From Panopea generosa (lineage: Eukaryota; Mollusca; Bivalvia; Adapedonta; Hiatellidae): a DNA stretch of 64,000 nt. The notes under the pieces are model-generated. The model saw nothing but the letters and a program-made list of their open reading frames with translations. It did not search any database and had not been told where the DNA came from. Of the stretch, positions 1 to 64,000 are shown in pieces (the stretch's first letter is position 1; each line of letters begins with the position of its first letter). The position numbers were made by a program, and so were the translations under genes. The stretch spans positions 63,069,656-63,133,655 of the forward strand of contig CM055905.1 in NCBI GenBank assembly GCA_029582155.1, written 5' to 3'.

Positions 1-660
1 CAGGTAGGACCAATAACAGGCTAGCTATTGATCACACAATGGACAATGTATATACTAGTTATATACCACAGGTATGACACATTACATACTAGCTATTGAA
101 CACACAATGGACAGTGTATATACTAGTTATAGGCAAAAGGTAAGACCACTTACATTCTAGCTATTGACCACACAATGGACAATGTATATACTAGTTATAG
201 GCCACAGGTAAGACCAATTACATAATAACTTTTGACCACACAATGGACAATGTATATACTAGTTATAGGCCACAGGTAAGACCAATTACATTCTAGCTAT
301 TGACCACACAATGGACAATGTATATTCTAGTTATAGGCCACAGGTAAGATCAATTACATGAAAGCTTTTAACTACACAATGGACAATGTATATACTAGTT
401 GTATGCCAAAAATAAGACCAATTACAGACTAGCTATTGACCACACAATGGAACATGTATATACTAGTTATATGCCACAGGTAAGACCAATAACATACTAA
501 CTATTGACCACTTAATGGACAATGTATATCCTAGTTATGGGCCACAGGTAGGACCATTCATAGACAAGCTCTTGACCACATGTATGACAACGTATATACT
601 AGTTATAGGTAGGACCCATTACATATTGGCTATGGATCACGGTAGGACCATTTATACTGT
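1..660. repeat. 68-bp minisatellite in intron 1 of TRIM-like copy A
   Basis: About nine imperfect units of roughly 68 bp run from the left edge. Each has the core ACACAATGGACAATGTATAT, then ACTAGTTATAGGCCACAG, then GTAAGACCAATTACA and CTAGCTATTGACC. Most units contain CAGGTAAG or CAGGTAGG, which matches an animal 5-prime splice-site consensus. The array lies in the intron between the B-box exon, which is off the left edge, and the coiled-coil/NHL exon. The same array is present in the other two units with different copy numbers. Confidence 0.9.
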
Positions 661-2008
661 GGACCACATGAAGGACCATTCAATTTCATAGACTATTTAT
701 AGACTAGCTGTGGACCACATATATGAAAGTTCATAGATTAAATATGCATTCAGTTATACAAACTGGATACAGGATACACAATTGAAGAAAAAAAAGAGTG
801 CATTATATACTATTTATAGATCAGTTATAAAATACATATAGACTATTTATAGACAATTTATTACAACAAGAAAAAACATTTATAGACAAGTTACATGTAA
901 ATGACTACATTATAGATCATTTATAGACTAGTTAATGGACTACATTATAGACCATTTATAGACAAGTTATTGCCACAAGAAAGACCATTGATAGACTAGA
1001 TAATAGACTACATATATACCATTTATAGATCAGTTGTAGACTACATGTACATATAGATCATTGATAGGTCAGTTATATACTGTATATAAACCATTTATAG
1101 AACAGTTATAGACTATATATAGACAATGTATAGACAAGTTATATACTATACATATACCATTGATAGACTAGATATATACTCCATATATACCATTTATAGA
1201 CCAGATATATACTACATATAGACCATTTATAGACCAGCCATCAGATACACGGGATTGGGCCATTTTTAGACTAGCTATTAATCACATATATACCATTTAT
1301 AGATTAGTTATACACTATATCGATAGCATTTATAGACAAGTTGTAGACTACATATAGACTATTTATAGACTATTGACTAGTTATATTCTACATAGACACC
1401 ATTTTAAACCAGGTATATACTACATATAGACCATTAATAGACCAGCTATAGATTTCATGAATTGATAAACTAGTTAAATGCTAAACTTATACCAGTTATA
1501 TAATACTTACATGTATATACCATTTATGAATAAAACAATGTAGACCATTCATATGCTATCTATTGGGGCATATAGGAAGTACTTTTTATAGAAACACCAT
1601 CCACATGTTTGGTTGTTTGTAGACATGCTATAAAATACATAAAGCACATTCATAGACGAATGAGTCAAGCTAAATAAATATGCATAAACTGAATATCTCG
1701 ATATTTATTTTCGTTTTAAAAGTAAGATATGGAAAAAGAGCGAATAAGACATGCAGATGAAATATAGCTATCTATAATGTGTTTACTGGTGTGAGTGGAA
1801 TTTGAACTTCTTCAATGTAAAACTTGATGATTCACATATTTAATTTTGTACTTGAATATATCTGAATGTAATACAAAGTTACATTCCAAACCGTGTGTTT
1901 ATGGTTTGATATAATATTTGTAAGCCGGATGACTGAATCAGTAACAAATATTGATTTGAACATGGAATGAATTATAATTCAAACACTCCCAAAATATGTA
2001 TATTCCAG
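661..2008 (+). other. Rest of intron 1, TRIM-like copy A
   Basis: To about 1,520 this is a decayed array of roughly 30-bp units of the form ACCATTTATAGACTAGTTATAGACTACATATAG. It looks like a shortened relative of the 68-bp unit. One copy of the unit ACCATTCATATGCTATC that is amplified in unit C lies near 1,545. From about 1,680 to 2,008 the DNA is unique, conserved in all three units, and ends in the acceptor TATTCCAG. No coding exon is seen. Confidence 0.75.
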
Positions 2009-3398
2009 GCCGTGTCAAGGGGTTGACTACCTCCCTAATGTTGCCAATGGTATTAAAACCAGCACCGAATTCAAGGACGTTAAAGACGGGTTGGAACATG
2101 TCCAGGTGGACCTTTCCCAGATACTGAAAAGCAAAGAAGAGGATTTGAAGAAAATCAGAAAAGATAAAGACAAATGTCTGACGGACATAGACGCCGGTCG
2201 TGAGATGATAGTCAAGCACCCAGACAAAATAGTGAAGAAAGCTAAAGAAGAAGTAGACACTGTGCACAACAGATTGGAAAGTAGAGTAAACACAAACGTT
2301 CAAACACTGCGAGAAACAAAAGCAGCTCTGGACACCAGCATAAAACACTTTGACAACCTTGAGGGAGATAACGAAGTGAACTTTTTTCTAAACGTAAGAA
2401 AGGGAAAACAAAACAATCGTGAAGGAACCAAGTTACTGGAACAGCTCAAACAAACTCCAATGAATGAAACAATGAACTTTTCTTTCAACTCGGATATCAC
2501 AGATTATTTTGTTCAATTGAAGAATATTGGAGAGGTAAAGTTGACAACACTTGACAACATATATATAACCCCGCAACCTTACCCTAAGACTAGAAACATT
2601 AAACCAATCAGCTCCGCGGCTTTACACAGGGATATCACTGTCAGTGATGAGTACAGGTATAATATGATGGATTCATGTCAGCTCGATGACGGATCATTAA
2701 TGATAACAGACTGCGCAAATAACACTTTAACAAGGCTGGATACAAGCTACAAGGTTGTAGACAAGTGTACAGTCTCTGCTCGGCCATGGGGCGTGTGTCG
2801 AACAAGTCCAACAGAAGTAGCAGTAGCACTGTGTTACGACAAGAAAATACAGTTTGTATCTACATCTGACAGACTGTCCGTCTCAAGGTCATTCCAGGTG
2901 AAGGAGAAACCTAAATACCTGGCCGCCAGTAATGGAGAGTTGTTTGTCACCGGTGACGATCCACCACAAGTAGGAGTATACAACATGAACGGCAGCCACT
3001 TGAGAACCATCAGTAAGGATCCAACAGGACGGAGAATATTCGGTAACCCAAGAGGAATAGTTCTGAGCAATGATGGAACCAAAGTACACGTGATAGATTG
3101 GACAAAAGGATTGATTACCATGACAAGACAGGGACAGGTACAATACACCTTCACTGACCCACAAATCAAGTTTCCCTGGGGAGCTTGTGTCCTAGAGAAT
3201 GACAACTTACTGGTATGTGGATACAGTTCCGACAACATAATAAAAGTGGATAACCAGGGGAGGAAGATAAATGTTCTACTGACAGAGACAGATGGGATAC
3301 GCTGGCCACAGTCACTCACCTATGACGTCATCAACTCCAGACTGATTGTAACTATGGAATTTAAAAAATATATAAAAGTGTTCACCTTGTTAAGATAG
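2009..3398 (+). CDS. TRIM-like protein, coiled-coil + NHL propeller exon (copy A, 5-prime exon off window)
   Basis: This is the last exon of a B-box/NHL protein. Acceptor ATTCCAG is followed by an open frame to TAG at 3,396-3,398. The first base completes a split codon in the phase left by the B-box exon of copy B, giving EHR-PCQGVDYLPNVAN, which supplies the last B-box cysteine. The first ~150 residues are lysine/glutamate-rich coiled coil. About 245 residues of six-bladed NHL-type propeller follow, with blade motifs ITDCANNT, VALCYDKK, VTGDDPPQ, VIDWTKGL, VCGYSSDN and VTMEFKKY. The upstream in-frame TTG at 2,091 is not a start. The exon has no frameshift or stop, so if its B-box exon exists upstream the gene can be intact. 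Such proteins act as cytoplasmic ligase-like or scaffold proteins; binding partner unknown. Confidence 0.85.
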
Positions 3399-3990
3399 AC
3401 ATTGGAAACGTTAAAAGTGTGACGATAAAAGTAAAACAAAAGAAACTCCTTTTTTACACGGACTGACACGGACTATATCGAACAGTTCAGAATAAGAACA
3501 TGTAAATGAAATTGAATACAATTAACATACTAAACGTAACTGGACATCTCAGATACATGTCCGTGGTATATTTATATTGGTACGATCGCAAATGCATTCT
3601 GCTTATATGACACGACGTTAAAGAGCGCTTTAAAGTTACTATCTTATTAAGACTTCAAATGAAATATACTCTCAAATGTTTATTTTATCAATCAATGAAT
3701 ACAGATTTTATAATGTCCAATGTTTATATGTTAAACGATATAATTTTGAGTTTAAAATCAAATATCTAAACTATTTAGAATGCACAAAGAAGTAATTAAA
3801 ACATTCCAAACATAAATTGTGTTTGTTAACAATATCGAATCATCACAACAGTGTGTTACAATAGTTATAAAAAAGTATATGAAATATGTTGGTGTTCAGT
3901 GACAGCGTTATCAAAGTATATAAAAACAATTTGACAATGTGACTTTTAGTCCGATTATATTGGCCAAACGTCCAGTCCATTAAATATAAT
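3399..3990 (+). other. 3-prime flank of TRIM-like copy A
   Basis: AT-rich DNA closely matched in units B and C, so probably 3-prime UTR and downstream flank. Copy A has AATATA at about 3,663 where copy C has a canonical AATAAA. No further open frame is seen. Confidence 0.5.
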
Positions 3991-4630
3991 TATTTGCCAT
4001 GACAGATCATGTTTATACAAGTATATGTCATGACAGAGTATAGGAACAAGTATATATCATGACAGAGCATATAATACAAATAATTGTCATGATAGAGCAA
4101 ACATACAAGTATTTGTCATGACAGAGCATATATACAAGTATATGTCATGACAGAGCATAGATATAAGTATGTGTCATGGCAGAGCATAGATACAAGTATG
4201 TGTCATGACAGCGCATATATACAAGTATGTGTCATGGCAGAGCATAGATACAAGTATTTGTCATGACAGAATATATACAAGTATTTGTCATGACAGAGCA
4301 TATATACAAGTATGTGTCATAGTAGAGCATAGATACAAGTATGTGTCAATGGCGTAGCTAAGATACAAGTATGTGTCATGACAGAGCATAGATACAAGTA
4401 TATTACATGAGAGAGCATAGGTACAATTATATGATATGATAGAGCATAGATACAAATATATGTCATGACAGAGCATAAATACAAGTATATGTCATGACAG
4501 AGCATAGATACAAGTATATGTCATGACATAGCATAGATACAAGTATATTACATGAGAGAGCATAGGTTCAAGTATATGCCATGACAGAGCAGAGATACAA
4601 GTATATGATATGACAGAGCATAGACTAAAT
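3991..4630. repeat. 29-bp minisatellite, unit A
   Basis: About twenty copies of a 29-bp unit AAGTATATGTCATGACAGAG + CATAGATAC. The centre TGTCATGACA is a perfect 10-bp palindrome. Variants change TATATG to TATGTG or TATTAC and CATGACAG to CATGAGAG. Minus-strand open frames across it are low-complexity products of the repeat and are not genes. It is the shortest of the three arrays in the window. Confidence 0.92.
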
Positions 4631-5470
4631 AAATACACAAGGTAGAACTTTATATAGACTAGCTATATACCACAGTTATAAATACATATAGACTAGAATT
4701 ATATCACACGTAAAACTATATATAGACTAACTATATACCACAGGTAGACTAGCTATATACCACAGGTAGAACTTTGTATAACTTAACTATATACAACAGG
4801 TAGAACTTTGTATAGAATAACTATATACCACAAAGACAACTAATAGAAATCTGGGATTCTATTACAGAATCCTTATGGTGATACAGTTTTTCATTTTTTG
4901 TTTGTTTTAATATCATTTTCACCATATTGCCCTAGTCCAGGGCAGCTTTGACAGAGACAGCAATATATACATGTACCTCGGTATAATTATTCGGGAAAAA
5001 ACATGTAACTTCTAAGGCCAAGCTTTGGTTATTCAGCCTAACCTTACTTAGGTGAATGATAGACCAATTCACCCAGACTCAATTCACTATTTGTGCGTGT
5101 GCATTGCTGTTATTCAATACACTAAAGAGGCGAATACCTGGTATTAAATAACGTGCCGTTGTGTAAACCTGCTGGGGGGGTTGAATGGATATAATGAATG
5201 ACAATTAAGCATTGTGCATAATATGATATAGAACTCAATAGATATACACAAGAATGACACAAAGTTAAACGAATGCATACATGTCTTAAACTTATATGAT
5301 TTTAAATACATTTCAATACATATAACAATTTTGTTATTAATTATTATTTCACTAGAATGGAACGTATGCCGAAGCTAAATAATCAACATAAATGGAACAG
5401 GTATCTATTTTAACACAAATGTGAGGGAATTTAGTTGCATCAGCTGGAAACGAGCCCTAGTCCCATGAGT
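4631..5470. other. Array edge and unique spacer, unit A
   Basis: Up to about 4,830 there are degenerate units CTATATACCACAGGTAGAACTTTATATAGACTAG, resembling the intronic minisatellite rather than the 29-bp unit. The remainder is unique AT-rich spacer conserved in unit B (about 32,870-33,478) and partly in unit C (from about 59,187). No gene is seen. Confidence 0.6.
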
Positions 5471-5760
5471 CAATCTCTTAGCGCAGTCAGTTACGCGTCT
5501 GCCTATCAATCTAGGGGTCGTGACTTCGAATCCGCGCCCGGCAACAGTCTTCGTGATGATTGATATACGACATTATGTGTAATTATAATTTGTCTCTCAC
5601 CGCTAATTCAAGTGGGGAAGTTATCAGTTACTTGTGGAGATGAGGTGTGCTCGAGTCCTGGTTAAATTTTCAGCAAACATTGTTTAGGTTAATTGATCGT
5701 CCGTTAGCCCTCGGTAGCATAAAAATTACACTAAATATTCAATCAATCAATCAATCAATC
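5471..5760 (+). mobile_element. tRNA-derived SINE, family 1, unit A copy 1
   Basis: The head carries box-A-like AGCGCAGTCAG and box-B-like GACTTCGAATCC. The body includes GATATACGACATT, CACCGCTAATTCAAGTGG and CCGTTAGCCCTCGG. The 3-prime end is CTAAATATTC followed by (AATC)n. Orthologous copies occupy the same place in units B and C, so it was inserted before the duplications. No gene is seen between it and 6,080. Confidence 0.85.
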
Positions 5761-6080
5761 TGATCTAACAAAAGTCTATTAAGGCCTGGTCCTGCAACTT
5801 ATTGTTTTCGTACGTTGTCCTGTCACTTATTGTGCTAGTACACTTTCCTGCCTACAGTTAGTGCCTTGTCCTCTATCAATTTTGTTAGTTACTGATGTAG
5901 ATATAAACATGATAGAGAAATGGCAACTGTGTCATAAATTATAGTGAAACAAGTTTTATTTTATCTGCATATATATACACATTTTCTATTTCATTTTGAG
6001 TTACCTACGCCATACAACAAAATACTGATACTAAAAAAAAGATATATAAAGCATAACAGTTTTCTTGATAGTATTGAGTA

Positions 6081-6290
6081 TGGCACGGTAACCTCAGCCA
6101 GTAGCGCTTCTGACTACCATTCCAGGGGTCGTGAGTTCGAATCCACGCCCGGCCACAATCTCCGTGGTGATTGATATACGACATTGCGTCTCATTGCTAT
6201 TTCCAGGATACCATGTACGAGTGTTTAACAGAACGTCTGTAAGCACTCGATGACAAAAAAAAATGACGCTAAATATTCAAATAAACCAAC
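6081..6290 (+). mobile_element. tRNA-derived SINE, family 1, unit A copy 2 (internally shortened)
   Basis: The head ACCTCAGCCAGTAGCGCTTC and box B GAGTTCGAATCC belong to the same family as the element at 5,471. Most of the middle is missing, and the 3-prime end ATGACGCTAAATATTCAAAT is kept. It is shared with units B and C. Confidence 0.8.
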
Positions 6291-6504
6291 AAATTGATTG
6301 TGCTATTTCAAATCATTTGGAAAAAAAAAAGATGATGGGTGTTTTATTGATCTTAGCAGTAATTGGCTCAGAGATGGATGATATGGCAAATTTTAAAAGT
6401 TTAGATGACTTATAGCTTTATTTCAGTTAATCTTTTCAAATAACGTTAATAAATGTAAATGTTATAGGAAAGAGAACTCATACACTATTATTTCGTCTAG
6501 TTTT

Positions 6505-6565
6505 TTTAGTTATTTCCCTTGGATTGGTTACCAACTTCCCATAATTCTCCACTCAAAGCTTCAAA
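6505..6565 (+). promoter_or_regulatory. Conserved TATA-less promoter of the death-fold gene, unit A
   Basis: Nearly identical in units B and C. It contains an inverted CCAAT box (GATTGG) about 45 bases before the candidate start codon and no TATA box. The start codon lies in AAAATGGCGGC, which resembles the YY1-type element found over the start codon of many TATA-less animal genes. The promoter role is inferred from conservation and motif arrangement. Confidence 0.35.
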
Positions 6566-6590
6566 ATGGCGGCTACCATGGACTTTATTG

Positions 6591-8907
6591 GTAAGTGCTT
6601 CTATTTACATTTGTATTTTGACTTTCTGCCATAAAAATGCCGATTTAAACCTTCGTAAATGGCATCAGTAAAACAACAGCTTGGTAAGTCAATATTTTGA
6701 AGCATATCACGAATAAAGCACGGCAAACGATTTGACAGGTGGTTGCAAACTTTTTCCCGCCGATTGGTTCCTTTTTCCATATTTATTATAAATAGAATCA
6801 CAAAAAATATTAAATTGACTGTTATACAGTTGTTGTAGGCATTTATCTCTAGGGGAAAGAAATCGAAAACAAACTCGCACATTTTGCTCAACGAAAGCAG
6901 CTTATCGTAACCCAATGTTTACGAAAATAAAATATTGAGATTGTAAATATGCTCAGAAACTTCAGCCAACACTTGACTACACTTTTATTTTTAAGAGGTG
7001 ACTTTTTAACTAACAATTAATGTATGCAATTATCATCATTTCAATAATTTGTTCAGGTTAAGATCATGAGATCAAGTTTCAACATGCTTATATATATATA
7101 TATGGACATAGGTTATGACATATTATTGAACATGAATTTACAGATAGCCATTTAGTACATAGATCTATCAAAAGTACTTGTTTATGAATGAATGTGTTAA
7201 ACAAGTTGACAAATTTACTTTATATGACAGACTGGATGATAATTAATAATTGTTGCCAAGTATAATTATCATGATTGTAATAAATTACATGAAGTTGCGG
7301 TGGGGTAGCATGCTCTGAGACCCAGAGGTCCACGGAACGATTCCTGATGGGGTATCGTCCAGTATTTTTCAAAGAATACCTTAGTGAAAGCATGCAAATC
7401 CTCCGATAGGGATAAAAGCAGCCGGTCCCATGTACAAGGAGAGTGATACCCAGTGCACATAAAAGATCTGACTGAACTTCTGTGTTACTCAGAGATTGCG
7501 CCTTCTTGTCCAATACCGCTGCGAAGGACGCAGTCTGGCGTACACTCAAATGCTCTTTAACCTGTGCACTTTGTGCCTGTACACAATTGTCGAATGCAGT
7601 TACAGTAGATAGACAGAATTATGTAATATATGACCTGATAATGAGTGTGACATTCTTATAGTTTTATCAAGGAATTATATAGAGAAGGAAAGGCAACTGA
7701 CAAAGTTTTTGTGAACGCTCGCATATTCACGCAAAATCTCGCAATATCTCGTTTTTAATTATCAATAATGAATTTATCTTCACTTCAATTCATCTCAGGA
7801 ACACAAATCAAAATTCTTAAACTGAAGAATGAAATTGTCGTCAAAACAATATCATTCCCAGAAATTTGTGTTTAAATTTGTCAAAGTACTTGTGATTACA
7901 AAATGTGTATACTGCAGTTAAAATAACGACAAATTACGATTAATTTTCCTTTAAACTGTAATATCTTTAATTCAAGAGCATTTTACGTGATTGAAACATG
8001 TTTCAAAACGTAAGATTGCATACAACTTACAGTTTTATGTACAACTACAAGAATATGTTGCCTGTGAAGCATGATCAATAGGTTAATTTGCAAATTATGA
8101 TTCCTTTGTGTGCTGATTCATCAACATTTAGTCAGGAGATGCAAGTTTCCTATCCTTCTATACAAATCCTTGGTTTTATACATTACATATATTTGTAATT
8201 AAAGTAATCCACTTGTTCAAGATGCTATAAACATGTAAGCGTATATCTATCATTCATTTTATGATGTTGTCATACAAATATATATCAAAATAACGTTTTT
8301 TTCAATGACAAATTCACAAAAGAGTATATGAAGTAATTGACATTTTACTGTACATACTATAAGTATAAATACATGTACAACAAATTGTCTGTTGATCTTT
8401 CTTCACGGTTGCATTTAACTCCATTAAAAAATCATTAAGAATTATAGAAAAAAATGGCATGGGTCAGAAATCACAAACAAAACAATTTTAATGGTGGCCT
8501 TGCTTCGTTCTTAAAATCATTTGCCTGCCAAGTGTCGTTTTAAATGTGACATGTTTGAAAAATCGCAACTCTGAGGGAACATATTTAGATGTGTTTTTTA
8601 AACATAATTTAATGCTTTCCCTGAACCTGTTCACATGGAAAAACAAAGCTATATTCCTCATACACATCTAGTCATGATCTTAAAAAATATGTAGAATTGT
8701 AGAATTTTCATTCATTTTACTGACAAATAGATGATAAGTCCCATTCGATCAGTAAGGTACTGAGTGAATATACCTTTTTATATCAATGGGGCGATATTTC
8801 GTATTGAAGCAGAAATGTCAAATCTAACTACTGCTGCTTTTATTCATATGTTTTTTATATAGAAAACATGGATAAGTAATTCGCTCTTGTTATTGTTGTT
8901 GTTTCAG
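6591..8907 (+). other. Intron 1 of the death-fold gene, unit A
   Basis: AT-rich intronic DNA with a short TA microsatellite at about 7,088-7,102 and a SINE at 7,288-7,580. The acceptor TTGTTGTTTCAG closes it. A minus-strand open frame at 6,601-6,915 is partly conserved in the other units but has no recognisable domain. Nothing else coding is seen. Confidence 0.5.
7288..7580 (+). mobile_element. SINE-like repeat, family 4, unit A
   Basis: A tRNA-like start GCGGTGGGGTAGCATGCTCT is followed by GGGATAAAAGCAGC, GGTCCCATGTAC, GTGATACCCAGTGCACATAA and AACTTCTGTGTTACTCAG. This word order resembles short interspersed repeats of marine invertebrates. It is present at matching places in units B (about 35,785-36,070) and C (about 61,237-61,520). 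The minus-strand open frames over it are not genes. Confidence 0.5.
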
Positions 8908-9029
8908 TATAAGATCATGCTGGCAAGAGCAGACGATGCTTAGAGGCCGTCACCGACCTCGTGGTTCAGGGAGCCACTGCAACTGGATATGAGAACACAC
9001 CAGGTAGTGTTTTTGTTTTGTTTATAACT

Positions 9030-9310
9030 GGGCCCGAATAGCTCAGTCGTTAACATGTCTGACTATCAATCCCGGGGCCATGAGTTTGAATCCCCGCCCG
9101 GCAACAATCTCTGTGATGGTTGCTTCTCATTATCATCCGTCTCACACCGCTGATTCAAGTGGGAAAGTTATTAGTTACTTGCGTAGATGGGGTATGCTCG
9201 AGTACTGGTTAGCCTCCCAGAGTACCAGGAAACAGTTGTTAGGTTAACTAATCGTCTGTTAACCCTCGATGGCATAAATATGACGCTAAATATTCAGTCA
9301 ATCAATCAAT
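9030..9310 (+). mobile_element. tRNA-derived SINE, family 1, unit A copy 3
   Basis: The best-preserved head in unit A: GCCCGAATAGCTCAGTCGTT (box A) and GAGTTTGAATCCCCGCCCGG (box B). The family body follows and the end is CTAAATATTCAGTCAATCAA. It lies in the intron after exon 2 of the death-fold gene in all three units. Confidence 0.88.
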
Positions 9311-9576
9311 TGTTGTTTTGTTTATACAAATATTTTTAAAAGAAATTTTATTGAGTTTTTAGCATCATTTCTATGCCATTGAAGGCTAACAGAATGCTTC
9401 TCAGTTAAACCTAGACCCGAAAAATCTCATAGATTTACCACCTTACATTTGCAACCCGATCCCAAAAATCTGATAGATTTACCACCTTATATTTGCACCC
9501 CGACCCGCAGCTTCTTATGACAGCCCTGCATGTGTTACAGTGTGTATGTAACCTACTAGGAGAGGAAGTTATGTAA

Positions 9577-9653
9577 GCGGTTCGGTTAGCTCAGACTGTA
9601 GAACATTCGCACTGTATGCGAAGGGTCCCCGGTTCGAGTCCCGGACTGGCTGC
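9577..9653 (+). tRNA. tRNA-Thr(UGT)-like sequence 1, unit A
   Basis: About 77 nt with box A GGTTAGCTCAGA, anticodon stem TTCGC/GCGAA around loop ACTGTAT (anticodon TGT) and box B GGTTCGAGTCC. The acceptor stem pairs imperfectly and the base before the anticodon is C rather than T. It is therefore more likely a tRNA pseudogene or SINE head than a working tRNA. It is tandemly duplicated with the next copy. Confidence 0.35.
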
Positions 9654-9828
9654 ATAGTTTTCTCGTCTTTAACACTGGTGCCCAACGTGGGACTGTGTCT
9701 TATATATTCCGAGAAACATTTCACATGATTCTCTGTTCTCTATGGAAATTCAGGATGAATTCCAAACTTGTGAGGGAATATATATGTCACAGTGTGTAGA
9801 TAACCTACTAGGAGAGGAATTTATGTAA

Positions 9829-9905
9829 GAGGTTCGGTTAGCTCAGACGGTAGAGCATTCGCACTGTAAGAGAATGGTTCTAGGTTCGAGTCCCAGACTG
9901 GCTTC
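9829..9905 (+). tRNA. tRNA-Thr-like sequence 2, unit A
   Basis: A second copy about 252 bp downstream of the first, inside a tandem duplication that also carries the flank ACCTACTAGGAGAGGAA. Its anticodon stem is degraded (GTAAGAGAATGG), so it is not a functional tRNA. Units B and C have one copy each. Confidence 0.3.
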
Positions 9906-9909
9906 ATAT

Positions 9910-10490
9910 TTTTCTCGTCTTGTAACACATGTGTGCAAATGTAAGGTGCTAAATCTATTAGATTTTGTAAACACGATCATCAGAACAATTGGAAGCAGAA
10001 ATTGTGACCTGAATCAGACAAACTTTATACCCATCTAGTACATTAACAATACAGACATGCAATGATGCATTGATTTTTACTGGGAATATATATAATAAAT
10101 CAATAAACAATATAATAGGCATGCCCAGATCAAACACCATAAATAAACATAAACTAAAAACTTTTATCGACCAACATCAAAATATAAGTGTAAAATCATT
10201 TTACGACATAATGAGAAAAGGACACGGATAGGAAATGAACATGACCCCTTTTAACCTATGACCCAACAGTGCTTTCAAATACAAATAAACTAAGGCCAAA
10301 AAAATGTGCATTCAAATTAAGTTCAATTGAAAAAATAGTTTTGTTTTGAGTCAATATTTAAATGCCTGAGTCAAAATATTTTTATCGATTTTTTGTTGTT
10401 GATTTTTTTTCTAATCTTTTAAAACCATAGAAACAAAAAGGAAAAAAGAAATTCCCAACTTGTCACAGGAAACAAAAATAGTTGACTGTA
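9910..10490. other. AT-rich intronic DNA, unit A
   Basis: Conserved in units B and C without open frames. It contains homopolymer-rich stretches (ATTTTTTGTTGTTGATTTTT). No gene or repeat family is recognised. Confidence 0.4.
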
Positions 10491-10499
10491 TTATTATTA

Positions 10500-10795
10500 T
10501 CTGGATGGTTATAGCACAGCGGTAGTCATGGGGTAGAGCATCTGCCTCACATGTGGGAGGTGCTGGGTGATGATACTAGAGGCTTCCTGTCTTGGCGCTC
10601 AGCTTTTAGATGATAGTTCTAGGTCTGCTCAGCCCGATGTCAGTATAATGTGACTGGGTTTGGTATCATACCATGTGTCTGCAGCATGATACTCCAGTGT
10701 GGAAGAACTCGAAATACTGTCTCAGGTAGACACTGTCATGATATGATTGAAAAATTGTTGAAAGCAATGTTAAACACCATACAACAACCATGTTT
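10500..10795 (+). mobile_element. tRNA-derived SINE, family 3, unit A
   Basis: The head TAGCACAGCGGTAGTCATGG looks tRNA-like. The tail is ordered GGTATCATACCATGTGTCTG, CAGCATGATACTCCAGTGTG, TAGACACTGTCATGATATGA, TTGAAAAATTGTTG and GTTAAACACCATACAACAA. It is repeated in unit B (38,478-38,770), and its start is cut by the right edge in unit C. Confidence 0.65.
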
Positions 10796-10941
10796 TCTGG
10801 TTGGCCCATGAAAAGAATATGATAGGTAGGTAGGTTGTTCAAAACAAGCAAGCTACAAGTCGTATGTTTACATGTCATCAATTATGTCATTATAAATGAC
10901 GAAAATGGGGGGGGGGGGGGGAAACAATGAAAATATCAATA

Positions 10942-11118
10942 CAGTCAAACCTGTCTTAAACAGCCAGTCAAGGGCAGGATCAAAAGTGGCTTTTAAGACA
11001 GGTTGTTGCTTAATACAGGTTAATTTTCTCCGAAAGAATAGAAATGGGAAATTGTAAATATGGCTGCTTAAGACCAGTGGCTGCTTAATAGAGGTGACTG
11101 CTTACACAGGTTTGACTG
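10942..11118 (+). mobile_element. MITE with CAGTCAAACCTG termini, unit A copy 1
   Basis: A 177-bp element ending in CAGTCAAACCTGTCTTA and ...ACACAGGTTTGACTG, flanked on both sides by TA. The interior is also partly palindromic (GGCTGCTTAAGACC). TA flanks plus short inverted ends fit a Tc1/mariner-type non-autonomous element. An inverted copy lies at 18,149-18,326. Confidence 0.75.
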
Positions 11119-11510
11119 TATGTAAGTTTAAAACAGTTTACAGCCTAAGTCTTCATTGTTTTTAACGGTTAAAGTTGCATTTAACTCCATTAAAAAATCA
11201 TTAAGAATTATAGAAAACATGGCATGGGTCAGAAATGACAAACAAAACAATTTAAATGGTGGCATTGCTTCATTTTTAAAATCAGTTTCCTGCCAAGTTT
11301 CGTTTTAAATGTGACGTGTTTGAAAACGCAGCTCTGAGTGAAACATTCAGATGTTTACATTGTATTTAATTTTGTTTATTAAAGTTAGTATATGATATGT
11401 ATGTTATATCTTTTTGAAAATTAAGTACAAAGATGCACATTCATTTAACCAATTTATATTTTATGTCCTCAGAGATCAAACGCTTATTAAAAGCACTTGT
11501 GTGATTTTGA

Positions 11511-11651
11511 TTACACATTGATAAATTCATACCATTCAGAGGCTTTGCAAATGGCCAGTGTGTTGAAGAGAGCCTTGACTGGATAGTTTTGGCAGAGTTG
11601 CAGAATGTCATTTTGTTCGACTTCAGTGCTGAAGATATCTTGCCGCTCTGA
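11511..11651 (-). CDS. Possible minus-strand exon ending in a stop, unit A
   Basis: An open minus-strand block of 47 codons ending EWYEFINV-stop, with LQLCQNYPVKALFN inside. Unit B has the same frame, stop position and length (39,484-39,624). By eye, 7 codons differ in amino acid and 2 are silent, so recent common origin rather than selection may explain the likeness. The helical, tryptophan-containing pattern is loosely death-fold-like. It lies antisense inside an intron of the death-fold gene. It may be a relic exon or chance. Confidence 0.22.
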   Translation of the reverse strand, partial: SERQDIFSTEVEQNDILQLCQNYPVKALFNTLAICKASEWYEFINV

Positions 11652-11904
11652 CGTTAACGTCCGTGACGACTTTGCCAAATGGTTTTGATATCGTTTTATA
11701 CTGCTCGTTTATTACCCCTGGCTTTTCATTTGTATTTTCATTAATTGAACATTGATTGCATATTCAAACAGTGTCCCTTGTATAGACCCCTTAAGATGCA
11801 TTGATCAATAGCCCAGTATATTTATATAGTCACAGTTAATTTTAAAATAAGTGATTTTTTTCCTTCGATGATAGTATCGGAAATCGTATTATGATGGTGC
11901 AGAA

Positions 11905-12150
11905 TTAGCTTGTTTGTTTGTTTAGTGTCAATTTTATGCCCTCTAGGGCTAACAGGTAGTCAGTACACCTAACCACTCTTTTGTGAGATCATGAAAGGTT
12001 AACCAGTACTCGAGAACGCCAATCTCCACAAGTAACTGATAACTTTCCCATGGGAATCAGTGTAAGAGATGGACGAGACACAGTGTCATACATCAGTCAT
12101 CATGGAGACTGTTGCCGGGTGGGAATTCAACTCACGATCCCTGGGTTGTC
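11905..12150 (-). mobile_element. tRNA-derived SINE, family 1, minus strand, unit A copy 4
   Basis: Reverse-complement body of family 1 (GTGTCAATTTTATGCCCTCT, CCAGTACTCGAG, GTAACTGATAACTTTCCCA) running into a box B complement (GGAATTCAACTCACGATCCC). The + strand open frame at 12,050-12,343 is mostly this SINE. Unit B has the same copy at 39,891-40,130. Confidence 0.75.
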
Positions 12151-12422
12151 ACATTTACTCGGTTCTTGTCAGCAACCACGCCTTTGCGAACCATATATCC
12201 TTGTACGGATTATGCAACTACCTCGACACGTTGCGGAGACGGCAACCATGATCAAGAATGACGACCAAGCGAATTTCCTCATTTTCACTGCCTGGAAAGG
12301 ACACATGGCCTCCAAGAGCGTCACTGTCACTTTAGGAAATTAAGTGGAACAATTAGAAAAGTACTTCACGAGGGAAGTTCTAATTGGAGTGGTTATGAGG
12401 ACGGTTCCAACGGAAGATTATG

Positions 12423-13225
12423 GTAATACTTAACCTTTGATTCTATCTATTACTAAATATTTTATTGTCTGAGCCATTGCATTACAACCTCTGCTTGTAA
12501 CTGTATGATAAATTTTGCTAGGATGCGCATATTGTGTTGATGATCTTTACAGAGGTATGGTCCTTTGATTCCGTCCATTACTACATCCTTGTCTGTGCTA
12601 CATTTAGTTCACTAAAACGTCTAGTTGGAAATATATTAAACACTCAAGGATGCATCACTACAATGTGAGATGTGTACAATGTGTTTGCATTTTGTTTGGA
12701 TAATTTTTCACAGAGTTATGGTCATTTCATTGTGTCCATTCCCAAATTCTTGTTTTGGTATTCAAGAGTACAGTAGGAAATTCAATGAGACTTCGAACAT
12801 GTATAGAGGTCAGTGTGTTGAAGCACCAAAAATCTATTTCAAAAAGTATCTTCAATTCACCCCTCCTTCCTTTTACAAACAATGCAGCTTCTACTCACTC
12901 AAGCACTTGTTTGGAAAGCATCCATCGGTTCCCCCGATATTTTGTTTTCATTTTTTTGTAATATTTTACTATTATTATCTTTGTTATAACAGTACTTTTT
13001 TATTATGTACACACAGGCAGACTATAATATACATCAGTCTACTATTACGGTTACATACAGCATTGACACAAATACATGAATAGTGTAGAGTAATGCCTAC
13101 GATCCTGAAACTCGAATATAAGACCACCCTCTATTAAGACCACGTTTCCTTGGTCACAGAGGTACGTCGTTTTAGAGGTGTTTTACTGTATAGTGAATAT
13201 AGATCTGCTCATATTTTGTCTTCAG
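12423..13225 (+). other. Intron 3 of the death-fold gene, unit A
   Basis: Conserved in unit B. A segment at about 13,105-13,195 (ATAAGACCACCCTCTATTAAG ... GTTTTACTGTATAG) resembles a decayed relative of the CAGTCAAACCTG MITE. Open frames at 12,670-13,083 and 12,755-12,961 are conserved in unit B only as DNA and show no domain. Confidence 0.4.
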
Positions 13226-13325
13226 GTTTACAACCAGAACTCTTGGACGGTGTCATAATGAAAAATAGTGGTATAATTCTATATGTTCCCAAACAGGATT
13301 TAAGTAATATTTTTTTTTCATTAAG

Positions 13326-13657
13326 GTTTACAGCCCGAACTATTGGACGGCGTACCTAATGAGGAACAGTGGGACATCGTGAGCGAGTTCGTTGATCAGC
13401 ATATCTACCAGTACGTCTTTCTATTTTTGGAACTTGGACTGGAATATACAGAAATCAAAAATGCTGTGAATAAAAAATTGTCCAAAGGCCATAACGTCTC
13501 GGAACTGTTTCTGATATGCAAAGAGGATCCAAAGATCACGACTAGGGTGTTAATCAACACCATTGTTGTAGTAAGCAAAGATGTTGATATAACAGCACTG
13601 GTGACCAAGCTTGCAGACATGAAGTCCTCACCTTCAGAGGCTCAGACCATGCAGTGA
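13326..13657 (+). CDS. Death-fold-like domain exon, unit A
   Basis: Terminal exon starting GTTTACAGCCCGAACTATTG and ending in TGA. After GLQPELLDGVPNEEQWDIV it has an alpha-helical domain of about 90 residues with FLELGLEYTEI, LSKGHNVSELFLICKED, TRVLINTIVVVSKDVDI and ALVTKLADM. The conserved W, the LGL-x-x-x-EI element and the final aliphatic helices suggest a death-domain-like fold. This is a pattern judgement. About 91% of residues match unit B by eye. The domain is open although upstream exons of this copy are damaged. Confidence 0.5.
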
Positions 13658-13707
13658 GATGTGAACTGTACTTTTCATGTTTATTTATTTTGTTTGTCTG
13701 ACTATTT

Positions 13708-13870
13708 AGCTTCATTTTATACTATTGAGGACTTACAGACGATCAGTTCACCATCCTAAAAAGGTTAACGAATACTCGAGCTCACCCTATTTCCGCAAGT
13801 AGCTGATAACTTTCCCACTTTAATCAGTGGTGACATATGAATGACAATGCGATTAAATGTCTCGTACCAA
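13708..13870 (-). mobile_element. Truncated SINE, family 1, minus strand, unit A copy 5
   Basis: Only the distal half of the family remains (GACGATCAGTTCACCATCCT, AATACTCGAGCTCACC, GCAAGTAGCTGATAACTTTC), right after the last death-fold exon. Unit B has an even shorter remnant (41,795-41,887). Confidence 0.65.
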
Positions 13871-15190
13871 TACTCACGGAAACGCTTTGATGTTATTTAA
13901 AGATTATACGCGTGTTTTTTTCTTATATTAGTACATACACAAACATGGTTTGCGTAAGAAACATGAATTTGTGATGAATTCCAATAGGCCGATGAGTAAT
14001 TTGAAAATTGAACATCATATATTTAGTGATATTAAAGTTGTTGATATAAAAGCACTTTTGATGAAGCTTGCAGATATGGTAGCGTTTTTTACTATGTATA
14101 TATATGGAGAGAGAGACAGAGAGACAGAGAGTAAATGTTTATTCTATAGTCGATAACTGTACTAATTTTGGAAGTAAATCAATTCTTAAACAATACCCGA
14201 CAACTATTACTAGTTTAAGACGTAAGTCATGTACTGGTATCATACAACCGCTAGTTGAACAGATGCTGTAGTCTACCCCAGAATTTGATATCTCCCGAAT
14301 CAGGTCTATTAACCCCCAATGAAAAAGCAGAGAAATTCTATACCTGTCCCTGTGACTTTACTAGTATTGCTATTAGCTGACCCAATCGGCTGAGCTTTGA
14401 ACTGCGCTGTTTACCTGTATTATTTCAAATTAACTGAAAAACTCTGAAAAATGGACTTATACTGAAATACTTATAAGTATATTTTATTAAGTACATTTCA
14501 ACGTTTTCCATTACCGGTTAAAACTGTAAGTCTATATTTTGTCATTTTAAGCGTGTTTCATAGTTCCTATTACGATGATCATCAGAGTCTAAGACGACCA
14601 TGCATTAAGATGTGTATTTCCTGTGGGATTTGTTTGTTTATTTGTTTGATTCAAGTGGGACAGTTCTCTGGCTTCTGTTTCACTAACATTTTACTTAAAT
14701 ACTTAAAAAAATTACTAAGTTTTGACTGGTTAATTATTAATTATTTAATCAATATCAATTAAACCATATACAATTTTACTGTAACCAGTCTTAAATTATG
14801 ATCACCCGGCTGCTTTTTTTAGATTTAAGTTTTTAGGAATTTAAGTATGTATTAGTAAAACAGGAGCCAGTTACTTGCGGAAATTGGTATCTTTTTTTAA
14901 AAAAAGTTTATATTGCATACGAATATATTGTATTAAATTGTCAATTACATAACTTTAATTGTCTGGCACAAAATATTCGTGTATAGCTACTTTCGATATG
15001 TTTTGACTGTCCCCACTCAAATTGTACTTCTTTATTACATAGTTGTATATATGTATGCATGCCCTATGCCTCAAGTAACTAAATCTGTATGTGTAAACAT
15101 ATTTTTATTGATGATTGTATCATTATCTAATTTTGTACATAACATGTCTGTGTTATCTGAGATGAATAAAAAAAAACGTTTTTATTACTG
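13871..15190. other. Intergenic DNA after the death-fold gene, unit A
   Basis: At about 14,030-14,090 lies TGTTGATATAAAAGCACTTT + TGATGAAGCTTGCAGATATG, a decayed duplicate of the exon end encoding VDITALVTKLADM. A short GA-rich microsatellite follows at 14,106-14,131. The rest is AT-rich, shared with unit B and without a recognisable gene. Confidence 0.45.
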
Positions 15191-15196
15191 TTAGTT

Positions 15197-15413
15197 TAAA
15201 CTTATTTATTCTTCTTCGCTTGTGAAACCAATTATTAAGACTTGGTATACAAATCACCAAGTCTTCCTGGGTAGAACCATTACAAAGCATATATTCGGAA
15301 AAGGTGTCATGTTTAAGGACACCACACATGGCCGTGGCAGAGGATCGAACCCACGACCCTCCGTTCATGGGGCTGATGCTCTACCACTGAACCACACACT
15401 CCACATGAATGTA
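15197..15413 (-). mobile_element. tRNA-derived SINE, family 2, minus strand, unit A
   Basis: Reverse complement shows the tRNA-like head GTTCAGTGGTAGAGCATCAG, box B GTGGGTTCGATCC, then GTGTGGTGTCCTTAAACATG and the end GTTTCACAAGCGAAGAAGAA. Unit B has it at 43,155-43,362. A + strand relative is nested in the foldback element at about 22,700-22,890. Confidence 0.75.
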
Positions 15414-15417
15414 TAGC

Positions 15418-15577
<160 letters not shown>

Positions 15578-15732
15578 AATACCGAGCTATTTTCCGAATT
15601 GTCATGGTAAAATGAAGGTGACTGATGAAAACTAATATGCAAGAATGTTTTTTTTCTCGATCTTTATATAAGTGATCTCAGAAATAAACGGTAAATGTAC
15701 CATATTCCTGAGAACGTTATGTGATAAAAAGT

Positions 15733-15837
15733 ATCTTACATTCGTGCTCATTTATTAGTCGACTGATTAAACTCGTTGGAAAAAATGATTTGATGCTCGG
15801 CAAAACCCTCAACAATAAATGAGCACGAATGTAAGAT
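15733..15837. mobile_element. Short foldback element (105 bp), unit A
   Basis: Arms ATCTTACATTCGTGCTCATT... and ...AATGAGCACGAATGTAAGAT are perfect inverted repeats of at least 24 bp around a spacer of about 57 bp. Unit B carries a 135-bp version at 43,554-43,688. It may be a MITE; no target duplication is clear. Confidence 0.65.
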
Positions 15838-15984
15838 CCTCTACATAATATTTACACTCCTGCTGCATAAACTTTGTTTGAAACCCCACGACTGTGTTTT
15901 TCCTGTTTGAGATAAGTATCTTGTGTTAAGTTATGTTATACATGTTTCGGAACACTTCGCCAATCATACTTATTGCACAATCTC

Positions 15985-16040
15985 GACCATTTCCGCCTAT
16001 GTTCGAAATAACGTTATTTCGAACGTAGGCGAAAATGGCC
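15985..16040. repeat. 56-bp near-perfect palindrome, unit A
   Basis: Arms of 28 bp meet at GTTCGAAATAACGTTATTTC with few mismatches, and weaker inverted similarity continues outside it (about 15,950-16,080). In unit B half of the centre is gone (43,834-43,890), as expected when a long hairpin is deleted in replication. Confidence 0.75.
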
Positions 16041-16314
16041 AAGCGATCCAATTGCCTAATTGCATACCGAAGGCTGGCGGTATTGGCCTAGTATGTACGA
16101 TTAGTTATACACGACATGTCAAACTTCTTGTAAATGTGATTGCTTGGATATCAGTTACACACGTACACAAACTTTATAACATAATTATACGGTAAATGTA
16201 TACTGTTGTAATATTTGTGTCGGCTATAAACACGCAAGTGCTGTTTTATCACTAATAAAATATGTGTTTGTTGTCTGTTTGTTTGATGTATACAATCGTC
16301 AGTCCACACAGTTT

Positions 16315-16588
16315 GTTTGAATATTTAACGTCATATGACGTTTGTGCTATCGATGACTAACAGACATTCAGTAACCTAACCATCCTTTCCTGGAATTCTT
16401 GAAGATTAACCAGCACTCAAGCACACCCCTCTCTCCGCTAATAACTGATATTCTTTCACATGAATCAGCGGTCGGTGAGAGACGAATGATAATGAGACGT
16501 AATGTCGTATATCAATCATTACAAGATTGTGGCCGTTAGGGGTTTGAGCTCACGAAGTCAGACGCGCTACCGACTGAGCTAACCGGTT
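16315..16588 (-). mobile_element. tRNA-derived SINE, family 1, minus strand, unit A copy 6
   Basis: Near full length in reverse orientation. It starts TTTGAATATTTAACGTCAT and ends at the tRNA-like head complement GCGCTACCGACTGAGCTAAC. The matching copy in unit B is 44,157-44,424. The 260 bases that follow show no gene. Confidence 0.82.
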
Positions 16589-16855
16589 CTGGTTAGTCCA
16601 AATATTCGATAATAAACATGGTAAACTGCTGCATAAATATTTGTATTGAAATATGTTTTCTTTGTATACACATGTATCTGTTGTTTAATTGTAATAGACA
16701 AAAAGGATTCGTGCATGTACATGCCATACATGATCAATTACACATACATACAGAGTTGTTAAATGGAAATAAACATATATCTTTCAAAAATATTTAAAAC
16801 AAAGATAATCATATTAAGACAAATATTAGTATAAAATGAAAATAATATACTGAAG

Positions 16856-17050
16856 CGGAGCGGTAGTGTAGTGGATAGAGTGTTGGCCGCTCACGCCAGA
16901 GATTGAGAAGTTCGATCCGCAGCTCGACCTGATGGCTCTCAATAAAACAACACTCAGTACTGGTTCTAACCAGGAAGCACATGCGCAAACGGTTCAAATG
17001 AATTCTGAACTTTTATCGCAATCGAGCTAAAATTAGTATAAACGGAACTT
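16856..17050 (+). mobile_element. tRNA-derived SINE, family 5, unit A
   Basis: The head GAGCGGTAGTGTAGTGGATA and box-B-like GAAGTTCGATCCGCAGCTCG are tRNA-like, followed by CTCAGTACTGGTTCTAACCA and a short unique tail. Unit B has it at 44,687-44,890. The minus-strand open frames over both copies are not genes. Confidence 0.6.
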
Positions 17051-17659
17051 ATGTACTGAAAGGATCAAGAAATGTCTGGTGAAATTCAAAGACACGTAAT
17101 CAAAGTATCGTAAGCTAAATTTACAGTTTTAGAATATGTATATAAAGCTATTTTATCTATTTAGAAATAGAATGTTGAGTTAAAAATAATAACCTGTTAC
17201 GTGATTTATTTTGTCCTCATTAACTGCTTTACTATGAGGAAAAGCGCAATGCATTCTGGAACCTGTCAAATGAGTCACGTGACTTTAATCTGACTTTCTA
17301 TTGGTTTCATATTGTTGAATCTGGTTAATCTTAGAAACAGTCCATATTACAAGGTGAAGGTCGTGAAGCAGTGCCCGCATTATATTTATTTTTAGAATCG
17401 GGATTCCATTTCGATTTTACCACTCCGATAAATATATTCTTGTCACGTTTTGATGGATTTGAAATTCAAAATCTCTCGTATTTTAGTTAAAAATGAAAAT
17501 AATATGTTTTATATTCATTTTAAACTAAATGTTATTGTTTCAAACATTTATAGCATAACCACTTTTTTTTATTGACACGCTGTCTTAATCAATTCATAGG
17601 ATTTTTTTAATACAAAATCTTTTCCAATCAATTTCTCCAACTAAACCGTTCATCCGTTA
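17051..17659. other. Intergenic DNA, unit A
   Basis: AT-rich, aligned end to end with unit B (44,891-45,477). No open frame, RNA gene or repeat family is recognised. Confidence 0.4.
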
Positions 17660-17800
17660 ATTGATTAATTGAATATTTAGTGTCATTTATGCCATCGAGG
17701 GCTAACAGACTATCAGTTATCCTAACCACTTTCCCAACAGGATCCTGAAAGTTAAGCCAGTACTCGAGCACACCCTTTCTCCGCAAGTAACTGCTACTTA
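17660..17800 (-). mobile_element. Truncated SINE, family 1, minus strand, unit A copy 7
   Basis: Starts GAATATTTAGTGTCATTTAT and includes GCCATCGAGGGCTAACAGAC and CCAGTACTCGAGCACACCC. It breaks off after GCAAGTAACTGC, before the tRNA head. Unit B has the copy at 45,478-45,600. Confidence 0.72.
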
Positions 17801-17899
17801 AGACAGGGTTGACTGTAGTTAGGACAGTTTAGTTGTGTATATGGTAGCTATCGTTTCGTTTCGATCCGATTATTAATAAAATCATTGCCAATTGTGTTT

Positions 17900-18085
17900 T
17901 AAAAGAAACAAGACAAAAGAATATATGGAAAGAAAAATAGATTGCAAGAAGTATGGAAAGAAATAAAGATAACAAGATTGAAGTAAGTAAGAAAGTAGCA
18001 AAGAAAAATAAGAAGCAAAGAATGAAAAAGAAACATAAAAAGTAGGAAAGAAAGCAGCAGATATAAAATATGAAAGAAAATAGGA
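17900..18085. repeat. Purine-rich GAAA-type repeat, unit A
   Basis: Nearly all A/G on the + strand with recurring GGAAAGAAAAATAGATTGCAA and AAAGAAATAAAG. One copy of a roughly 120-bp period here; unit B has two tandem copies at about 47,620-47,930. The minus-strand Phe-rich open frame is a product of the composition. Confidence 0.7.
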
Positions 18086-18148
18086 AAGGCATGTTTGCCT
18101 TATTCATTTCAATATGCTCCTTGTAGACGTGTACTATGTATATGTGTT

Positions 18149-18326
18149 CAGTCAAATCTATGTAAGCGGCCACCTCTATTAAACAGCCACTTGTCTTAAG
18201 CAGCCACATTTACTATTTCCCATGTCTATGCTTTCAGAGAAAATTAACCTGTATCAAACAATAACCAGTCTTAAAAGGCCACCTTTGCTCTATCCTTTGA
18301 TTGACTGCTTAAGACAGGTTTGACTG
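18149..18326 (-). mobile_element. MITE with CAGTCAAACCTG termini, inverted copy, unit A
   Basis: Same element as 10,942-11,118 but in the opposite orientation (CAGTCAAATCTATGTAAGCG ... AAGACAGGTTTGACTG), with TA on the right side. Unit B has it at 48,013-48,200 with TA on the left. The two copies bracket the death-fold exons in each unit. Confidence 0.72.
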
Positions 18327-19718
18327 TATATTGGTACATATTTGACAATAAAATATGTTTAAACTAGAGTTACAACAACCTTTAAAATCCACATAATATT
18401 TTCAAGCACTGGGATAAATCCTAGAAAATATGTCATCAATACAACTGAAATTAGTTTCAGGTTTGTTTTTATTTTATTGTTCTAAAGTGCAATTGCTTAA
18501 ATTGTGAGGTCAGCAATTTACAAAGGGGATTCTATTATATGTTTTATAGACCAGCTATGTATTTTGTAAAAATTATGTGTTTTAAATGTAGCGAAATTTA
18601 AAGTTTACTAGCAAGTTATTAGATAACAATAATTACTATAACTCACGTAAAATACTAATGCTAAACCCATGTGACTTTATGCTATGGAGTGGTGCAAAAC
18701 ATCGGAGGAAAAGTACCCGCTTCAGGTAACAAGATAACTTCCATAATAGTGTATGAAAATTCACGAAACATATACGAACGCCGTCTTTGTATCATAATCG
18801 TCTTTAAAATAAATCAAGTATGTATTGAATATCAGTTATGACGACATCAGTAAATGTTTTTCTAACAAGCCAGGTCCGACTAGCGCTACATCCAAAGCAT
18901 CTGTCTAGGTAAATTTGTGGTAGATATTGTGGTAGTTTTGGCTAATTGCAGCACTGAACGCTACAAAGGTTGTAAATACTTTTAAATATTTTTCCGCCAA
19001 ATTTGAAGGACAGGTATGTTGATGAGGAGAAAATGCCAAACAATCTGTACAGTAACATTTGTTTTTTATTTCTGATAATGCATGAACATACATAAACTTA
19101 TAAAAACAACGTTGCCATATAATATAGTGTGAGGAAATATCTGACAATAAGCGAAACACGTATAGGTGATAATTCAAAATTCATACACAGACATAATTAT
19201 TGGGATACTTGATCAGCATGCAGGGGAACAGTGCTGGGACGAAATATAAGTCGGAGTGATTCTAGCTTTTTCAAAACTGTTAAGTGGTTTTAATGGATTA
19301 TATAATATCCCAGGAGACAAAAGCATACATCAGTTTGCATTAAGTGTATCAGATACCGAAATGTATCATGTATAAATCTGAGTGTGCATTAGTTGAAATT
19401 TGTCGCCATAAAAAGCTGCCAAGATCAATAAAAGATGTTTAGAGTTACATGCACTATCCGCTGGGTTTATATCACAATTATTGTATAATGGTACGTTAAA
19501 TGTGTTATATCTTTTATAGGTCTGTCAATTTATACGATTGCTGGATATATACATTTTACGTTTGAACCACGATCAAGACGTTGTAGAAAATCCGAATATC
19601 TGTCACTTCAACATTTTTAGTCTGCCGCTTTTAACCGTTCACGGTTATTAGATTTAAAATAATATTTTTTTTTCTTTGCTCTTTTGATAAGGTCTTTCAG
19701 TTTGGAGTATGGATTACA
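18327..19718. other. Intergenic DNA, unit A
   Basis: Aligned with unit B as far as about 19,224. From there the sequence is private to unit A. A minus-strand open frame at 18,905-19,177 is partly shared with unit B but has no domain. No gene is recognised. Confidence 0.4.
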
Positions 19719-19876
19719 AAGGTCGTTTTACAGTGTTTTTTACTCGTACATATTGTGGTGAATATTATAATGGACTCGACTCGACAACTACGACATCTCG
19801 TCCAATATGGTTTTCCCCACAGTGCATTATCGTATAATATATTCCCATATTGCACAAAACACTGTAAAATAACCTT
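19719..19876. mobile_element. Short inverted-repeat element (about 158 bp), unit A only
   Basis: Begins AAGGTCGTTTTACAGTGTTT and ends AAAACACTGTAAAATAACCTT, giving about 20-bp terminal inverted repeats with two mismatches. It lies in the segment that unit B lacks. A target duplication is not evident. Confidence 0.55.
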
Positions 19877-20041
19877 GTTTTATTTTAAGTGAAAATGTAT
19901 CAGGTACAATTTTTGTTGAAATGAAGTATTTTGTCTGGCTGTTGTAAATTTCGACTGATATTCCCAAGCGAGAATGTTATCTATATCGTCCAGACGTATG
20001 CAGCGTCTCTCAGGAAAATATGGTGTACGACCAGGGTCAAA

Positions 20042-20310
20042 AGCACCGGTATCGGTGCACCAATATATTTGTTTTAACGGTGCCCCGATAAAATATACCG
20101 TTGCACCGTTAAAATGTATATCAGTGCACCGTTAAAAGTGGCGGTCCATCGTTATGATATATCGATGTACCGTTATATAGCGGTAATATCGGTGCACCGC
20201 TATATTTTAACGATGCACCGCTATATTTTAACGGTCCACCTATATTCAATAGCGGTGCGCCTTTAAATAAAATATATCGGTCCACCGCTATCATCACACC
20301 GCTGTACTAG
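20042..20310. repeat. Left subterminal CGGTGCACCG-type array
   Basis: About a dozen variants of the 10-bp palindrome CGGTGCACCG (also CGGTCCACC and CGATGCACCG) are separated by AT spacers such as TTAAAATATA. It lies just inside the left end of the foldback element and is mirrored by the right array. Confidence 0.8.
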
Positions 20311-22699
20311 GGTCTTTGGGATTAGACAAATACAATACACAAATGTTAGACTATTCAAATTAAAAAAAATGTTTTATTGAAACATTAACCGATTAGAGGT
20401 TCAAACTCTTTAAAATCCATATACTATACATGTTTTACTTTTTAAATAATCATAATTCTATAAAAGTAAGCATCAATTCAGAGAGTATACAGTTGTAAAT
20501 CAGTTGGATACGACAAGTTACCGAATGAAATTCATTCATCAATTACTCTTTAAAACAACTCAATTTAATACTAACTCGTTAAAGAACAAAACTGTGTATT
20601 CTTTTTTAAAAAATGTATAACAGTACATGAGAAATATTTACCAGTTTTATTTATTCGTTCTACTTTATAAGCCATAAAACTTCCTTGAATTTGCTACAAA
20701 CATTTACACTAATCGATATCCAACACCTGCTTCTGACTTATCAAAAACACTTTTATTTCAATCCATTTTATTAAGATACTGTACACAACACAAGGACCTA
20801 AATATGTAACCTTTATTTCAGTCTCATCAATGTACAATGTATATGTGATATATAATTCCTTGATAACACGTGTTAATTATGGTCATAAAATTGAGGGGTT
20901 GTGACTTTATGACCTCTTGTCGCAGATGAGTATTTTTTTGATAACAATGTAAACTTATTCGCAAAGGTATACCGTGCACATTTGGCAGTAATCGGTCATT
21001 CAGCGTTGAAAGCGCGACCAGTACAGGTGGATTTAAAAAGCATGAATATTGAAAATGTAGGCACCATAAGATGCTTCTATTTCATAAACATAGAATTATG
21101 ATATGATTATAAGTAAATAAAGGACGATATTGACATTGTAGGGATATTTGCATGATCATATTGAATGATAAATATATGTATCCACATGTATGATATCAGC
21201 TGGTTGCACTCTCGAGTGATAGTAACAATTAAACATATTTAATTGAAATTGTGTTGTTTTTGTTCTGTTTATGGAGACGGTGGAACTAGAAGGGAAATAC
21301 CCGATACTACATATATTGTTAACGCTAGTTATAACGCGATATTAACGATTGACAATTTTGTCTCAGATTACCACACATATACAAAATAGAATGCACTTCA
21401 ACCATTTAAAAAGTATCTTTCAAAAATAAAATCGCATTTAAAGGTTTGCATAAATACACGTCATTGTATAAACCAATCTCACGCAAGACGACACACTCAA
21501 TAGATATCAAAAGAATACAGTTGGGGGACATTATTTACAATTACAATACAGTTGTATTGAATACACGCAAAATCCTTTATATCAGGAATATTTGGTCCCG
21601 TTAAGTTGTTGACGTTGTTATTCACTAAAATTAATTGCATACTACCGTGTTACATTTTCCTTAAGAAATGCGATCTATTTTTTTTCTTGTCTTCTTTCAA
21701 GAAATTGTAATGATTAATGACAAACTTATAACCGATCTCAGAGAGAGATGAATATATATTTATTAATTTTAATATAGTTTGTGTGTGTTTTTTTTCCTGT
21801 ATATATCTGTTTAAAAGATTCGTCTTGAGAGATAGAACGAGGGAAAGAGATGTATATAATTATATTCATTGTTTTTGATTATATTAATTAATTAATTATA
21901 AATCATACGTGTTTAATTCCCAAAAATAACTACTTTTAAATAACAGTCATTGATTATTGTAAGCAATATATAATTCCCGTTATGAGAAATATTTCAATAA
22001 CAATCCCGCAGTAATTAATGTGTGCATTTCAAATTATCTAATAACTTACCAATTTTTCATAAGATATACCAAATAATAAATGATATTATTTTCAAAATTA
22101 ATGTGGGGCCGGATTTTCCATGCTAAATGGGGCTGGATATTCCAAGGACATTTCATCCAGGGGCCGGATATTCTATAACGAGAAAAAAAATATCACCGCT
22201 GTCAGGCGGACGGACGGGCCTGTCTCCTCCTAACACGCATCTCAAAATTATTATCTAACAACTCTCATCCCGCAACATGCAATCTCACAACTATTACGAT
22301 CTTTATTAATATAACGTATTTAAATTAACCAGACAATGTCTTCAGACAGGAAATAGGTGCGAATAATTGCACCTTGTTATCAAAACTAAAATTACTCAAC
22401 TGCGACAAGGGGTCATAAAGGGGCCCGTCATAAAGTCACAACCTCTCCAGTTTATGACCTTAAGTAACACGTGTTACGTACGGTCTGGAAAACAGTAATC
22501 ATAATAAAATTTATTGAAATGATAATTTCCTAATAAGTCAGAAGTTGGTGTTAAAATCCGTAATTGGATAATCATAATTGTTAATACAATGATTTATTTT
22601 CAAATTAAAGGAAATTCTATAGCTTGCAAACTTGAAGGAATAAATAGAATTGGTAAATATAACACTTGTAAAGTTATATATATTTAAAAAAGGAATACA

Positions 22700-22890
22700 C
22701 AGAAGAGCATCGGACCAATGATCGGAGAAGGTCGTGGGGTCGATCCCCCGCCAGTGTGGTGTCCTTGATCAAGATACCTTTTCCGCATATGCTTAGTACT
22801 GGTTTTACCCATAAGTCTTTGAGCGTGATTTGTCAAACTTGTAATAACTTGTTTCACAATCGAAGTAAAATAAATAAGTTTATACTAATT
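22700..22890 (+). mobile_element. SINE, family 2, nested in the foldback element
   Basis: GAGCATCGGACCAATGATCG, then GTGGGGTCGATCCCCC (box-B-like), then GTGTGGTGTCCTTGATCAAG and the end GTTTCACAATCGAAGTAAAA. It is inserted in the right arm and has no partner in the left arm, which shows it arrived after the arms formed. Confidence 0.7.
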
Positions 22891-23374
22891 GATTTATGCC
22901 CTATGCGGCCAAATTTCATTCGGTAACTTGTCGTTTCCAACTGGTTTCCAACTGTATACTCTCTAAATTTATGTTTAGTTTTGCTTATTTAGAAATTAAT
23001 TATGTATATATGGTTTTGTAAGTTTGAACCGCCGACCGATCAGTAAATGTTTCAATATTTTTTTTTAATTTGAATAGTCTAGCATTCTTTTAAAAAGACT
23101 GTCAAAACAAGTACACTGCCATTTTTTAAAACTATTTTAAACTCTTTTAAGTTTCAATTCATAATTATTATTTAATTCTGCAAAAAATATTTTATGATCG
23201 TTATTTAAACTTGCCACTAATTTTTCAGCTTAACTTTGGAACCATAATTATTGAATTCAGACATTGTTATTGAAGAAATGTTAAGTGTGACCCTAAATTT
23301 CAACCGTGTGTATTGTTGCTTGTTAGCCTCCTCCGATCGCTGTAATGATTTTGGAACGAGGCTTTTGATTCGGT

Positions 23375-23716
23375 GGTGTGACGATAGCGGTGGACCGATA
23401 TATTTTATTTAACGGTGCACCGCTATTAAATACCGGTGGACCGATAAATAAGTAACGGTGCACCAGTAATAAATCGTCGGTCCACCGTTAAAATATAGCG
23501 GTACATCAATAAAAATATAGCGGTGCATCGTTAAAATATAGCAGAGGACCGATAAAATACAGCGGTATAAAACGGTACATCGATATATTATAACGGTGGA
23601 CCGCCACTTTTAACGGTTCACCAATATATTTTAACGGTGCACCGATAACATATATTGGTACACCGTTAAAACAAATATATCGGTGCACCGATATAATAGC
23701 GATACCGGTACCGGTG
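23375..23716. repeat. Right subterminal CGGTGCACCG-type array
   Basis: Mirror of the left array and somewhat longer, with ACGGTGCACC, CGGTGGACCG, CGGTCCACCG and CGGTACATC separated by AT spacers. The minus-strand open frame at 23,506-23,688 is a product of this array. Confidence 0.8.
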
Positions 23717-23748
23717 CTTTTGACCCTGATTGTACACCATAGGAAAAT

Positions 23749-24952
23749 GCCAATAACTACTTATCTCGCCGCTGAATCAAGTCGAAAATATACTTGCATG
23801 TTCGTCTGTCAATCGTACATACTCAGCCAATTCCGTCATTCCTCGGTATTAGGATAATCGGCGAGGTGGTCTGAATGATTCGCCATTGACCGACTAAAAC
23901 AATCTAGCTATACGTGTTTATATAGAATACCACGTTAGTGTCTAACATTTATCAGGTTAGGCAAAGAAAAACAATTAATCACGAGCCTTGACTAACGTTG
24001 TTTTTTTTTCGAGCCGAAACAGGCACTGACATGGTATTTTATTTATCATGCCATCATTTGTGTGATTTATTTATTTTAGTTTAAAAAACAACTGATTTTA
24101 TCCAGCAAACAAACGCATGTGTTTACATTTGCGGAAAGTGCTCCTAAAAATGTTCCATATTTGATCAATATCAATTAAAAAAAATCTATATAGTTTTTTT
24201 ATGGAACTATTCGATATTTATTGACACAATTAACAGTTTATGAACGTTCGAAACGTGGATTTAATACAATGCAAAAATAACGACGTCATCAATTTGTGCG
24301 TTACAAAAATAACGACGTCATCAATTTGTGCGTTGCTGCAAGATAAAACTTCCCTGCCGATATAACAGAAGTTTATCTTGCTCCCACTATCATGTAGAAT
24401 AATACAAAATAATACAAAATGATATGATCAAATGATGTTGCCATACCACCACAAAAAGACAAAAATATTAATGTAATAATACATGTAATACAGTAGTTTG
24501 TAAGGTGATAATGTATTTTTCAAATTAATGGGCAAAAGCACACACCATACACACTACATACAGAAAGTGAAGTGTTTGACTTACATTTTGATGATTTTCT
24601 TTCTCGTGCACATGTTATTGTTTGTAAGCATGTTTAGACCATGTTTAATTTATGTATCGATGCATAGAGAAGATTTTTTAAACTACAGTTGAACTTCTCT
24701 GATTCTTACTATGATGACTGGAACACAATGACTTAAACCAACTATCCAGATACAGTTCATCAGGATACTAAACTAGTATGATTTTAACTATGGCCATGAT
24801 CATATATTTGTACGCAGACAACTACAAATGCAAAAAAAATAAAAATAAATAAAACAGCCTACAAAACATTCTAAAACGGTCAACATGCACTTGTATCTGG
24901 ATATCAGATGGTGGGTCGGTGGTGTGGGGGACTATACACATGACGTATTATG
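23749..24952. other. Intergenic DNA upstream of TRIM-like copy B
   Basis: From about 23,957 it matches the stretch before copy C (from about 49,105). A tandem duplication of about 34 bp (AAAAATAACGACGTCATCAA repeated near 24,276 and 24,305) occurs here but not before copy C. No gene is seen. Confidence 0.45.
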
Positions 24953-25221
24953 ACGCCGGGCCCGGTGTGGTCAGTCTACTATCAATTCTTAAGTTCGAAT
25001 CCCCGCCCGGCCACAATATCCGTAGTGGCAGATATACGACATTGCCTCTCATTTAAATTCGTCTCTCGCCGCTGTTTCAAGTGGATAAGTAATAGTTACT
25101 TGTGGACATGGGTGTTCTCGAGTAATGGTTAAGGATCTGAAGAAAAAGTGGTTAGGTAATTTGATCGTTTGCCATCCCTCTGTGATATAAATAAATGACG
25201 CTAATATTCAAACAAACAAAC
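24953..25221 (+). mobile_element. tRNA-derived SINE, family 1, upstream of TRIM-like copy B
   Basis: CGGGCCCGGTGTGGTCAGTC, box B AAGTTCGAATCCCCGCCCGG and body GCCGCTGTTTCAAGTGGATA, with an end ATGACGCTAATATTCAAACA and CAAA-type tail. The orthologous copy before copy C is at 50,093-50,346. Confidence 0.8.
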
Positions 25222-25383
25222 GTATTAAGCGACACTATCCTACATTATGTTACCTTGGACGACCTGTAGATACTTTTCAAGTGTCGATTATCAAACTATC
25301 GACATCATCAAATGTATTTTCTGGACACCGGCTCAACCTCTAATTGGAGAATATAACGATAAGTTTAGGGTACCAGGTAGAAA

Positions 25384-25420
25384 TATTTAAAGGTAGGCCG
25401 GTATACAATCGATATCAGTT
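25384..25420 (+). promoter_or_regulatory. TATA box and initiator of TRIM-like copy B
   Basis: TATTTAA at 25,384-25,390 and the initiator match TCAGTT at 25,415-25,420 put the predicted start A (25,417) 33 bases after the first T of the TATA box, the usual animal spacing. An inverted CCAAT motif (ATTGG) lies about 75 bases upstream. The same pair with the same spacing is present before copy C. The predicted leader is about 61 nt. Confidence 0.6.
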
Positions 25421-25477
25421 ATGTGTGTCTCGCCACAGCGTAGTTAAAACTTATCAGAGGTGTAGTTATTAAAGAAA

Positions 25478-28400
25478 ATGGCGACGGGGTATTCAAGATC
25501 GGTGAAGGGGGGGTCCGACATTTTGTTTGACTTTCCATGTTCGTCCTGTGCCGAAGATGGTCACAATAAAGAGGCGTTCCACGGATGTGTCGACTGTGCA
25601 CATAACTTTTGTGATACATGTCTTGTGTTTCATAATAAACTTGGAATAACGAAAGGACACAAAATAGTTGATAAAGCCGCCATGGTATCCTGTCGAATGC
25701 AGACACCAACTTACCTGCCCACCGACGTATGCAGCACCCACCCAGGTAAAGTGATGGATATGTACTGCGGCACTCACGATGTCGTCTGCTGTGGAGCCTG
25801 TATAGCAATTGAACACAGGTAAGTAGGATAGTTTATAGACTAAAGACTCTATTGTACGCATTTATGACTATTTATAGACTGTACGCATGTAAAGCTTTAG
25901 TTAACATAAATGTTTATTTAACTACGGCAAATAAGATATACCGGTAGATGTATAAACACCAGAACCAATTATAAACTAGCTATTGACAACACAATGGCAA
26001 ATGTAAATACTAGTTATTGGCCATTGGTACGACAAATTACACTCTAGCTATTAACCACACAATGGACAATGTATATACTAGTTATAGGTCACAGGTAAGA
26101 CCAATTACATTCTAGCTATTGACGACACAATGGACAATATATATACAAGTTATAGGCCACAGGGAAGACCAGTTAAATACTAGCTATTGACGACACAATG
26201 GACAATGTATACACTAGTTAGAGGCCAAAGGTATGACCAATTACAGACTAGCTATTGACCACTCAATGGACAATGTATATACTAGTTATAGGCTACAGGA
26301 AGGACCAATTACATACTAGCTATTGACCACCCAATGGGCAATGTATATACAAGTTATAGGTCACAGGTAAGACCAATTACATACTAGCTATTGACCACAA
26401 AATGGACAATGTATATACTAGTTATTGGCGACAGGTAGGACTATTTATAGACTAGCTATTGACAACACAATGTGCAATGTATATACATGAACTAGTTATA
26501 TGCCACAGGTAGGACCAATTACATACTAGCTATTGACCACTTAATGGACAATGTATATACTAGTTAAGGGCCACAGGTAGGACCATTCATAGACTAGCTC
26601 TTGACCACATGTAGGACAATGTATATACTAGTTATAGGCCACAGGTAGGACCCATTATATATTGTCTATGGATCACGGTAGGACCATTTATACTGTGGAC
26701 CACATGAAGGACCATTCTATTTATAGACTAGCTGTAGACCACATATAGGAATGTTCATTGATTAAATATGCATTCAGTTATACAAACTGGATACAGGATA
26801 CACAGGAACAATTGAAGAAATATAAACTGCTTTAAATACCATTTATGGATCAGTTATATAATGCATATATACTATTTATAGACAAGTTATTACAACAAGA
26901 AAAAACATTTATAGACAAGTTACATGTAATAGCCTACATTATAGACCATTTATAGACACGTTATTGCCACAACAAAGACCATTTATAGACTAGATAATAG
27001 ACTACATATATATCATTTATAGATCAGTTGTAGACTACATGTACATATAGACCATTGATAGATCAGTTATATACTGTATAGAAACCATTTATAACAGTTA
27101 TAGACTACATATAGACTATTTATAGACTATAGACTAGTAATATTCTACATAGAGACCATTTTAAACCAGGTATATACTACATATAGACCTTTAATAGACC
27201 AGCTATAAATTTCATGAATTGATAAACTAGTTAAATACTACACTTTTATATCAGTTATATACAACATACATGTATATACCATTTATGAATATAACAATCT
27301 CAGACTACATTTGTACCATTCATAGTCTAGCTATAAATCATAGGTAGGATCATTTATAGACTAGATATAAACTACATGTAGACCACTCATATACTATCTA
27401 TTGGGGCATATAGGAAGGACAAAATAAATAGAAACACAAACCACATGTTTGGTTTTTTGTAGATTAGCTATAAAATGCATAAGGCACATTCATAGACAAG
27501 TGAGTCGAATTAAAATAAATATGCATAAACTGATAATCTCGATAGTTATGGTCGTTTTAAAAGTAAGATATGGAGAAAAGAGCGAATAAGACATGGTCAG
27601 ATGAAATATAGCTATCTTTAATGTGTTTACTGGTTTGAAGCGGAATTTGAACTTCATCATGTAAAACTTGATGATTCACGTATTTAATTTTGTACATGAA
27701 TATAATTGAATGTAATACATAGTTACATTCCAAACCGTGTGTTTATGGTTTGATATAATATTTGTAAGCCAGATGACTGAATCAGTAACAAATATTGATT
27801 TGAAAATGGAATGAATTATAATTCAAACACTCCCAAAATATGTATATTCCAGGCCGTGTCAAGGGGTTGACTACCTCCCTAATGTTGCCAAGGGTATTAA
27901 AACCAGCACCGAATTCAAGGACGTTAAAGACGGGTTGGAACATATCCAGGTAGAGCTTTCCCAGATACTGAAAAGCAAAGAAGAGGATTTGAAGAAAATC
28001 AGAAAAGATAAAGACAAATGTCTGACGGACATAGACGCCTGTCATGAGATGATAGTCAATCTCCTAGACAAAATGGTGAAGAAAGCTAAAGAAGAAGTAG
28101 ACACTGTTCACAACAGATTGGAAAGTAAAGTAAACACAGACGTTCAAACACTGCGAGAAACAAATGCAACTCTGGACATCAGCATAAAACACTTCGACAA
28201 CCTTGAGGGAGATAACGAAGTGAACTTGTTTCTAAACGTAAGAAAGGGAAAACAAAACAATCGTGAAGGAACCAAGTTACTGGAACAGCTTAAACAAACT
28301 CTAATGAATGAAACAATGAACTTTTTTTTCAACTCGGATATCATTGATTATTTTGTTCAATTGAGGAATATTGGAGAGGTAAAGTTGACAACACTTGACA

Positions 28401-29236
28401 ACGTATATATAACCCCTCAATCTTATCCTAAGACTAGAAACATTAAACCAATCAGCTCCGCGGCTTTACACAGGGATATCACTGTCAGTGATGAGAACGA
28501 GTTAGATATGATGGATTCATGTCTGCTCGATGACGGATCATTAATGATAACAGACCACGCAAATAAGACTTTAACAAGGCTGGATACAAGCTACATGGTT
28601 GTGGACAAGTGTACAGTATCTAGTAGGCCATGGGGCGTGTGTAGAACAAGTCCAACAGAAGTAGCAGTAGCACTGTATAGAGATAAGAAGATACAGTTTG
28701 TATCTACATCCGGCAGACTGTCAGTCTCCAGGTCATTCCAGGTGAAGAAGAAACCTAACTACCTGGCCGCCAGTAATGGACAGTTGTTTGTCACCGGTGA
28801 CGATCCACCACAAGTAGGAGTATACAACATGAACGGCAGCCGCTTGAGAACCATCAGTAAGGATCCAAAAGGACAGAGAATATTCAATACCCCACGAGGA
28901 ATAGTTCTGAGCAATGATAGAACCAAAGTACACGTGACAGATAATACAAAAGGAGTGATTACCATGACAAGAAAGGGACAAGTACAATACACCTTCACTG
29001 ACCCGCAGCTCGAGTCTCCCTGTGGAGCCTGTGTCCTGGAGAATGACAACTTACTGGTATGTGGGAACAGTTCCAACAACATAATACAGGTGGATAACCA
29101 GGGGAGGAAGATAAATGTTCTACTGACAGAGACAGATGGGATACACTGGCCACTGTCACTCACGTATGACGTCATTAACTCCAGACTGATTGTTATCATG
29201 AACAGGACAAATAAAATAAAAGTGTTCACCTTGTAA
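25478..29236 (+). CDS. TRIM-like B-box/coiled-coil/NHL protein, copy B (intact; exons 25478-25818 and 27853-29236)
   Basis: The two exons join in phase (341 + 1,384 nt) to give 574 residues. Exon 1 starts at ATG in GAAAATGGCG and ends at donor CAG/GTAAGT. It encodes B-box 1 (C21SSC24, C37VDC40, C45DTC48, H52, H61) and B-box 2 (C85STH88, C97GTH100, C104-C105, C108, H113, with the next C from exon 2). There is no RING, so ubiquitin ligase activity would need a partner. Exon 2 begins after TATTCCAG with PCQGVDYLPNVAK, then a Lys/Glu-rich coiled coil to about residue 290, then a six-bladed NHL-type propeller (blade motifs ITDHANKT, VALYRDKK, VTGDDPPQ, VTDNTKGV, VCGNSSNN, VIMNRTNK) to the TAA. Mollusc genomes carry many such TRIM-like genes, several linked to immunity; the target of this one is unknown. 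Confidence 0.88.
25819..27852 (+). repeat. Intron 1 of TRIM-like copy B: 68-bp minisatellite plus decayed array
   Basis: A canonical GTAAGT...CAG intron of 2,034 bp. About ten 68-bp units occupy roughly 25,960-26,690, many with CAGGTAAG or CAGGTAGG. Degenerate 30-bp units run to about 27,390, with one copy of the unit amplified in unit C near 27,390. Bases after about 27,480 are unique and conserved in all units. Confidence 0.88.
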
Positions 29237-29804
29237 AGATAGACATTGAAAACGTTAATAGTGTGACGATAAAAGTAAAACAAAAGAAACTCCTTTTTTA
29301 CACGGCTTAACACGGACTATATCGAACAGTTCAGAATATGAACATATAGATGAAATTGAAAACATTTAACATACTTTATGTCATTGGACATCTCAGATAC
29401 ATGTCCATGGTATATTTATATTGGTACGATCACAAATGCATTCTGAAAATATGACACGACGTTACAGAGCGCTTTAAAAATACTTTCAAATGTTTATTTT
29501 ATCAATCAAGGAATATAGATTTTATAATGTCCAATGTTTATATCGTAAACGATATAATTTTGAGTTTAAAATCAAATATCTAAACTATATAGAATGCACA
29601 AAAAAGTAATTGAAACATTCCAAACATAAATTGTGTTTGTTAACAATATGGAATCAACACAACAGTGTGTTACAATAGTTACAAAAGTATATGAAATATG
29701 TTGGTGTTCAGTGACAGCGTTATCAAAGTATAAAAAGAAAAAAATATGACAATGTGACTTTTAGTCCGATTATATTGGCCAAACGTCCAGTCCATTAGAT
29801 ATAA
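29237..29804 (+). other. 3-prime flank of TRIM-like copy B
   Basis: Matches copies A and C but lacks the short segment near 29,475 that holds AATAAA in copy C, so its poly(A) site is not evident. No gene. Confidence 0.45.
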
Positions 29805-29975
29805 TTATTTGCCATGAAAGAGCATAGATACAAGTATATGTCATGACAGAGCAAAGGAACAAGTATATGTCATGACAAAACAAATGATACAGGTATATGC
29901 CATGACAGACAATAGATACAAGTATATGTCATGATATAGCAGAGATAAAAGTATATGTCATGATAGAGCATATAT
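29805..29975. repeat. 29-bp minisatellite, unit B, left block
   Basis: About five units of the TGTCATGACA-bearing 29-bp repeat, cut from the main block by the inserted element that follows. Confidence 0.85.
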
Positions 29976-29981
29976 TCAGGA

Positions 29982-30447
29982 CTCACACCACTATTATCTC
30001 CCTTGAGTACTCCGGACCTACAGATGAAGGAGGTAGAAATAAAACTTTAGTTCTCTTTTTCTTCTTTTTTCAGGGCTTTGTACTGCAGTGTTTTGTTTTT
30101 TGCTAGCATGAGTTAAATGGTCAGTATTTTAGAAATCACCACTAAAAAATTTGATGCTGATACCAGCTTTCTGGACAATTCTGTGTCATTTCAGAATTGT
30201 TGGTTCGAACCGCATCTAGGGCGAATAGTTGACATATCGTTACTCTGGAAATTGATAGGTCTCACAAAAGCATTGAATTTAAAAAAAACCAACCTGGTCA
30301 AGGTATACTTTTTTTTCTTTATAATTGCATATCTTGAACCAATGAAGAATTTGAGCCCAGACACATGCTGCAGAATTTAATTTTTCACTCTGTTTTGGAC
30401 ATAAATGTTACAATGGAGCCCTATGGGAAATGTAATAGTGGCGTGAG
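29982..30447. mobile_element. MITE inserted in the 29-bp array, unit B only
   Basis: Starts CTCACACCACTATTATCTCC and ends ...GTAATAGTGGCGTGAG, giving inverted repeats that share CTCAC, CCACTATTA and TCCC. Length is about 466 bp. The array resumes directly after it. It is absent from units A and C. The open frame at 30,117-30,380 inside it has no domain. Confidence 0.6.
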
Positions 30448-30449
30448 AC

Positions 30450-32670
30450 GTACAAGTATTTGTCATTACAGAGAATATATACTTGTATCTATGCTCTGCT
30501 ATGAAACATACTTGTATCTATGCTCTGAAATGACATATACAAGTATGTGTCATGACAGAGAACATACACAAGTATGTGTCACTGCAGAGCATAGATACAA
30601 GAATATGTAAGTATGTGTCATGACAGAGTATATATATATATATAAGTATATGTCATTGCAGAGCATAGATACAAGTATGTGCCATGACAGAGCATAGATA
30701 CAAGTATATGTCATGACAGAGCATAGATACAAGTATATGTCATGACAGAGCATAGATACAATCATTCGTCATGACAGAGCATACATAAAAGTATATGTCA
30801 TGACAGAGCATAGATACAAGTATGTGTCACGGCAGAGCATAGATACAAGTTTGTGTCACGACAGAGCATAGATACAAGTTTGTGTCATGACAGAGCATAT
30901 ATACAAGTATGTGTCATGACAGAGCATATATACAAGTATGTGTCATGACAGAACATAGATACAAGTATGTTTTATTGCACAGCATAGATACAAGTATGTG
31001 TTGTTGCAGAGCATAGATACAAGTATGTGTTATTGCAGAGGATAGATAAAAGTATGTGTCATGACAGAGCATAGATACAAGTATGTGTCATGACAGAGCA
31101 TAGATACAAGTATGTGTCATGACAGAGCATAGATACGTGTATGTGTCATGATATAGCATAGATACAAGTATGTGTCTTGACAGAACATAGATACATGTAT
31201 ATGTGTCTTTGCAGATCATAGATTCAAGCATATTACATGAGAGAGCATATGTACAAGTAAGTGTCATTGCAGACCATAGATACAAATATATGCCATGACA
31301 TAGTATAGGCAAAAGTATATTACATGAGAGAGCATAGGTACAAGTGTATGATATGCAGAGTATAGATACAAGTATATTACATGAGAGAGAATAGATACAA
31401 GTATCAGTCATGACAGAGCAAAGATACAAGTATATTACATGAGAGATCATATATACAAGTATGTGTCGTGACATAGCATAGATACAAGTATATGACATGA
31501 GAGAGCATAGGTACAAGTATCTGTCATGACAGAGCATAGATACAAGTATATGTCATGACAGATCATAGATATAAGTATATTACGTGAGAGAGCATAGATA
31601 CAAGTATGTGTCGTGACATAGCATAGATACAAGTATATGACATGAGAGAGCATAGGTACAAGTATCTGTCATGACAGAGCATTGATACCAGTATATGTCA
31701 TTGTAGAGCATAGATACAAGTATATTACACGAGAGAACTTAGGTACAAGTATATGACATGATAGAGCATAGTAAACAAGTATGTGTCATGACAGATTATA
31801 GATACAAGAATGTGTCATGACAGAGCCTAGATACAAGTATGTGTCGTTGTAGAGCATTGATACAAGTATGTGTCATTGCAGAGCATAGGTACAAGTATGT
31901 GTCATGATAGAACATAGATACAAGTATGTGTAATGACAGAGTATAGATACAAGTATGTGTCATGACAGAGCATAGTTACAAGTATATGTCATGACAGGGC
32001 ATAGATATATGTATATTACGGGAGAGAGCATAGATACAAGTATATGATATGACATAGCATAGATACAAGTATATTACATGAGAGAGCATAGATACAAGTA
32101 TATTACATGACAGAGCATATATACAAGTATATGTCATGACAGAGCATAGATACAAGTATATGATTTGACAGAGCATATATACAAGTATATGATATGACAG
32201 AGCATAGATACAAGTATATGTCATGACAGATCATAGATACAAGTTTATGTCATTGCAGAGCATAGATGCAAGTATATTACATGAGAGAGCATTGATACAA
32301 GTATAAGACATGACAGAGCATTGGAACAAATATATGCCATGACAAAGCATAGATACAAGTATATGTCATGATAGAGCAAAGATACAAGTTTATGATATGA
32401 CACAACATAGATTCAAGTATATGTCATGACAAAGCATACATACAAGTATATATCACTGTAGAGCATAGATACAAGTATATGTCATGACAGACCATAGATA
32501 CAAGTATGTGTCATGACATAGCATAGATACAAGTATATTACATAAGATAGTATAGATACAAGTATATGTCATTGCAAAGCATAGATGCAAATATATTACA
32601 TAAGAGGGCTTAGGTACAAGTATAAGACATGGCATAGCATAGATACAATTATGTGTCATGGCAGAGCATA
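30450..32670. repeat. 29-bp minisatellite, unit B, main block
   Basis: About 75 units, the longest block in the window. The left end includes a few units in the opposite orientation (CTTGTATCTATGCTCTG at about 30,482-30,530), so part was inverted. From about 31,200 onward TGTCATGACAG units alternate with TTACATGAGAG variants in higher-order blocks. Minus-strand open frames up to about 150 codons are repeat artefacts. Confidence 0.92.
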
Positions 32671-33478
32671 GACTAGTAAATACATCAGGTAGAACTTTAT
32701 ATAGACTAGCTATATGCCACAGTTATAAATACATATAGACTAATATTATATCACAGGTAGAACTATATATAGGCCAACTATATACCACAGGTATACTAGA
32801 TATATACCACAGGTAGAACTTTATATAGAATAACTATATACCACATGGACAACTAATACAAATCTGGGATTATATTACAGAATCCTTATGGTGATACAGT
32901 TTCTCATTTTTTGTTTTAATATCATTTTCTCCATATTGCTCTAGTCCAGGGCAGCTTTGACAGAGACAACAATATATACATGTACTTCGGTATAATTATT
33001 CGGGAAAAACCCTGTAACATCTAAGGCCATGCTTTGGTTATTCACCCTTACCTTACTAAGGTGAATGATAGACCAATTCACTCAGACTTAATTCACTATT
33101 TGTGCGTGTGCATTGCTGTTATTCGGTACACTAAAGAGGCGAATGCCTGGTGTTAAATAACGTGCCGTTGTGTAAACCTGCTGGGTGTGAATGGATATAA
33201 TGAATGACAATTAAGCATTGTGCATATTATGATATAGAACTCAATAGATATACACAAGAATGACACAAAGTTAAACGAATGCATAAATGTCTTAAACCTA
33301 TATGATTTTAAATACATTTCAATACTTATAACGATTTTGTTATTAACTATTATCTCACTAGAATGGAACGTATGCCGAAGCTAAATAATCAACATAAATG
33401 GACCAGGTATATAGTATAACACAAATGTGAGGGGATTTGATTGCATCAGCTGGAAACGAACACTAGTCCCATGAATCA
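32671..33478. other. Array edge and spacer, unit B
   Basis: Degenerate CTATATACCACAGGTAGAAC units to about 32,850, then unique spacer equal to 4,840-5,470 in unit A. No gene. Confidence 0.5.
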
Positions 33479-33770
33479 AATTCTTAGCGCAGTCAGTTAC
33501 GCGTCTGACTATCAATCTAGGGGTCGTGAGTTCGAATCCGCACCCGGCAACAGTCTTCGTGATGATTGATATACGACATTATGTGTCATTATAATTTGTC
33601 TCTCACCGCTAATTCAAGTTGAGAAGTTATCAGTTACTTGCTGAGATGAGGTGTGCTCGAGTACTGGTTAACTTTTCAGGATCCCAGCAAACAGTGGTTA
33701 GGTTAATTGATCGTCCGTTAGCCCTCGATGGCATAAAAATTATGCTAAATATTCAATCAATCAATCAATC
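33479..33770 (+). mobile_element. tRNA-derived SINE, family 1, unit B copy 1
   Basis: Ortholog of the SINE at 5,471. Head CTTAGCGCAGTCAGTTACGC, box B GAGTTCGAATCC, (AATC)n tail. No gene is seen from its end to 34,062. Confidence 0.85.
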
Positions 33771-34062
33771 ATTATAAAAAAAGTCTATTCGTGCCTTGTC
33801 CTGTCACTAATTATGCTAGTACACTTTCCTTCCGTCAGTTAGTGCCTTGTCCTTCATCAATTTTGTTAGTTGCTGATGTCGATATCAACATGATCGAGGA
33901 ATGGAAACTGCGTCATAAATTATAGTGAAAGAAGTTTTATTTTATCTGCATATGTATACACATTTTCTATTGCATTTTGGAGTTACCTACGCCATACAAC
34001 AAAATACTGATACTGAAAAAAAGGTACAAAAAGTATAACAGTTTTCTTGATAGTATTGAGTC

Positions 34063-34264
34063 TGGCACGGTACCTCAGCCAGTAGCGCTTCTGACTACCA
34101 TTCCATGGGTCGTGAGTTCGAATCCCCGCCCGCGGTGATTGATATAGAACATTGCGTCTCATTACTGGTTAACATTCCAGGATACCATGTACGAGTGTTT
34201 AACTGAACGTCTGTTAGCACTCGATGACATAAAAATGACGCTAAATATTCAAATAAACCAACAA
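34063..34264 (+). mobile_element. Shortened SINE, family 1, unit B copy 2
   Basis: Ortholog of 6,081-6,290. Box B GAGTTCGAATCCCCGCCC is followed by the same internal deletion and the CTAAATATTC end. Confidence 0.78.
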
Positions 34265-34437
34265 ATCGATTGTGCTATTTTAAATCATTTGGAAAAAAAA
34301 TGATGATGGAAGTTTTATTGATCTTAGCAGTAATTGGCCCAGAGATGGATGACTTGGCAAATTTTACAAATTTATATGACTAATAGTTTTATTTCAGTTA
34401 ATTTTTTCAAATGACGTTAATAAATGTAAATGTTATA

Positions 34438-34893
34438 GGCATAGTGCCACCATTGCAAAAAGGAAGTGCTTCCGTGTTTTATTCGCATAATGGCGGTTAT
34501 AAATAATCCTCAATTCTTCTTCTTTGAAAATGCATTTTCCTTATCTTAATGCTCATTTTTTTATTTGAATGGCATTATTGATGTATTTTGAACATTTTGA
34601 TAGCATTGTCATGTTTGAAATGTGAATTTAGAAAAAAAAAAGATGCTTGGAAATTGGGGTATGAATTCAGTCTACTTTCACTTTGTCACCAGTGTACACA
34701 CTGAGCATAAAAAAAATCTCTTATATGACACATGACCCCTACTTTTCTCATCATATTTTGATAGTGCAGAGGTTGACAAACAGTAAAATGTAGGTTTCAC
34801 TTCTTTCATTTGGGACCCTCTATGAAAGACAAGCTTCAAACTTTTATTATTTTCTATAGAATAAAGAACAAAAATCAATGGTGAGGTTACACC
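34438..34893. mobile_element. MITE-like 456-bp insertion, unit B only
   Basis: Units A and C read continuously ATGTTATAGGAAAGA. Unit B has 456 extra bases between two TATA copies (34,434-34,437 and 34,894-34,897). Ends GGCATAGTGCCACCATTG and CAATGGTGAGGTTACACC are imperfect inverted repeats. The target is TATA or TA. The minus-strand open frame 34,678-34,983 crosses its edge and is not a gene. Confidence 0.65.
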
Positions 34894-34919
34894 TATAGGA
34901 GAGATAACTAATACGTTAT

Positions 34920-34996
34920 TATTTCGTCTAGTTTTTTTAGTTATTTCCCTTGGATTGGTAACCAACTTCCCATAATTCTCCACTCAAAGCTTCAAA
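34920..34996 (+). promoter_or_regulatory. TATA-less promoter of the death-fold gene, unit B
   Basis: Same CCAAT-complement (GATTGG) and ATG-embedding AAAATGGCGGC arrangement as unit A, with the MITE at 34,438-34,893 now ending about 100 bp upstream of the start codon. This could alter its regulation; inferred. Confidence 0.35.
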
Positions 34997-35021
34997 ATGG
35001 CGGCTACCATGGAATTTATTG
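34997..35021 (+). CDS. Candidate first exon of the death-fold gene, unit B
   Basis: ATGGCGGCTACCATGGAATT + TATTG ends at the strong donor GTAAGTGC. The second ATG has an ideal context (GCTACCATGG). Spliced to the CAG acceptor at 37,179 this frame meets TAA at once, so the exon is either 5-prime UTR, joined to an unseen exon, or spliced at the alternative TATAAG acceptor. Confidence 0.4.
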
Positions 35022-37179
35022 GTAAGTGCTTCTATTTACATTTGTATTTTGACTTTCTGCCATAAAAATGCTGATTTAAACCGTTGTAAATAGCATCAGT
35101 AATAACAGCTCCTAAAAGCAACAGCTTGGTAAGTCAATATTTTGAAGCATGTCACGAGTAGAGCACGGCAAACGATTTGACAGGTGGTTGCAAACTTTTT
35201 CCCGCCGATTGGTTTCTTTTTCCATATTTATTACATAAGTCCAAGACATTTGTGATTGGATTTTGAATGCTTTATGTAACGACGAAACTAGAATCACAAA
35301 AAATATTACAATTGACTGTTATACAGTTGTTGTAGGCATTTATCACTAGGGAAAAGAAATCGAAAACCAACTCGCACATTTTCCTCAACGAAAGCAGCTT
35401 ATCGTAACACAATGTTTACGAAAATAAAATATTCAGATTGTAAACATACTCAGAAACTTCAGCCAACACTTGACTACACTTTTATTTTTAAGAGGTGATT
35501 TTTTAACTAACAATTAATGTATGCAATTATCATCATTTCAATAATTTGTTCAGGTTAAGATCATGAGATCAAGTTTCAACATGCTTATATATATATATGG
35601 ACATAGGTTATGACATATTATTGAACATGAATTTACAGATAGGCATTAAGTACATAGATCTATTAAAAGTGCTTGTTTATGAATGAATGTGTTAAACAAG
35701 TTGACAAATTTACTTTATATGACGGACTGGATGATAATTTATAACCTGTGCCAAGTATAATTATCATGATTATAATAAATTACATGAAGTTGCGGTGGGG
35801 TAACATGCTCTAAGACCCAGAATGACTCCTGATGGGGTATCGTCCAGTATTTTTTTTTAAAAAAGTGAAAGCATGCAAATCCTTCGATGGGGATTAAAGC
35901 AGCTGGTCCCATGCACAGGGAGAGTGATACCCAGTGCACATAAAAGAGCAACTGAACTTCTGTGTTACTCAGTGATTGCACCTTCTTTACCAATGCCATT
36001 GCGAAGGACGCAGTCTGGCGTACACTCAAATGCCCTTTAACCTGTGCACTTTGTGCCTGTACACAATCCTCGAATGCAGTTACAGTAGATAGACAGAATT
36101 ATGTAATATATCACCTGATAATGAGTGTGAGATTCTTATAGTTTTATCAAGGAATTATATAGAGAAGGAAAGGCAACTGACAAAGTTTTTGTGAACGCTC
36201 GCATATTCACTCAAAATCTCACAATATCTCGTTTTTAATTATCAATAATGAATTTATCTTCACTTGAATTCATCTCAGGAACACAAATTAAAATTCTTAA
36301 ACTGCAGAATGAAATTGCCGTCAAAACAATACCACTCCCAGAAATTTGTGTTTAAATTTGTCATAGTACTTGTGATTACAATATGTGTATACTGCAGCTA
36401 AAATAACGATTAATTTTCCTTCAAACCTTAATATCTTTAATGAAATAGCATTTTGCGTGAGTGAAACATGTTTAAACACCTAAAATTGCATACAACTTAC
36501 AGTTTATGTACAAGAAATCAGTCGCCTGTGAAGTATGATTGGTCAATTTGCAAATTATGAATCCTCTTGTGCTGTTTCGTCAACATTTAGTCAGGAGATG
36601 CAAGTTTCCTATCCTTCTATACAAATCCTTAGTTTTATACATTACATATCTAAAACATTTATTTATAATTTAAGTAATCCACTAGTTCAAGATGCTATAA
36701 ACATGTTAGCATAGATCTATCAGTCATTTTATGATGTTGTCATACAAATATATCAAAATAACGTTGCTTTCAATGACGAATTAAAAAAAAAACAAGAAGA
36801 GTATGAAGAAATCTACATTTTTATGTATGTATACTATACATGTACAATAATTGATATTTATTCATTGTGTTTGTTTAAAAATATTTTAATACTTTCCCTG
36901 ACCCTGCTCACATGGAAAAACGAGGCTATCCTTATGATCTTAAAAAAATGTAGAATTGTCAAATTTTCATTCATTTTACTGACAAATAGAGGATTACTCC
37001 CATTCGATCAATAAAGTACCAAGTGAATATACCTTTTTGCATCAATGGGGCGATATTTCGTATTGAAGCAGGAATATCAAATTTAACTACTGCTGCTCAT
37101 AAGTTTTTTATATAGAAAACTTGGATAAGTAATTATTAGCTCTGACATTACAGATCTGTTTATATTGTTGTTGTTTCAG
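35022..37179 (+). other. Intron 1 of the death-fold gene, unit B
   Basis: AT-rich, containing the family-4 SINE-like repeat at about 35,785-36,070. No supported exon. It ends in TTGTTGTTTCAG as in the other units. Confidence 0.5.
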
Positions 37180-37207
37180 TATAAGATCATGCTGGCAAGA
37201 GCAGACG

Positions 37208-40200
37208 ATGCTTAGAGGTCGTAAAGTCACCGACCCCGTGGTTCAGGGAACCACTGCAGCTGGATATGAAAACACACCAGGTAGTTTTTTCGTTTAATTT
37301 ATAGCTGTGCCCAATAAGCTCAGTCGTTAGCATGTCTGACTATCAATCCCGGGGTCATGAGTTTGAATCCCCGCCTGTCAACAATCTCTGTGATTGTTGA
37401 TATACAACATTGCTTCTCATTATCGTTCGTATCTCACCGCTGATTCAAGTGGGAAAGTAATGAGTTACTTGCGGAGATGGGGTGTGCTCGAGTACTGGTT
37501 AATCCCAGGAAACAGTGGTTAGGTTAACTGATCGTCTGTTAGCCCTCGATGGCATAAAAATGATGCTAAATATTCAATAAATCAATTCAATTTAGTTTAT
37601 ACTAATATTTTTAAAAGAAATTTTATTGAGTATTTAGCATCATTTTTATGTCATTGAAGGCTAACAGAATGCTGCTCAGTTAAACCCCGGCCCCCAAAAT
37701 CTAATAGATTTACCACCTTACATTTGCACCCTGACCCCCAGGTTCTAATGACAGCCCTGCATGTGTCACTGTGCACGTAACCTACTAGGAGAGGAATTTA
37801 TGTAAGCGGTTCTGTTAGCTAAGGCGGTAGAGCATTCGCCTTGTAAGCGAAGGGTCCCAGGTTCCAGTCTCAGACCGGCGGCATATTTTTCTCGTCCTGT
37901 AATACATTGGTGCAAATGTAAGGTGGTGAATCTATTAGATTTTGTAAACACAATCATCAGAACAATTGGAAGCAGAAATTGTGACCTGAATCAGACAAAC
38001 TTTATACCCATCTAGTACATTAAGAATACAGACATGCAATGATGCATCGATTGTTACAGGGAATATATATAATAAATCAATAAACAATATAATAGGCATG
38101 CCCAGATCAAACACCATCAATAAACATATAAACTAAAAACTTTTATCGACCAACATAAAAAAATAAGCGTAAAATCATTTTACGACATAATGAGAAAAGA
38201 ACACAGTTAGGAAATGAACATGACCCCTTTTAACCTATGACCCAACAGTGCTTTCAAATAGAAATAAACTAAGGCCAAAAAAAATATGCGTTCAAATTTA
38301 GTTCAATTGAAAAAATAGTTTTGTTTTGAGTCAATATTTAAATCACTGAGTCAAAATTTTAATCGATTTTTTGTTGTTGATTTTTTTTTCTAAATTTTTT
38401 GAACCATAGAAATAAAAAAGGAAAAAAGAAATTCCCAACTTGTCACAGGAAACAAAAAAAGTTGACTGTATTATTAATATCTGGATGGTTATAGCACAGC
38501 GGTAGTCATGGGGTAGAGCATCTGCCTCACATGTGGGAGATGCTGGGTGATGATACTAGACGCTTCCTGTCTTGGTGCTCAGCTTTTAGATGATAGTTCT
38601 AGGTCTGGTCAGCCCGATGTCAGTATAATGTGAGTGGGTTTGATATCATACCATGTGTCTGCGGCATGATATTCCAGTGTAGAAGCACTCGAAATACTGT
38701 CTCATGTAGACACTCATGATATGATTGAAAAATTGTTGAAAGCAATGTTAAACACCATACAACAACCATGTTTTCTGGTTGGCCCCTGAAAAGAATATGA
38801 TAGGTGGGTAGGTTGTTCAAAGCAAGCTTCAAGTCATATGTTAACATGTCATGAATAATGTCGTTATAAATGACGAAAATGGGGAAAAAACAAAACAATG
38901 AAAATATCAATACTGTCAAACCTGTCTTAAGCAGCCAGTCAAGGGAAGGACCAAAAGTGGTTTATAAGACAGGTTGTTGCTTAATACAGGTTGATTTGTT
39001 CTGAAAGGATAGAAATGGGAAATTGTAAATATGGCTGCTTAAGACAAGTGGCTGTTTAATAGAGGTGACTGTTTCCACAGGTTTGACTGTATGTCAGTTT
39101 AAAACAGCTTACAGCCTTGTTCTTCATCGTTTTAAACGGTTAAAGTTGCATTTAACTCCATTAAAAAATCATTAAAAATTATAGAAAACATGGCATGGGT
39201 CAGAAATGACAAACAAAACAATTTAAATGGTGGCCTCGATTCATTCTTAAAATCAGTTGCCTGCCAAGTGTCGTTTTAAATGTGACGTACTTGAAAAAAC
39301 GCAAATCTGAGTGAAACATTTAGATGTTTACATTGTATTGAATTTTGTTTATTAAAGTTATTATATGATATGTATGTTATATCTTATTGAAAATTAAGTA
39401 CAAAGATGCACATTCATTTAACCAATTTATAGTTTATGTCCTCAGAGATCAAACGCTTATTAAAAGCAGTTGTGTGATTTTGATCACACGTTGATCAATT
39501 CATACCATTCAGAGGCTTGGCAAATGGCCAGTATGTTGAAGAGAGCCTTGACTGGATAGTTTTGATAGAGTTGCAGAATGTCATTCTGTTCGACTTCAAT
39601 GATGAAGATATCTTGCTGCTCTGACGTTAACGCCGGTGACAAGACTGTGCCAAATGGTTTTGATATCGTTTTATACTGCTCTTTTATTACCCCTGACTTT
39701 TCATTTGTATTTTAATTAAATGAACATTGATTGCATACTCAAACAGTGTCCCTTGTATAGACCCTTCACGATGCATTGATCAAAAGCCCAGTATATTTAT
39801 ATAATCACAGTTGCTGTTAATTTTAAAATAAGTGAAACTTTTCCTTCGACGATAGTATCGGAAATGGTAATATTATTGTGCAGAATTAGCTTGTTTGTTT
39901 GTTTAGTGTCAATTTTATGCCCTCTAGGGCTAACAGGCCATCAGTACACCCAACCACTCTTTTGTGAGATCCTGAAAGGGAAACCAGTAATCGAGAACGC
40001 CCATCTCCACAAGTAACTGATAACTTTCCCATTTTAATCAGTGGTAAGAGATGGAAAAGACACAGTGTCATATATCAGTCATCATGGAGACTGTTGCTGG
40101 GTGGGGATTCAACTCACGACCCCTGGGTTGTCACATGTACTCGGTTCTTGTCAGCAACCACGCCTTTGCGAACCATACATCCTTGTACGGATTATGCAAC

Positions 40201-41744
40201 TACCTCGACACGTTGCGGAGACGTCAACCATCAGCAAGAATGACGACAAAGCGAATTTCCCCATTTTCACAAGGATACATGGCCTGCAAGAGCGACACTG
40301 TCACTTGAGGAAATTTATTGGAACAATTAGAAAAGTACTTCACGAGGGAAGTTCTAACTGGAGTGGTTATGAGGACGGTTCCAACGGAAGATTATGGTAA
40401 TACTTTATGTTTTTTTCACAGAATTATAGTCCTCTTATTCGTTCTATTACTCAATATTTTATTGGTTGTAATTTTATGGTGAATCTTGATAGGATGCGCA
40501 TATTGTGTCGATGATCTTTACAGAGTTATGGTCCTTTGATTCTATCCATTACTAAATATTTTATTATCTGAGCCATTACATTACAACTTCTGGTTGTAAT
40601 TGTATGGTAAATCTTGCTAGGATTCGCATATTGTGTCGATGATCTTTACAGAGTTATGGTCCTTTGATTCCGTCCATTACTAAATCATTGTCTGTGCTAC
40701 ATTTAGTTCACTAAAATGTCTAGTTGGAAATATATCAAACACTCTAGGATGCGTCACTACAAAGTGAGATGTGTACAATGTCTTTGTATTTTGTTTGGAT
40801 AATTTTTCACAGAGTTATGGTCATTTCATTGTGTCCATTCCCAAATTCTTGTTTTGGTATTCAAGAGTACAGTAGGAAATTCAATGAGACTTCGAACATG
40901 TATAGAGCTCAGTGTGTTGAAGCACCAAAAATCTATTTCAAAAAGTATCTTCAATTCACACCTCCTTCCCTTTACAAACAATGCAGCTTGTACTTACTCA
41001 AGCACTTGTTTGGGAAGCATCCATTGGTTCCCCCGATATTTTGTTTTCATATTTTTGTAATATTTAACTATTATTATCTTGGTTATAACAGTATTTTTTA
41101 TTATGTACACACAGGCAGACTATAATATACATCAATCTACATACAGCATTGATACAAATACATGAATAGTGTAGAATAATGCCTATGATCCTGAAACTCG
41201 AATATAAGACCACACACTCTATTAAGACCACGTTTCTTTGGTCACAGAGGTCGTCGTTTTAGGGGTGTTTTACTGTATAGTGAATATAGATCTGCTCATT
41301 TTTTGTCTTCAGGTTTACAACCAGAACTCATGGACGGTGTCGTATTGAAAAATAGTGGTATGTTTCCATATGTTCCCAAACAGGATTTAAGTAATATATA
41401 TTTTTCATTTAGGTTTACAGCCCGAACTCTTGGACGGTGTGCCTAATGAGGAACAGTGGGACATCGTGAGCGAGTTCGTCGATCAGCATATCTACCAGTA
41501 CGTCTGTCCATTTTTGGAACTTGGACTGAAATATACAGATATCGAAACAATTGTAAATAAAAAAGTGTCAAAAGGCTATTACGTCTCACAGCTGTTTCTG
41601 ATATGCAAAGAGGATCCAAAGATCACGACTAGGGTGTTAATCAACACCATTGTTGTGGTAAGCAAAAATGTTGATATAACAGCACTGGTAACCAAGCTTG
41701 CAGACATGAAATCGTCACCCTCAGAGGCTCAGACCATGCAGTGA
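37208..41744 (+). CDS. Death-fold-like protein, unit B (exons 37180-37280, 40310-40396, 41313-41357, 41413-41744)
   Basis: From the first in-frame ATG of exon 2 (37,208) four exons join in phase (73 + 87 + 45 + 332 nt) to give 178 residues with no stop. The order is MLRGRKVTDPVVQG..., NLLEQLEKYFTREVLTGV, LQPELMDGVVLKNS, then LQPELLDGVPNEEQWDIV and a helical domain of about 90 residues (FLELGLKYTDI, VSKGYYVSQLFLICKED, TRVLINTIVVVSKNVDI, ALVTKLADM). Donors are GTAGTT, GTAATA and GTATGT; the exon 3 acceptor (TCACTTGAG) is weak. The 45-nt exon repeats the start of the last exon. The domain looks like a death-fold adaptor module; DED, CARD or DD subtype is not decided. The true start may lie upstream, since the exon 2 frame is open to its 5-prime end. 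Confidence 0.55.
37307..37588 (+). mobile_element. tRNA-derived SINE, family 1, unit B copy 3
   Basis: Ortholog of 9,030-9,310 in the intron after exon 2. Box A AAGCTCAGTCGTTAGC and box B GAGTTTGAATCC. The tail is degraded to CAATAAATCAATTCAA. Confidence 0.83.
37806..37882 (+). tRNA. tRNA-Thr(UGT)-like sequence, unit B
   Basis: GCGGTTCTGTTAGCTAAGGC, anticodon arm ATTCGCCTTGTAAGCGAA (loop CTTGTAA, anticodon TGT) and GGTTCCAGTC in place of a strict box B. Two mismatches in the acceptor stem and the altered box B argue for a tRNA pseudogene. Confidence 0.35.
37890..38477. other. AT-rich intronic DNA, unit B
   Basis: Same as 9,910-10,490 of unit A. No gene or repeat family is recognised. Confidence 0.35.
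38478..38770 (+). mobile_element. tRNA-derived SINE, family 3, unit B
   Basis: Ortholog of 10,500-10,795, with GGTTATAGCACAGCGGTAGT at the head and GTTAAACACCATACAACAAC at the end. Confidence 0.65.
38913..39089 (+). mobile_element. MITE with CAGTCAAACCTG termini, unit B copy 1
   Basis: Ortholog of 10,942-11,118. Ends CTGTCAAACCTGTCTTAAGC and ACAGGTTTGACTG lie between TA and TA. Confidence 0.75.
39484..39624 (-). CDS. Possible minus-strand exon ending in a stop, unit B
   Basis: 47 codons reading SEQQDIFIIEVEQNDILQL and then ...ASEWYELINV-stop, in the same frame and length as 11,511-11,651. TGA replaces TAA. It could be the last exon of an antisense death-fold relic, but the substitutions between the two copies are mostly non-synonymous. 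Confidence 0.22.
   Translation of the reverse strand, partial: SEQQDIFIIEVEQNDILQLYQNYPVKALFNILAICQASEWYELINV
39891..40130 (-). mobile_element. tRNA-derived SINE, family 1, minus strand, unit B copy 4
   Basis: Ortholog of 11,905-12,150. It supplies most of the + strand open frames at 40,041-40,400, which are therefore rejected as genes. Confidence 0.75.
40397..41312 (+). other. Intron 3 of the death-fold gene, unit B
   Basis: Contains an internal tandem duplication not in unit A: the stretch TTTACAGAGTTATGGTCCTT with GATAGGATGCGCATATTGTG / GCTAGGATTCGCATATTGTG recurs near 40,490 and 40,620. No exon is seen apart from the 45-nt exon that follows. Confidence 0.45.
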
Positions 41745-41794
41745 GATATGAACTGTACTTTTCATGTTTGTTCATTTTGTTTGTCTGACTATTT

Positions 41795-41988
41795 AGCTTC
41801 ATTTTATACTAATGAGGACTTACAGACGATCAGTTCACCATCCTAAAAGGGTTAACCAATAATCGAGCTCACCCTTTTTCTGCAAGTATTTAATGATATT
41901 TAAGTTGTTGATATAACAGCACTTTTGACGAAGCTTGCAGATATGGTAGCGTTTAAATATGTATAGATATGGAGAGAGAGACAGACAG

Positions 41989-42046
<58 letters not shown>

Positions 42047-43154
42047 ATAAAGAATTCTGACAATTTTTTATCTTTTATTATTTATAATTAATAAAGTTTT
42101 ATTAAAGTTTTATACGAGTAAATTCATATTCTATAGTCGATTACTGTACAAATTATGGAAGTAAATCAATTCTTAAACAATACCCGACAACTATTACTAG
42201 TTTATGACGTTAGTCATGTACTGGTATAATACAACCGCTAGTTGAACAGATGCTGTAGTCTATCCCAGAATTTGATATCTCCCGAATCAGTTCTATTAAA
42301 CCACAATGCAAAAACAGGGAAATTCTACACCTGTCCCTGTGGCTTTACCAGCATTGCTATTTAGCTGACCCAATCGGCAGTGCTTTGAACTGCGCTGTTT
42401 ACCTGTATTATTGCAAATTAACTGAAAAACTCTGAAAATGGTCTTATATTACCTAAGATACTGAAATACTTATAAGTATATTTTAATAAGTACATGTCAA
42501 CGTTTTTCAGTACCAGCTAAATCTGTATGTCGATATTTTGTTATTTTAAGCGTGTTTCGTAGATCATCAGAGGCTTAGACGACCATGCATTGAGATTTGT
42601 GTTTCCTGTGGGATTTGGTGGGACAGTTATCTGGCTTCTGTTTAACCAACATTGTACTTAAATACTGAAAGTTACTAAGTTTAAACTGGTTATTTAATTA
42701 TTATATAATCAATATCAATTATACCATATACAATTTTACTGTAACCAGTCTAAAATCATGATCACCCGTCTGCTTTTCTTAGGTTTTAGGAATTTAAGTA
42801 TGTATTAGTAAAACAGGAGCCAGTTACCTGCGGAAATGGTTATCTTTTTTTTAAAAAAAAAAGTTTATATTGCATACGAATATATTGTATTAAAGTGTCA
42901 ATTACATAACTTTAATTGTCTGGCACAAAACATTCATGTATAGCTACTTTCGATACGTTTTGACTGTCCCCACTCAAGTTGTACTTCTTTATTACATAGT
43001 TGTATATATGTATACATGTCCTATGCCTCAAGTAACTAGATCTGTATGTGTAAACATATTTTTATTGATGATTGTATCATTGTCTTTTTTTGTGCATAAC
43101 ATGTCTGTGTAACCCGAGATGAATAAAAAACAACGTTTTTATTACCGTTAGTTT
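41795..43154. other. Intergenic DNA after the death-fold gene, unit B
   Basis: Starts with a SINE remnant (to about 41,887), then GTTGATATAACAGCACTTTT + GACGAAGCTTGCAGATATGG, a decayed duplicate of the exon end. (TA)n and (GA)n microsatellites lie at 41,988-42,045, and possible AATAAA signals near 42,045 and 42,091. The rest is AT-rich without genes. Confidence 0.45.
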
Positions 43155-43362
43155 AAACTTATTTATTCTTCTTCGATTGTGAAACAAATTATTAAGACTT
43201 GGTATACGAATCACCAAGTCTTCCTGGGTAGAACCAGAACAAAGCAAATATTCGTAAAAGGTGACATGTTTAAGGACACCACACATGGCCGTGGCAGAGG
43301 ATCGGACCCTTGACCCTCCGATCATGGGGCCGTTACTCTACCACTGAGCCACGCGCTCCACA
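43155..43362 (-). mobile_element. tRNA-derived SINE, family 2, minus strand, unit B
   Basis: Ortholog of 15,197-15,413; complement has GGCTCAGTGGTAGAGTAACG and box-B-like GTCAAGGGTCCGATCC. An interrupted TTG microsatellite (43,374-43,402) follows. Confidence 0.72.
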
Positions 43363-43553
43363 TAAATGTATAGCTGTTATTGTTGCTGTTGTTGTTGTTG
43401 TAAATACCGAGCTATTTTCCGAATTGTCATGGTAAAATGAAGGTGACTGATGAAAACTAATATGCAAGATTTTTTTCTCGATCTTTATATAAGTGATCTC
43501 AGAAATAAATGGTAAATGTACCATTTTCCTGAGAACGTTATGTGATAAAAAGT

Positions 43554-43688
43554 ATCTTACATTCGTGCTTATTTATTAGCCAACTGATTAAACTTGTTGG
43601 AAAAAATGATTTGATGCTCGGCAAAACCTTCCGTAATTTATTTAACTCGTTTAATAAATTCAATAATAAATTAGCACGAATGTAAGAT
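43554..43688. mobile_element. Short foldback element (135 bp), unit B
   Basis: Arms ATCTTACATTCGTGCTTATT and AATTAGCACGAATGTAAGAT. About 30 bases longer than its unit A ortholog in the spacer (TTTATTTAACTCGTTTAATA). Confidence 0.62.
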
Positions 43689-44156
43689 CTTCTACATAAT
43701 ATTTACACTCTTGCTGCATAAACTTTTTTTGAAAGCCCAAGACTGTGTTTTTCCTGTTTGAGATAAGTATCTTGTGTTAAGTTATGTTATACATCTTTCG
43801 GAACACCTTACCGATTATCCTAATTGCACAATCGGAATATCTCTCGACCATTTCCGCCTATAATCTTATTTCGAACGTAAGCGAAAATGGCCGAGCGATA
43901 CGATTGCCTAATTGCATACCGAAGGCTGGCGGTATTGGCCGAGTATGTACGATTAGTTATACACAACATGTCTAACTTCCTGTAAATGTGATTGCTTGGA
44001 TATCAACTAAACACGTACACAAACTTTATAACATAATTATACGGTAAATGTATACTGGTGTAATATTTGTGTCGGCTCAAGTGCTGTTTTATCCCATATA
44101 AAATATGTGTTTGATGTCTGTTTGTTTGTTGTATACAATCGTCAGTCCACAAAGTT

Positions 44157-44424
44157 TGTTTGAATATTTAACGTCATGTTTGTGCTGTCGATGACTGAAA
44201 GACGGTCAGTTAACCTAACCATCCTTTCCTGGAATTCTGGAAGATTAACCAGCACTCAAGCACACCCCTCTCTCCGCAAATAACTGATATTTTTATCACA
44301 TGAATCAGTGGTCGGTGAGAGACGAATGAAAATGAGATGTAATGTCGTACATCAATCATCACATATATAGGGAGTTAGGGATTCGAACTCATGTATTCAG
44401 ACGCGCTACCGAGCTAACCAGTCC
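44157..44424 (-). mobile_element. tRNA-derived SINE, family 1, minus strand, unit B copy 6
   Basis: Ortholog of 16,315-16,588, with a degraded head (GCGCTACCGAGCTAACC). Confidence 0.78.
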
Positions 44425-44686
44425 GGCTAGTCCAAACATTCGATAATAAGCATGGTAAACTGCTGCATAAATATTTGACTTGAAATATGTTTTTTTTGTT
44501 TACACATGTATCTGTTGTTTAATTGTAATAGATAAAAAGTATTCGTGCATGTACATGCCATACATGATCAATTACACATACATACAGAGTTGTTAAATGG
44601 AAATAAACATATATTTATCAAAAGTATTTAAGACAAAGATAACCATCTTAAGACAAATATTAGTATAAAACGAAAATAATATACTG

Positions 44687-44890
44687 AAGCGGAGCGGTAG
44701 TGTAGTGGATAGAGTGTTGGCCGCTCACGCCAGAGATTGAGGAGTTCGATCCCCAGCTCGATCTGATGTCTCTCAATAAAACAACACTCAGTACTGGTTC
44801 TAACCAGGAAGCACATGCGCAAACGGTTCAAATGAATTCTGAACTTTTATCGCAATCGAGCTTAAATTAGTATAAACGGAACTTATGTAC
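44687..44890 (+). mobile_element. tRNA-derived SINE, family 5, unit B
   Basis: Ortholog of 16,856-17,050; box B GGAGTTCGATCCCCAGC is better preserved here. The 590 bases after it match unit A and show no gene. Confidence 0.6.
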
Positions 44891-45477
44891 TGAAAGGATC
44901 AAGAAATGTCTGGTGAAATTCAAAGACACGTAATCAAAGTATCGTAAGCTAAATTTACAGTTTTAGAATATGTATGTAAAGCTATTTTATCTATTTAGAA
45001 ATAGAATGATGAGTTAAAAATAATAACCTGTTACGTGATTAATTTTGTACTAATTAACTGCTTTCCATTCAATAAAAGCGCAATGCATTCTGGAACCTGT
45101 CAAATGAGTCACGTGACTTTAATCTGACTTTTTATTGGTTTCGTATTGTTGAATCTGGTTAATCTTAGAAACAGTCCATATTACAAGGTGAAGGTCGTGA
45201 AGCAGTGCCCGCATGATATTTATTTTTAGAATCGGGATTCCATTTCGATTTTACCACTCCGATTAATATACTCTTATCACGTTTTGATGGAAATCCTTCG
45301 TATTTTAGTTAAAAATAAAAATAATATGTTTTATATTCATTTTAAACTAAATGTTATTGTTTCAGACATTTAAAGCATGAGCACTTTTTCTATTGACACG
45401 CTGTCTTTAATCAATTCATAGGATTGTTTAATACAAAATATTTTCCAATCAATTTCTCCAACTAAACCGTTCATCCG

Positions 45478-45600
45478 TTAATTGATTAATTGAATATTTA
45501 GTGTCATTTATGCCATCAGATGATCAGTTATCCTAACCACTTTACGGATCCTGAAAGTTAAACCAGTACTCGAGCACACCCTTTCACCGCAAGTAACTGC
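45478..45600 (-). mobile_element. Truncated SINE, family 1, minus strand, unit B copy 7
   Basis: Ortholog of 17,660-17,800 with a further deletion after GCCATCAGATGATCAG. Confidence 0.68.
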
Positions 45601-45707
45601 TACTTAAGACAGGGTTAACTGTAGTTAGGAAAGTTTAGTTGTGTATATGGTAGCTATCGTTTCGTTTCGATCCGATAATTAAAAAAATCATTACCAATTG
45701 CGTTTTT

Positions 45708-47768
45708 AAATGTGAACATATTGTCAGCCTCATATCTCTTATAAAACGATATACAAAAACTGCCTCTCTGAGACACAATTATTTATAAGCAAGAAAATGG
45801 CCTCCTCGAGTTGTTTTTATTTTATTTTCTGTTTCTAAGAATTGGCGTTCAAAAAGTCATCTAAACTACACTCAGTACATTTAAAAACACAAAATTTATT
45901 TTGTAAACTAAATTAATAGCACTGTTGCCGACCATATTTCTCGCATTTGGAATTCATTCATTATAGATTTATTCCAATAATCAGTTTTTAAATTTCAAAC
46001 TTAATCAACCATAACATATTTATTAGAGCGGAATGTAAAACGTATACGTCTTTGATTTAGTGACTTTTTTTCAAATAACAAAATGTAACTTTTGATCAAG
46101 TATCATAAAAATAATAAAGTCGATGAAACAACAACAAAATAAATGGATTCAATAAACACAGTTCAGGCGCATCACGTGACACACTCGGTTACTCTGCTGA
46201 GTGACATTTGAAAGTGACGCCTTATCAAAATTAAAAGGTTAAAAGGTCGATAGAAGCAATAGAAAAACAGGAGGGGTACAAATAGGTAACCTACTTAAAA
46301 GTTGATGTATGAACTGTTCTAAAGAGTAAAACAACTAAGACTTAATCAGGTTTTTAATATTTTCCATGGCACCGCGCCAAAATATCTTTATGATTACTTC
46401 CATAGGGTGTCTTCTATTATAACCGCACAAGGTTTAGTGGAAGTAATTTTATAGTTCCGCATGCTAAGAGTTTCGATTCGGGTACCTTTTATTGCAATGC
46501 AATTGCTGACTGGAATGATTTACGTAACGATTTGAAGAAATAAACCAATAAGCAAACTTTTAAACGTGAAGTTAAAAAACATTGATGTAGGTCCTCTCAA
46601 GTTGGAGAAAAATTGAATATTAAAGTTTTAAGTATATGTTGAAAATAAGTTTTGTATTGTGAACCACTTATATGTATTATTCAGTTATTCAGAGTAAAAG
46701 ATAATTCAATGTTTTTTTAATTGTTACATTTTAACAAGACTATAGCAAATGTCTACATTCTTACGCTTTCATGTATATCATATTTTTTTTTAATTTTTAT
46801 AAAAATCACAATTTTAACGGACCCCGTTCGAAATAAGCGCGTTTGTTGCTTTAATGGGTTATCCCAGGTTATAAGATCTTTAATTTTTAGATGATTACTA
46901 TATTTATTTATTTACCTTATTTATTTTTTCTTGATTTATTACTGTTATTTTATTATTATGATATATTTGTTGTATAATGATCTTATATACCTGAATATCC
47001 GGACTGACGTGTTCCGCCGAAGGTTAATACTTTGTCTAAGTACTGAATTTCAGCCCGATGAAACATAAAAGTTTGAAAAGTCAGCAGAAGCCATTATTTA
47101 TATTTCAATTTCTAAAATTCCCCCAGACCACCATCAGTGGAAGTGGGAATCATCCTCTCACACCTTGTCCTTGAGTGACCTCGGAAATTGTCATGCTGCG
47201 TCCTTGCAGTTTTTACGTCATTCCCATGATCCAGCACTTTTCACGTTAGGCGACTGTATGCTTATTTCCACGCTTTATGCACATATTGTTGAGATTAAAA
47301 TATCCATTTCATGTTAATTATTAATTAATTAATCCTGCAGTATTATAAAACAAACTTTACACTACTTTTTTAAGATAATTTAACCGTTAATAACGTTTTT
47401 AATTGACGTTTTAAACATTATTGCATTAACATTTGGAACAAAATGTTGTTATTTATTTTTGTGAAATAATTTAAATTCTCTTTTTATTAACACAAAGGAA
47501 TGAAACGCATTTAAATATGTATGTTTTTATGAATTTTGAATTTACTAATCATGTCAAATTTAAAAAAAAAATTTCAACAAAAATAAATTGGCCAAAGAAC
47601 AGCAAGTTAGGTTTATTGCAGAATAATGAAAGAATGAAAAGTAACAAAGACAACAAGAACAAAGAATGTATGGAAAGAAAAATAGATTATAAGAAGTATA
47701 GAAAGAAACAAAGATAACACAATTGAAGTAAGTAAGGGAAGAAGCAAAGAATGAAGTAAGAAGGAAAA
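45708..47768. mobile_element. About 2.06-kb segment private to unit B, carrying a LINE remnant
   Basis: Unit A reads CCAATTGTGTTTTAAAAG then AAACAAGACAAAAGAATATA; unit B interrupts this with about 2.06 kb. The segment contains a decayed LINE 3-prime coding end (listed separately), AT-rich DNA and, near its right end, the extra copy of the purine-rich repeat. The boundaries are by alignment and no clean target duplication is visible, so it may be a compound event. Confidence 0.6.
46366..46586 (+). pseudogene. LINE reverse-transcriptase C-terminal remnant
   Basis: One frame reads HGTAPKYLYDYFHRVSS. After a frameshift a second frame reads NFIVPHAKSFDSGTFYCNAI, then ADWNDLRNDLKK, a stop, and TFKREVKKH. 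The order 'vP-x-aKs...tF-y-a...WNdLP...FK-x-x-vKkhl' is the usual last part of ORF2 in L2/CR1/Jockey-type LINEs. It is broken by a frameshift and stops, so it is dead. Only about 75 codons remain; the polymerase core is absent. Confidence 0.7.
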
Positions 47769-47935
47769 GAAACAAGACAAATGAATATATGGAAAGAAAA
47801 ATAGATTTCAAGAAGTTTGGAAAGAAATAAAGATAACAAGATTGAAGTAAGTAAGAAAATAGCAAAGAAAAATAAGAAGCAAAGAATGAAATAGAAACAA
47901 AAAAGGTAGGAAAGAAAGCAGCAGATATAAAATAT
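47620..47935. repeat. Purine-rich tandem repeat, unit B (two copies)
   Basis: Two copies of a roughly 120-bp A/G-rich unit (TGGAAAGAAAAATAGATT at about 47,671 and 47,791). Unit A has one. The open frames on both strands here are compositional. Confidence 0.7.
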
Positions 47936-48012
47936 GAAAGAAAATAGGAAAGGCATGTTTGCCTTATTCATTTCAATATGCTCCTTGTATACGTGTAATA
48001 TGTATATGTGTA

Positions 48013-48200
48013 CAGTCAAACCTGTGTAAGCGGCCACCTCTAGTAAACAGCCACTTATCTTAAGTAGCCACATTTACTATTTCCTATTTACTATTTTGTC
48101 TATGCTTTCAGAGCAAATTAACCTGTATCAAACAATTACTAGTCTTAAAAGGCCACATTTGCTCTATCCCTTGATTGGCTGCTTAAGACAGGTTTGAATG
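48013..48200 (-). mobile_element. MITE with CAGTCAAACCTG termini, inverted copy, unit B
   Basis: Ortholog of 18,149-18,326 with CAGTCAAACCTGTGTAAGCG and AAGACAGGTTTGAATG; TA lies before the left end. Confidence 0.72.
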
Positions 48201-50092
48201 TATATTGGTACATATTTGACAATAAAATATGTTTAAACTAGAGTGATAACAACTTTTAAGATCCACATAATATTTTCAAGCACTAGGATAAATGCTGGTA
48301 AATATGTCATCAATACAACTCAAATGAGTTTAAGGTTTGTTTTTATGTTATTGTTCTAAAGTGTAATTGCTTAAATTGTGAGGTCAGCAATTTACAAAAG
48401 GGGTTCTATTATATGTCTCTATACACCAGTTATATATTTTGTAAAAGATACGTGTTTTACATGTATCGAAATTTAAAGTTTACTAGCAAGTTATTAAATA
48501 ACAGTAATTACTTTATCTCACGCAAAATACTAACGCTAAAACCCATGTGACTTTATGCTATGGAGTGGTGCAAAATATCGGAGGAAAAGTACTCCCTTCA
48601 GGTAACAAGATTACTTCCTTAATAATGCATGAAAATTCACGAAACATATACCAACGCCGTCTTTGCACCATAATCTTCTTTAAAATAAGTCAAGTATGTA
48701 TTGAATATCAGTTATGACGACATCAGTAAATGTTTTTCTAACAAACCAGGCCCGATTAGCGCAATTCCAACTCATCTGTCTAGGTAAATTCGTGGAAGAT
48801 ATTGTGGTAGTTTTGACTAATCGCAGCACTGAACGCTACCACGATGTAAATAATTAGAAATATTTTTTTCGCCAAATTTGAAGGACAGGTATGTTGATGA
48901 GGAGAAAATGCCAAACAATCTGTACAGTAACATTTGTTTTTTTATTTCTGATAGTGCATGAACATACATAAACTTATAAAAACAACGTTGCCATATAATA
49001 TAGTGTGAGGAATTGTCTGGCAATAAGCCAAACAGGTAAAAGTGATAATTCAAAATTCATACAAAGACATAACTATTGGGATACATGATCAGCACGCAGG
49101 TGAGGCAAAGAAAACAATTAAGCACGAGCCTTGACTAATGTTGTTTTTTTCGAGCCGAAGCAGGCACTGACATGGTATTTTATTTATCATGTCATCATTT
49201 GTGTGATTTATTTTTTTAGTTTTAAAAACAACTGATTCTATCCAGCAAACAAACGCATGTGTTTACATTTGCGGAAAGTGCTCCTAAAAATGTTCCATTT
49301 TTTATCAATATCAATTTAAAATAAATCTATGTAATTTTTTATGGAAACTATTCGATATTTATTGACACAATTAACAGTTTGTGAACGTTCGAAACGCGTT
49401 TAAAACTGTGTTTAATACAATGCAAAAATAACGATGTCATCAATCTGTGCGTCGCTGCACAATAAACCTTCCCTGCCGATATAGCAGAAGTTTATCTTAC
49501 CCCCGCTATCATGTAGAATAATATAAAATGATATGATCAAATTATGTTGCCATACAACCACAAAAGACAAAAATATTAATGTAATAATACATGTTATACA
49601 GTAGTTTGTAAGGTGATAATGTATTTTTCAAATTAATGGGCAAAAGCACACACCATACACACTACATACAGAATGTGAATTGTTTGAATAACATTTTGAT
49701 GATTTCCTTTCTCGTGCACATGTTATTGTTTGTAGGCATGTTTAGACCATGTTTAATTTATGTATCGATGCATAGAGAAGATTGTTTCAACTACAGTTGA
49801 ACTTCTCTGATTCTAACTATGATGACCGGAACACTATGACTTAAACCAACTGTCCAGATACAGTTCATCAGGCTACTAAACCAGTATAATTTTAACTATG
49901 GCCATAATCATAAAATGCAAGATTTTATTTTGTACGCGCAACGTGCAGACAATTACAAATGCAAAAAAAAATATAAAAAACCAGCCTGCAAAACATGCTA
50001 AAACGGTCAACATGCACTTGTATCTGGATATCAGATGGGTGGTTCGGTGGTGTGGGGGACTATACACATGACGTATTATGACGCCGGGCCCG
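48201..50092. other. Intergenic DNA between units B and C
   Basis: Matches 18,327-19,224 of unit A and then, from about 49,102, joins the sequence equal to 23,957 onward. It thus lacks about 4.7 kb including the foldback element. No gene is seen. Confidence 0.5.
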
Positions 50093-50346
50093 GTGTGGTC
50101 AATCTACTATCAATTCTTAAGTTCGAATCCACGCCCGGCCACAATATCCTTAGTGACAGATATACGACATAGCCTCTCAGTTTAATTCGTCTCTCGCCGC
50201 TGTTTCAAGTGGATAAGTTATAGTTACTTGTGGACATGGGTGTTCTCGAGTACTGGTTAAGGATCTCAGGAAAGAGTGGTTAGGTAATTTGTTCGTTTGC
50301 TATCCATTTGTTATATCAATAAATGACGCTAATATTCAAACAAACA
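50093..50346 (+). mobile_element. tRNA-derived SINE, family 1, upstream of TRIM-like copy C
   Basis: Ortholog of 24,953-25,221, with box B AAGTTCGAATCCACGCCCGG and end AATGACGCTAATATTCAAAC. Confidence 0.8.
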
Positions 50347-50546
50347 AACTTATTAAGCGACACTATCATACATTATGTTACCTTGGACGACCTTCAGATA
50401 ATAAATGAATGATACCATTCATGTTGATTATTTAACATACTTTTCAAGTGTTGATTATCAAACTATCAATATCAAATAAATTCCTGGACACCGGCTCAAC
50501 CTCTAATTGGAGAATATAACGAAAAGTTTAGGGTACCAGGTAGAAA

Positions 50547-50583
50547 TATTTAAAGGTAGGCCGGTATACAATCGGTATCAGTT
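50547..50583 (+). promoter_or_regulatory. TATA box and initiator of TRIM-like copy C
   Basis: TATTTAA (50,547-50,553) and TCAGTT (50,578-50,583) keep exactly the spacing of copy B, although the flanks have substitutions. This suggests copy C can still be transcribed. Confidence 0.58.
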
Positions 50584-50645
50584 ATGTGTGTCTCGCCGCA
50601 GTGTTGTTAAAACTCATCAGAGGTATAGTTATTAAAGCTTTTAAA

Positions 50646-50999
50646 ATGGCAACGGAGTATTCAAGATCGGTGGAGGGCGGATCCGACATTTTGTTTGACT
50701 TTCCATGTTCGTCCTGTGCCAAAGATGGTCACAATAGAGAAGCGTTCCACGGATGTGTCGACTGTGCGCAGAACTTTTGTGATAAATGCCTTGTGCTTCA
50801 TAATAAACTTGGAATAACGAAAGGACACAAAATAGTTGATAAAGCCGGCATGGTGTCCAGTCGAATGCAGAAACCAACTTACCTGCCCACCGACGTATGC
50901 AGTACCCACCCTGGTAAACAGATGGATATGTACTGCGGCACTCACGATATCGTCTGCTGCGGAGCCTGTATATCAACTGAACACAGGATAGCAGGATAG
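50646..50999 (+). CDS. B-box exon of TRIM-like copy C; splice donor mutated
   Basis: ATG in AAAATGGCAACG opens the same two B-boxes as copy B, with all zinc ligands kept (CSSC, CVDC, CDKC, H, H; CSTH, CGTH, CC, C, H). At the exon end copy B reads ACACAG/GTAAGTAGG, while copy C reads ACACAG/GATAGCAGG, so the donor GT is GA (50,987-50,988). Without splicing the frame continues EHRIAG-stop, giving a 117-residue B-box-only protein. With splicing it would join 54,544 in phase. The open frame can be read upstream without a stop, but no ATG occurs there, so 50,646 is the start. It is either a pseudogene in the making or a truncated decoy-like form. Confidence 0.75.
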   Translation: MATEYSRSVEGGSDILFDFPCSSCAKDGHNREAFHGCVDCAQNFCDKCLVLHNKLGITKGHKIVDKAGMVSSRMQKPTYLPTDVCSTHPGKQMDMYCGTHDIVCCGACISTEHRIAG

Positions 51000-51119
51000 T
51001 TTATAGACTAAATACTCAAGTGTACCTATGTATGACTATTTATAGACTGTACGCATGTATAGCTTTAGTTAACATAAATGTTTATTTAACTACGGCAAAT
51101 AAGATATACCGGTAGATGA

Positions 51120-52480
51120 ATAAACAACAAGACCAATTACAAACTAGCTATTGACAACACAATGTCAAATGTAAATACTAGTTATAGGCCATAGGTAGGA
51201 CCAATTACATTTTAGCTATTAACCACTCAATGGACAATGTATATGCACGTTATAGGTCATAGGTAAGACAAATTACATTCTAGATATTGACCACACAATG
51301 GACAATGTATATACTTGTTAGAGGCCATAGGTACGATCAATTACAGACTAGCTATTGAAAACACATTGGACAATGTAACTACAATTCATAGGCTACAGAG
51401 AAGACCAATTACATACTAGCTATTGACTACCCAATGGGCAATGTATATACATGTACTAGTTATATGCAAAAGGTACTACCAATTGCGGACTAGCTATTGA
51501 CCACATAATGGACAATGTATATACTAGTTATAGGTCACAGGTAGGACCATTTATAGACTAACTATAGACCACACAATGGACAATGTATATACCATTTATA
51601 GGCCACAGGTAAGACAATTTATATACTAGCTATTGACCACACAATGGGCAATGTATAATCTAGTTATAGGACACAAGTGGGACCATTTATAAACTAGCTA
51701 CTGACAACACAATGTGCAATGTACATTCTAGTTATAGATCACAGGCAGGACTATTTATATACTAGCTATTGACCACAAAATGGACAATGTATATACTAGT
51801 TATAGGCAACAGGTAGAACCAATTACGTACTAGCTATTGACCACATAATGGACAATGTAAATACTAGTTAAAGTCCGCAAGTAGGACCAATTATATACTA
51901 ACTATTGATCATACAATAGACAATGTATATGCTAATTGAAGGCGACAGGTAGGACTATTTATAGACTAGCTATTGACCACACAATGGTAAATGTAAATAC
52001 TAATTATAGGCCACATGTAAGACCAGTTACATACGAGCTATTGACCACACGATGGGCAATGTATATACTAGTTATATACCACAGGTAAGACCAATTACAG
52101 ACTAGATATTGACCACACAATGGACAATATATATACTAAGTATAGGTCACAGGTTAGTCCAATTACTTACTAGCTATTGACCACACAATGGACAATGTAT
52201 ATACATGCACTAGTTATAGGCCACAGGTAAGACCAATTGCATAGTAGCTATTGAACAAACAATGGGCAATGTATATACTAGTTATAAGTCACAGGTAGGA
52301 CCAATTGCAATCTAGCTATTGACCACTTAATTGACAATGAATATAATAGTTATGGGCCACAGGTAGGACCATTCATAGACTAGCTCTTGACCACATGTAG
52401 GACAATGTATATACTAGTTATAAACCACAGGTAGGACCCATTATATATTGGCTTTGGATCACGGTAGGACCATTTATACT
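51120..52480. repeat. 68-bp minisatellite in intron 1, TRIM-like copy C
   Basis: About nineteen units, roughly twice as many as in copies A and B. Units with CAGGTAGG run on into ACCATTTATAGACTAACTAT, which closely resembles the bases after the B-box exon donor. Units with CAGGTAAG also occur. Confidence 0.9.
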
Positions 52481-53435
52481 GTGGACCACATGAATTGATA
52501 GACTATTTATAGACTAGCTGTGGACCACATATAGGAAAGTTCATAGATTAAATATGCATTCAGTTATACAAACTTGATATAGGATACACAGGAAGAACAA
52601 TTGAAGAAAAATAGACTGCATTTTATACCATTTATAGATCAGTTATAGAATACATATAGACTATTTATAGACAAGTTATTTCAATCAGAAAAAAAACATT
52701 TATAGACAAGTTACATGTAATAGACTACATTATAGATCATTTATAGACTAGTTATTGGACTACATTATAGACCATTTATAGACAAGTTATTGCCACAAGA
52801 AAGTCCATTTATAGACAAGATAATAGAATACATGTATACCATTTATAGATCAGTTGTAGACTGCCTGTACATAAATACCATTGATAGATCAGTTATATAC
52901 TTTATAGAAACCATTTATAGAACAGTTATAGACTACATATAGATAATGTATAGACAAGTTATAAACTATACATGTACCATTGATAGACTATATATATACT
53001 CCATATATACCATTTATAGACTAGATATATACTCCATATATACCATTTATAGACCAGATATATACTACATATAGACCATTTATAGACCAGCCATAAGATA
53101 CACGGGATTTGGCCATTTTTAGACTAGCTATTAATCACATATATACCATTTATAGACTAGCTATACACTATATCGAGAGCATTTATAGACAAGTTATAGA
53201 CTACATATAGACTATTTATAGACTATAGACTAGTTATATTCTACATAGATACCATTTTAAACCAGGTATATACTACATATAGACCATTAATAGACCAGCT
53301 ATAGATTTCATGAATTGATAAACTAGTTAAATACTACACTAATATACCAGTTATATACTACATACATGTATATACCATTTATGAATAAAACAATCACAGA
53401 CTACACATGTACCATTCATAGTCTAGCTATAAATC
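52481..53435. repeat. Degenerate 30-bp array, TRIM-like copy C intron
   Basis: Units of ACCATTTATAGACTAGTTATAGACTACATATAG with many variants, matching the equivalent stretch in copies A and B. Confidence 0.7.
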
Positions 53436-54165
53436 ATTGATAGACTAGATATAAACTATATGTAGACCATTCATATACTATCTATTGGGGGCATATAGGA
53501 AATATTATTTATAAAAAACACCAATCACATGCTTGGCTGTTTGTAGACTAGATATAAACTACATGTAGACCATTCATATACTATCTATTGGGGCATATAA
53601 GGACAATTTATAGAAACACCAACCACATGTTTGGTTGTTTGTAGACTAGATATAAACTACATGTAGACCATTCATATACTATCTATTGGGGCATATAGGA
53701 AGGATAATTTATAGAAACACCAACCATATGTTTGTTTTTTTGTAGACTAGATATAAACTACATGTAGACCATTCATATACTATCTGTTGGGGCATATAGG
53801 AAATATTATTTATAAAAAACACCAATCACATGTTTGGTTGTTTGTAGACTAGATATAAACTACATGTAGACCATTCATATACTATCTATTGGGGCATATA
53901 AGAAGGACTGTTTATAGAAACACCAGCTACATGTTTGGTTGTTTGTAGACTAGATATAAACTACATGTAGACCATTCATATACTATCTATTGGGGCATAT
54001 AGGAAGGACTATTTGTAGACACATCAACCACATGTTCGGTTGTCTGTAGACTTGCTATAAACTACATGTAGACCATTCATATACTATCTATTGAGGCATA
54101 TAGGAAGGACTATTTATAAAAACACCAATCACATGTTTGGTTGTTTGTAGACTTGCTATAAAATA
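53436..54165. repeat. 100-bp tandem array, copy C only
   Basis: Seven copies, spaced about 100 bp, of CATTCATATACTATCTATTG + GGGCATATAGGAAGGA, CACCAACCACATGTTTGGTT and TAGACTAGATATAAACTACA. Copies A (about 1,545) and B (about 27,390) have only one. It is a recent expansion. Confidence 0.92.
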
Positions 54166-54543
54166 CATAAGGCACATTCATAGACGAGTGAGTCGAGCTA
54201 AAATAAATATGCATCAACTGAATATCTCGATAGATATGGTCATTTTAAAAGTAAGATATGGAGAAGTGAGCGAAAAAGTCTGACATGCAGAAAAAAGATA
54301 ACTATCTATAATGTGTTTACTGGTGAGAAGCGGAATTTGAACTTCATGAATGTAAAACATGATAATTCACGTATTTAATTTTGCACATGAATATATCTGA
54401 ATGTAATACATAGTTACATTCCAAACCGTGTGTTTATGGTTTGATATAATATTTGTAAGCCGGATGACTGAATCAGTAACAAATATTGATTTGAAAATGG
54501 AATGAATTATAATTCAAACACTCCCAAAATATGTATATTCCAG

Positions 54544-55924
54544 GCCGTGTCAAGGGGTTGACTACCTCCCTAATGTTGCCAAGGGTATTAAAACCAGCAC
54601 CGAATTCAAGGATGTTAAAGACGGGTTGGAACATGTCCAGGTGGACCTTTCCCAGATACTGAAAAGCAAAGAAGAGGATTTGAAGAAAATCAGAAAAGAT
54701 AAAGACAAATGTCTGACGGACATAGACGCCGGTCGTGAGATGATAGTCAAGCACCTAGACGAAATGGTGAAGAAAGCTAAAGAAGAAGTAGACACTGTGC
54801 ACAACAGATTGGAAAGTAAAGTAAACACAGACGTTCAAACACTGCGAGAAACAAAAGCAGCTCTGGACATCAACATAAAACACTTTGACAAAGTTGAGGG
54901 AGATAACGAAGTGAACTTGTTTCTAAACGTAAGAAAGGGAAAACAAAACAATCGTGAAGGAACCAAGTTACTGGAACAGCTTAAACAAACTCCAATGAAT
55001 GAAACAATGAACTTTTCTTTCAACTCGGATATCACTGATTATTTTGTTCAATTGGTGCATATTGGAGAGGTAAAGTTGACAACACTTGACAACGTATATA
55101 TAACCCCTCAATCTTATCCTAAGACTAGCAACATTAAACAAATCAGCTCCGCGGCTTTACACAGGGATATCACTGTCAGTGATGAGTACACGTGTGATAT
55201 GATGGATTCATGTCTGCTCGATGACGGATCATTAATAATAACAGACTGCCAAAATAAGACTTTAACAAGGTTGGATACAAGCTACAAGGTTGTGGACAAG
55301 TGTACAGTATCTGCTCAGCCAATGGGCGTGTGTAGAACAAGTCCAACAGAAGTAGCAGTTGCACTGTATGACGACGAGAAGATACAGTTTGTATCTACAT
55401 CCGGCAGACTGTCAGTCTCAAGGTCATTCCAGGTGAAAGAGCAACCTGACTACCTGGCCGCCAGTAATGGAGAGTTGTTTGTCACTAGTTACCATCCACC
55501 ACAAGTAGGAGTATACAACATGACCGGCAGCCACTTGAGAACCATCAGTAAGGATCCAACAGGAAAGAGAATATTCGACAACCCAAGAGCAATCGTTCTG
55601 AGCAATGATGGAACCAAAGTACACGTGATTGATGAGACAAAAGGAGTGATTACCATGACAAGACAGGGACAAGTACAATACACCTTCACTGACCCACAAC
55701 TCGAGTCTCCCTGGGGAGCTTGTGTCCTGGAGAATGACGACTTACTGGTATGTGGATACAGTTCAATCAACATAATACAGGTGGATAACCAGGGGAGGAA
55801 GATAAATGTTCTACTGACAGAGACAGATCGGATACAGTCACTCACGTATGACGTCATCAACTCCAGACTGATTGGTACCATCAGCTGTCCAAACTATATA
55901 AAAGTGTTCACCTTGATAAGATAG
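54544..55924 (+). CDS. TRIM-like coiled-coil + NHL propeller exon, copy C
   Basis: Acceptor ATTCCAG is intact and the frame is open to TAG. The coiled coil is nearly that of copy A. Propeller blade motifs are ITDCQNKT, VALYDDEK, VTSYHPPQ, VIDETKGV, VCGYSSIN and GTISCPNY. Relative to copies A and B the segment before the last blade is three residues shorter (DRIQSL against DGIRWPQSL). Because the donor at 50,987 is lost, this exon may not be joined to a B-box. The absence of any stop suggests the donor loss is recent or that another 5-prime exon is used. Confidence 0.78.
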
Positions 55925-56514
55925 ACATTGGAAAGGTCAATAGTGTGACGATAAAAGTAAAACAAAAGGAACTCCTTTTTTACACGGACTAACACGGACT
56001 ATATCGAATAGTTCAGAATACGAACATGTAAATGAAATTGAATACAATTAACATACTTTATGTCACTGGACATCTCAGATACATGTCCGTGGTATATTTA
56101 TATTGGTACGATCACAAATGCATTCTGCGAATATGACACGACGTTACAGAGCGCTTTAAAGTTACTATTTTATTAAAACTCCAATGAAATAAACTTTCAA
56201 ATGTTTATTTTATCAATCAAGGAATACAGATTTTATCATGTCCAATGTTTATATCATAAACGATATAATTTTGAGTTTAAATTCAAATATCTAAACTATT
56301 TAGAATGCACAAAGAAGTAATTAAAACATTCCAAACATAAATTGTGTTTGTTAACAAGATTGAATCAACAAAACAGTGTGTTACAATAGTTACAAAAGTA
56401 TATGAAATATGTTGGTGTTCAGTGACAGCGTTATCAAAGTAAAAAAAGAAAACAATATGACAATGTGACTTTTAGTCCGGTTATATTGGCCAAACATCCA
56501 GTCCATTAGATATA
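55925..56514 (+). other. 3-prime flank of TRIM-like copy C
   Basis: Matches the flanks of copies A and B. A canonical AATAAA lies at 56,188-56,193, about 265 bases after the stop, and is the best poly(A) signal candidate. No gene. Confidence 0.5.
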
Positions 56515-56936
56515 ATTATTTGCCATGACAGAGCATAGATACAAATATATGTCATGATAGATCATAGATACAAGTATATGTCATGACAGAACATAGATAC
56601 AAGTATGTATCATGGTATAGCATAGATACAAGTATATGTCATGACAGAACATAGATACAAGTATGTATCATGGTATAGCATAGATACAAGTATATGTCAT
56701 GACATAGCATAGATACAAGTATATGTCATGACAGAGCATTGATACAAGTATGTATCATGGCAGAGTATAGATACAAGTATTTGTCATGGTAGAGCATATA
56801 TACAAGTATTTGTCATGACAGAGCATATATACAAGTATGTGTCATGGCAGAGCATAGATACAAGTATGCGTCATGACAGAGCTAAGATACAAGTATGTTT
56901 CATGACAAAGCATAGGTACAGGTATATTACATGAGA
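56515..56936. repeat. 29-bp minisatellite, unit C, left block
   Basis: About fourteen units of the TGTCATGACA repeat, including a higher-order pair (TATATGTCATGACAGAAC then TATGTATCATGGTATAGC) that is repeated. It ends at the SINE insertion. Confidence 0.9.
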
Positions 56937-57233
56937 TTGATTGATTGATTGATTGATTGAATGGATATTTAGCGTTATTTTATGCCATCGAGGGCTAACA
57001 GACGATCAGTTAAACTAACCACTTTTTCCTGGGATTAACCAGTACTCGAGCACACGCCATATCCGCAGGTAACTAATAGCTTTCCCACTTGAATCAGTGG
57101 TGAGAGACAAATAATAATGAGACACAATGTCATATATCAATCATCACGGAGAATGTTGCCGGGCGGGGATTCGAACTCACGACCCCTGGATTGATAAACA
57201 GACGCGTAACCGACTGAGCTAATCGGGCCCGGC
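56937..57233 (-). mobile_element. SINE, family 1, inserted in the 29-bp array of unit C
   Basis: Full-length, reverse orientation. The tail (TTGA)n at the left leads to the head complement GACTGAGCTAATCGGGCCCG at the right. It is flanked by an exact 14-bp duplication TATATTACATGAGA (56,923-56,936 and 57,234-57,247). It is the only family-1 copy here with no partner in the other units, so it post-dates the duplications and the family was active recently. Its complement gives the best consensus head: GATTAGCTCAGTCGGT with box B GAGTTCGAATCC. Confidence 0.93.
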
Positions 57234-57247
57234 TATATTACATGAGA

Positions 57248-59175
57248 GAGCATAGGTACAATTTTATGATATGATAGAGCATAGATACAAGTATATGTCA
57301 TGAGAGAGCATATATACAAGTATATTACATGACAGAGCATATAAACAAGTATGTGTCATGACAGAGCATAGATACAAGTATGTGTCATGACAGATCATAG
57401 ATACAAATATGTGTCATAACAGAGCATAGATACAAGTATGTGTCATGACAGAGCATAGATACAAGAATATGATATGACAGAACATAGGTACAAGTATATG
57501 TCATGACAGAGCATATAATACAGGTGTATGCCATGACCTAACATAAATACAAGTATATGTCATGACAGAGAATAGCTACAAATATATGTCATGACAGAGC
57601 ATAGATACAAGAATGTGTCATGGCAGAGCATAGATACAAGTATATGTCATGACAGAGCATAGCGCAAGTATGTGTGATGACAGAGCACAGATACAAGTAT
57701 ATGTCATGGCAGAGCATATATATAAGTATTTGTCATGACAGAGCATATATACAAGTATTTGTCATGACAGAGTATATATACAAGTATGTGTCATGGCAGA
57801 CAATAGATACAAGTATGTCTCATGACAGAGTTAAGATACAAGTATGTGTCATGACAGAGCATAGATACAAGTATATTACATGAGAGAGCATAGGTACAAT
57901 AATATGTTATATTAGAGCATAGATACAAGTATATGTCATGAGAGAGCATAGATACAAGTATATTACATGACAGAGCATAGATACAAGTATGTGTCATGAC
58001 AGAGCATAGATACATGTATGTGTCATGACAGAACATAGATACAAGTATGTGTCATGACAGAGCAAAGATACAAGTATGTATCATGACAGAGCATAGATAC
58101 AATTATTTGATATGACAGAACATAGGTACAAGTATGTGTCATGACAGAGCAAAGATACAATTATGTGTCATGACAGAGCATAGATACAAGTATTTGATAT
58201 GACAGAACATTGGTACAAGTATGTGTCATGACAGTGCAGAGGTACAAGTATGTGCCATGACAGAGCATAGGTACAAGTATGTGTCATCAAAGAGCATAGA
58301 TACAAGTACTTGATATGACAGAGCATAGGAAAAAGTATATAACATGAGAGAGCATAGGTACAAGTTCGTGTCATGACATAGTATAGATACAAGTATGTGT
58401 CATGACAGAGCATAAATACAAGTATGTGTCATGACATAGCATATATACAAGTATTTGTCATGAAAGAGCATAGATACAAGTATGTGTCATGACAGAGCAT
58501 AGATACAATTATATGATATGACAGAGCATGGATACAAGTATATAACATGAGAGAGAATAGGTACAAGTATATGTCATGACAGAGCATATATACAAGTAAA
58601 TTACATGAGAGAGCATAGGTACTAGTATGTGTCATGACAGAGCATAGATTCAAGTATGTGTCATGACAGAACATAGACACAAGTATGTGTCATGACAGAG
58701 TATAGATACAAATATTTGTCATGAAAGAACATAGATACAAGTATGTGTCATTGCATAGCATATATACAAATATGTGTCATGACAGAGCATAGATACAAGT
58801 ATATTACATGAGAGAGCATAGATACAATTATATGTCATGACATAGCATAGATACAAGTATATTACATGACAGAGCATAGATACAAGTATGTGTCATGACA
58901 GAGCATAGATAGAAGTATATGATATGACAGAGCATAGATACAAGTATATGTCATGAGAGAGCATAGGTACAAGTATATGTCATGACAGAACATGGATACA
59001 AGTAAATTACATGAGAGAGCATAGGTACAAGTATGTGTCCTGACAGAACATAGATACAAGTATATGTCATGACAGAGCATAGATACAAGTATGTGTCATG
59101 ACAGAGCATACATACAATTATATGTCATTGCAGAGCATAGATACAAGTATATGTCATGACAGAGCATATTTGCAA
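57248..59175. repeat. 29-bp minisatellite, unit C, right block
   Basis: About 65 units of the 29-bp repeat with TGTCATGACAG, TTACATGAGAG and GATATGACAG variants. At its right end it joins TTAATAACGTGCCGTTGTGT, so about 500 bp of spacer present in units A and B (about 4,630-5,150) is missing. Confidence 0.92.
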
Positions 59176-59506
59176 GTATACTTAATAACGTGCCGTTGTG
59201 TAAACCTGCTTGGGGTTCGAATGGATATAACGAACGACAATTAAGCATTGTGCATAAAATGATATAGAACACAATAGATATAAACAAGAATGACACAAAG
59301 TTAAACGAATGCATACATGTCTTAAACCTATATGATTTTAAATACTTTTCAATACTTATAACGATTTTGCTATTTACTATTATTTCACTAGAATGGAACG
59401 TATGCCGAAGCTAAATAATCGACATAAATGGAACAGGTATCTTGTATAACACAAATGTGAGGGGATTTGGTTGCATCAGCTGGAAACGAACCCTAGTCCC
59501 ATGAGT

Positions 59507-59800
59507 CAAACGCTTAGCGCAGTCAGTTACGCGTCTGACTATCAATCTAGGGTTCGTGAGTTCGAATCCGCGCCCGGCAACAGTCTTCGTGATGATTGTT
59601 ATACGACACTATGTGTTATTATAATTTGTCTCTCACCGCTAATTCAAGTGGAGAAGTTATCAGTTACTTGCAGAGATGAGGTGTGCTCGAGTACTGGTTA
59701 ACTTTTGGGGATCCCAGCAAACAGTTGTTAGGTTAATTGATCGTCCGTTAGCCCTCGGTGGCATAAAAATTACGCTAAATATTCAATCAATCAATCAATC
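59507..59800 (+). mobile_element. tRNA-derived SINE, family 1, unit C copy 1
   Basis: Ortholog of 5,471 and 33,479, with GCGCAGTCAGTTACGCGTCT, GAGTTCGAATCC and an (AATC)n tail. Confidence 0.85.
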
Positions 59801-59943
59801 ATTATAAATAAAAGAAGTTTTATTTTATCTACATATGTATACACATTTTCTATTGCATTTGGAGTTACCTACGCCATACAACAAAATACTGATACTGAAA
59901 AAAGATATAAAATGCATAACAGTTTTCTTGATAGTATTGAGTC

Positions 59944-60161
59944 TGGTACGGTAACCTCAGCCAGTAGCGCTTCTGACTACCATTCCAGGTGTCGTGAGTT
60001 CGAATCCCCGCCCGGCCACAATCTCAACGTTGATTAATATACAACATTGCGTCTCATTACTCATTATCATTCCAGGATACCATGAACGAGTGTTTAACTG
60101 ATCGTCTGTTACCGCTCGATGACATAAAAATGACGCTAAATATTCAAATAAACCAACAAAT
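59944..60161 (+). mobile_element. Shortened SINE, family 1, unit C copy 2
   Basis: Ortholog of 6,081 and 34,063, with GAGTTCGAATCCCCGCCCGG and the CTAAATATTCAAATAAACCA end. The open frame 60,082-60,282 over its end is not a gene. Confidence 0.78.
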
Positions 60162-60369
60162 CGATTGTGCTATTTTAAATCATTTGGAAAAAAAAATGAT
60201 GATGGAAATTTTATTGATCTTAGCAGTAATTGGCCCAGAGATGGATGACTTGGCAAATTTTACAAGTTTAGATGACTTATAGCTTTATTTCAGTTAATCT
60301 TTTCAAATGACGTTAATAAATGTAAATGTTATAGGAAAGATAACTCATACAATATTATTTCGTCTAGTT

Positions 60370-60432
60370 TTTTTAGTTGTTTCCCTTGGATTGGTAACCA
60401 ACTTCCCATAACTCCCTACTCAAAGCTTCAAA
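60370..60432 (+). promoter_or_regulatory. TATA-less promoter of the death-fold gene, unit C
   Basis: GATTGG and AAAATGGCGGC at the same spacing as in units A and B. The insertion seen in unit B is absent. Confidence 0.35.
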
Positions 60433-60457
60433 ATGGCGGCTACCATGGAATTTATTG
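60433..60457 (+). CDS. Candidate first exon of the death-fold gene, unit C
   Basis: Identical in sequence to the unit B exon (ATGGCGGCTACCATGGAATT + TATTG), with donor GTAAGTTC. The same phase problem with exon 2 applies, so it may be non-coding. Confidence 0.4.
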
Positions 60458-62641
60458 GTAAGTTCTTCTATTTACATTTGTATTTTGACTTTCTGCCATG
60501 AAAATGCTGATTTAAATCGTTGTAAATAGCATCAGTAATAACAGCTCCTGAAAGCAACAGCTTGGTAAGTCAATATTTTGAAGTATGTCACGAATAGAGC
60601 ACGGCAAACGATTTGACAGGTGGTTGCAAACTTTTCCCCGCCGATTGGTTTCTATTTCCATATTTATTACATAATTCAAAGACATTTGTGGTTGGAATTT
60701 GAATGCTTTATGTAACGACGAAAATAGAATCACAAAAAAATATTACAATTGACTGTTATACAGTTGTTTAAGGCATTTATCTCTAGGGGAAAGAAATCGA
60801 AAACAAACTCGCACATTTTGCTCAACGAAAGCAACTTATCGTAACCCAATGTTTACGAAAATAAAATATTGAGATTGTAAACATGCTCAGAAACTTCAGC
60901 CAACACTTGACTACACTTTTATTTTTAAGAGGTGACTTTTTAACTAACAATTAATGTATGCAATTATCATCATTTCAATAATTTGTTCATGTTACGATCA
61001 CGAGATCAAGTTTCAACATGCTTATATATATATATATATATATATATGGACATAGGTTATGACATATTATTGAACATGAATTTACAGATAGGCATTTAGA
61101 ACATAGATATATCAAAAGTGCTTGTTTATGAATGAATGTGTTAAAACAAGTTGACAAATTTACTTTATATGACGGACTGGATGATAATTAATAATTGTTG
61201 CCAAGTATAATTATCATGATTATAATAAATTACATGAAGTTGCGGTGGGGTAGCATGCTCTAAGATCCAGAATGACTCCTGATAGGGTATCGTCTAGTTT
61301 TTTTAAAAAAAAATTGAAAGCATGCAAATCCTTTGATGGGGATAAAAGAAGCTGGTCCCATGTACAGGGAGTGTGATACCCAGTGCACATAAAAGAGCAA
61401 CTGAACTTCTGTGTTACTCAGTGATTGCGCCTTCTTTGCCAATGCCATTGCGACTTACGCAGTCTGGCGTACACTCAAATGCCCTTTAACCTGTGCACTT
61501 TGTGCCTATACACAATCCTCGAATGCAGTTACAGTAGATAGACAGAATTATGTAATATATCACCTGATAATGAGTGTGAGATTCTTATAGTTTTATCAAG
61601 GAATTATATAGAGAAGGAAAGGCAACTGACAAAGTTTTTGTGAACGCTCGCATATTCACGCAAAATCTCGCAATATCACGTTTTTAATTATCAATAATGA
61701 ATTTATCTTCACTTTAATTCATCTCAGGAACACAAATCAAAATTCTTAAACTGCAGAATGAAATTGCCGTCAAAAAAATAGCACTCCCAGAAATTTGTGT
61801 TTAAATTTGTCATAGTACTTGTGATTACAATATGTGTATACTGCAGCTATAATAACGATTAATTTTCCTACAAACCTTAATATCTTTAATGGAATAGCAT
61901 TTTGCGTGAGTGAAACATGTTTAAACACCTAAGATTGCATACAACTTACAGTTTATGTACAAGAAATCAGTTGCCTGTGAAGTATGATTGGTCAATTTGC
62001 AAATTATGAATCCTCGTGTGCTGTTTCATCAACATTTAGTCAGGAGATGCAAGTTTCCTATCCTTCTATACAAATCCTTGGTTTTATATATTACATATAT
62101 TATACATTTATTTGTAATTTAAGTAATCCATTTGTTCAAGATGCTATAAACTTGAAAGCATAGATCTTTCAGTCATTTTATGTTGTTGTCATACAAATAT
62201 ATCAAAATAACGTTGCTTTCAATGACGATTTCACAAAATTCATTAAGAATATGAAGAAATCTACATTTTAATGTATGTATACTATACATGTACATTAAAT
62301 TGATATTTATTCATTGTGTTTGTTTAAACATATTTTAATACTTTCCCTGACCCTGCTCACATAGAAAAAAAGTCTATCCTTATGATCTTAAAAAAATGTA
62401 GAATTGTCAAATTTTCATTCATTTTACTGACAAATAGAGGATTACTCCCATTCGATCAATAAAGTACCAAGTGAATATACCTTTTTACATCAATGGAGCG
62501 ATATTTCGTTTTGAAGCAGGAATGTCAAATTCAACTACTGCTGCTCATAAGTTTACTCATAAGTTTTTTTTATATAGAAAACTTGGATAAGTAATTATTA
62601 GCTCTGACATTACAGATCTGTTGATATTGTTGTTGTTTCAG
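60458..62641 (+). other. Intron 1 of the death-fold gene, unit C
   Basis: AT-rich. A TA microsatellite at about 61,023-61,048 is longer than in units A and B, and the family-4 SINE-like repeat is at about 61,237-61,520. No exon is seen. Confidence 0.5.
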
Positions 62642-62742
62642 TATAAGATCATGCTGGCAAGAGCAGACGATGCTTAGAGGTCGTAAAGTCACCGACCCCG
62701 TGGTTCAGGGAACCACTGCAGCTGGATATGACAACACACCAG
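62642..62742 (+). CDS. Second exon of the death-fold gene, unit C (gene continues off window)
   Basis: 101 nt, same length and frame as unit B, with the 5 bases missing in unit A present. From the internal ATG it reads MLRGRKVTDPVVQGTTAAGY, then DNTP. Donor is CAG/GTAG. Exons 3 to 5 would lie beyond the right edge. Confidence 0.5.
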
Positions 62743-62768
62743 GTAGTTTTTTTGTTTAATTTATAGCT

Positions 62769-63062
62769 GTGCCCGATTAGCTCAGTCGTTAGCATGTCTG
62801 ACTATCAATCAAGAGGTCATGAGTTCGAATCCCCGCCTGTCGACAATCTCTGTGATTGTTGATATACAACATTGCTTCTCATTATCGTTCGTATCTCACC
62901 GCTGATTCAAGTGGGAAAGTTATGAGTTACTTACAGAGATGGGGTGTGCTCGAGTACTGGTTAGCCTGCAAGAATACCAGGAAACAGTGGTTTGGTTAAC
63001 TATCATCTGTTAGCCCTCGATGGCATAAATATGATGCTAAATATTCAGTCAATCAATCAATA
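62769..63062 (+). mobile_element. tRNA-derived SINE, family 1, unit C copy 3
   Basis: Ortholog of 9,030 and 37,307. Head GCCCGATTAGCTCAGTCGTT and box B GAGTTCGAATCC are both consensus; tail CAGTCAATCAATCAAT. Confidence 0.88.
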
Positions 63063-63283
63063 GTTGTTTAGTTTATACTAATATTTTTAAAAGAAATTTT
63101 ATTGAGTATTTAGCATCATTTTAATGCCATTGAAGGCTAACAGAATGCTGCTCAGTTAAACCCCGACCCCCAAAATATAATAGATTTACCACCTTACATT
63201 TGCACCCCGACCCCCAGGTTCTAATGACAGCCCTACATGTGTCACAGTGTGCACGTACCTTACTAAGAGAGGAATTTATGTAA

Positions 63284-63360
63284 GTGGTTCGGTTAGCTCA
63301 GACGGTAGAGCATTCGTCTTGTAAGCGAAGGGTCCCAGGTTCCAGTCTCAGATCGGCTGC
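63284..63360 (+). tRNA. tRNA-Thr(UGT)-like sequence, unit C
   Basis: GGTTCGGTTAGCTCAGACGG, anticodon arm with CTTGTAA loop (TGT), then GGTTCCAGTC. Box B and acceptor stem are imperfect, as in unit B. The open frame 63,284-63,493 starting in it is not a gene. Confidence 0.35.
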
Positions 63361-64000
63361 ATATTTTTCTCGTCCTGTAACACATGGGTGCAAATGTAAG
63401 GTGGTAAATCTATTAGATTTTGTAAACACAATTATCAGAACAATTGGAAGCAGAAATTGTGACCTGAATCAGACAAACTTTATACCCATCTAGTACATTA
63501 ACAATACAGACATGCAATGATAATTGATTGTTACAGGGAATATATATAATAAATCAATAAACAATATAATAGGCATGCCCAGATCAAACACCATAAATAA
63601 ACATATAAACTTAAAACTTTTATCGACCAACATTAAAAAATAAGCGTAAAATCATTTTACGACATAATGAGAAAAGAACACGGATAGGAAATGAACATGA
63701 CCCCTTTTAACCTATGACCCAATAGTGTTTTCAAATACAAATAGACTAAGGCCAAAAAAATATGCGTTCAAATTTAGTTCAATTGAAAAAAATAGTTTTG
63801 TTTTGAGTCAATATTTAAATCCCTGAGTCAAAATGTTTTAATCGATTTTTTGTTGTTGATTTTTTTTTCTAAACTTTTGAACCATAGAAATAAAAAGGAA
63901 AAACGAAATTCCCAACTTGTCACAGGAAACAAAAAAAGTTGACTGTATTATTATTATCTGGATGGTTATAGCACAGCGGTAGTCATGGGGTAGAGCATCT
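63361..64000. other. AT-rich intronic DNA to window end, unit C
   Basis: Matches 9,910-10,490 and 37,890-38,477. The last ~40 bases are the start of the family-3 SINE (GGTTATAGCACAGCGGTAGT), cut by the edge. Confidence 0.5.

Follow-up and report, generated by a model that had tools for sequence, protein, structure and literature searches.

One face of the NHL propeller diversifies under selection in a tandem family of B-box/coiled-coil/NHL genes of the clam Panopea generosa

Three copies of a TRIM-like gene, A, B and C, lie in a 64,000-nucleotide stretch of the Panopea generosa genome (the window; contig CM055905.1 of assembly GCA_029582155.1, positions 63,069,656 to 63,133,655). An earlier note on this DNA proposed that the copies differ, blade by blade, on a single face of their C-terminal propeller and that a recognition surface is diversifying. 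Several questions follow. Do the differences lie on one face? Is selection responsible? What might such a face recognize? The exons, in window positions, are as follows.

2009..3398, + strand: copy A exon 2, putative coiled coil at 2010-2564 followed by the propeller of six NHL blades at 2565-3395; open frame, acceptor TATTCCAG, weak Pfam NHL match, AlphaFold2 model
25478..25818, + strand: copy B exon 1, two B-boxes, donor CAG/GTAAGT; Pfam zf-B_box (two stretches), in-frame junction with exon 2
27853..29236, + strand: copy B exon 2, coiled coil and NHL; open frame, acceptor
50646..50986, + strand: copy C exon 1, two B-boxes, no canonical GT donor (GATAGC instead); Pfam zf-B_box, donor inspection
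54544..55924, + strand: copy C exon 2, coiled coil and NHL, d-a loop of blade 6 shorter by three residues; open frame, alignment, acceptor

Exon 2 is open in A, B and C, carries the same acceptor TATTCCAG in each, and encodes proteins 87-88% identical to that of A. The two stretches of exon 1 matching Pfam zf-B_box (E 2.2e-7 and 3.3e-8) supply the B-box of the TRIM family, and the C-terminal NHL propeller with its six blades is that of the TRIM-NHL proteins (class VII). Pfam detects no RING in exon 1 of B and C, which begins with Met, though a further upstream exon is possible; precomputed domains list a RING in none of 14 clam relatives, 11 of which start with MATGG. Searches for homologous proteins returned 1, 3 and 16 sequences, with P0015 and P0016 left out. 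The N-terminal part of profile A4, built from clam relatives only, aligns to chains of TRIM28, TRIM25 and TRIM72 over the putative coiled-coil region. In exons 1 and 2 Pfam finds no NACHT/STAND ATPase domain, so the family is not a member of the HNWD-type receptors; B30.2 is absent from the Pfam results and the AlphaFold2 model, with NHL in its place, so it is not finTRIM either. Pfam and PDB searches with a Death-like ORF gave nothing informative.

The AlphaFold2 model of copy A (pLDDT 91.9, pTM 0.90) identifies the variable segments as the b-c and d-a loops which, judged by strand order in the model and not by coordinates, share one face of the propeller, here termed the top; the variable loops are not divided between both faces. 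The earlier note had taken this face for the ligand-binding one of known NHL structures, and the relevant parts of PMC9070667 and PMC5908797 agree. The top loops of copy A, assigned by DSSP on the model, are listed with the results of a site model where these add support.

2640..2660, + strand: da1 (VSDEYRY)
2712..2723, + strand: bc1 (CANN)
2772..2783, + strand: da2 (VSAR); P(omega>1) exceeds 0.9 at two sites
2832..2843, + strand: bc2 (CYDK); site model
2898..2909, + strand: da3 (VKEK)
2958..2963, + strand: bc3 (DP); site model
3012..3047, + strand: da4 (SKDPTGRRIFGN)
3099..3107, + strand: bc4 (WTK); site model
3153..3173, + strand: da5 (TDPQIKF)
3222..3236, + strand: bc5 (YSSDN)
3282..3305, + strand: da6 (TETDGIRW); site model
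3360..3368, + strand: bc6 (FKK); site model

By DSSP, an assignment blind to variation, amino-acid differences among A, B and C occupy 30 of 63 positions in top loops, 6 of 46 in bottom loops and 22 of 151 in strands (top versus bottom loops, Fisher p = 1.7e-4), and 13 of the 22 variable strand sites fall in the top third of the strands. The description of the other two loops of each blade as almost fixed is roughly right. In the motif register the codons with an amino-acid difference number 40/71, 8/53 and 11/136 for top loops, bottom loops and strands, an overlap not reached when the motif labels are shifted circularly (0 of 259 shifts); with the DSSP top layer a single shift of 259 reached it. 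The loop strings quoted for each blade are found in the alignment, but the claim that every blade varies after its second strand needs a qualification at blade 3, where the b-c loop is identical in A and B and C alone differs.

The coiled coil had been called almost fixed. The likeness in A, B and C extends beyond it.

1850..2564, + strand: low-divergence stretch among A, B and C, comprising the intron end and the coiled coil, read from its varying neutral sites as a homogenized block

Neutral sites vary at 6/155 and 3/57 in this stretch, compared with 47/299 in the preceding intron and 15/102 in the NHL part. Within the coiled coil dN is close to dS (maximum-likelihood omega 1.13, p = 0.76 against 1) and the silent rate, relative to that of the NHL part, is 0.32 (p = 0.002), although fourfold sites alone (3/57 versus 15/102) do not differ significantly (p = 0.12). 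The omega value, the low silent rate and a block that crosses the intron-exon boundary lead us to reject conservation by constraint in these copies; their likeness reflects recent homogenization. This is not general, since coiled-coil dS is 0.10-0.17 in C18, C5 and C4.

The array extends beyond the window, and a genome search gave at least 93 matches. A block of three copies, D-E-F, lies about 85 kb further on and differs from A-B-C by 0-1.1% over the intron and downstream stretches compared; either the block was duplicated recently or the assembly contains it twice, and D, E and F are not counted as separate types. U1, D, E, F and G are represented by their types, near-identical NHL sequences were dropped (2 of 4 in C12 37.9 Mb, 1 of 3 in C11), and L043, L069 and L034 (which is of E's type) stand outside every array group. 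Recombination is detected among the copies, which arise by tandem duplication and exchange segments.

Copy C has lost its exon-1 donor; exon 1 of F and of U1, copies with the C type of exon 2, has GTAAGC there. A plain pseudogene is not supported by exon 2 of copy C, where omega outside the top layer is 0.36 versus 0.24 (p = 0.50). In copy E exon 1 is broken.

In the three window copies, top-loop omega is 2.21 (LRT against 1, p = 0.0012), or 1.90 (p = 0.015) with multi-nucleotide changes allowed, and a codon bootstrap on the loops' own dS spans 0.71-3.59. Five array types give 2.62 (p = 2.3e-7) and, with multi-nucleotide changes, 2.19 (p = 1.7e-4), and a structure-blind site model on them selects 22 sites, 19 in top loops and three at top strand ends. 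The predicted concentration of dN/dS above 1 on one face is thus borne out, with lower values elsewhere, and the addition of further copies that the earlier note had advised extends it: top-loop omega is 1.91-2.76 (all p < 0.011) in all six arrays with at least three distinct members. Relative to NHL dS, dN is 1.74-3.76 in top loops and 0.38-0.79 in bottom loops in each of the eight arrays compared. The one-tree assumption of the site models is violated by recombination; pairwise counts agree nonetheless.

Could these loops simply tolerate change and drift after duplication? Loops are less constrained in general, and human TRIM NHL domains vary most near the blade-connecting loops and top opening, according to a section of PMC9634614. 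The wider top layer of the three window copies has an omega of 1.39 (p = 0.19, multi-nucleotide changes allowed), not clearly above 1, and the remainder of the NHL part in C9 36.5 Mb is at 1.05, with M2a not significant (p = 0.10). Relaxed constraint is nevertheless already disfavoured, and we think it unlikely: bottom loops remain at omega 0.33-0.89 in four-class fits, the top loops exceed 1 in all six arrays, and M2a assigns 8% of sites an omega of 5.8 in the 11-type array (2dlnL 81.6). The contrast is not uniform. Top and bottom loops compared alone do not differ significantly in C9 5.8 Mb (p = 0.14) or C12 37.9 Mb (p = 0.052), M2a is degenerate in the former (64 sites, all classes), and 4 of the 17 sites with P > 0.5 in C18 fall in strands. 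Recent NHL replacements within types include three between A and D, all in top loops, and those of C/U1 and C/G in strands; such changes show no concentration on the top overall.

The b-c and d-a loops evolve at dN/dS above 1 in many arrays, and far less change is seen in strands and on the opposite face. That one face diversifies blade by blade under selection on a nearly constant scaffold is supported, a pattern to be expected where recognition has to keep pace with new targets; to call it a recognition surface, as the earlier note did, goes a step further and would depend on what it binds.

RNA is one candidate. The top surface of the Brat and LIN41 NHL domains binds RNA, as does the Mei-P26 NHL domain (passages of PMC9070667 and PMC5908797), and RNA complexes of LIN41 and TRIM71 are among the fold neighbours, so the copies might differ in specificity for, say, viral or transposon RNA. 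Top-layer net charge, however, runs from -9 to +3 (mean -1.7) over 50 copies, with A at +2, B at +1 and C at -8, which by charge counts, as distinct from an electrostatic map, leaves no conserved basic patch; diversifying RNA recognition is doubtful. Polymorphic proteins of the same species could instead be the ligands, in recognition of gametes or of self versus non-self. Podospora HNWD, which offers the nearest parallel in mechanism, serves allorecognition (from part of PMC1805685), and birth and exchange in arrays fit this and a pathogen reading alike. Nothing specific speaks either way and the TRIM-type architecture suggests an intracellular role; we hold this reading to be improbable. Least credible, indeed very improbable and already disfavoured, is an artefact in which gene conversion with divergent copies and multi-nucleotide mutation cluster differences in the loops: recombination is present, and codons with two or three changes account for 24 of 80 pairwise differences in top loops as opposed to 0 of 20 in bottom loops, but such biases have no reason to track which face of the propeller a loop lies on, the rise in top loops is smaller at silent sites (dS 0.168 versus 0.118 in the NHL part) than for replacements (dN 0.241 versus 0.092) and top-loop omega stays above 1 with multi-nucleotide changes allowed.

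The account we prefer, and consider probable, is of a large, probably bivalve, family of B-box/coiled-coil/NHL receptors with no RING detected, in which duplication and exchange reshuffle the copies and positive selection diversifies the binding face. The top face would be the ligand-binding surface, with a different specificity in each copy; the coiled coil may multimerize the receptor, and the B-boxes may assemble it or signal. An arms race would drive the change, its likeliest opponents being pathogen proteins, and the family would act as an innate recognition repertoire.

Class VII TRIM-NHL proteins (TRIM2, TRIM3, TRIM71, Brat, Thin, Mei-P26), which share the fold and the B-box/coiled-coil/NHL order, are known as conserved regulators; the clam family differs in its number of matches in one genome and its diversifying face. 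Group 1 TRIMs, including non-SPRY members such as TRIM2, average a human-mouse Ka/Ks of 0.13 in the portion of PMC2533329 concerned. Podospora anserina HNWD proteins (het-d, het-e, het-r) are NLRs with WD40 propellers. As described in parts of PMC1805685 and PMC2873952, they likewise have a beta-propeller recognition domain and exchange between family members, and their codons under positive selection, located in the b-c turn and the d-a loop at the top platform, lie to either side of a conserved residue. In the clam, selected codons are nearly confined to these two loops, the exceptions being top strand ends and the strands in C18. HNWD propellers are, however, WD40 rather than NHL, belong to NACHT STAND proteins of a fungus, and exchange near-identical repeat units within and between genes, whereas each clam blade has its own sequence. 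The teleost finTRIMs (84 genes in zebrafish) are also a large, clustered TRIM family with a near-identical N-terminal part and a positively selected C-terminal domain (sections of PMC2657112), but have a RING and recognize through B30.2. Coral tachylectin-2 is a positively selected propeller immunity protein whose selected sites, in the excerpt of PMC2880987, lack significant spatial clustering, in contrast to the single face in the clam. The best reading is that the clam binding face diversifies convergently with fungal HNWD (PMC1805685, in part) and fish finTRIMs (PMC2657112, in part). Among top-ranked matches in the open-licence literature we found no paper on a bivalve or NHL TRIM expansion with one-face diversification.

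A bolder proposal, which we regard as evenly balanced, is a bivalve germ-line repertoire numbering some ninety RING-less TRIM-NHL-type receptors or more, conceivably several hundred, whose twelve top loops would be separately variable cassettes on a fixed six-bladed scaffold, shuffled by gene conversion and positively selected: a combinatorial NLR-like or VLR-like system, convergent with fungal HNWD in the same two loops.

In one analysis of vertebrate TRIMs, fast evolution falls on SPRY members and other C-terminal domains are conserved (part of PMC2533329). In the clam it is the NHL propeller, not SPRY, that diversifies, within a very large family. Bivalves are animals without antibodies, and the loops under selection are the two that are also selected in the allorecognition propellers of fungi. 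The variable positions form a small, known set on a single surface, so specificity is directly testable by loop swaps, and natural variants differing mainly on the presumed binding face offer a ready set for a ligand search.

The open reading frames of A, B and C, the three TRIM-like copies in the window, are second exons; two B-boxes are encoded by a first exon. The window is at C12:63069656-63133655 in a genome of 1.47 Gb and 39 contigs. The units form a tandem duplication with a period of approximately 26 kb and 90-93% identity across colinear blocks. The exons are:

2009-3398, + strand, exon 2 of copy A
25478-25818, + strand, exon 1 of copy B, with a CAG/GTAAGT donor at its end, the frame being kept on joining to 27853
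27853-29236, + strand, exon 2 of copy B
54544-55924, + strand, exon 2 of copy C

Pfam places two zf-B_box stretches in exon 1 of B and of C, and its scan found no RING in either. The exon 2 product comprises a coiled-coil part and the propeller, for which NHL matches are weak. Judged by domain order the proteins are TRIM-NHL-like. The closest named relatives, from the clams Mercenaria mercenaria and Ruditapes philippinarum, share 20-29% identity and point to a bivalve.

The earlier note proposed that differences between copies lie on one face of the propeller, and this is borne out. With classes assigned by DSSP alone, the b-c and d-a loops on one face (top loops) differ in amino acid at 30 of 63 codons, the opposite (bottom) loops at 6 of 46 and the strands at 22 of 151. 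When strands are split by height the counts are 43/113 for the top layer, 4/51 for the middle and 11/96 for the bottom layer. Nine loop codons carry three different residues, all in top loops, and strands add two. By counting, dN is 0.241 in top loops and 0.038 in bottom loops, with an NHL dS of 0.118. Since the codon bootstrap of top-loop omega on its own dS spans 0.71-3.59, counting on three copies alone does not settle whether omega exceeds 1. A codon likelihood model with branch lengths common to all classes gives an omega of 2.21 in top loops (p = 0.0012 against 1), 0.32 in bottom loops and 0.48 in strands, top and bottom loops differing at p = 4e-8. Allowing multi-nucleotide changes, the top-loop value is 1.90 (p = 0.015), and that of the wider top layer, 1.39, is not distinguishable from 1 (p = 0.19).

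The surrounding array strengthens the signal. Ten exon-2 copies, all on the + strand, occur in the 264 kb around the window plus 5 kb, and we assign five NHL types: U3; U2; A and D; B and E; C, F, U1 and G. Across types omega is 2.62 in top loops (p = 2.3e-7 against 1) and 0.40 in bottom loops, or 2.19 (p = 1.7e-4) and 0.38 with double-nucleotide changes allowed. The structure-blind M1a/M2a comparison gives 2dlnL of 54.95, or 31.34 with double changes. The 22 sites with P > 0.5 comprise 19 in top loops and three at top strand ends (20, 18 and two with double changes), and such sites occur in each of the six b-c loops and in five d-a loops out of six. In each of the ten pairs of types top-loop dN exceeds NHL dS, by a ratio of 1.62-3.37. 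Against the top-face reading, NHL replacements within types are mixed, with three in top loops for A/D and those of C/U1 and C/G in strands.

An exon-2 protein search of the genome returned at least 93 matches at E <= 1e-20, a lower bound as 92 of 1039 first-look candidates were scored. Among the matches listed, five are partial and nine have an internal stop, three of the nine being B type, which ends two codons early. Forty exon pieces were retrieved and eight arrays, with 39 distinct members, compared.

Ratio of top-loop dN to NHL dS in eight arrays
C12 window array (11 types): 2.09
C18: 2.38
C9, 36.5 Mb: 2.41
C9, 5.8 Mb: 1.74
C5: 2.23
C4: 2.01
C12, 37.9 Mb (2 distinct members): 1.98
C11 (2 distinct members): 3.76

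The bottom-loop ratio is 0.38-0.79. Variable residues favour top over bottom loops at p < 0.05 in six of the eight arrays, C9 5.8 Mb (0.14) and C12 37.9 Mb (0.052) falling short; over the seven arrays other than that of the window the Mantel-Haenszel odds ratio is 3.24 (p = 1.1e-11). Among 108 pairs, which share sequences and are not independent, dN exceeds dS in 106 for top loops and in five for bottom loops. Under the double-change model top-loop omega is 1.91-2.76 in the six arrays of three or more members (all p < 0.011 against 1). Sites with P > 0.9 lie in top loops in 11 of 13 cases in C12, 5/6 in C18, 8/13 in C5 and 7/11 in C4; the remaining 12 are 11 top strand ends and one strand site (C18). 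At P > 0.5, four of 17 sites in C18 are in strands, and three of 28 in C4 in strands or a bottom loop. In both three-member arrays M2a fails, one run being non-significant (p = 0.10) and the other degenerate (64 sites). Of the 21 columns that reach P > 0.5 in three or more of six arrays, 16 are in top loops and five at top strand ends (15, 11 and four without the degenerate run); circular label shifts reach the top-loop count in 0 of 259 cases and the top-layer count in one.

Three pairs of paralogous clam proteins, pooled, show the same bias of top over bottom loops (odds ratio 2.85, p = 2e-4). Singly, P0008/P0009 is significant (p = 0.005), with P0006/P0007 (p = 0.069) and P0002/P0004 (p = 0.059) falling short. 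Within the top layer, two pairs have variable positions that overlap those of A/B/C, P0006/P0007 with p = 0.012 and P0008/P0009 with p = 0.002; the overlap for P0002/P0004 is not significant (p = 0.31).

The coiled coil, described earlier as almost fixed, is indeed similar in A, B and C, but this does not reflect constraint: omega is 1.13 (p = 0.76 against 1) and the silent rate is 0.32 of that in the NHL part (p = 0.002). Fourfold sites vary at 3/57 in the coiled coil and 15/102 in the NHL part (p = 0.12 for these two alone), and neutral intron sites at 47/299 up to 1849 and 6/155 in 1850-2004 (p = 9e-5). A scan for such a low-divergence block was equalled in one of 300 permutations. The tract spans the intron-exon border, like a conversion or exchange tract. 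In the unit background B groups with C (odd-one-out counts A 160, B 74, C 60), whereas in exon 2 the three copies form a star (45, 51, 40; p = 2e-4). Outside the gene, 60330-64000 and 34894-38523 show the B and C units 94% alike and closer mutually than to A, the exons being equidistant.

U3 and U2 differ at 4/438 positions in an intron piece and 3/555 in the coiled coil, yet at 66/826 in the NHL part and by 12.8% downstream. Exon 2 is near-identical between U1 and C (5 and 8 nt), yet the two differ by 19.7% in the intron piece and by 6.9% downstream. It therefore appears that halves and whole exons pass from unit to unit. Neighbouring informative exon-2 sites (41 sites) are more compatible than when permuted (with three window sizes, 0, 2 and 0 of 1000 permutations), a sign of recombination, and loops reappear in new combinations, for example YRDK of the blade 2 b-c loop in U3 and B, and ETK of the blade 4 b-c loop in U3, U2 and C. 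Repeat arrays could promote such exchange. The introns hold 68-bp arrays, that of C also has a 101-bp array, and a 29-bp minisatellite lies downstream of each exon 2:

4015-4624, approximately 21 copies
30636-32672, approximately 70 copies
56507-59179, approximately 81 copies

The D-E-F block (window coordinates approximately 84-141 kb) repeats A-B-C (0-56 kb) some 85 kb further on, differing by 0-1.1% over the segments that were compared; either the block was duplicated recently or the assembly contains it twice. Exon 1 of E (110366-110688, outside the window, in the fetched piece L023) matches as two pieces separated by a frameshift, and the first frame contains a stop; the array therefore contains gene death as well as birth. 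At 50987-50992 the exon 1 end of C has lost the canonical GT donor (GATAGC), where F and U1, of the same exon-2 type, have GTAAGC, and the frame, when read on, reaches a stop a few codons later. An open reading frame of about 110 residues occurs at 13325-13654, 41412-41741 and in units outside the window, ten places in the region or roughly one per unit, two in pieces and one more with a stop. By eye it looks like a death-fold domain, but no convincing match came from Pfam or PDB.

This family combines a near-constant scaffold with a single variable face whose dN/dS exceeds 1, and there is exchange between its copies. RNA as a general ligand of the propeller face is less likely, because the top layers of 50 copies have net charges between -9 and +3. 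The Podospora HNWD propellers, the nearest in working, are reported to have selected codons in the d-a loop and b-c turn of the top platform, and exchanged repeats (PMC1805685, PMC2873952); the finTRIMs (PMC2657112) are nearest in organisation. The present family belongs to neither, as it lacks the NACHT/WD40 of the former and the B30.2 of the latter. None of the top-ranked matches in the open-licence literature dealt with this bivalve family or with an NHL face under diversifying selection. The variable face would bind a changing ligand, the coiled coil would render that face multivalent and the B-boxes would relay the signal. This family is probably a diversifying receptor family built on a TRIM-NHL scaffold.
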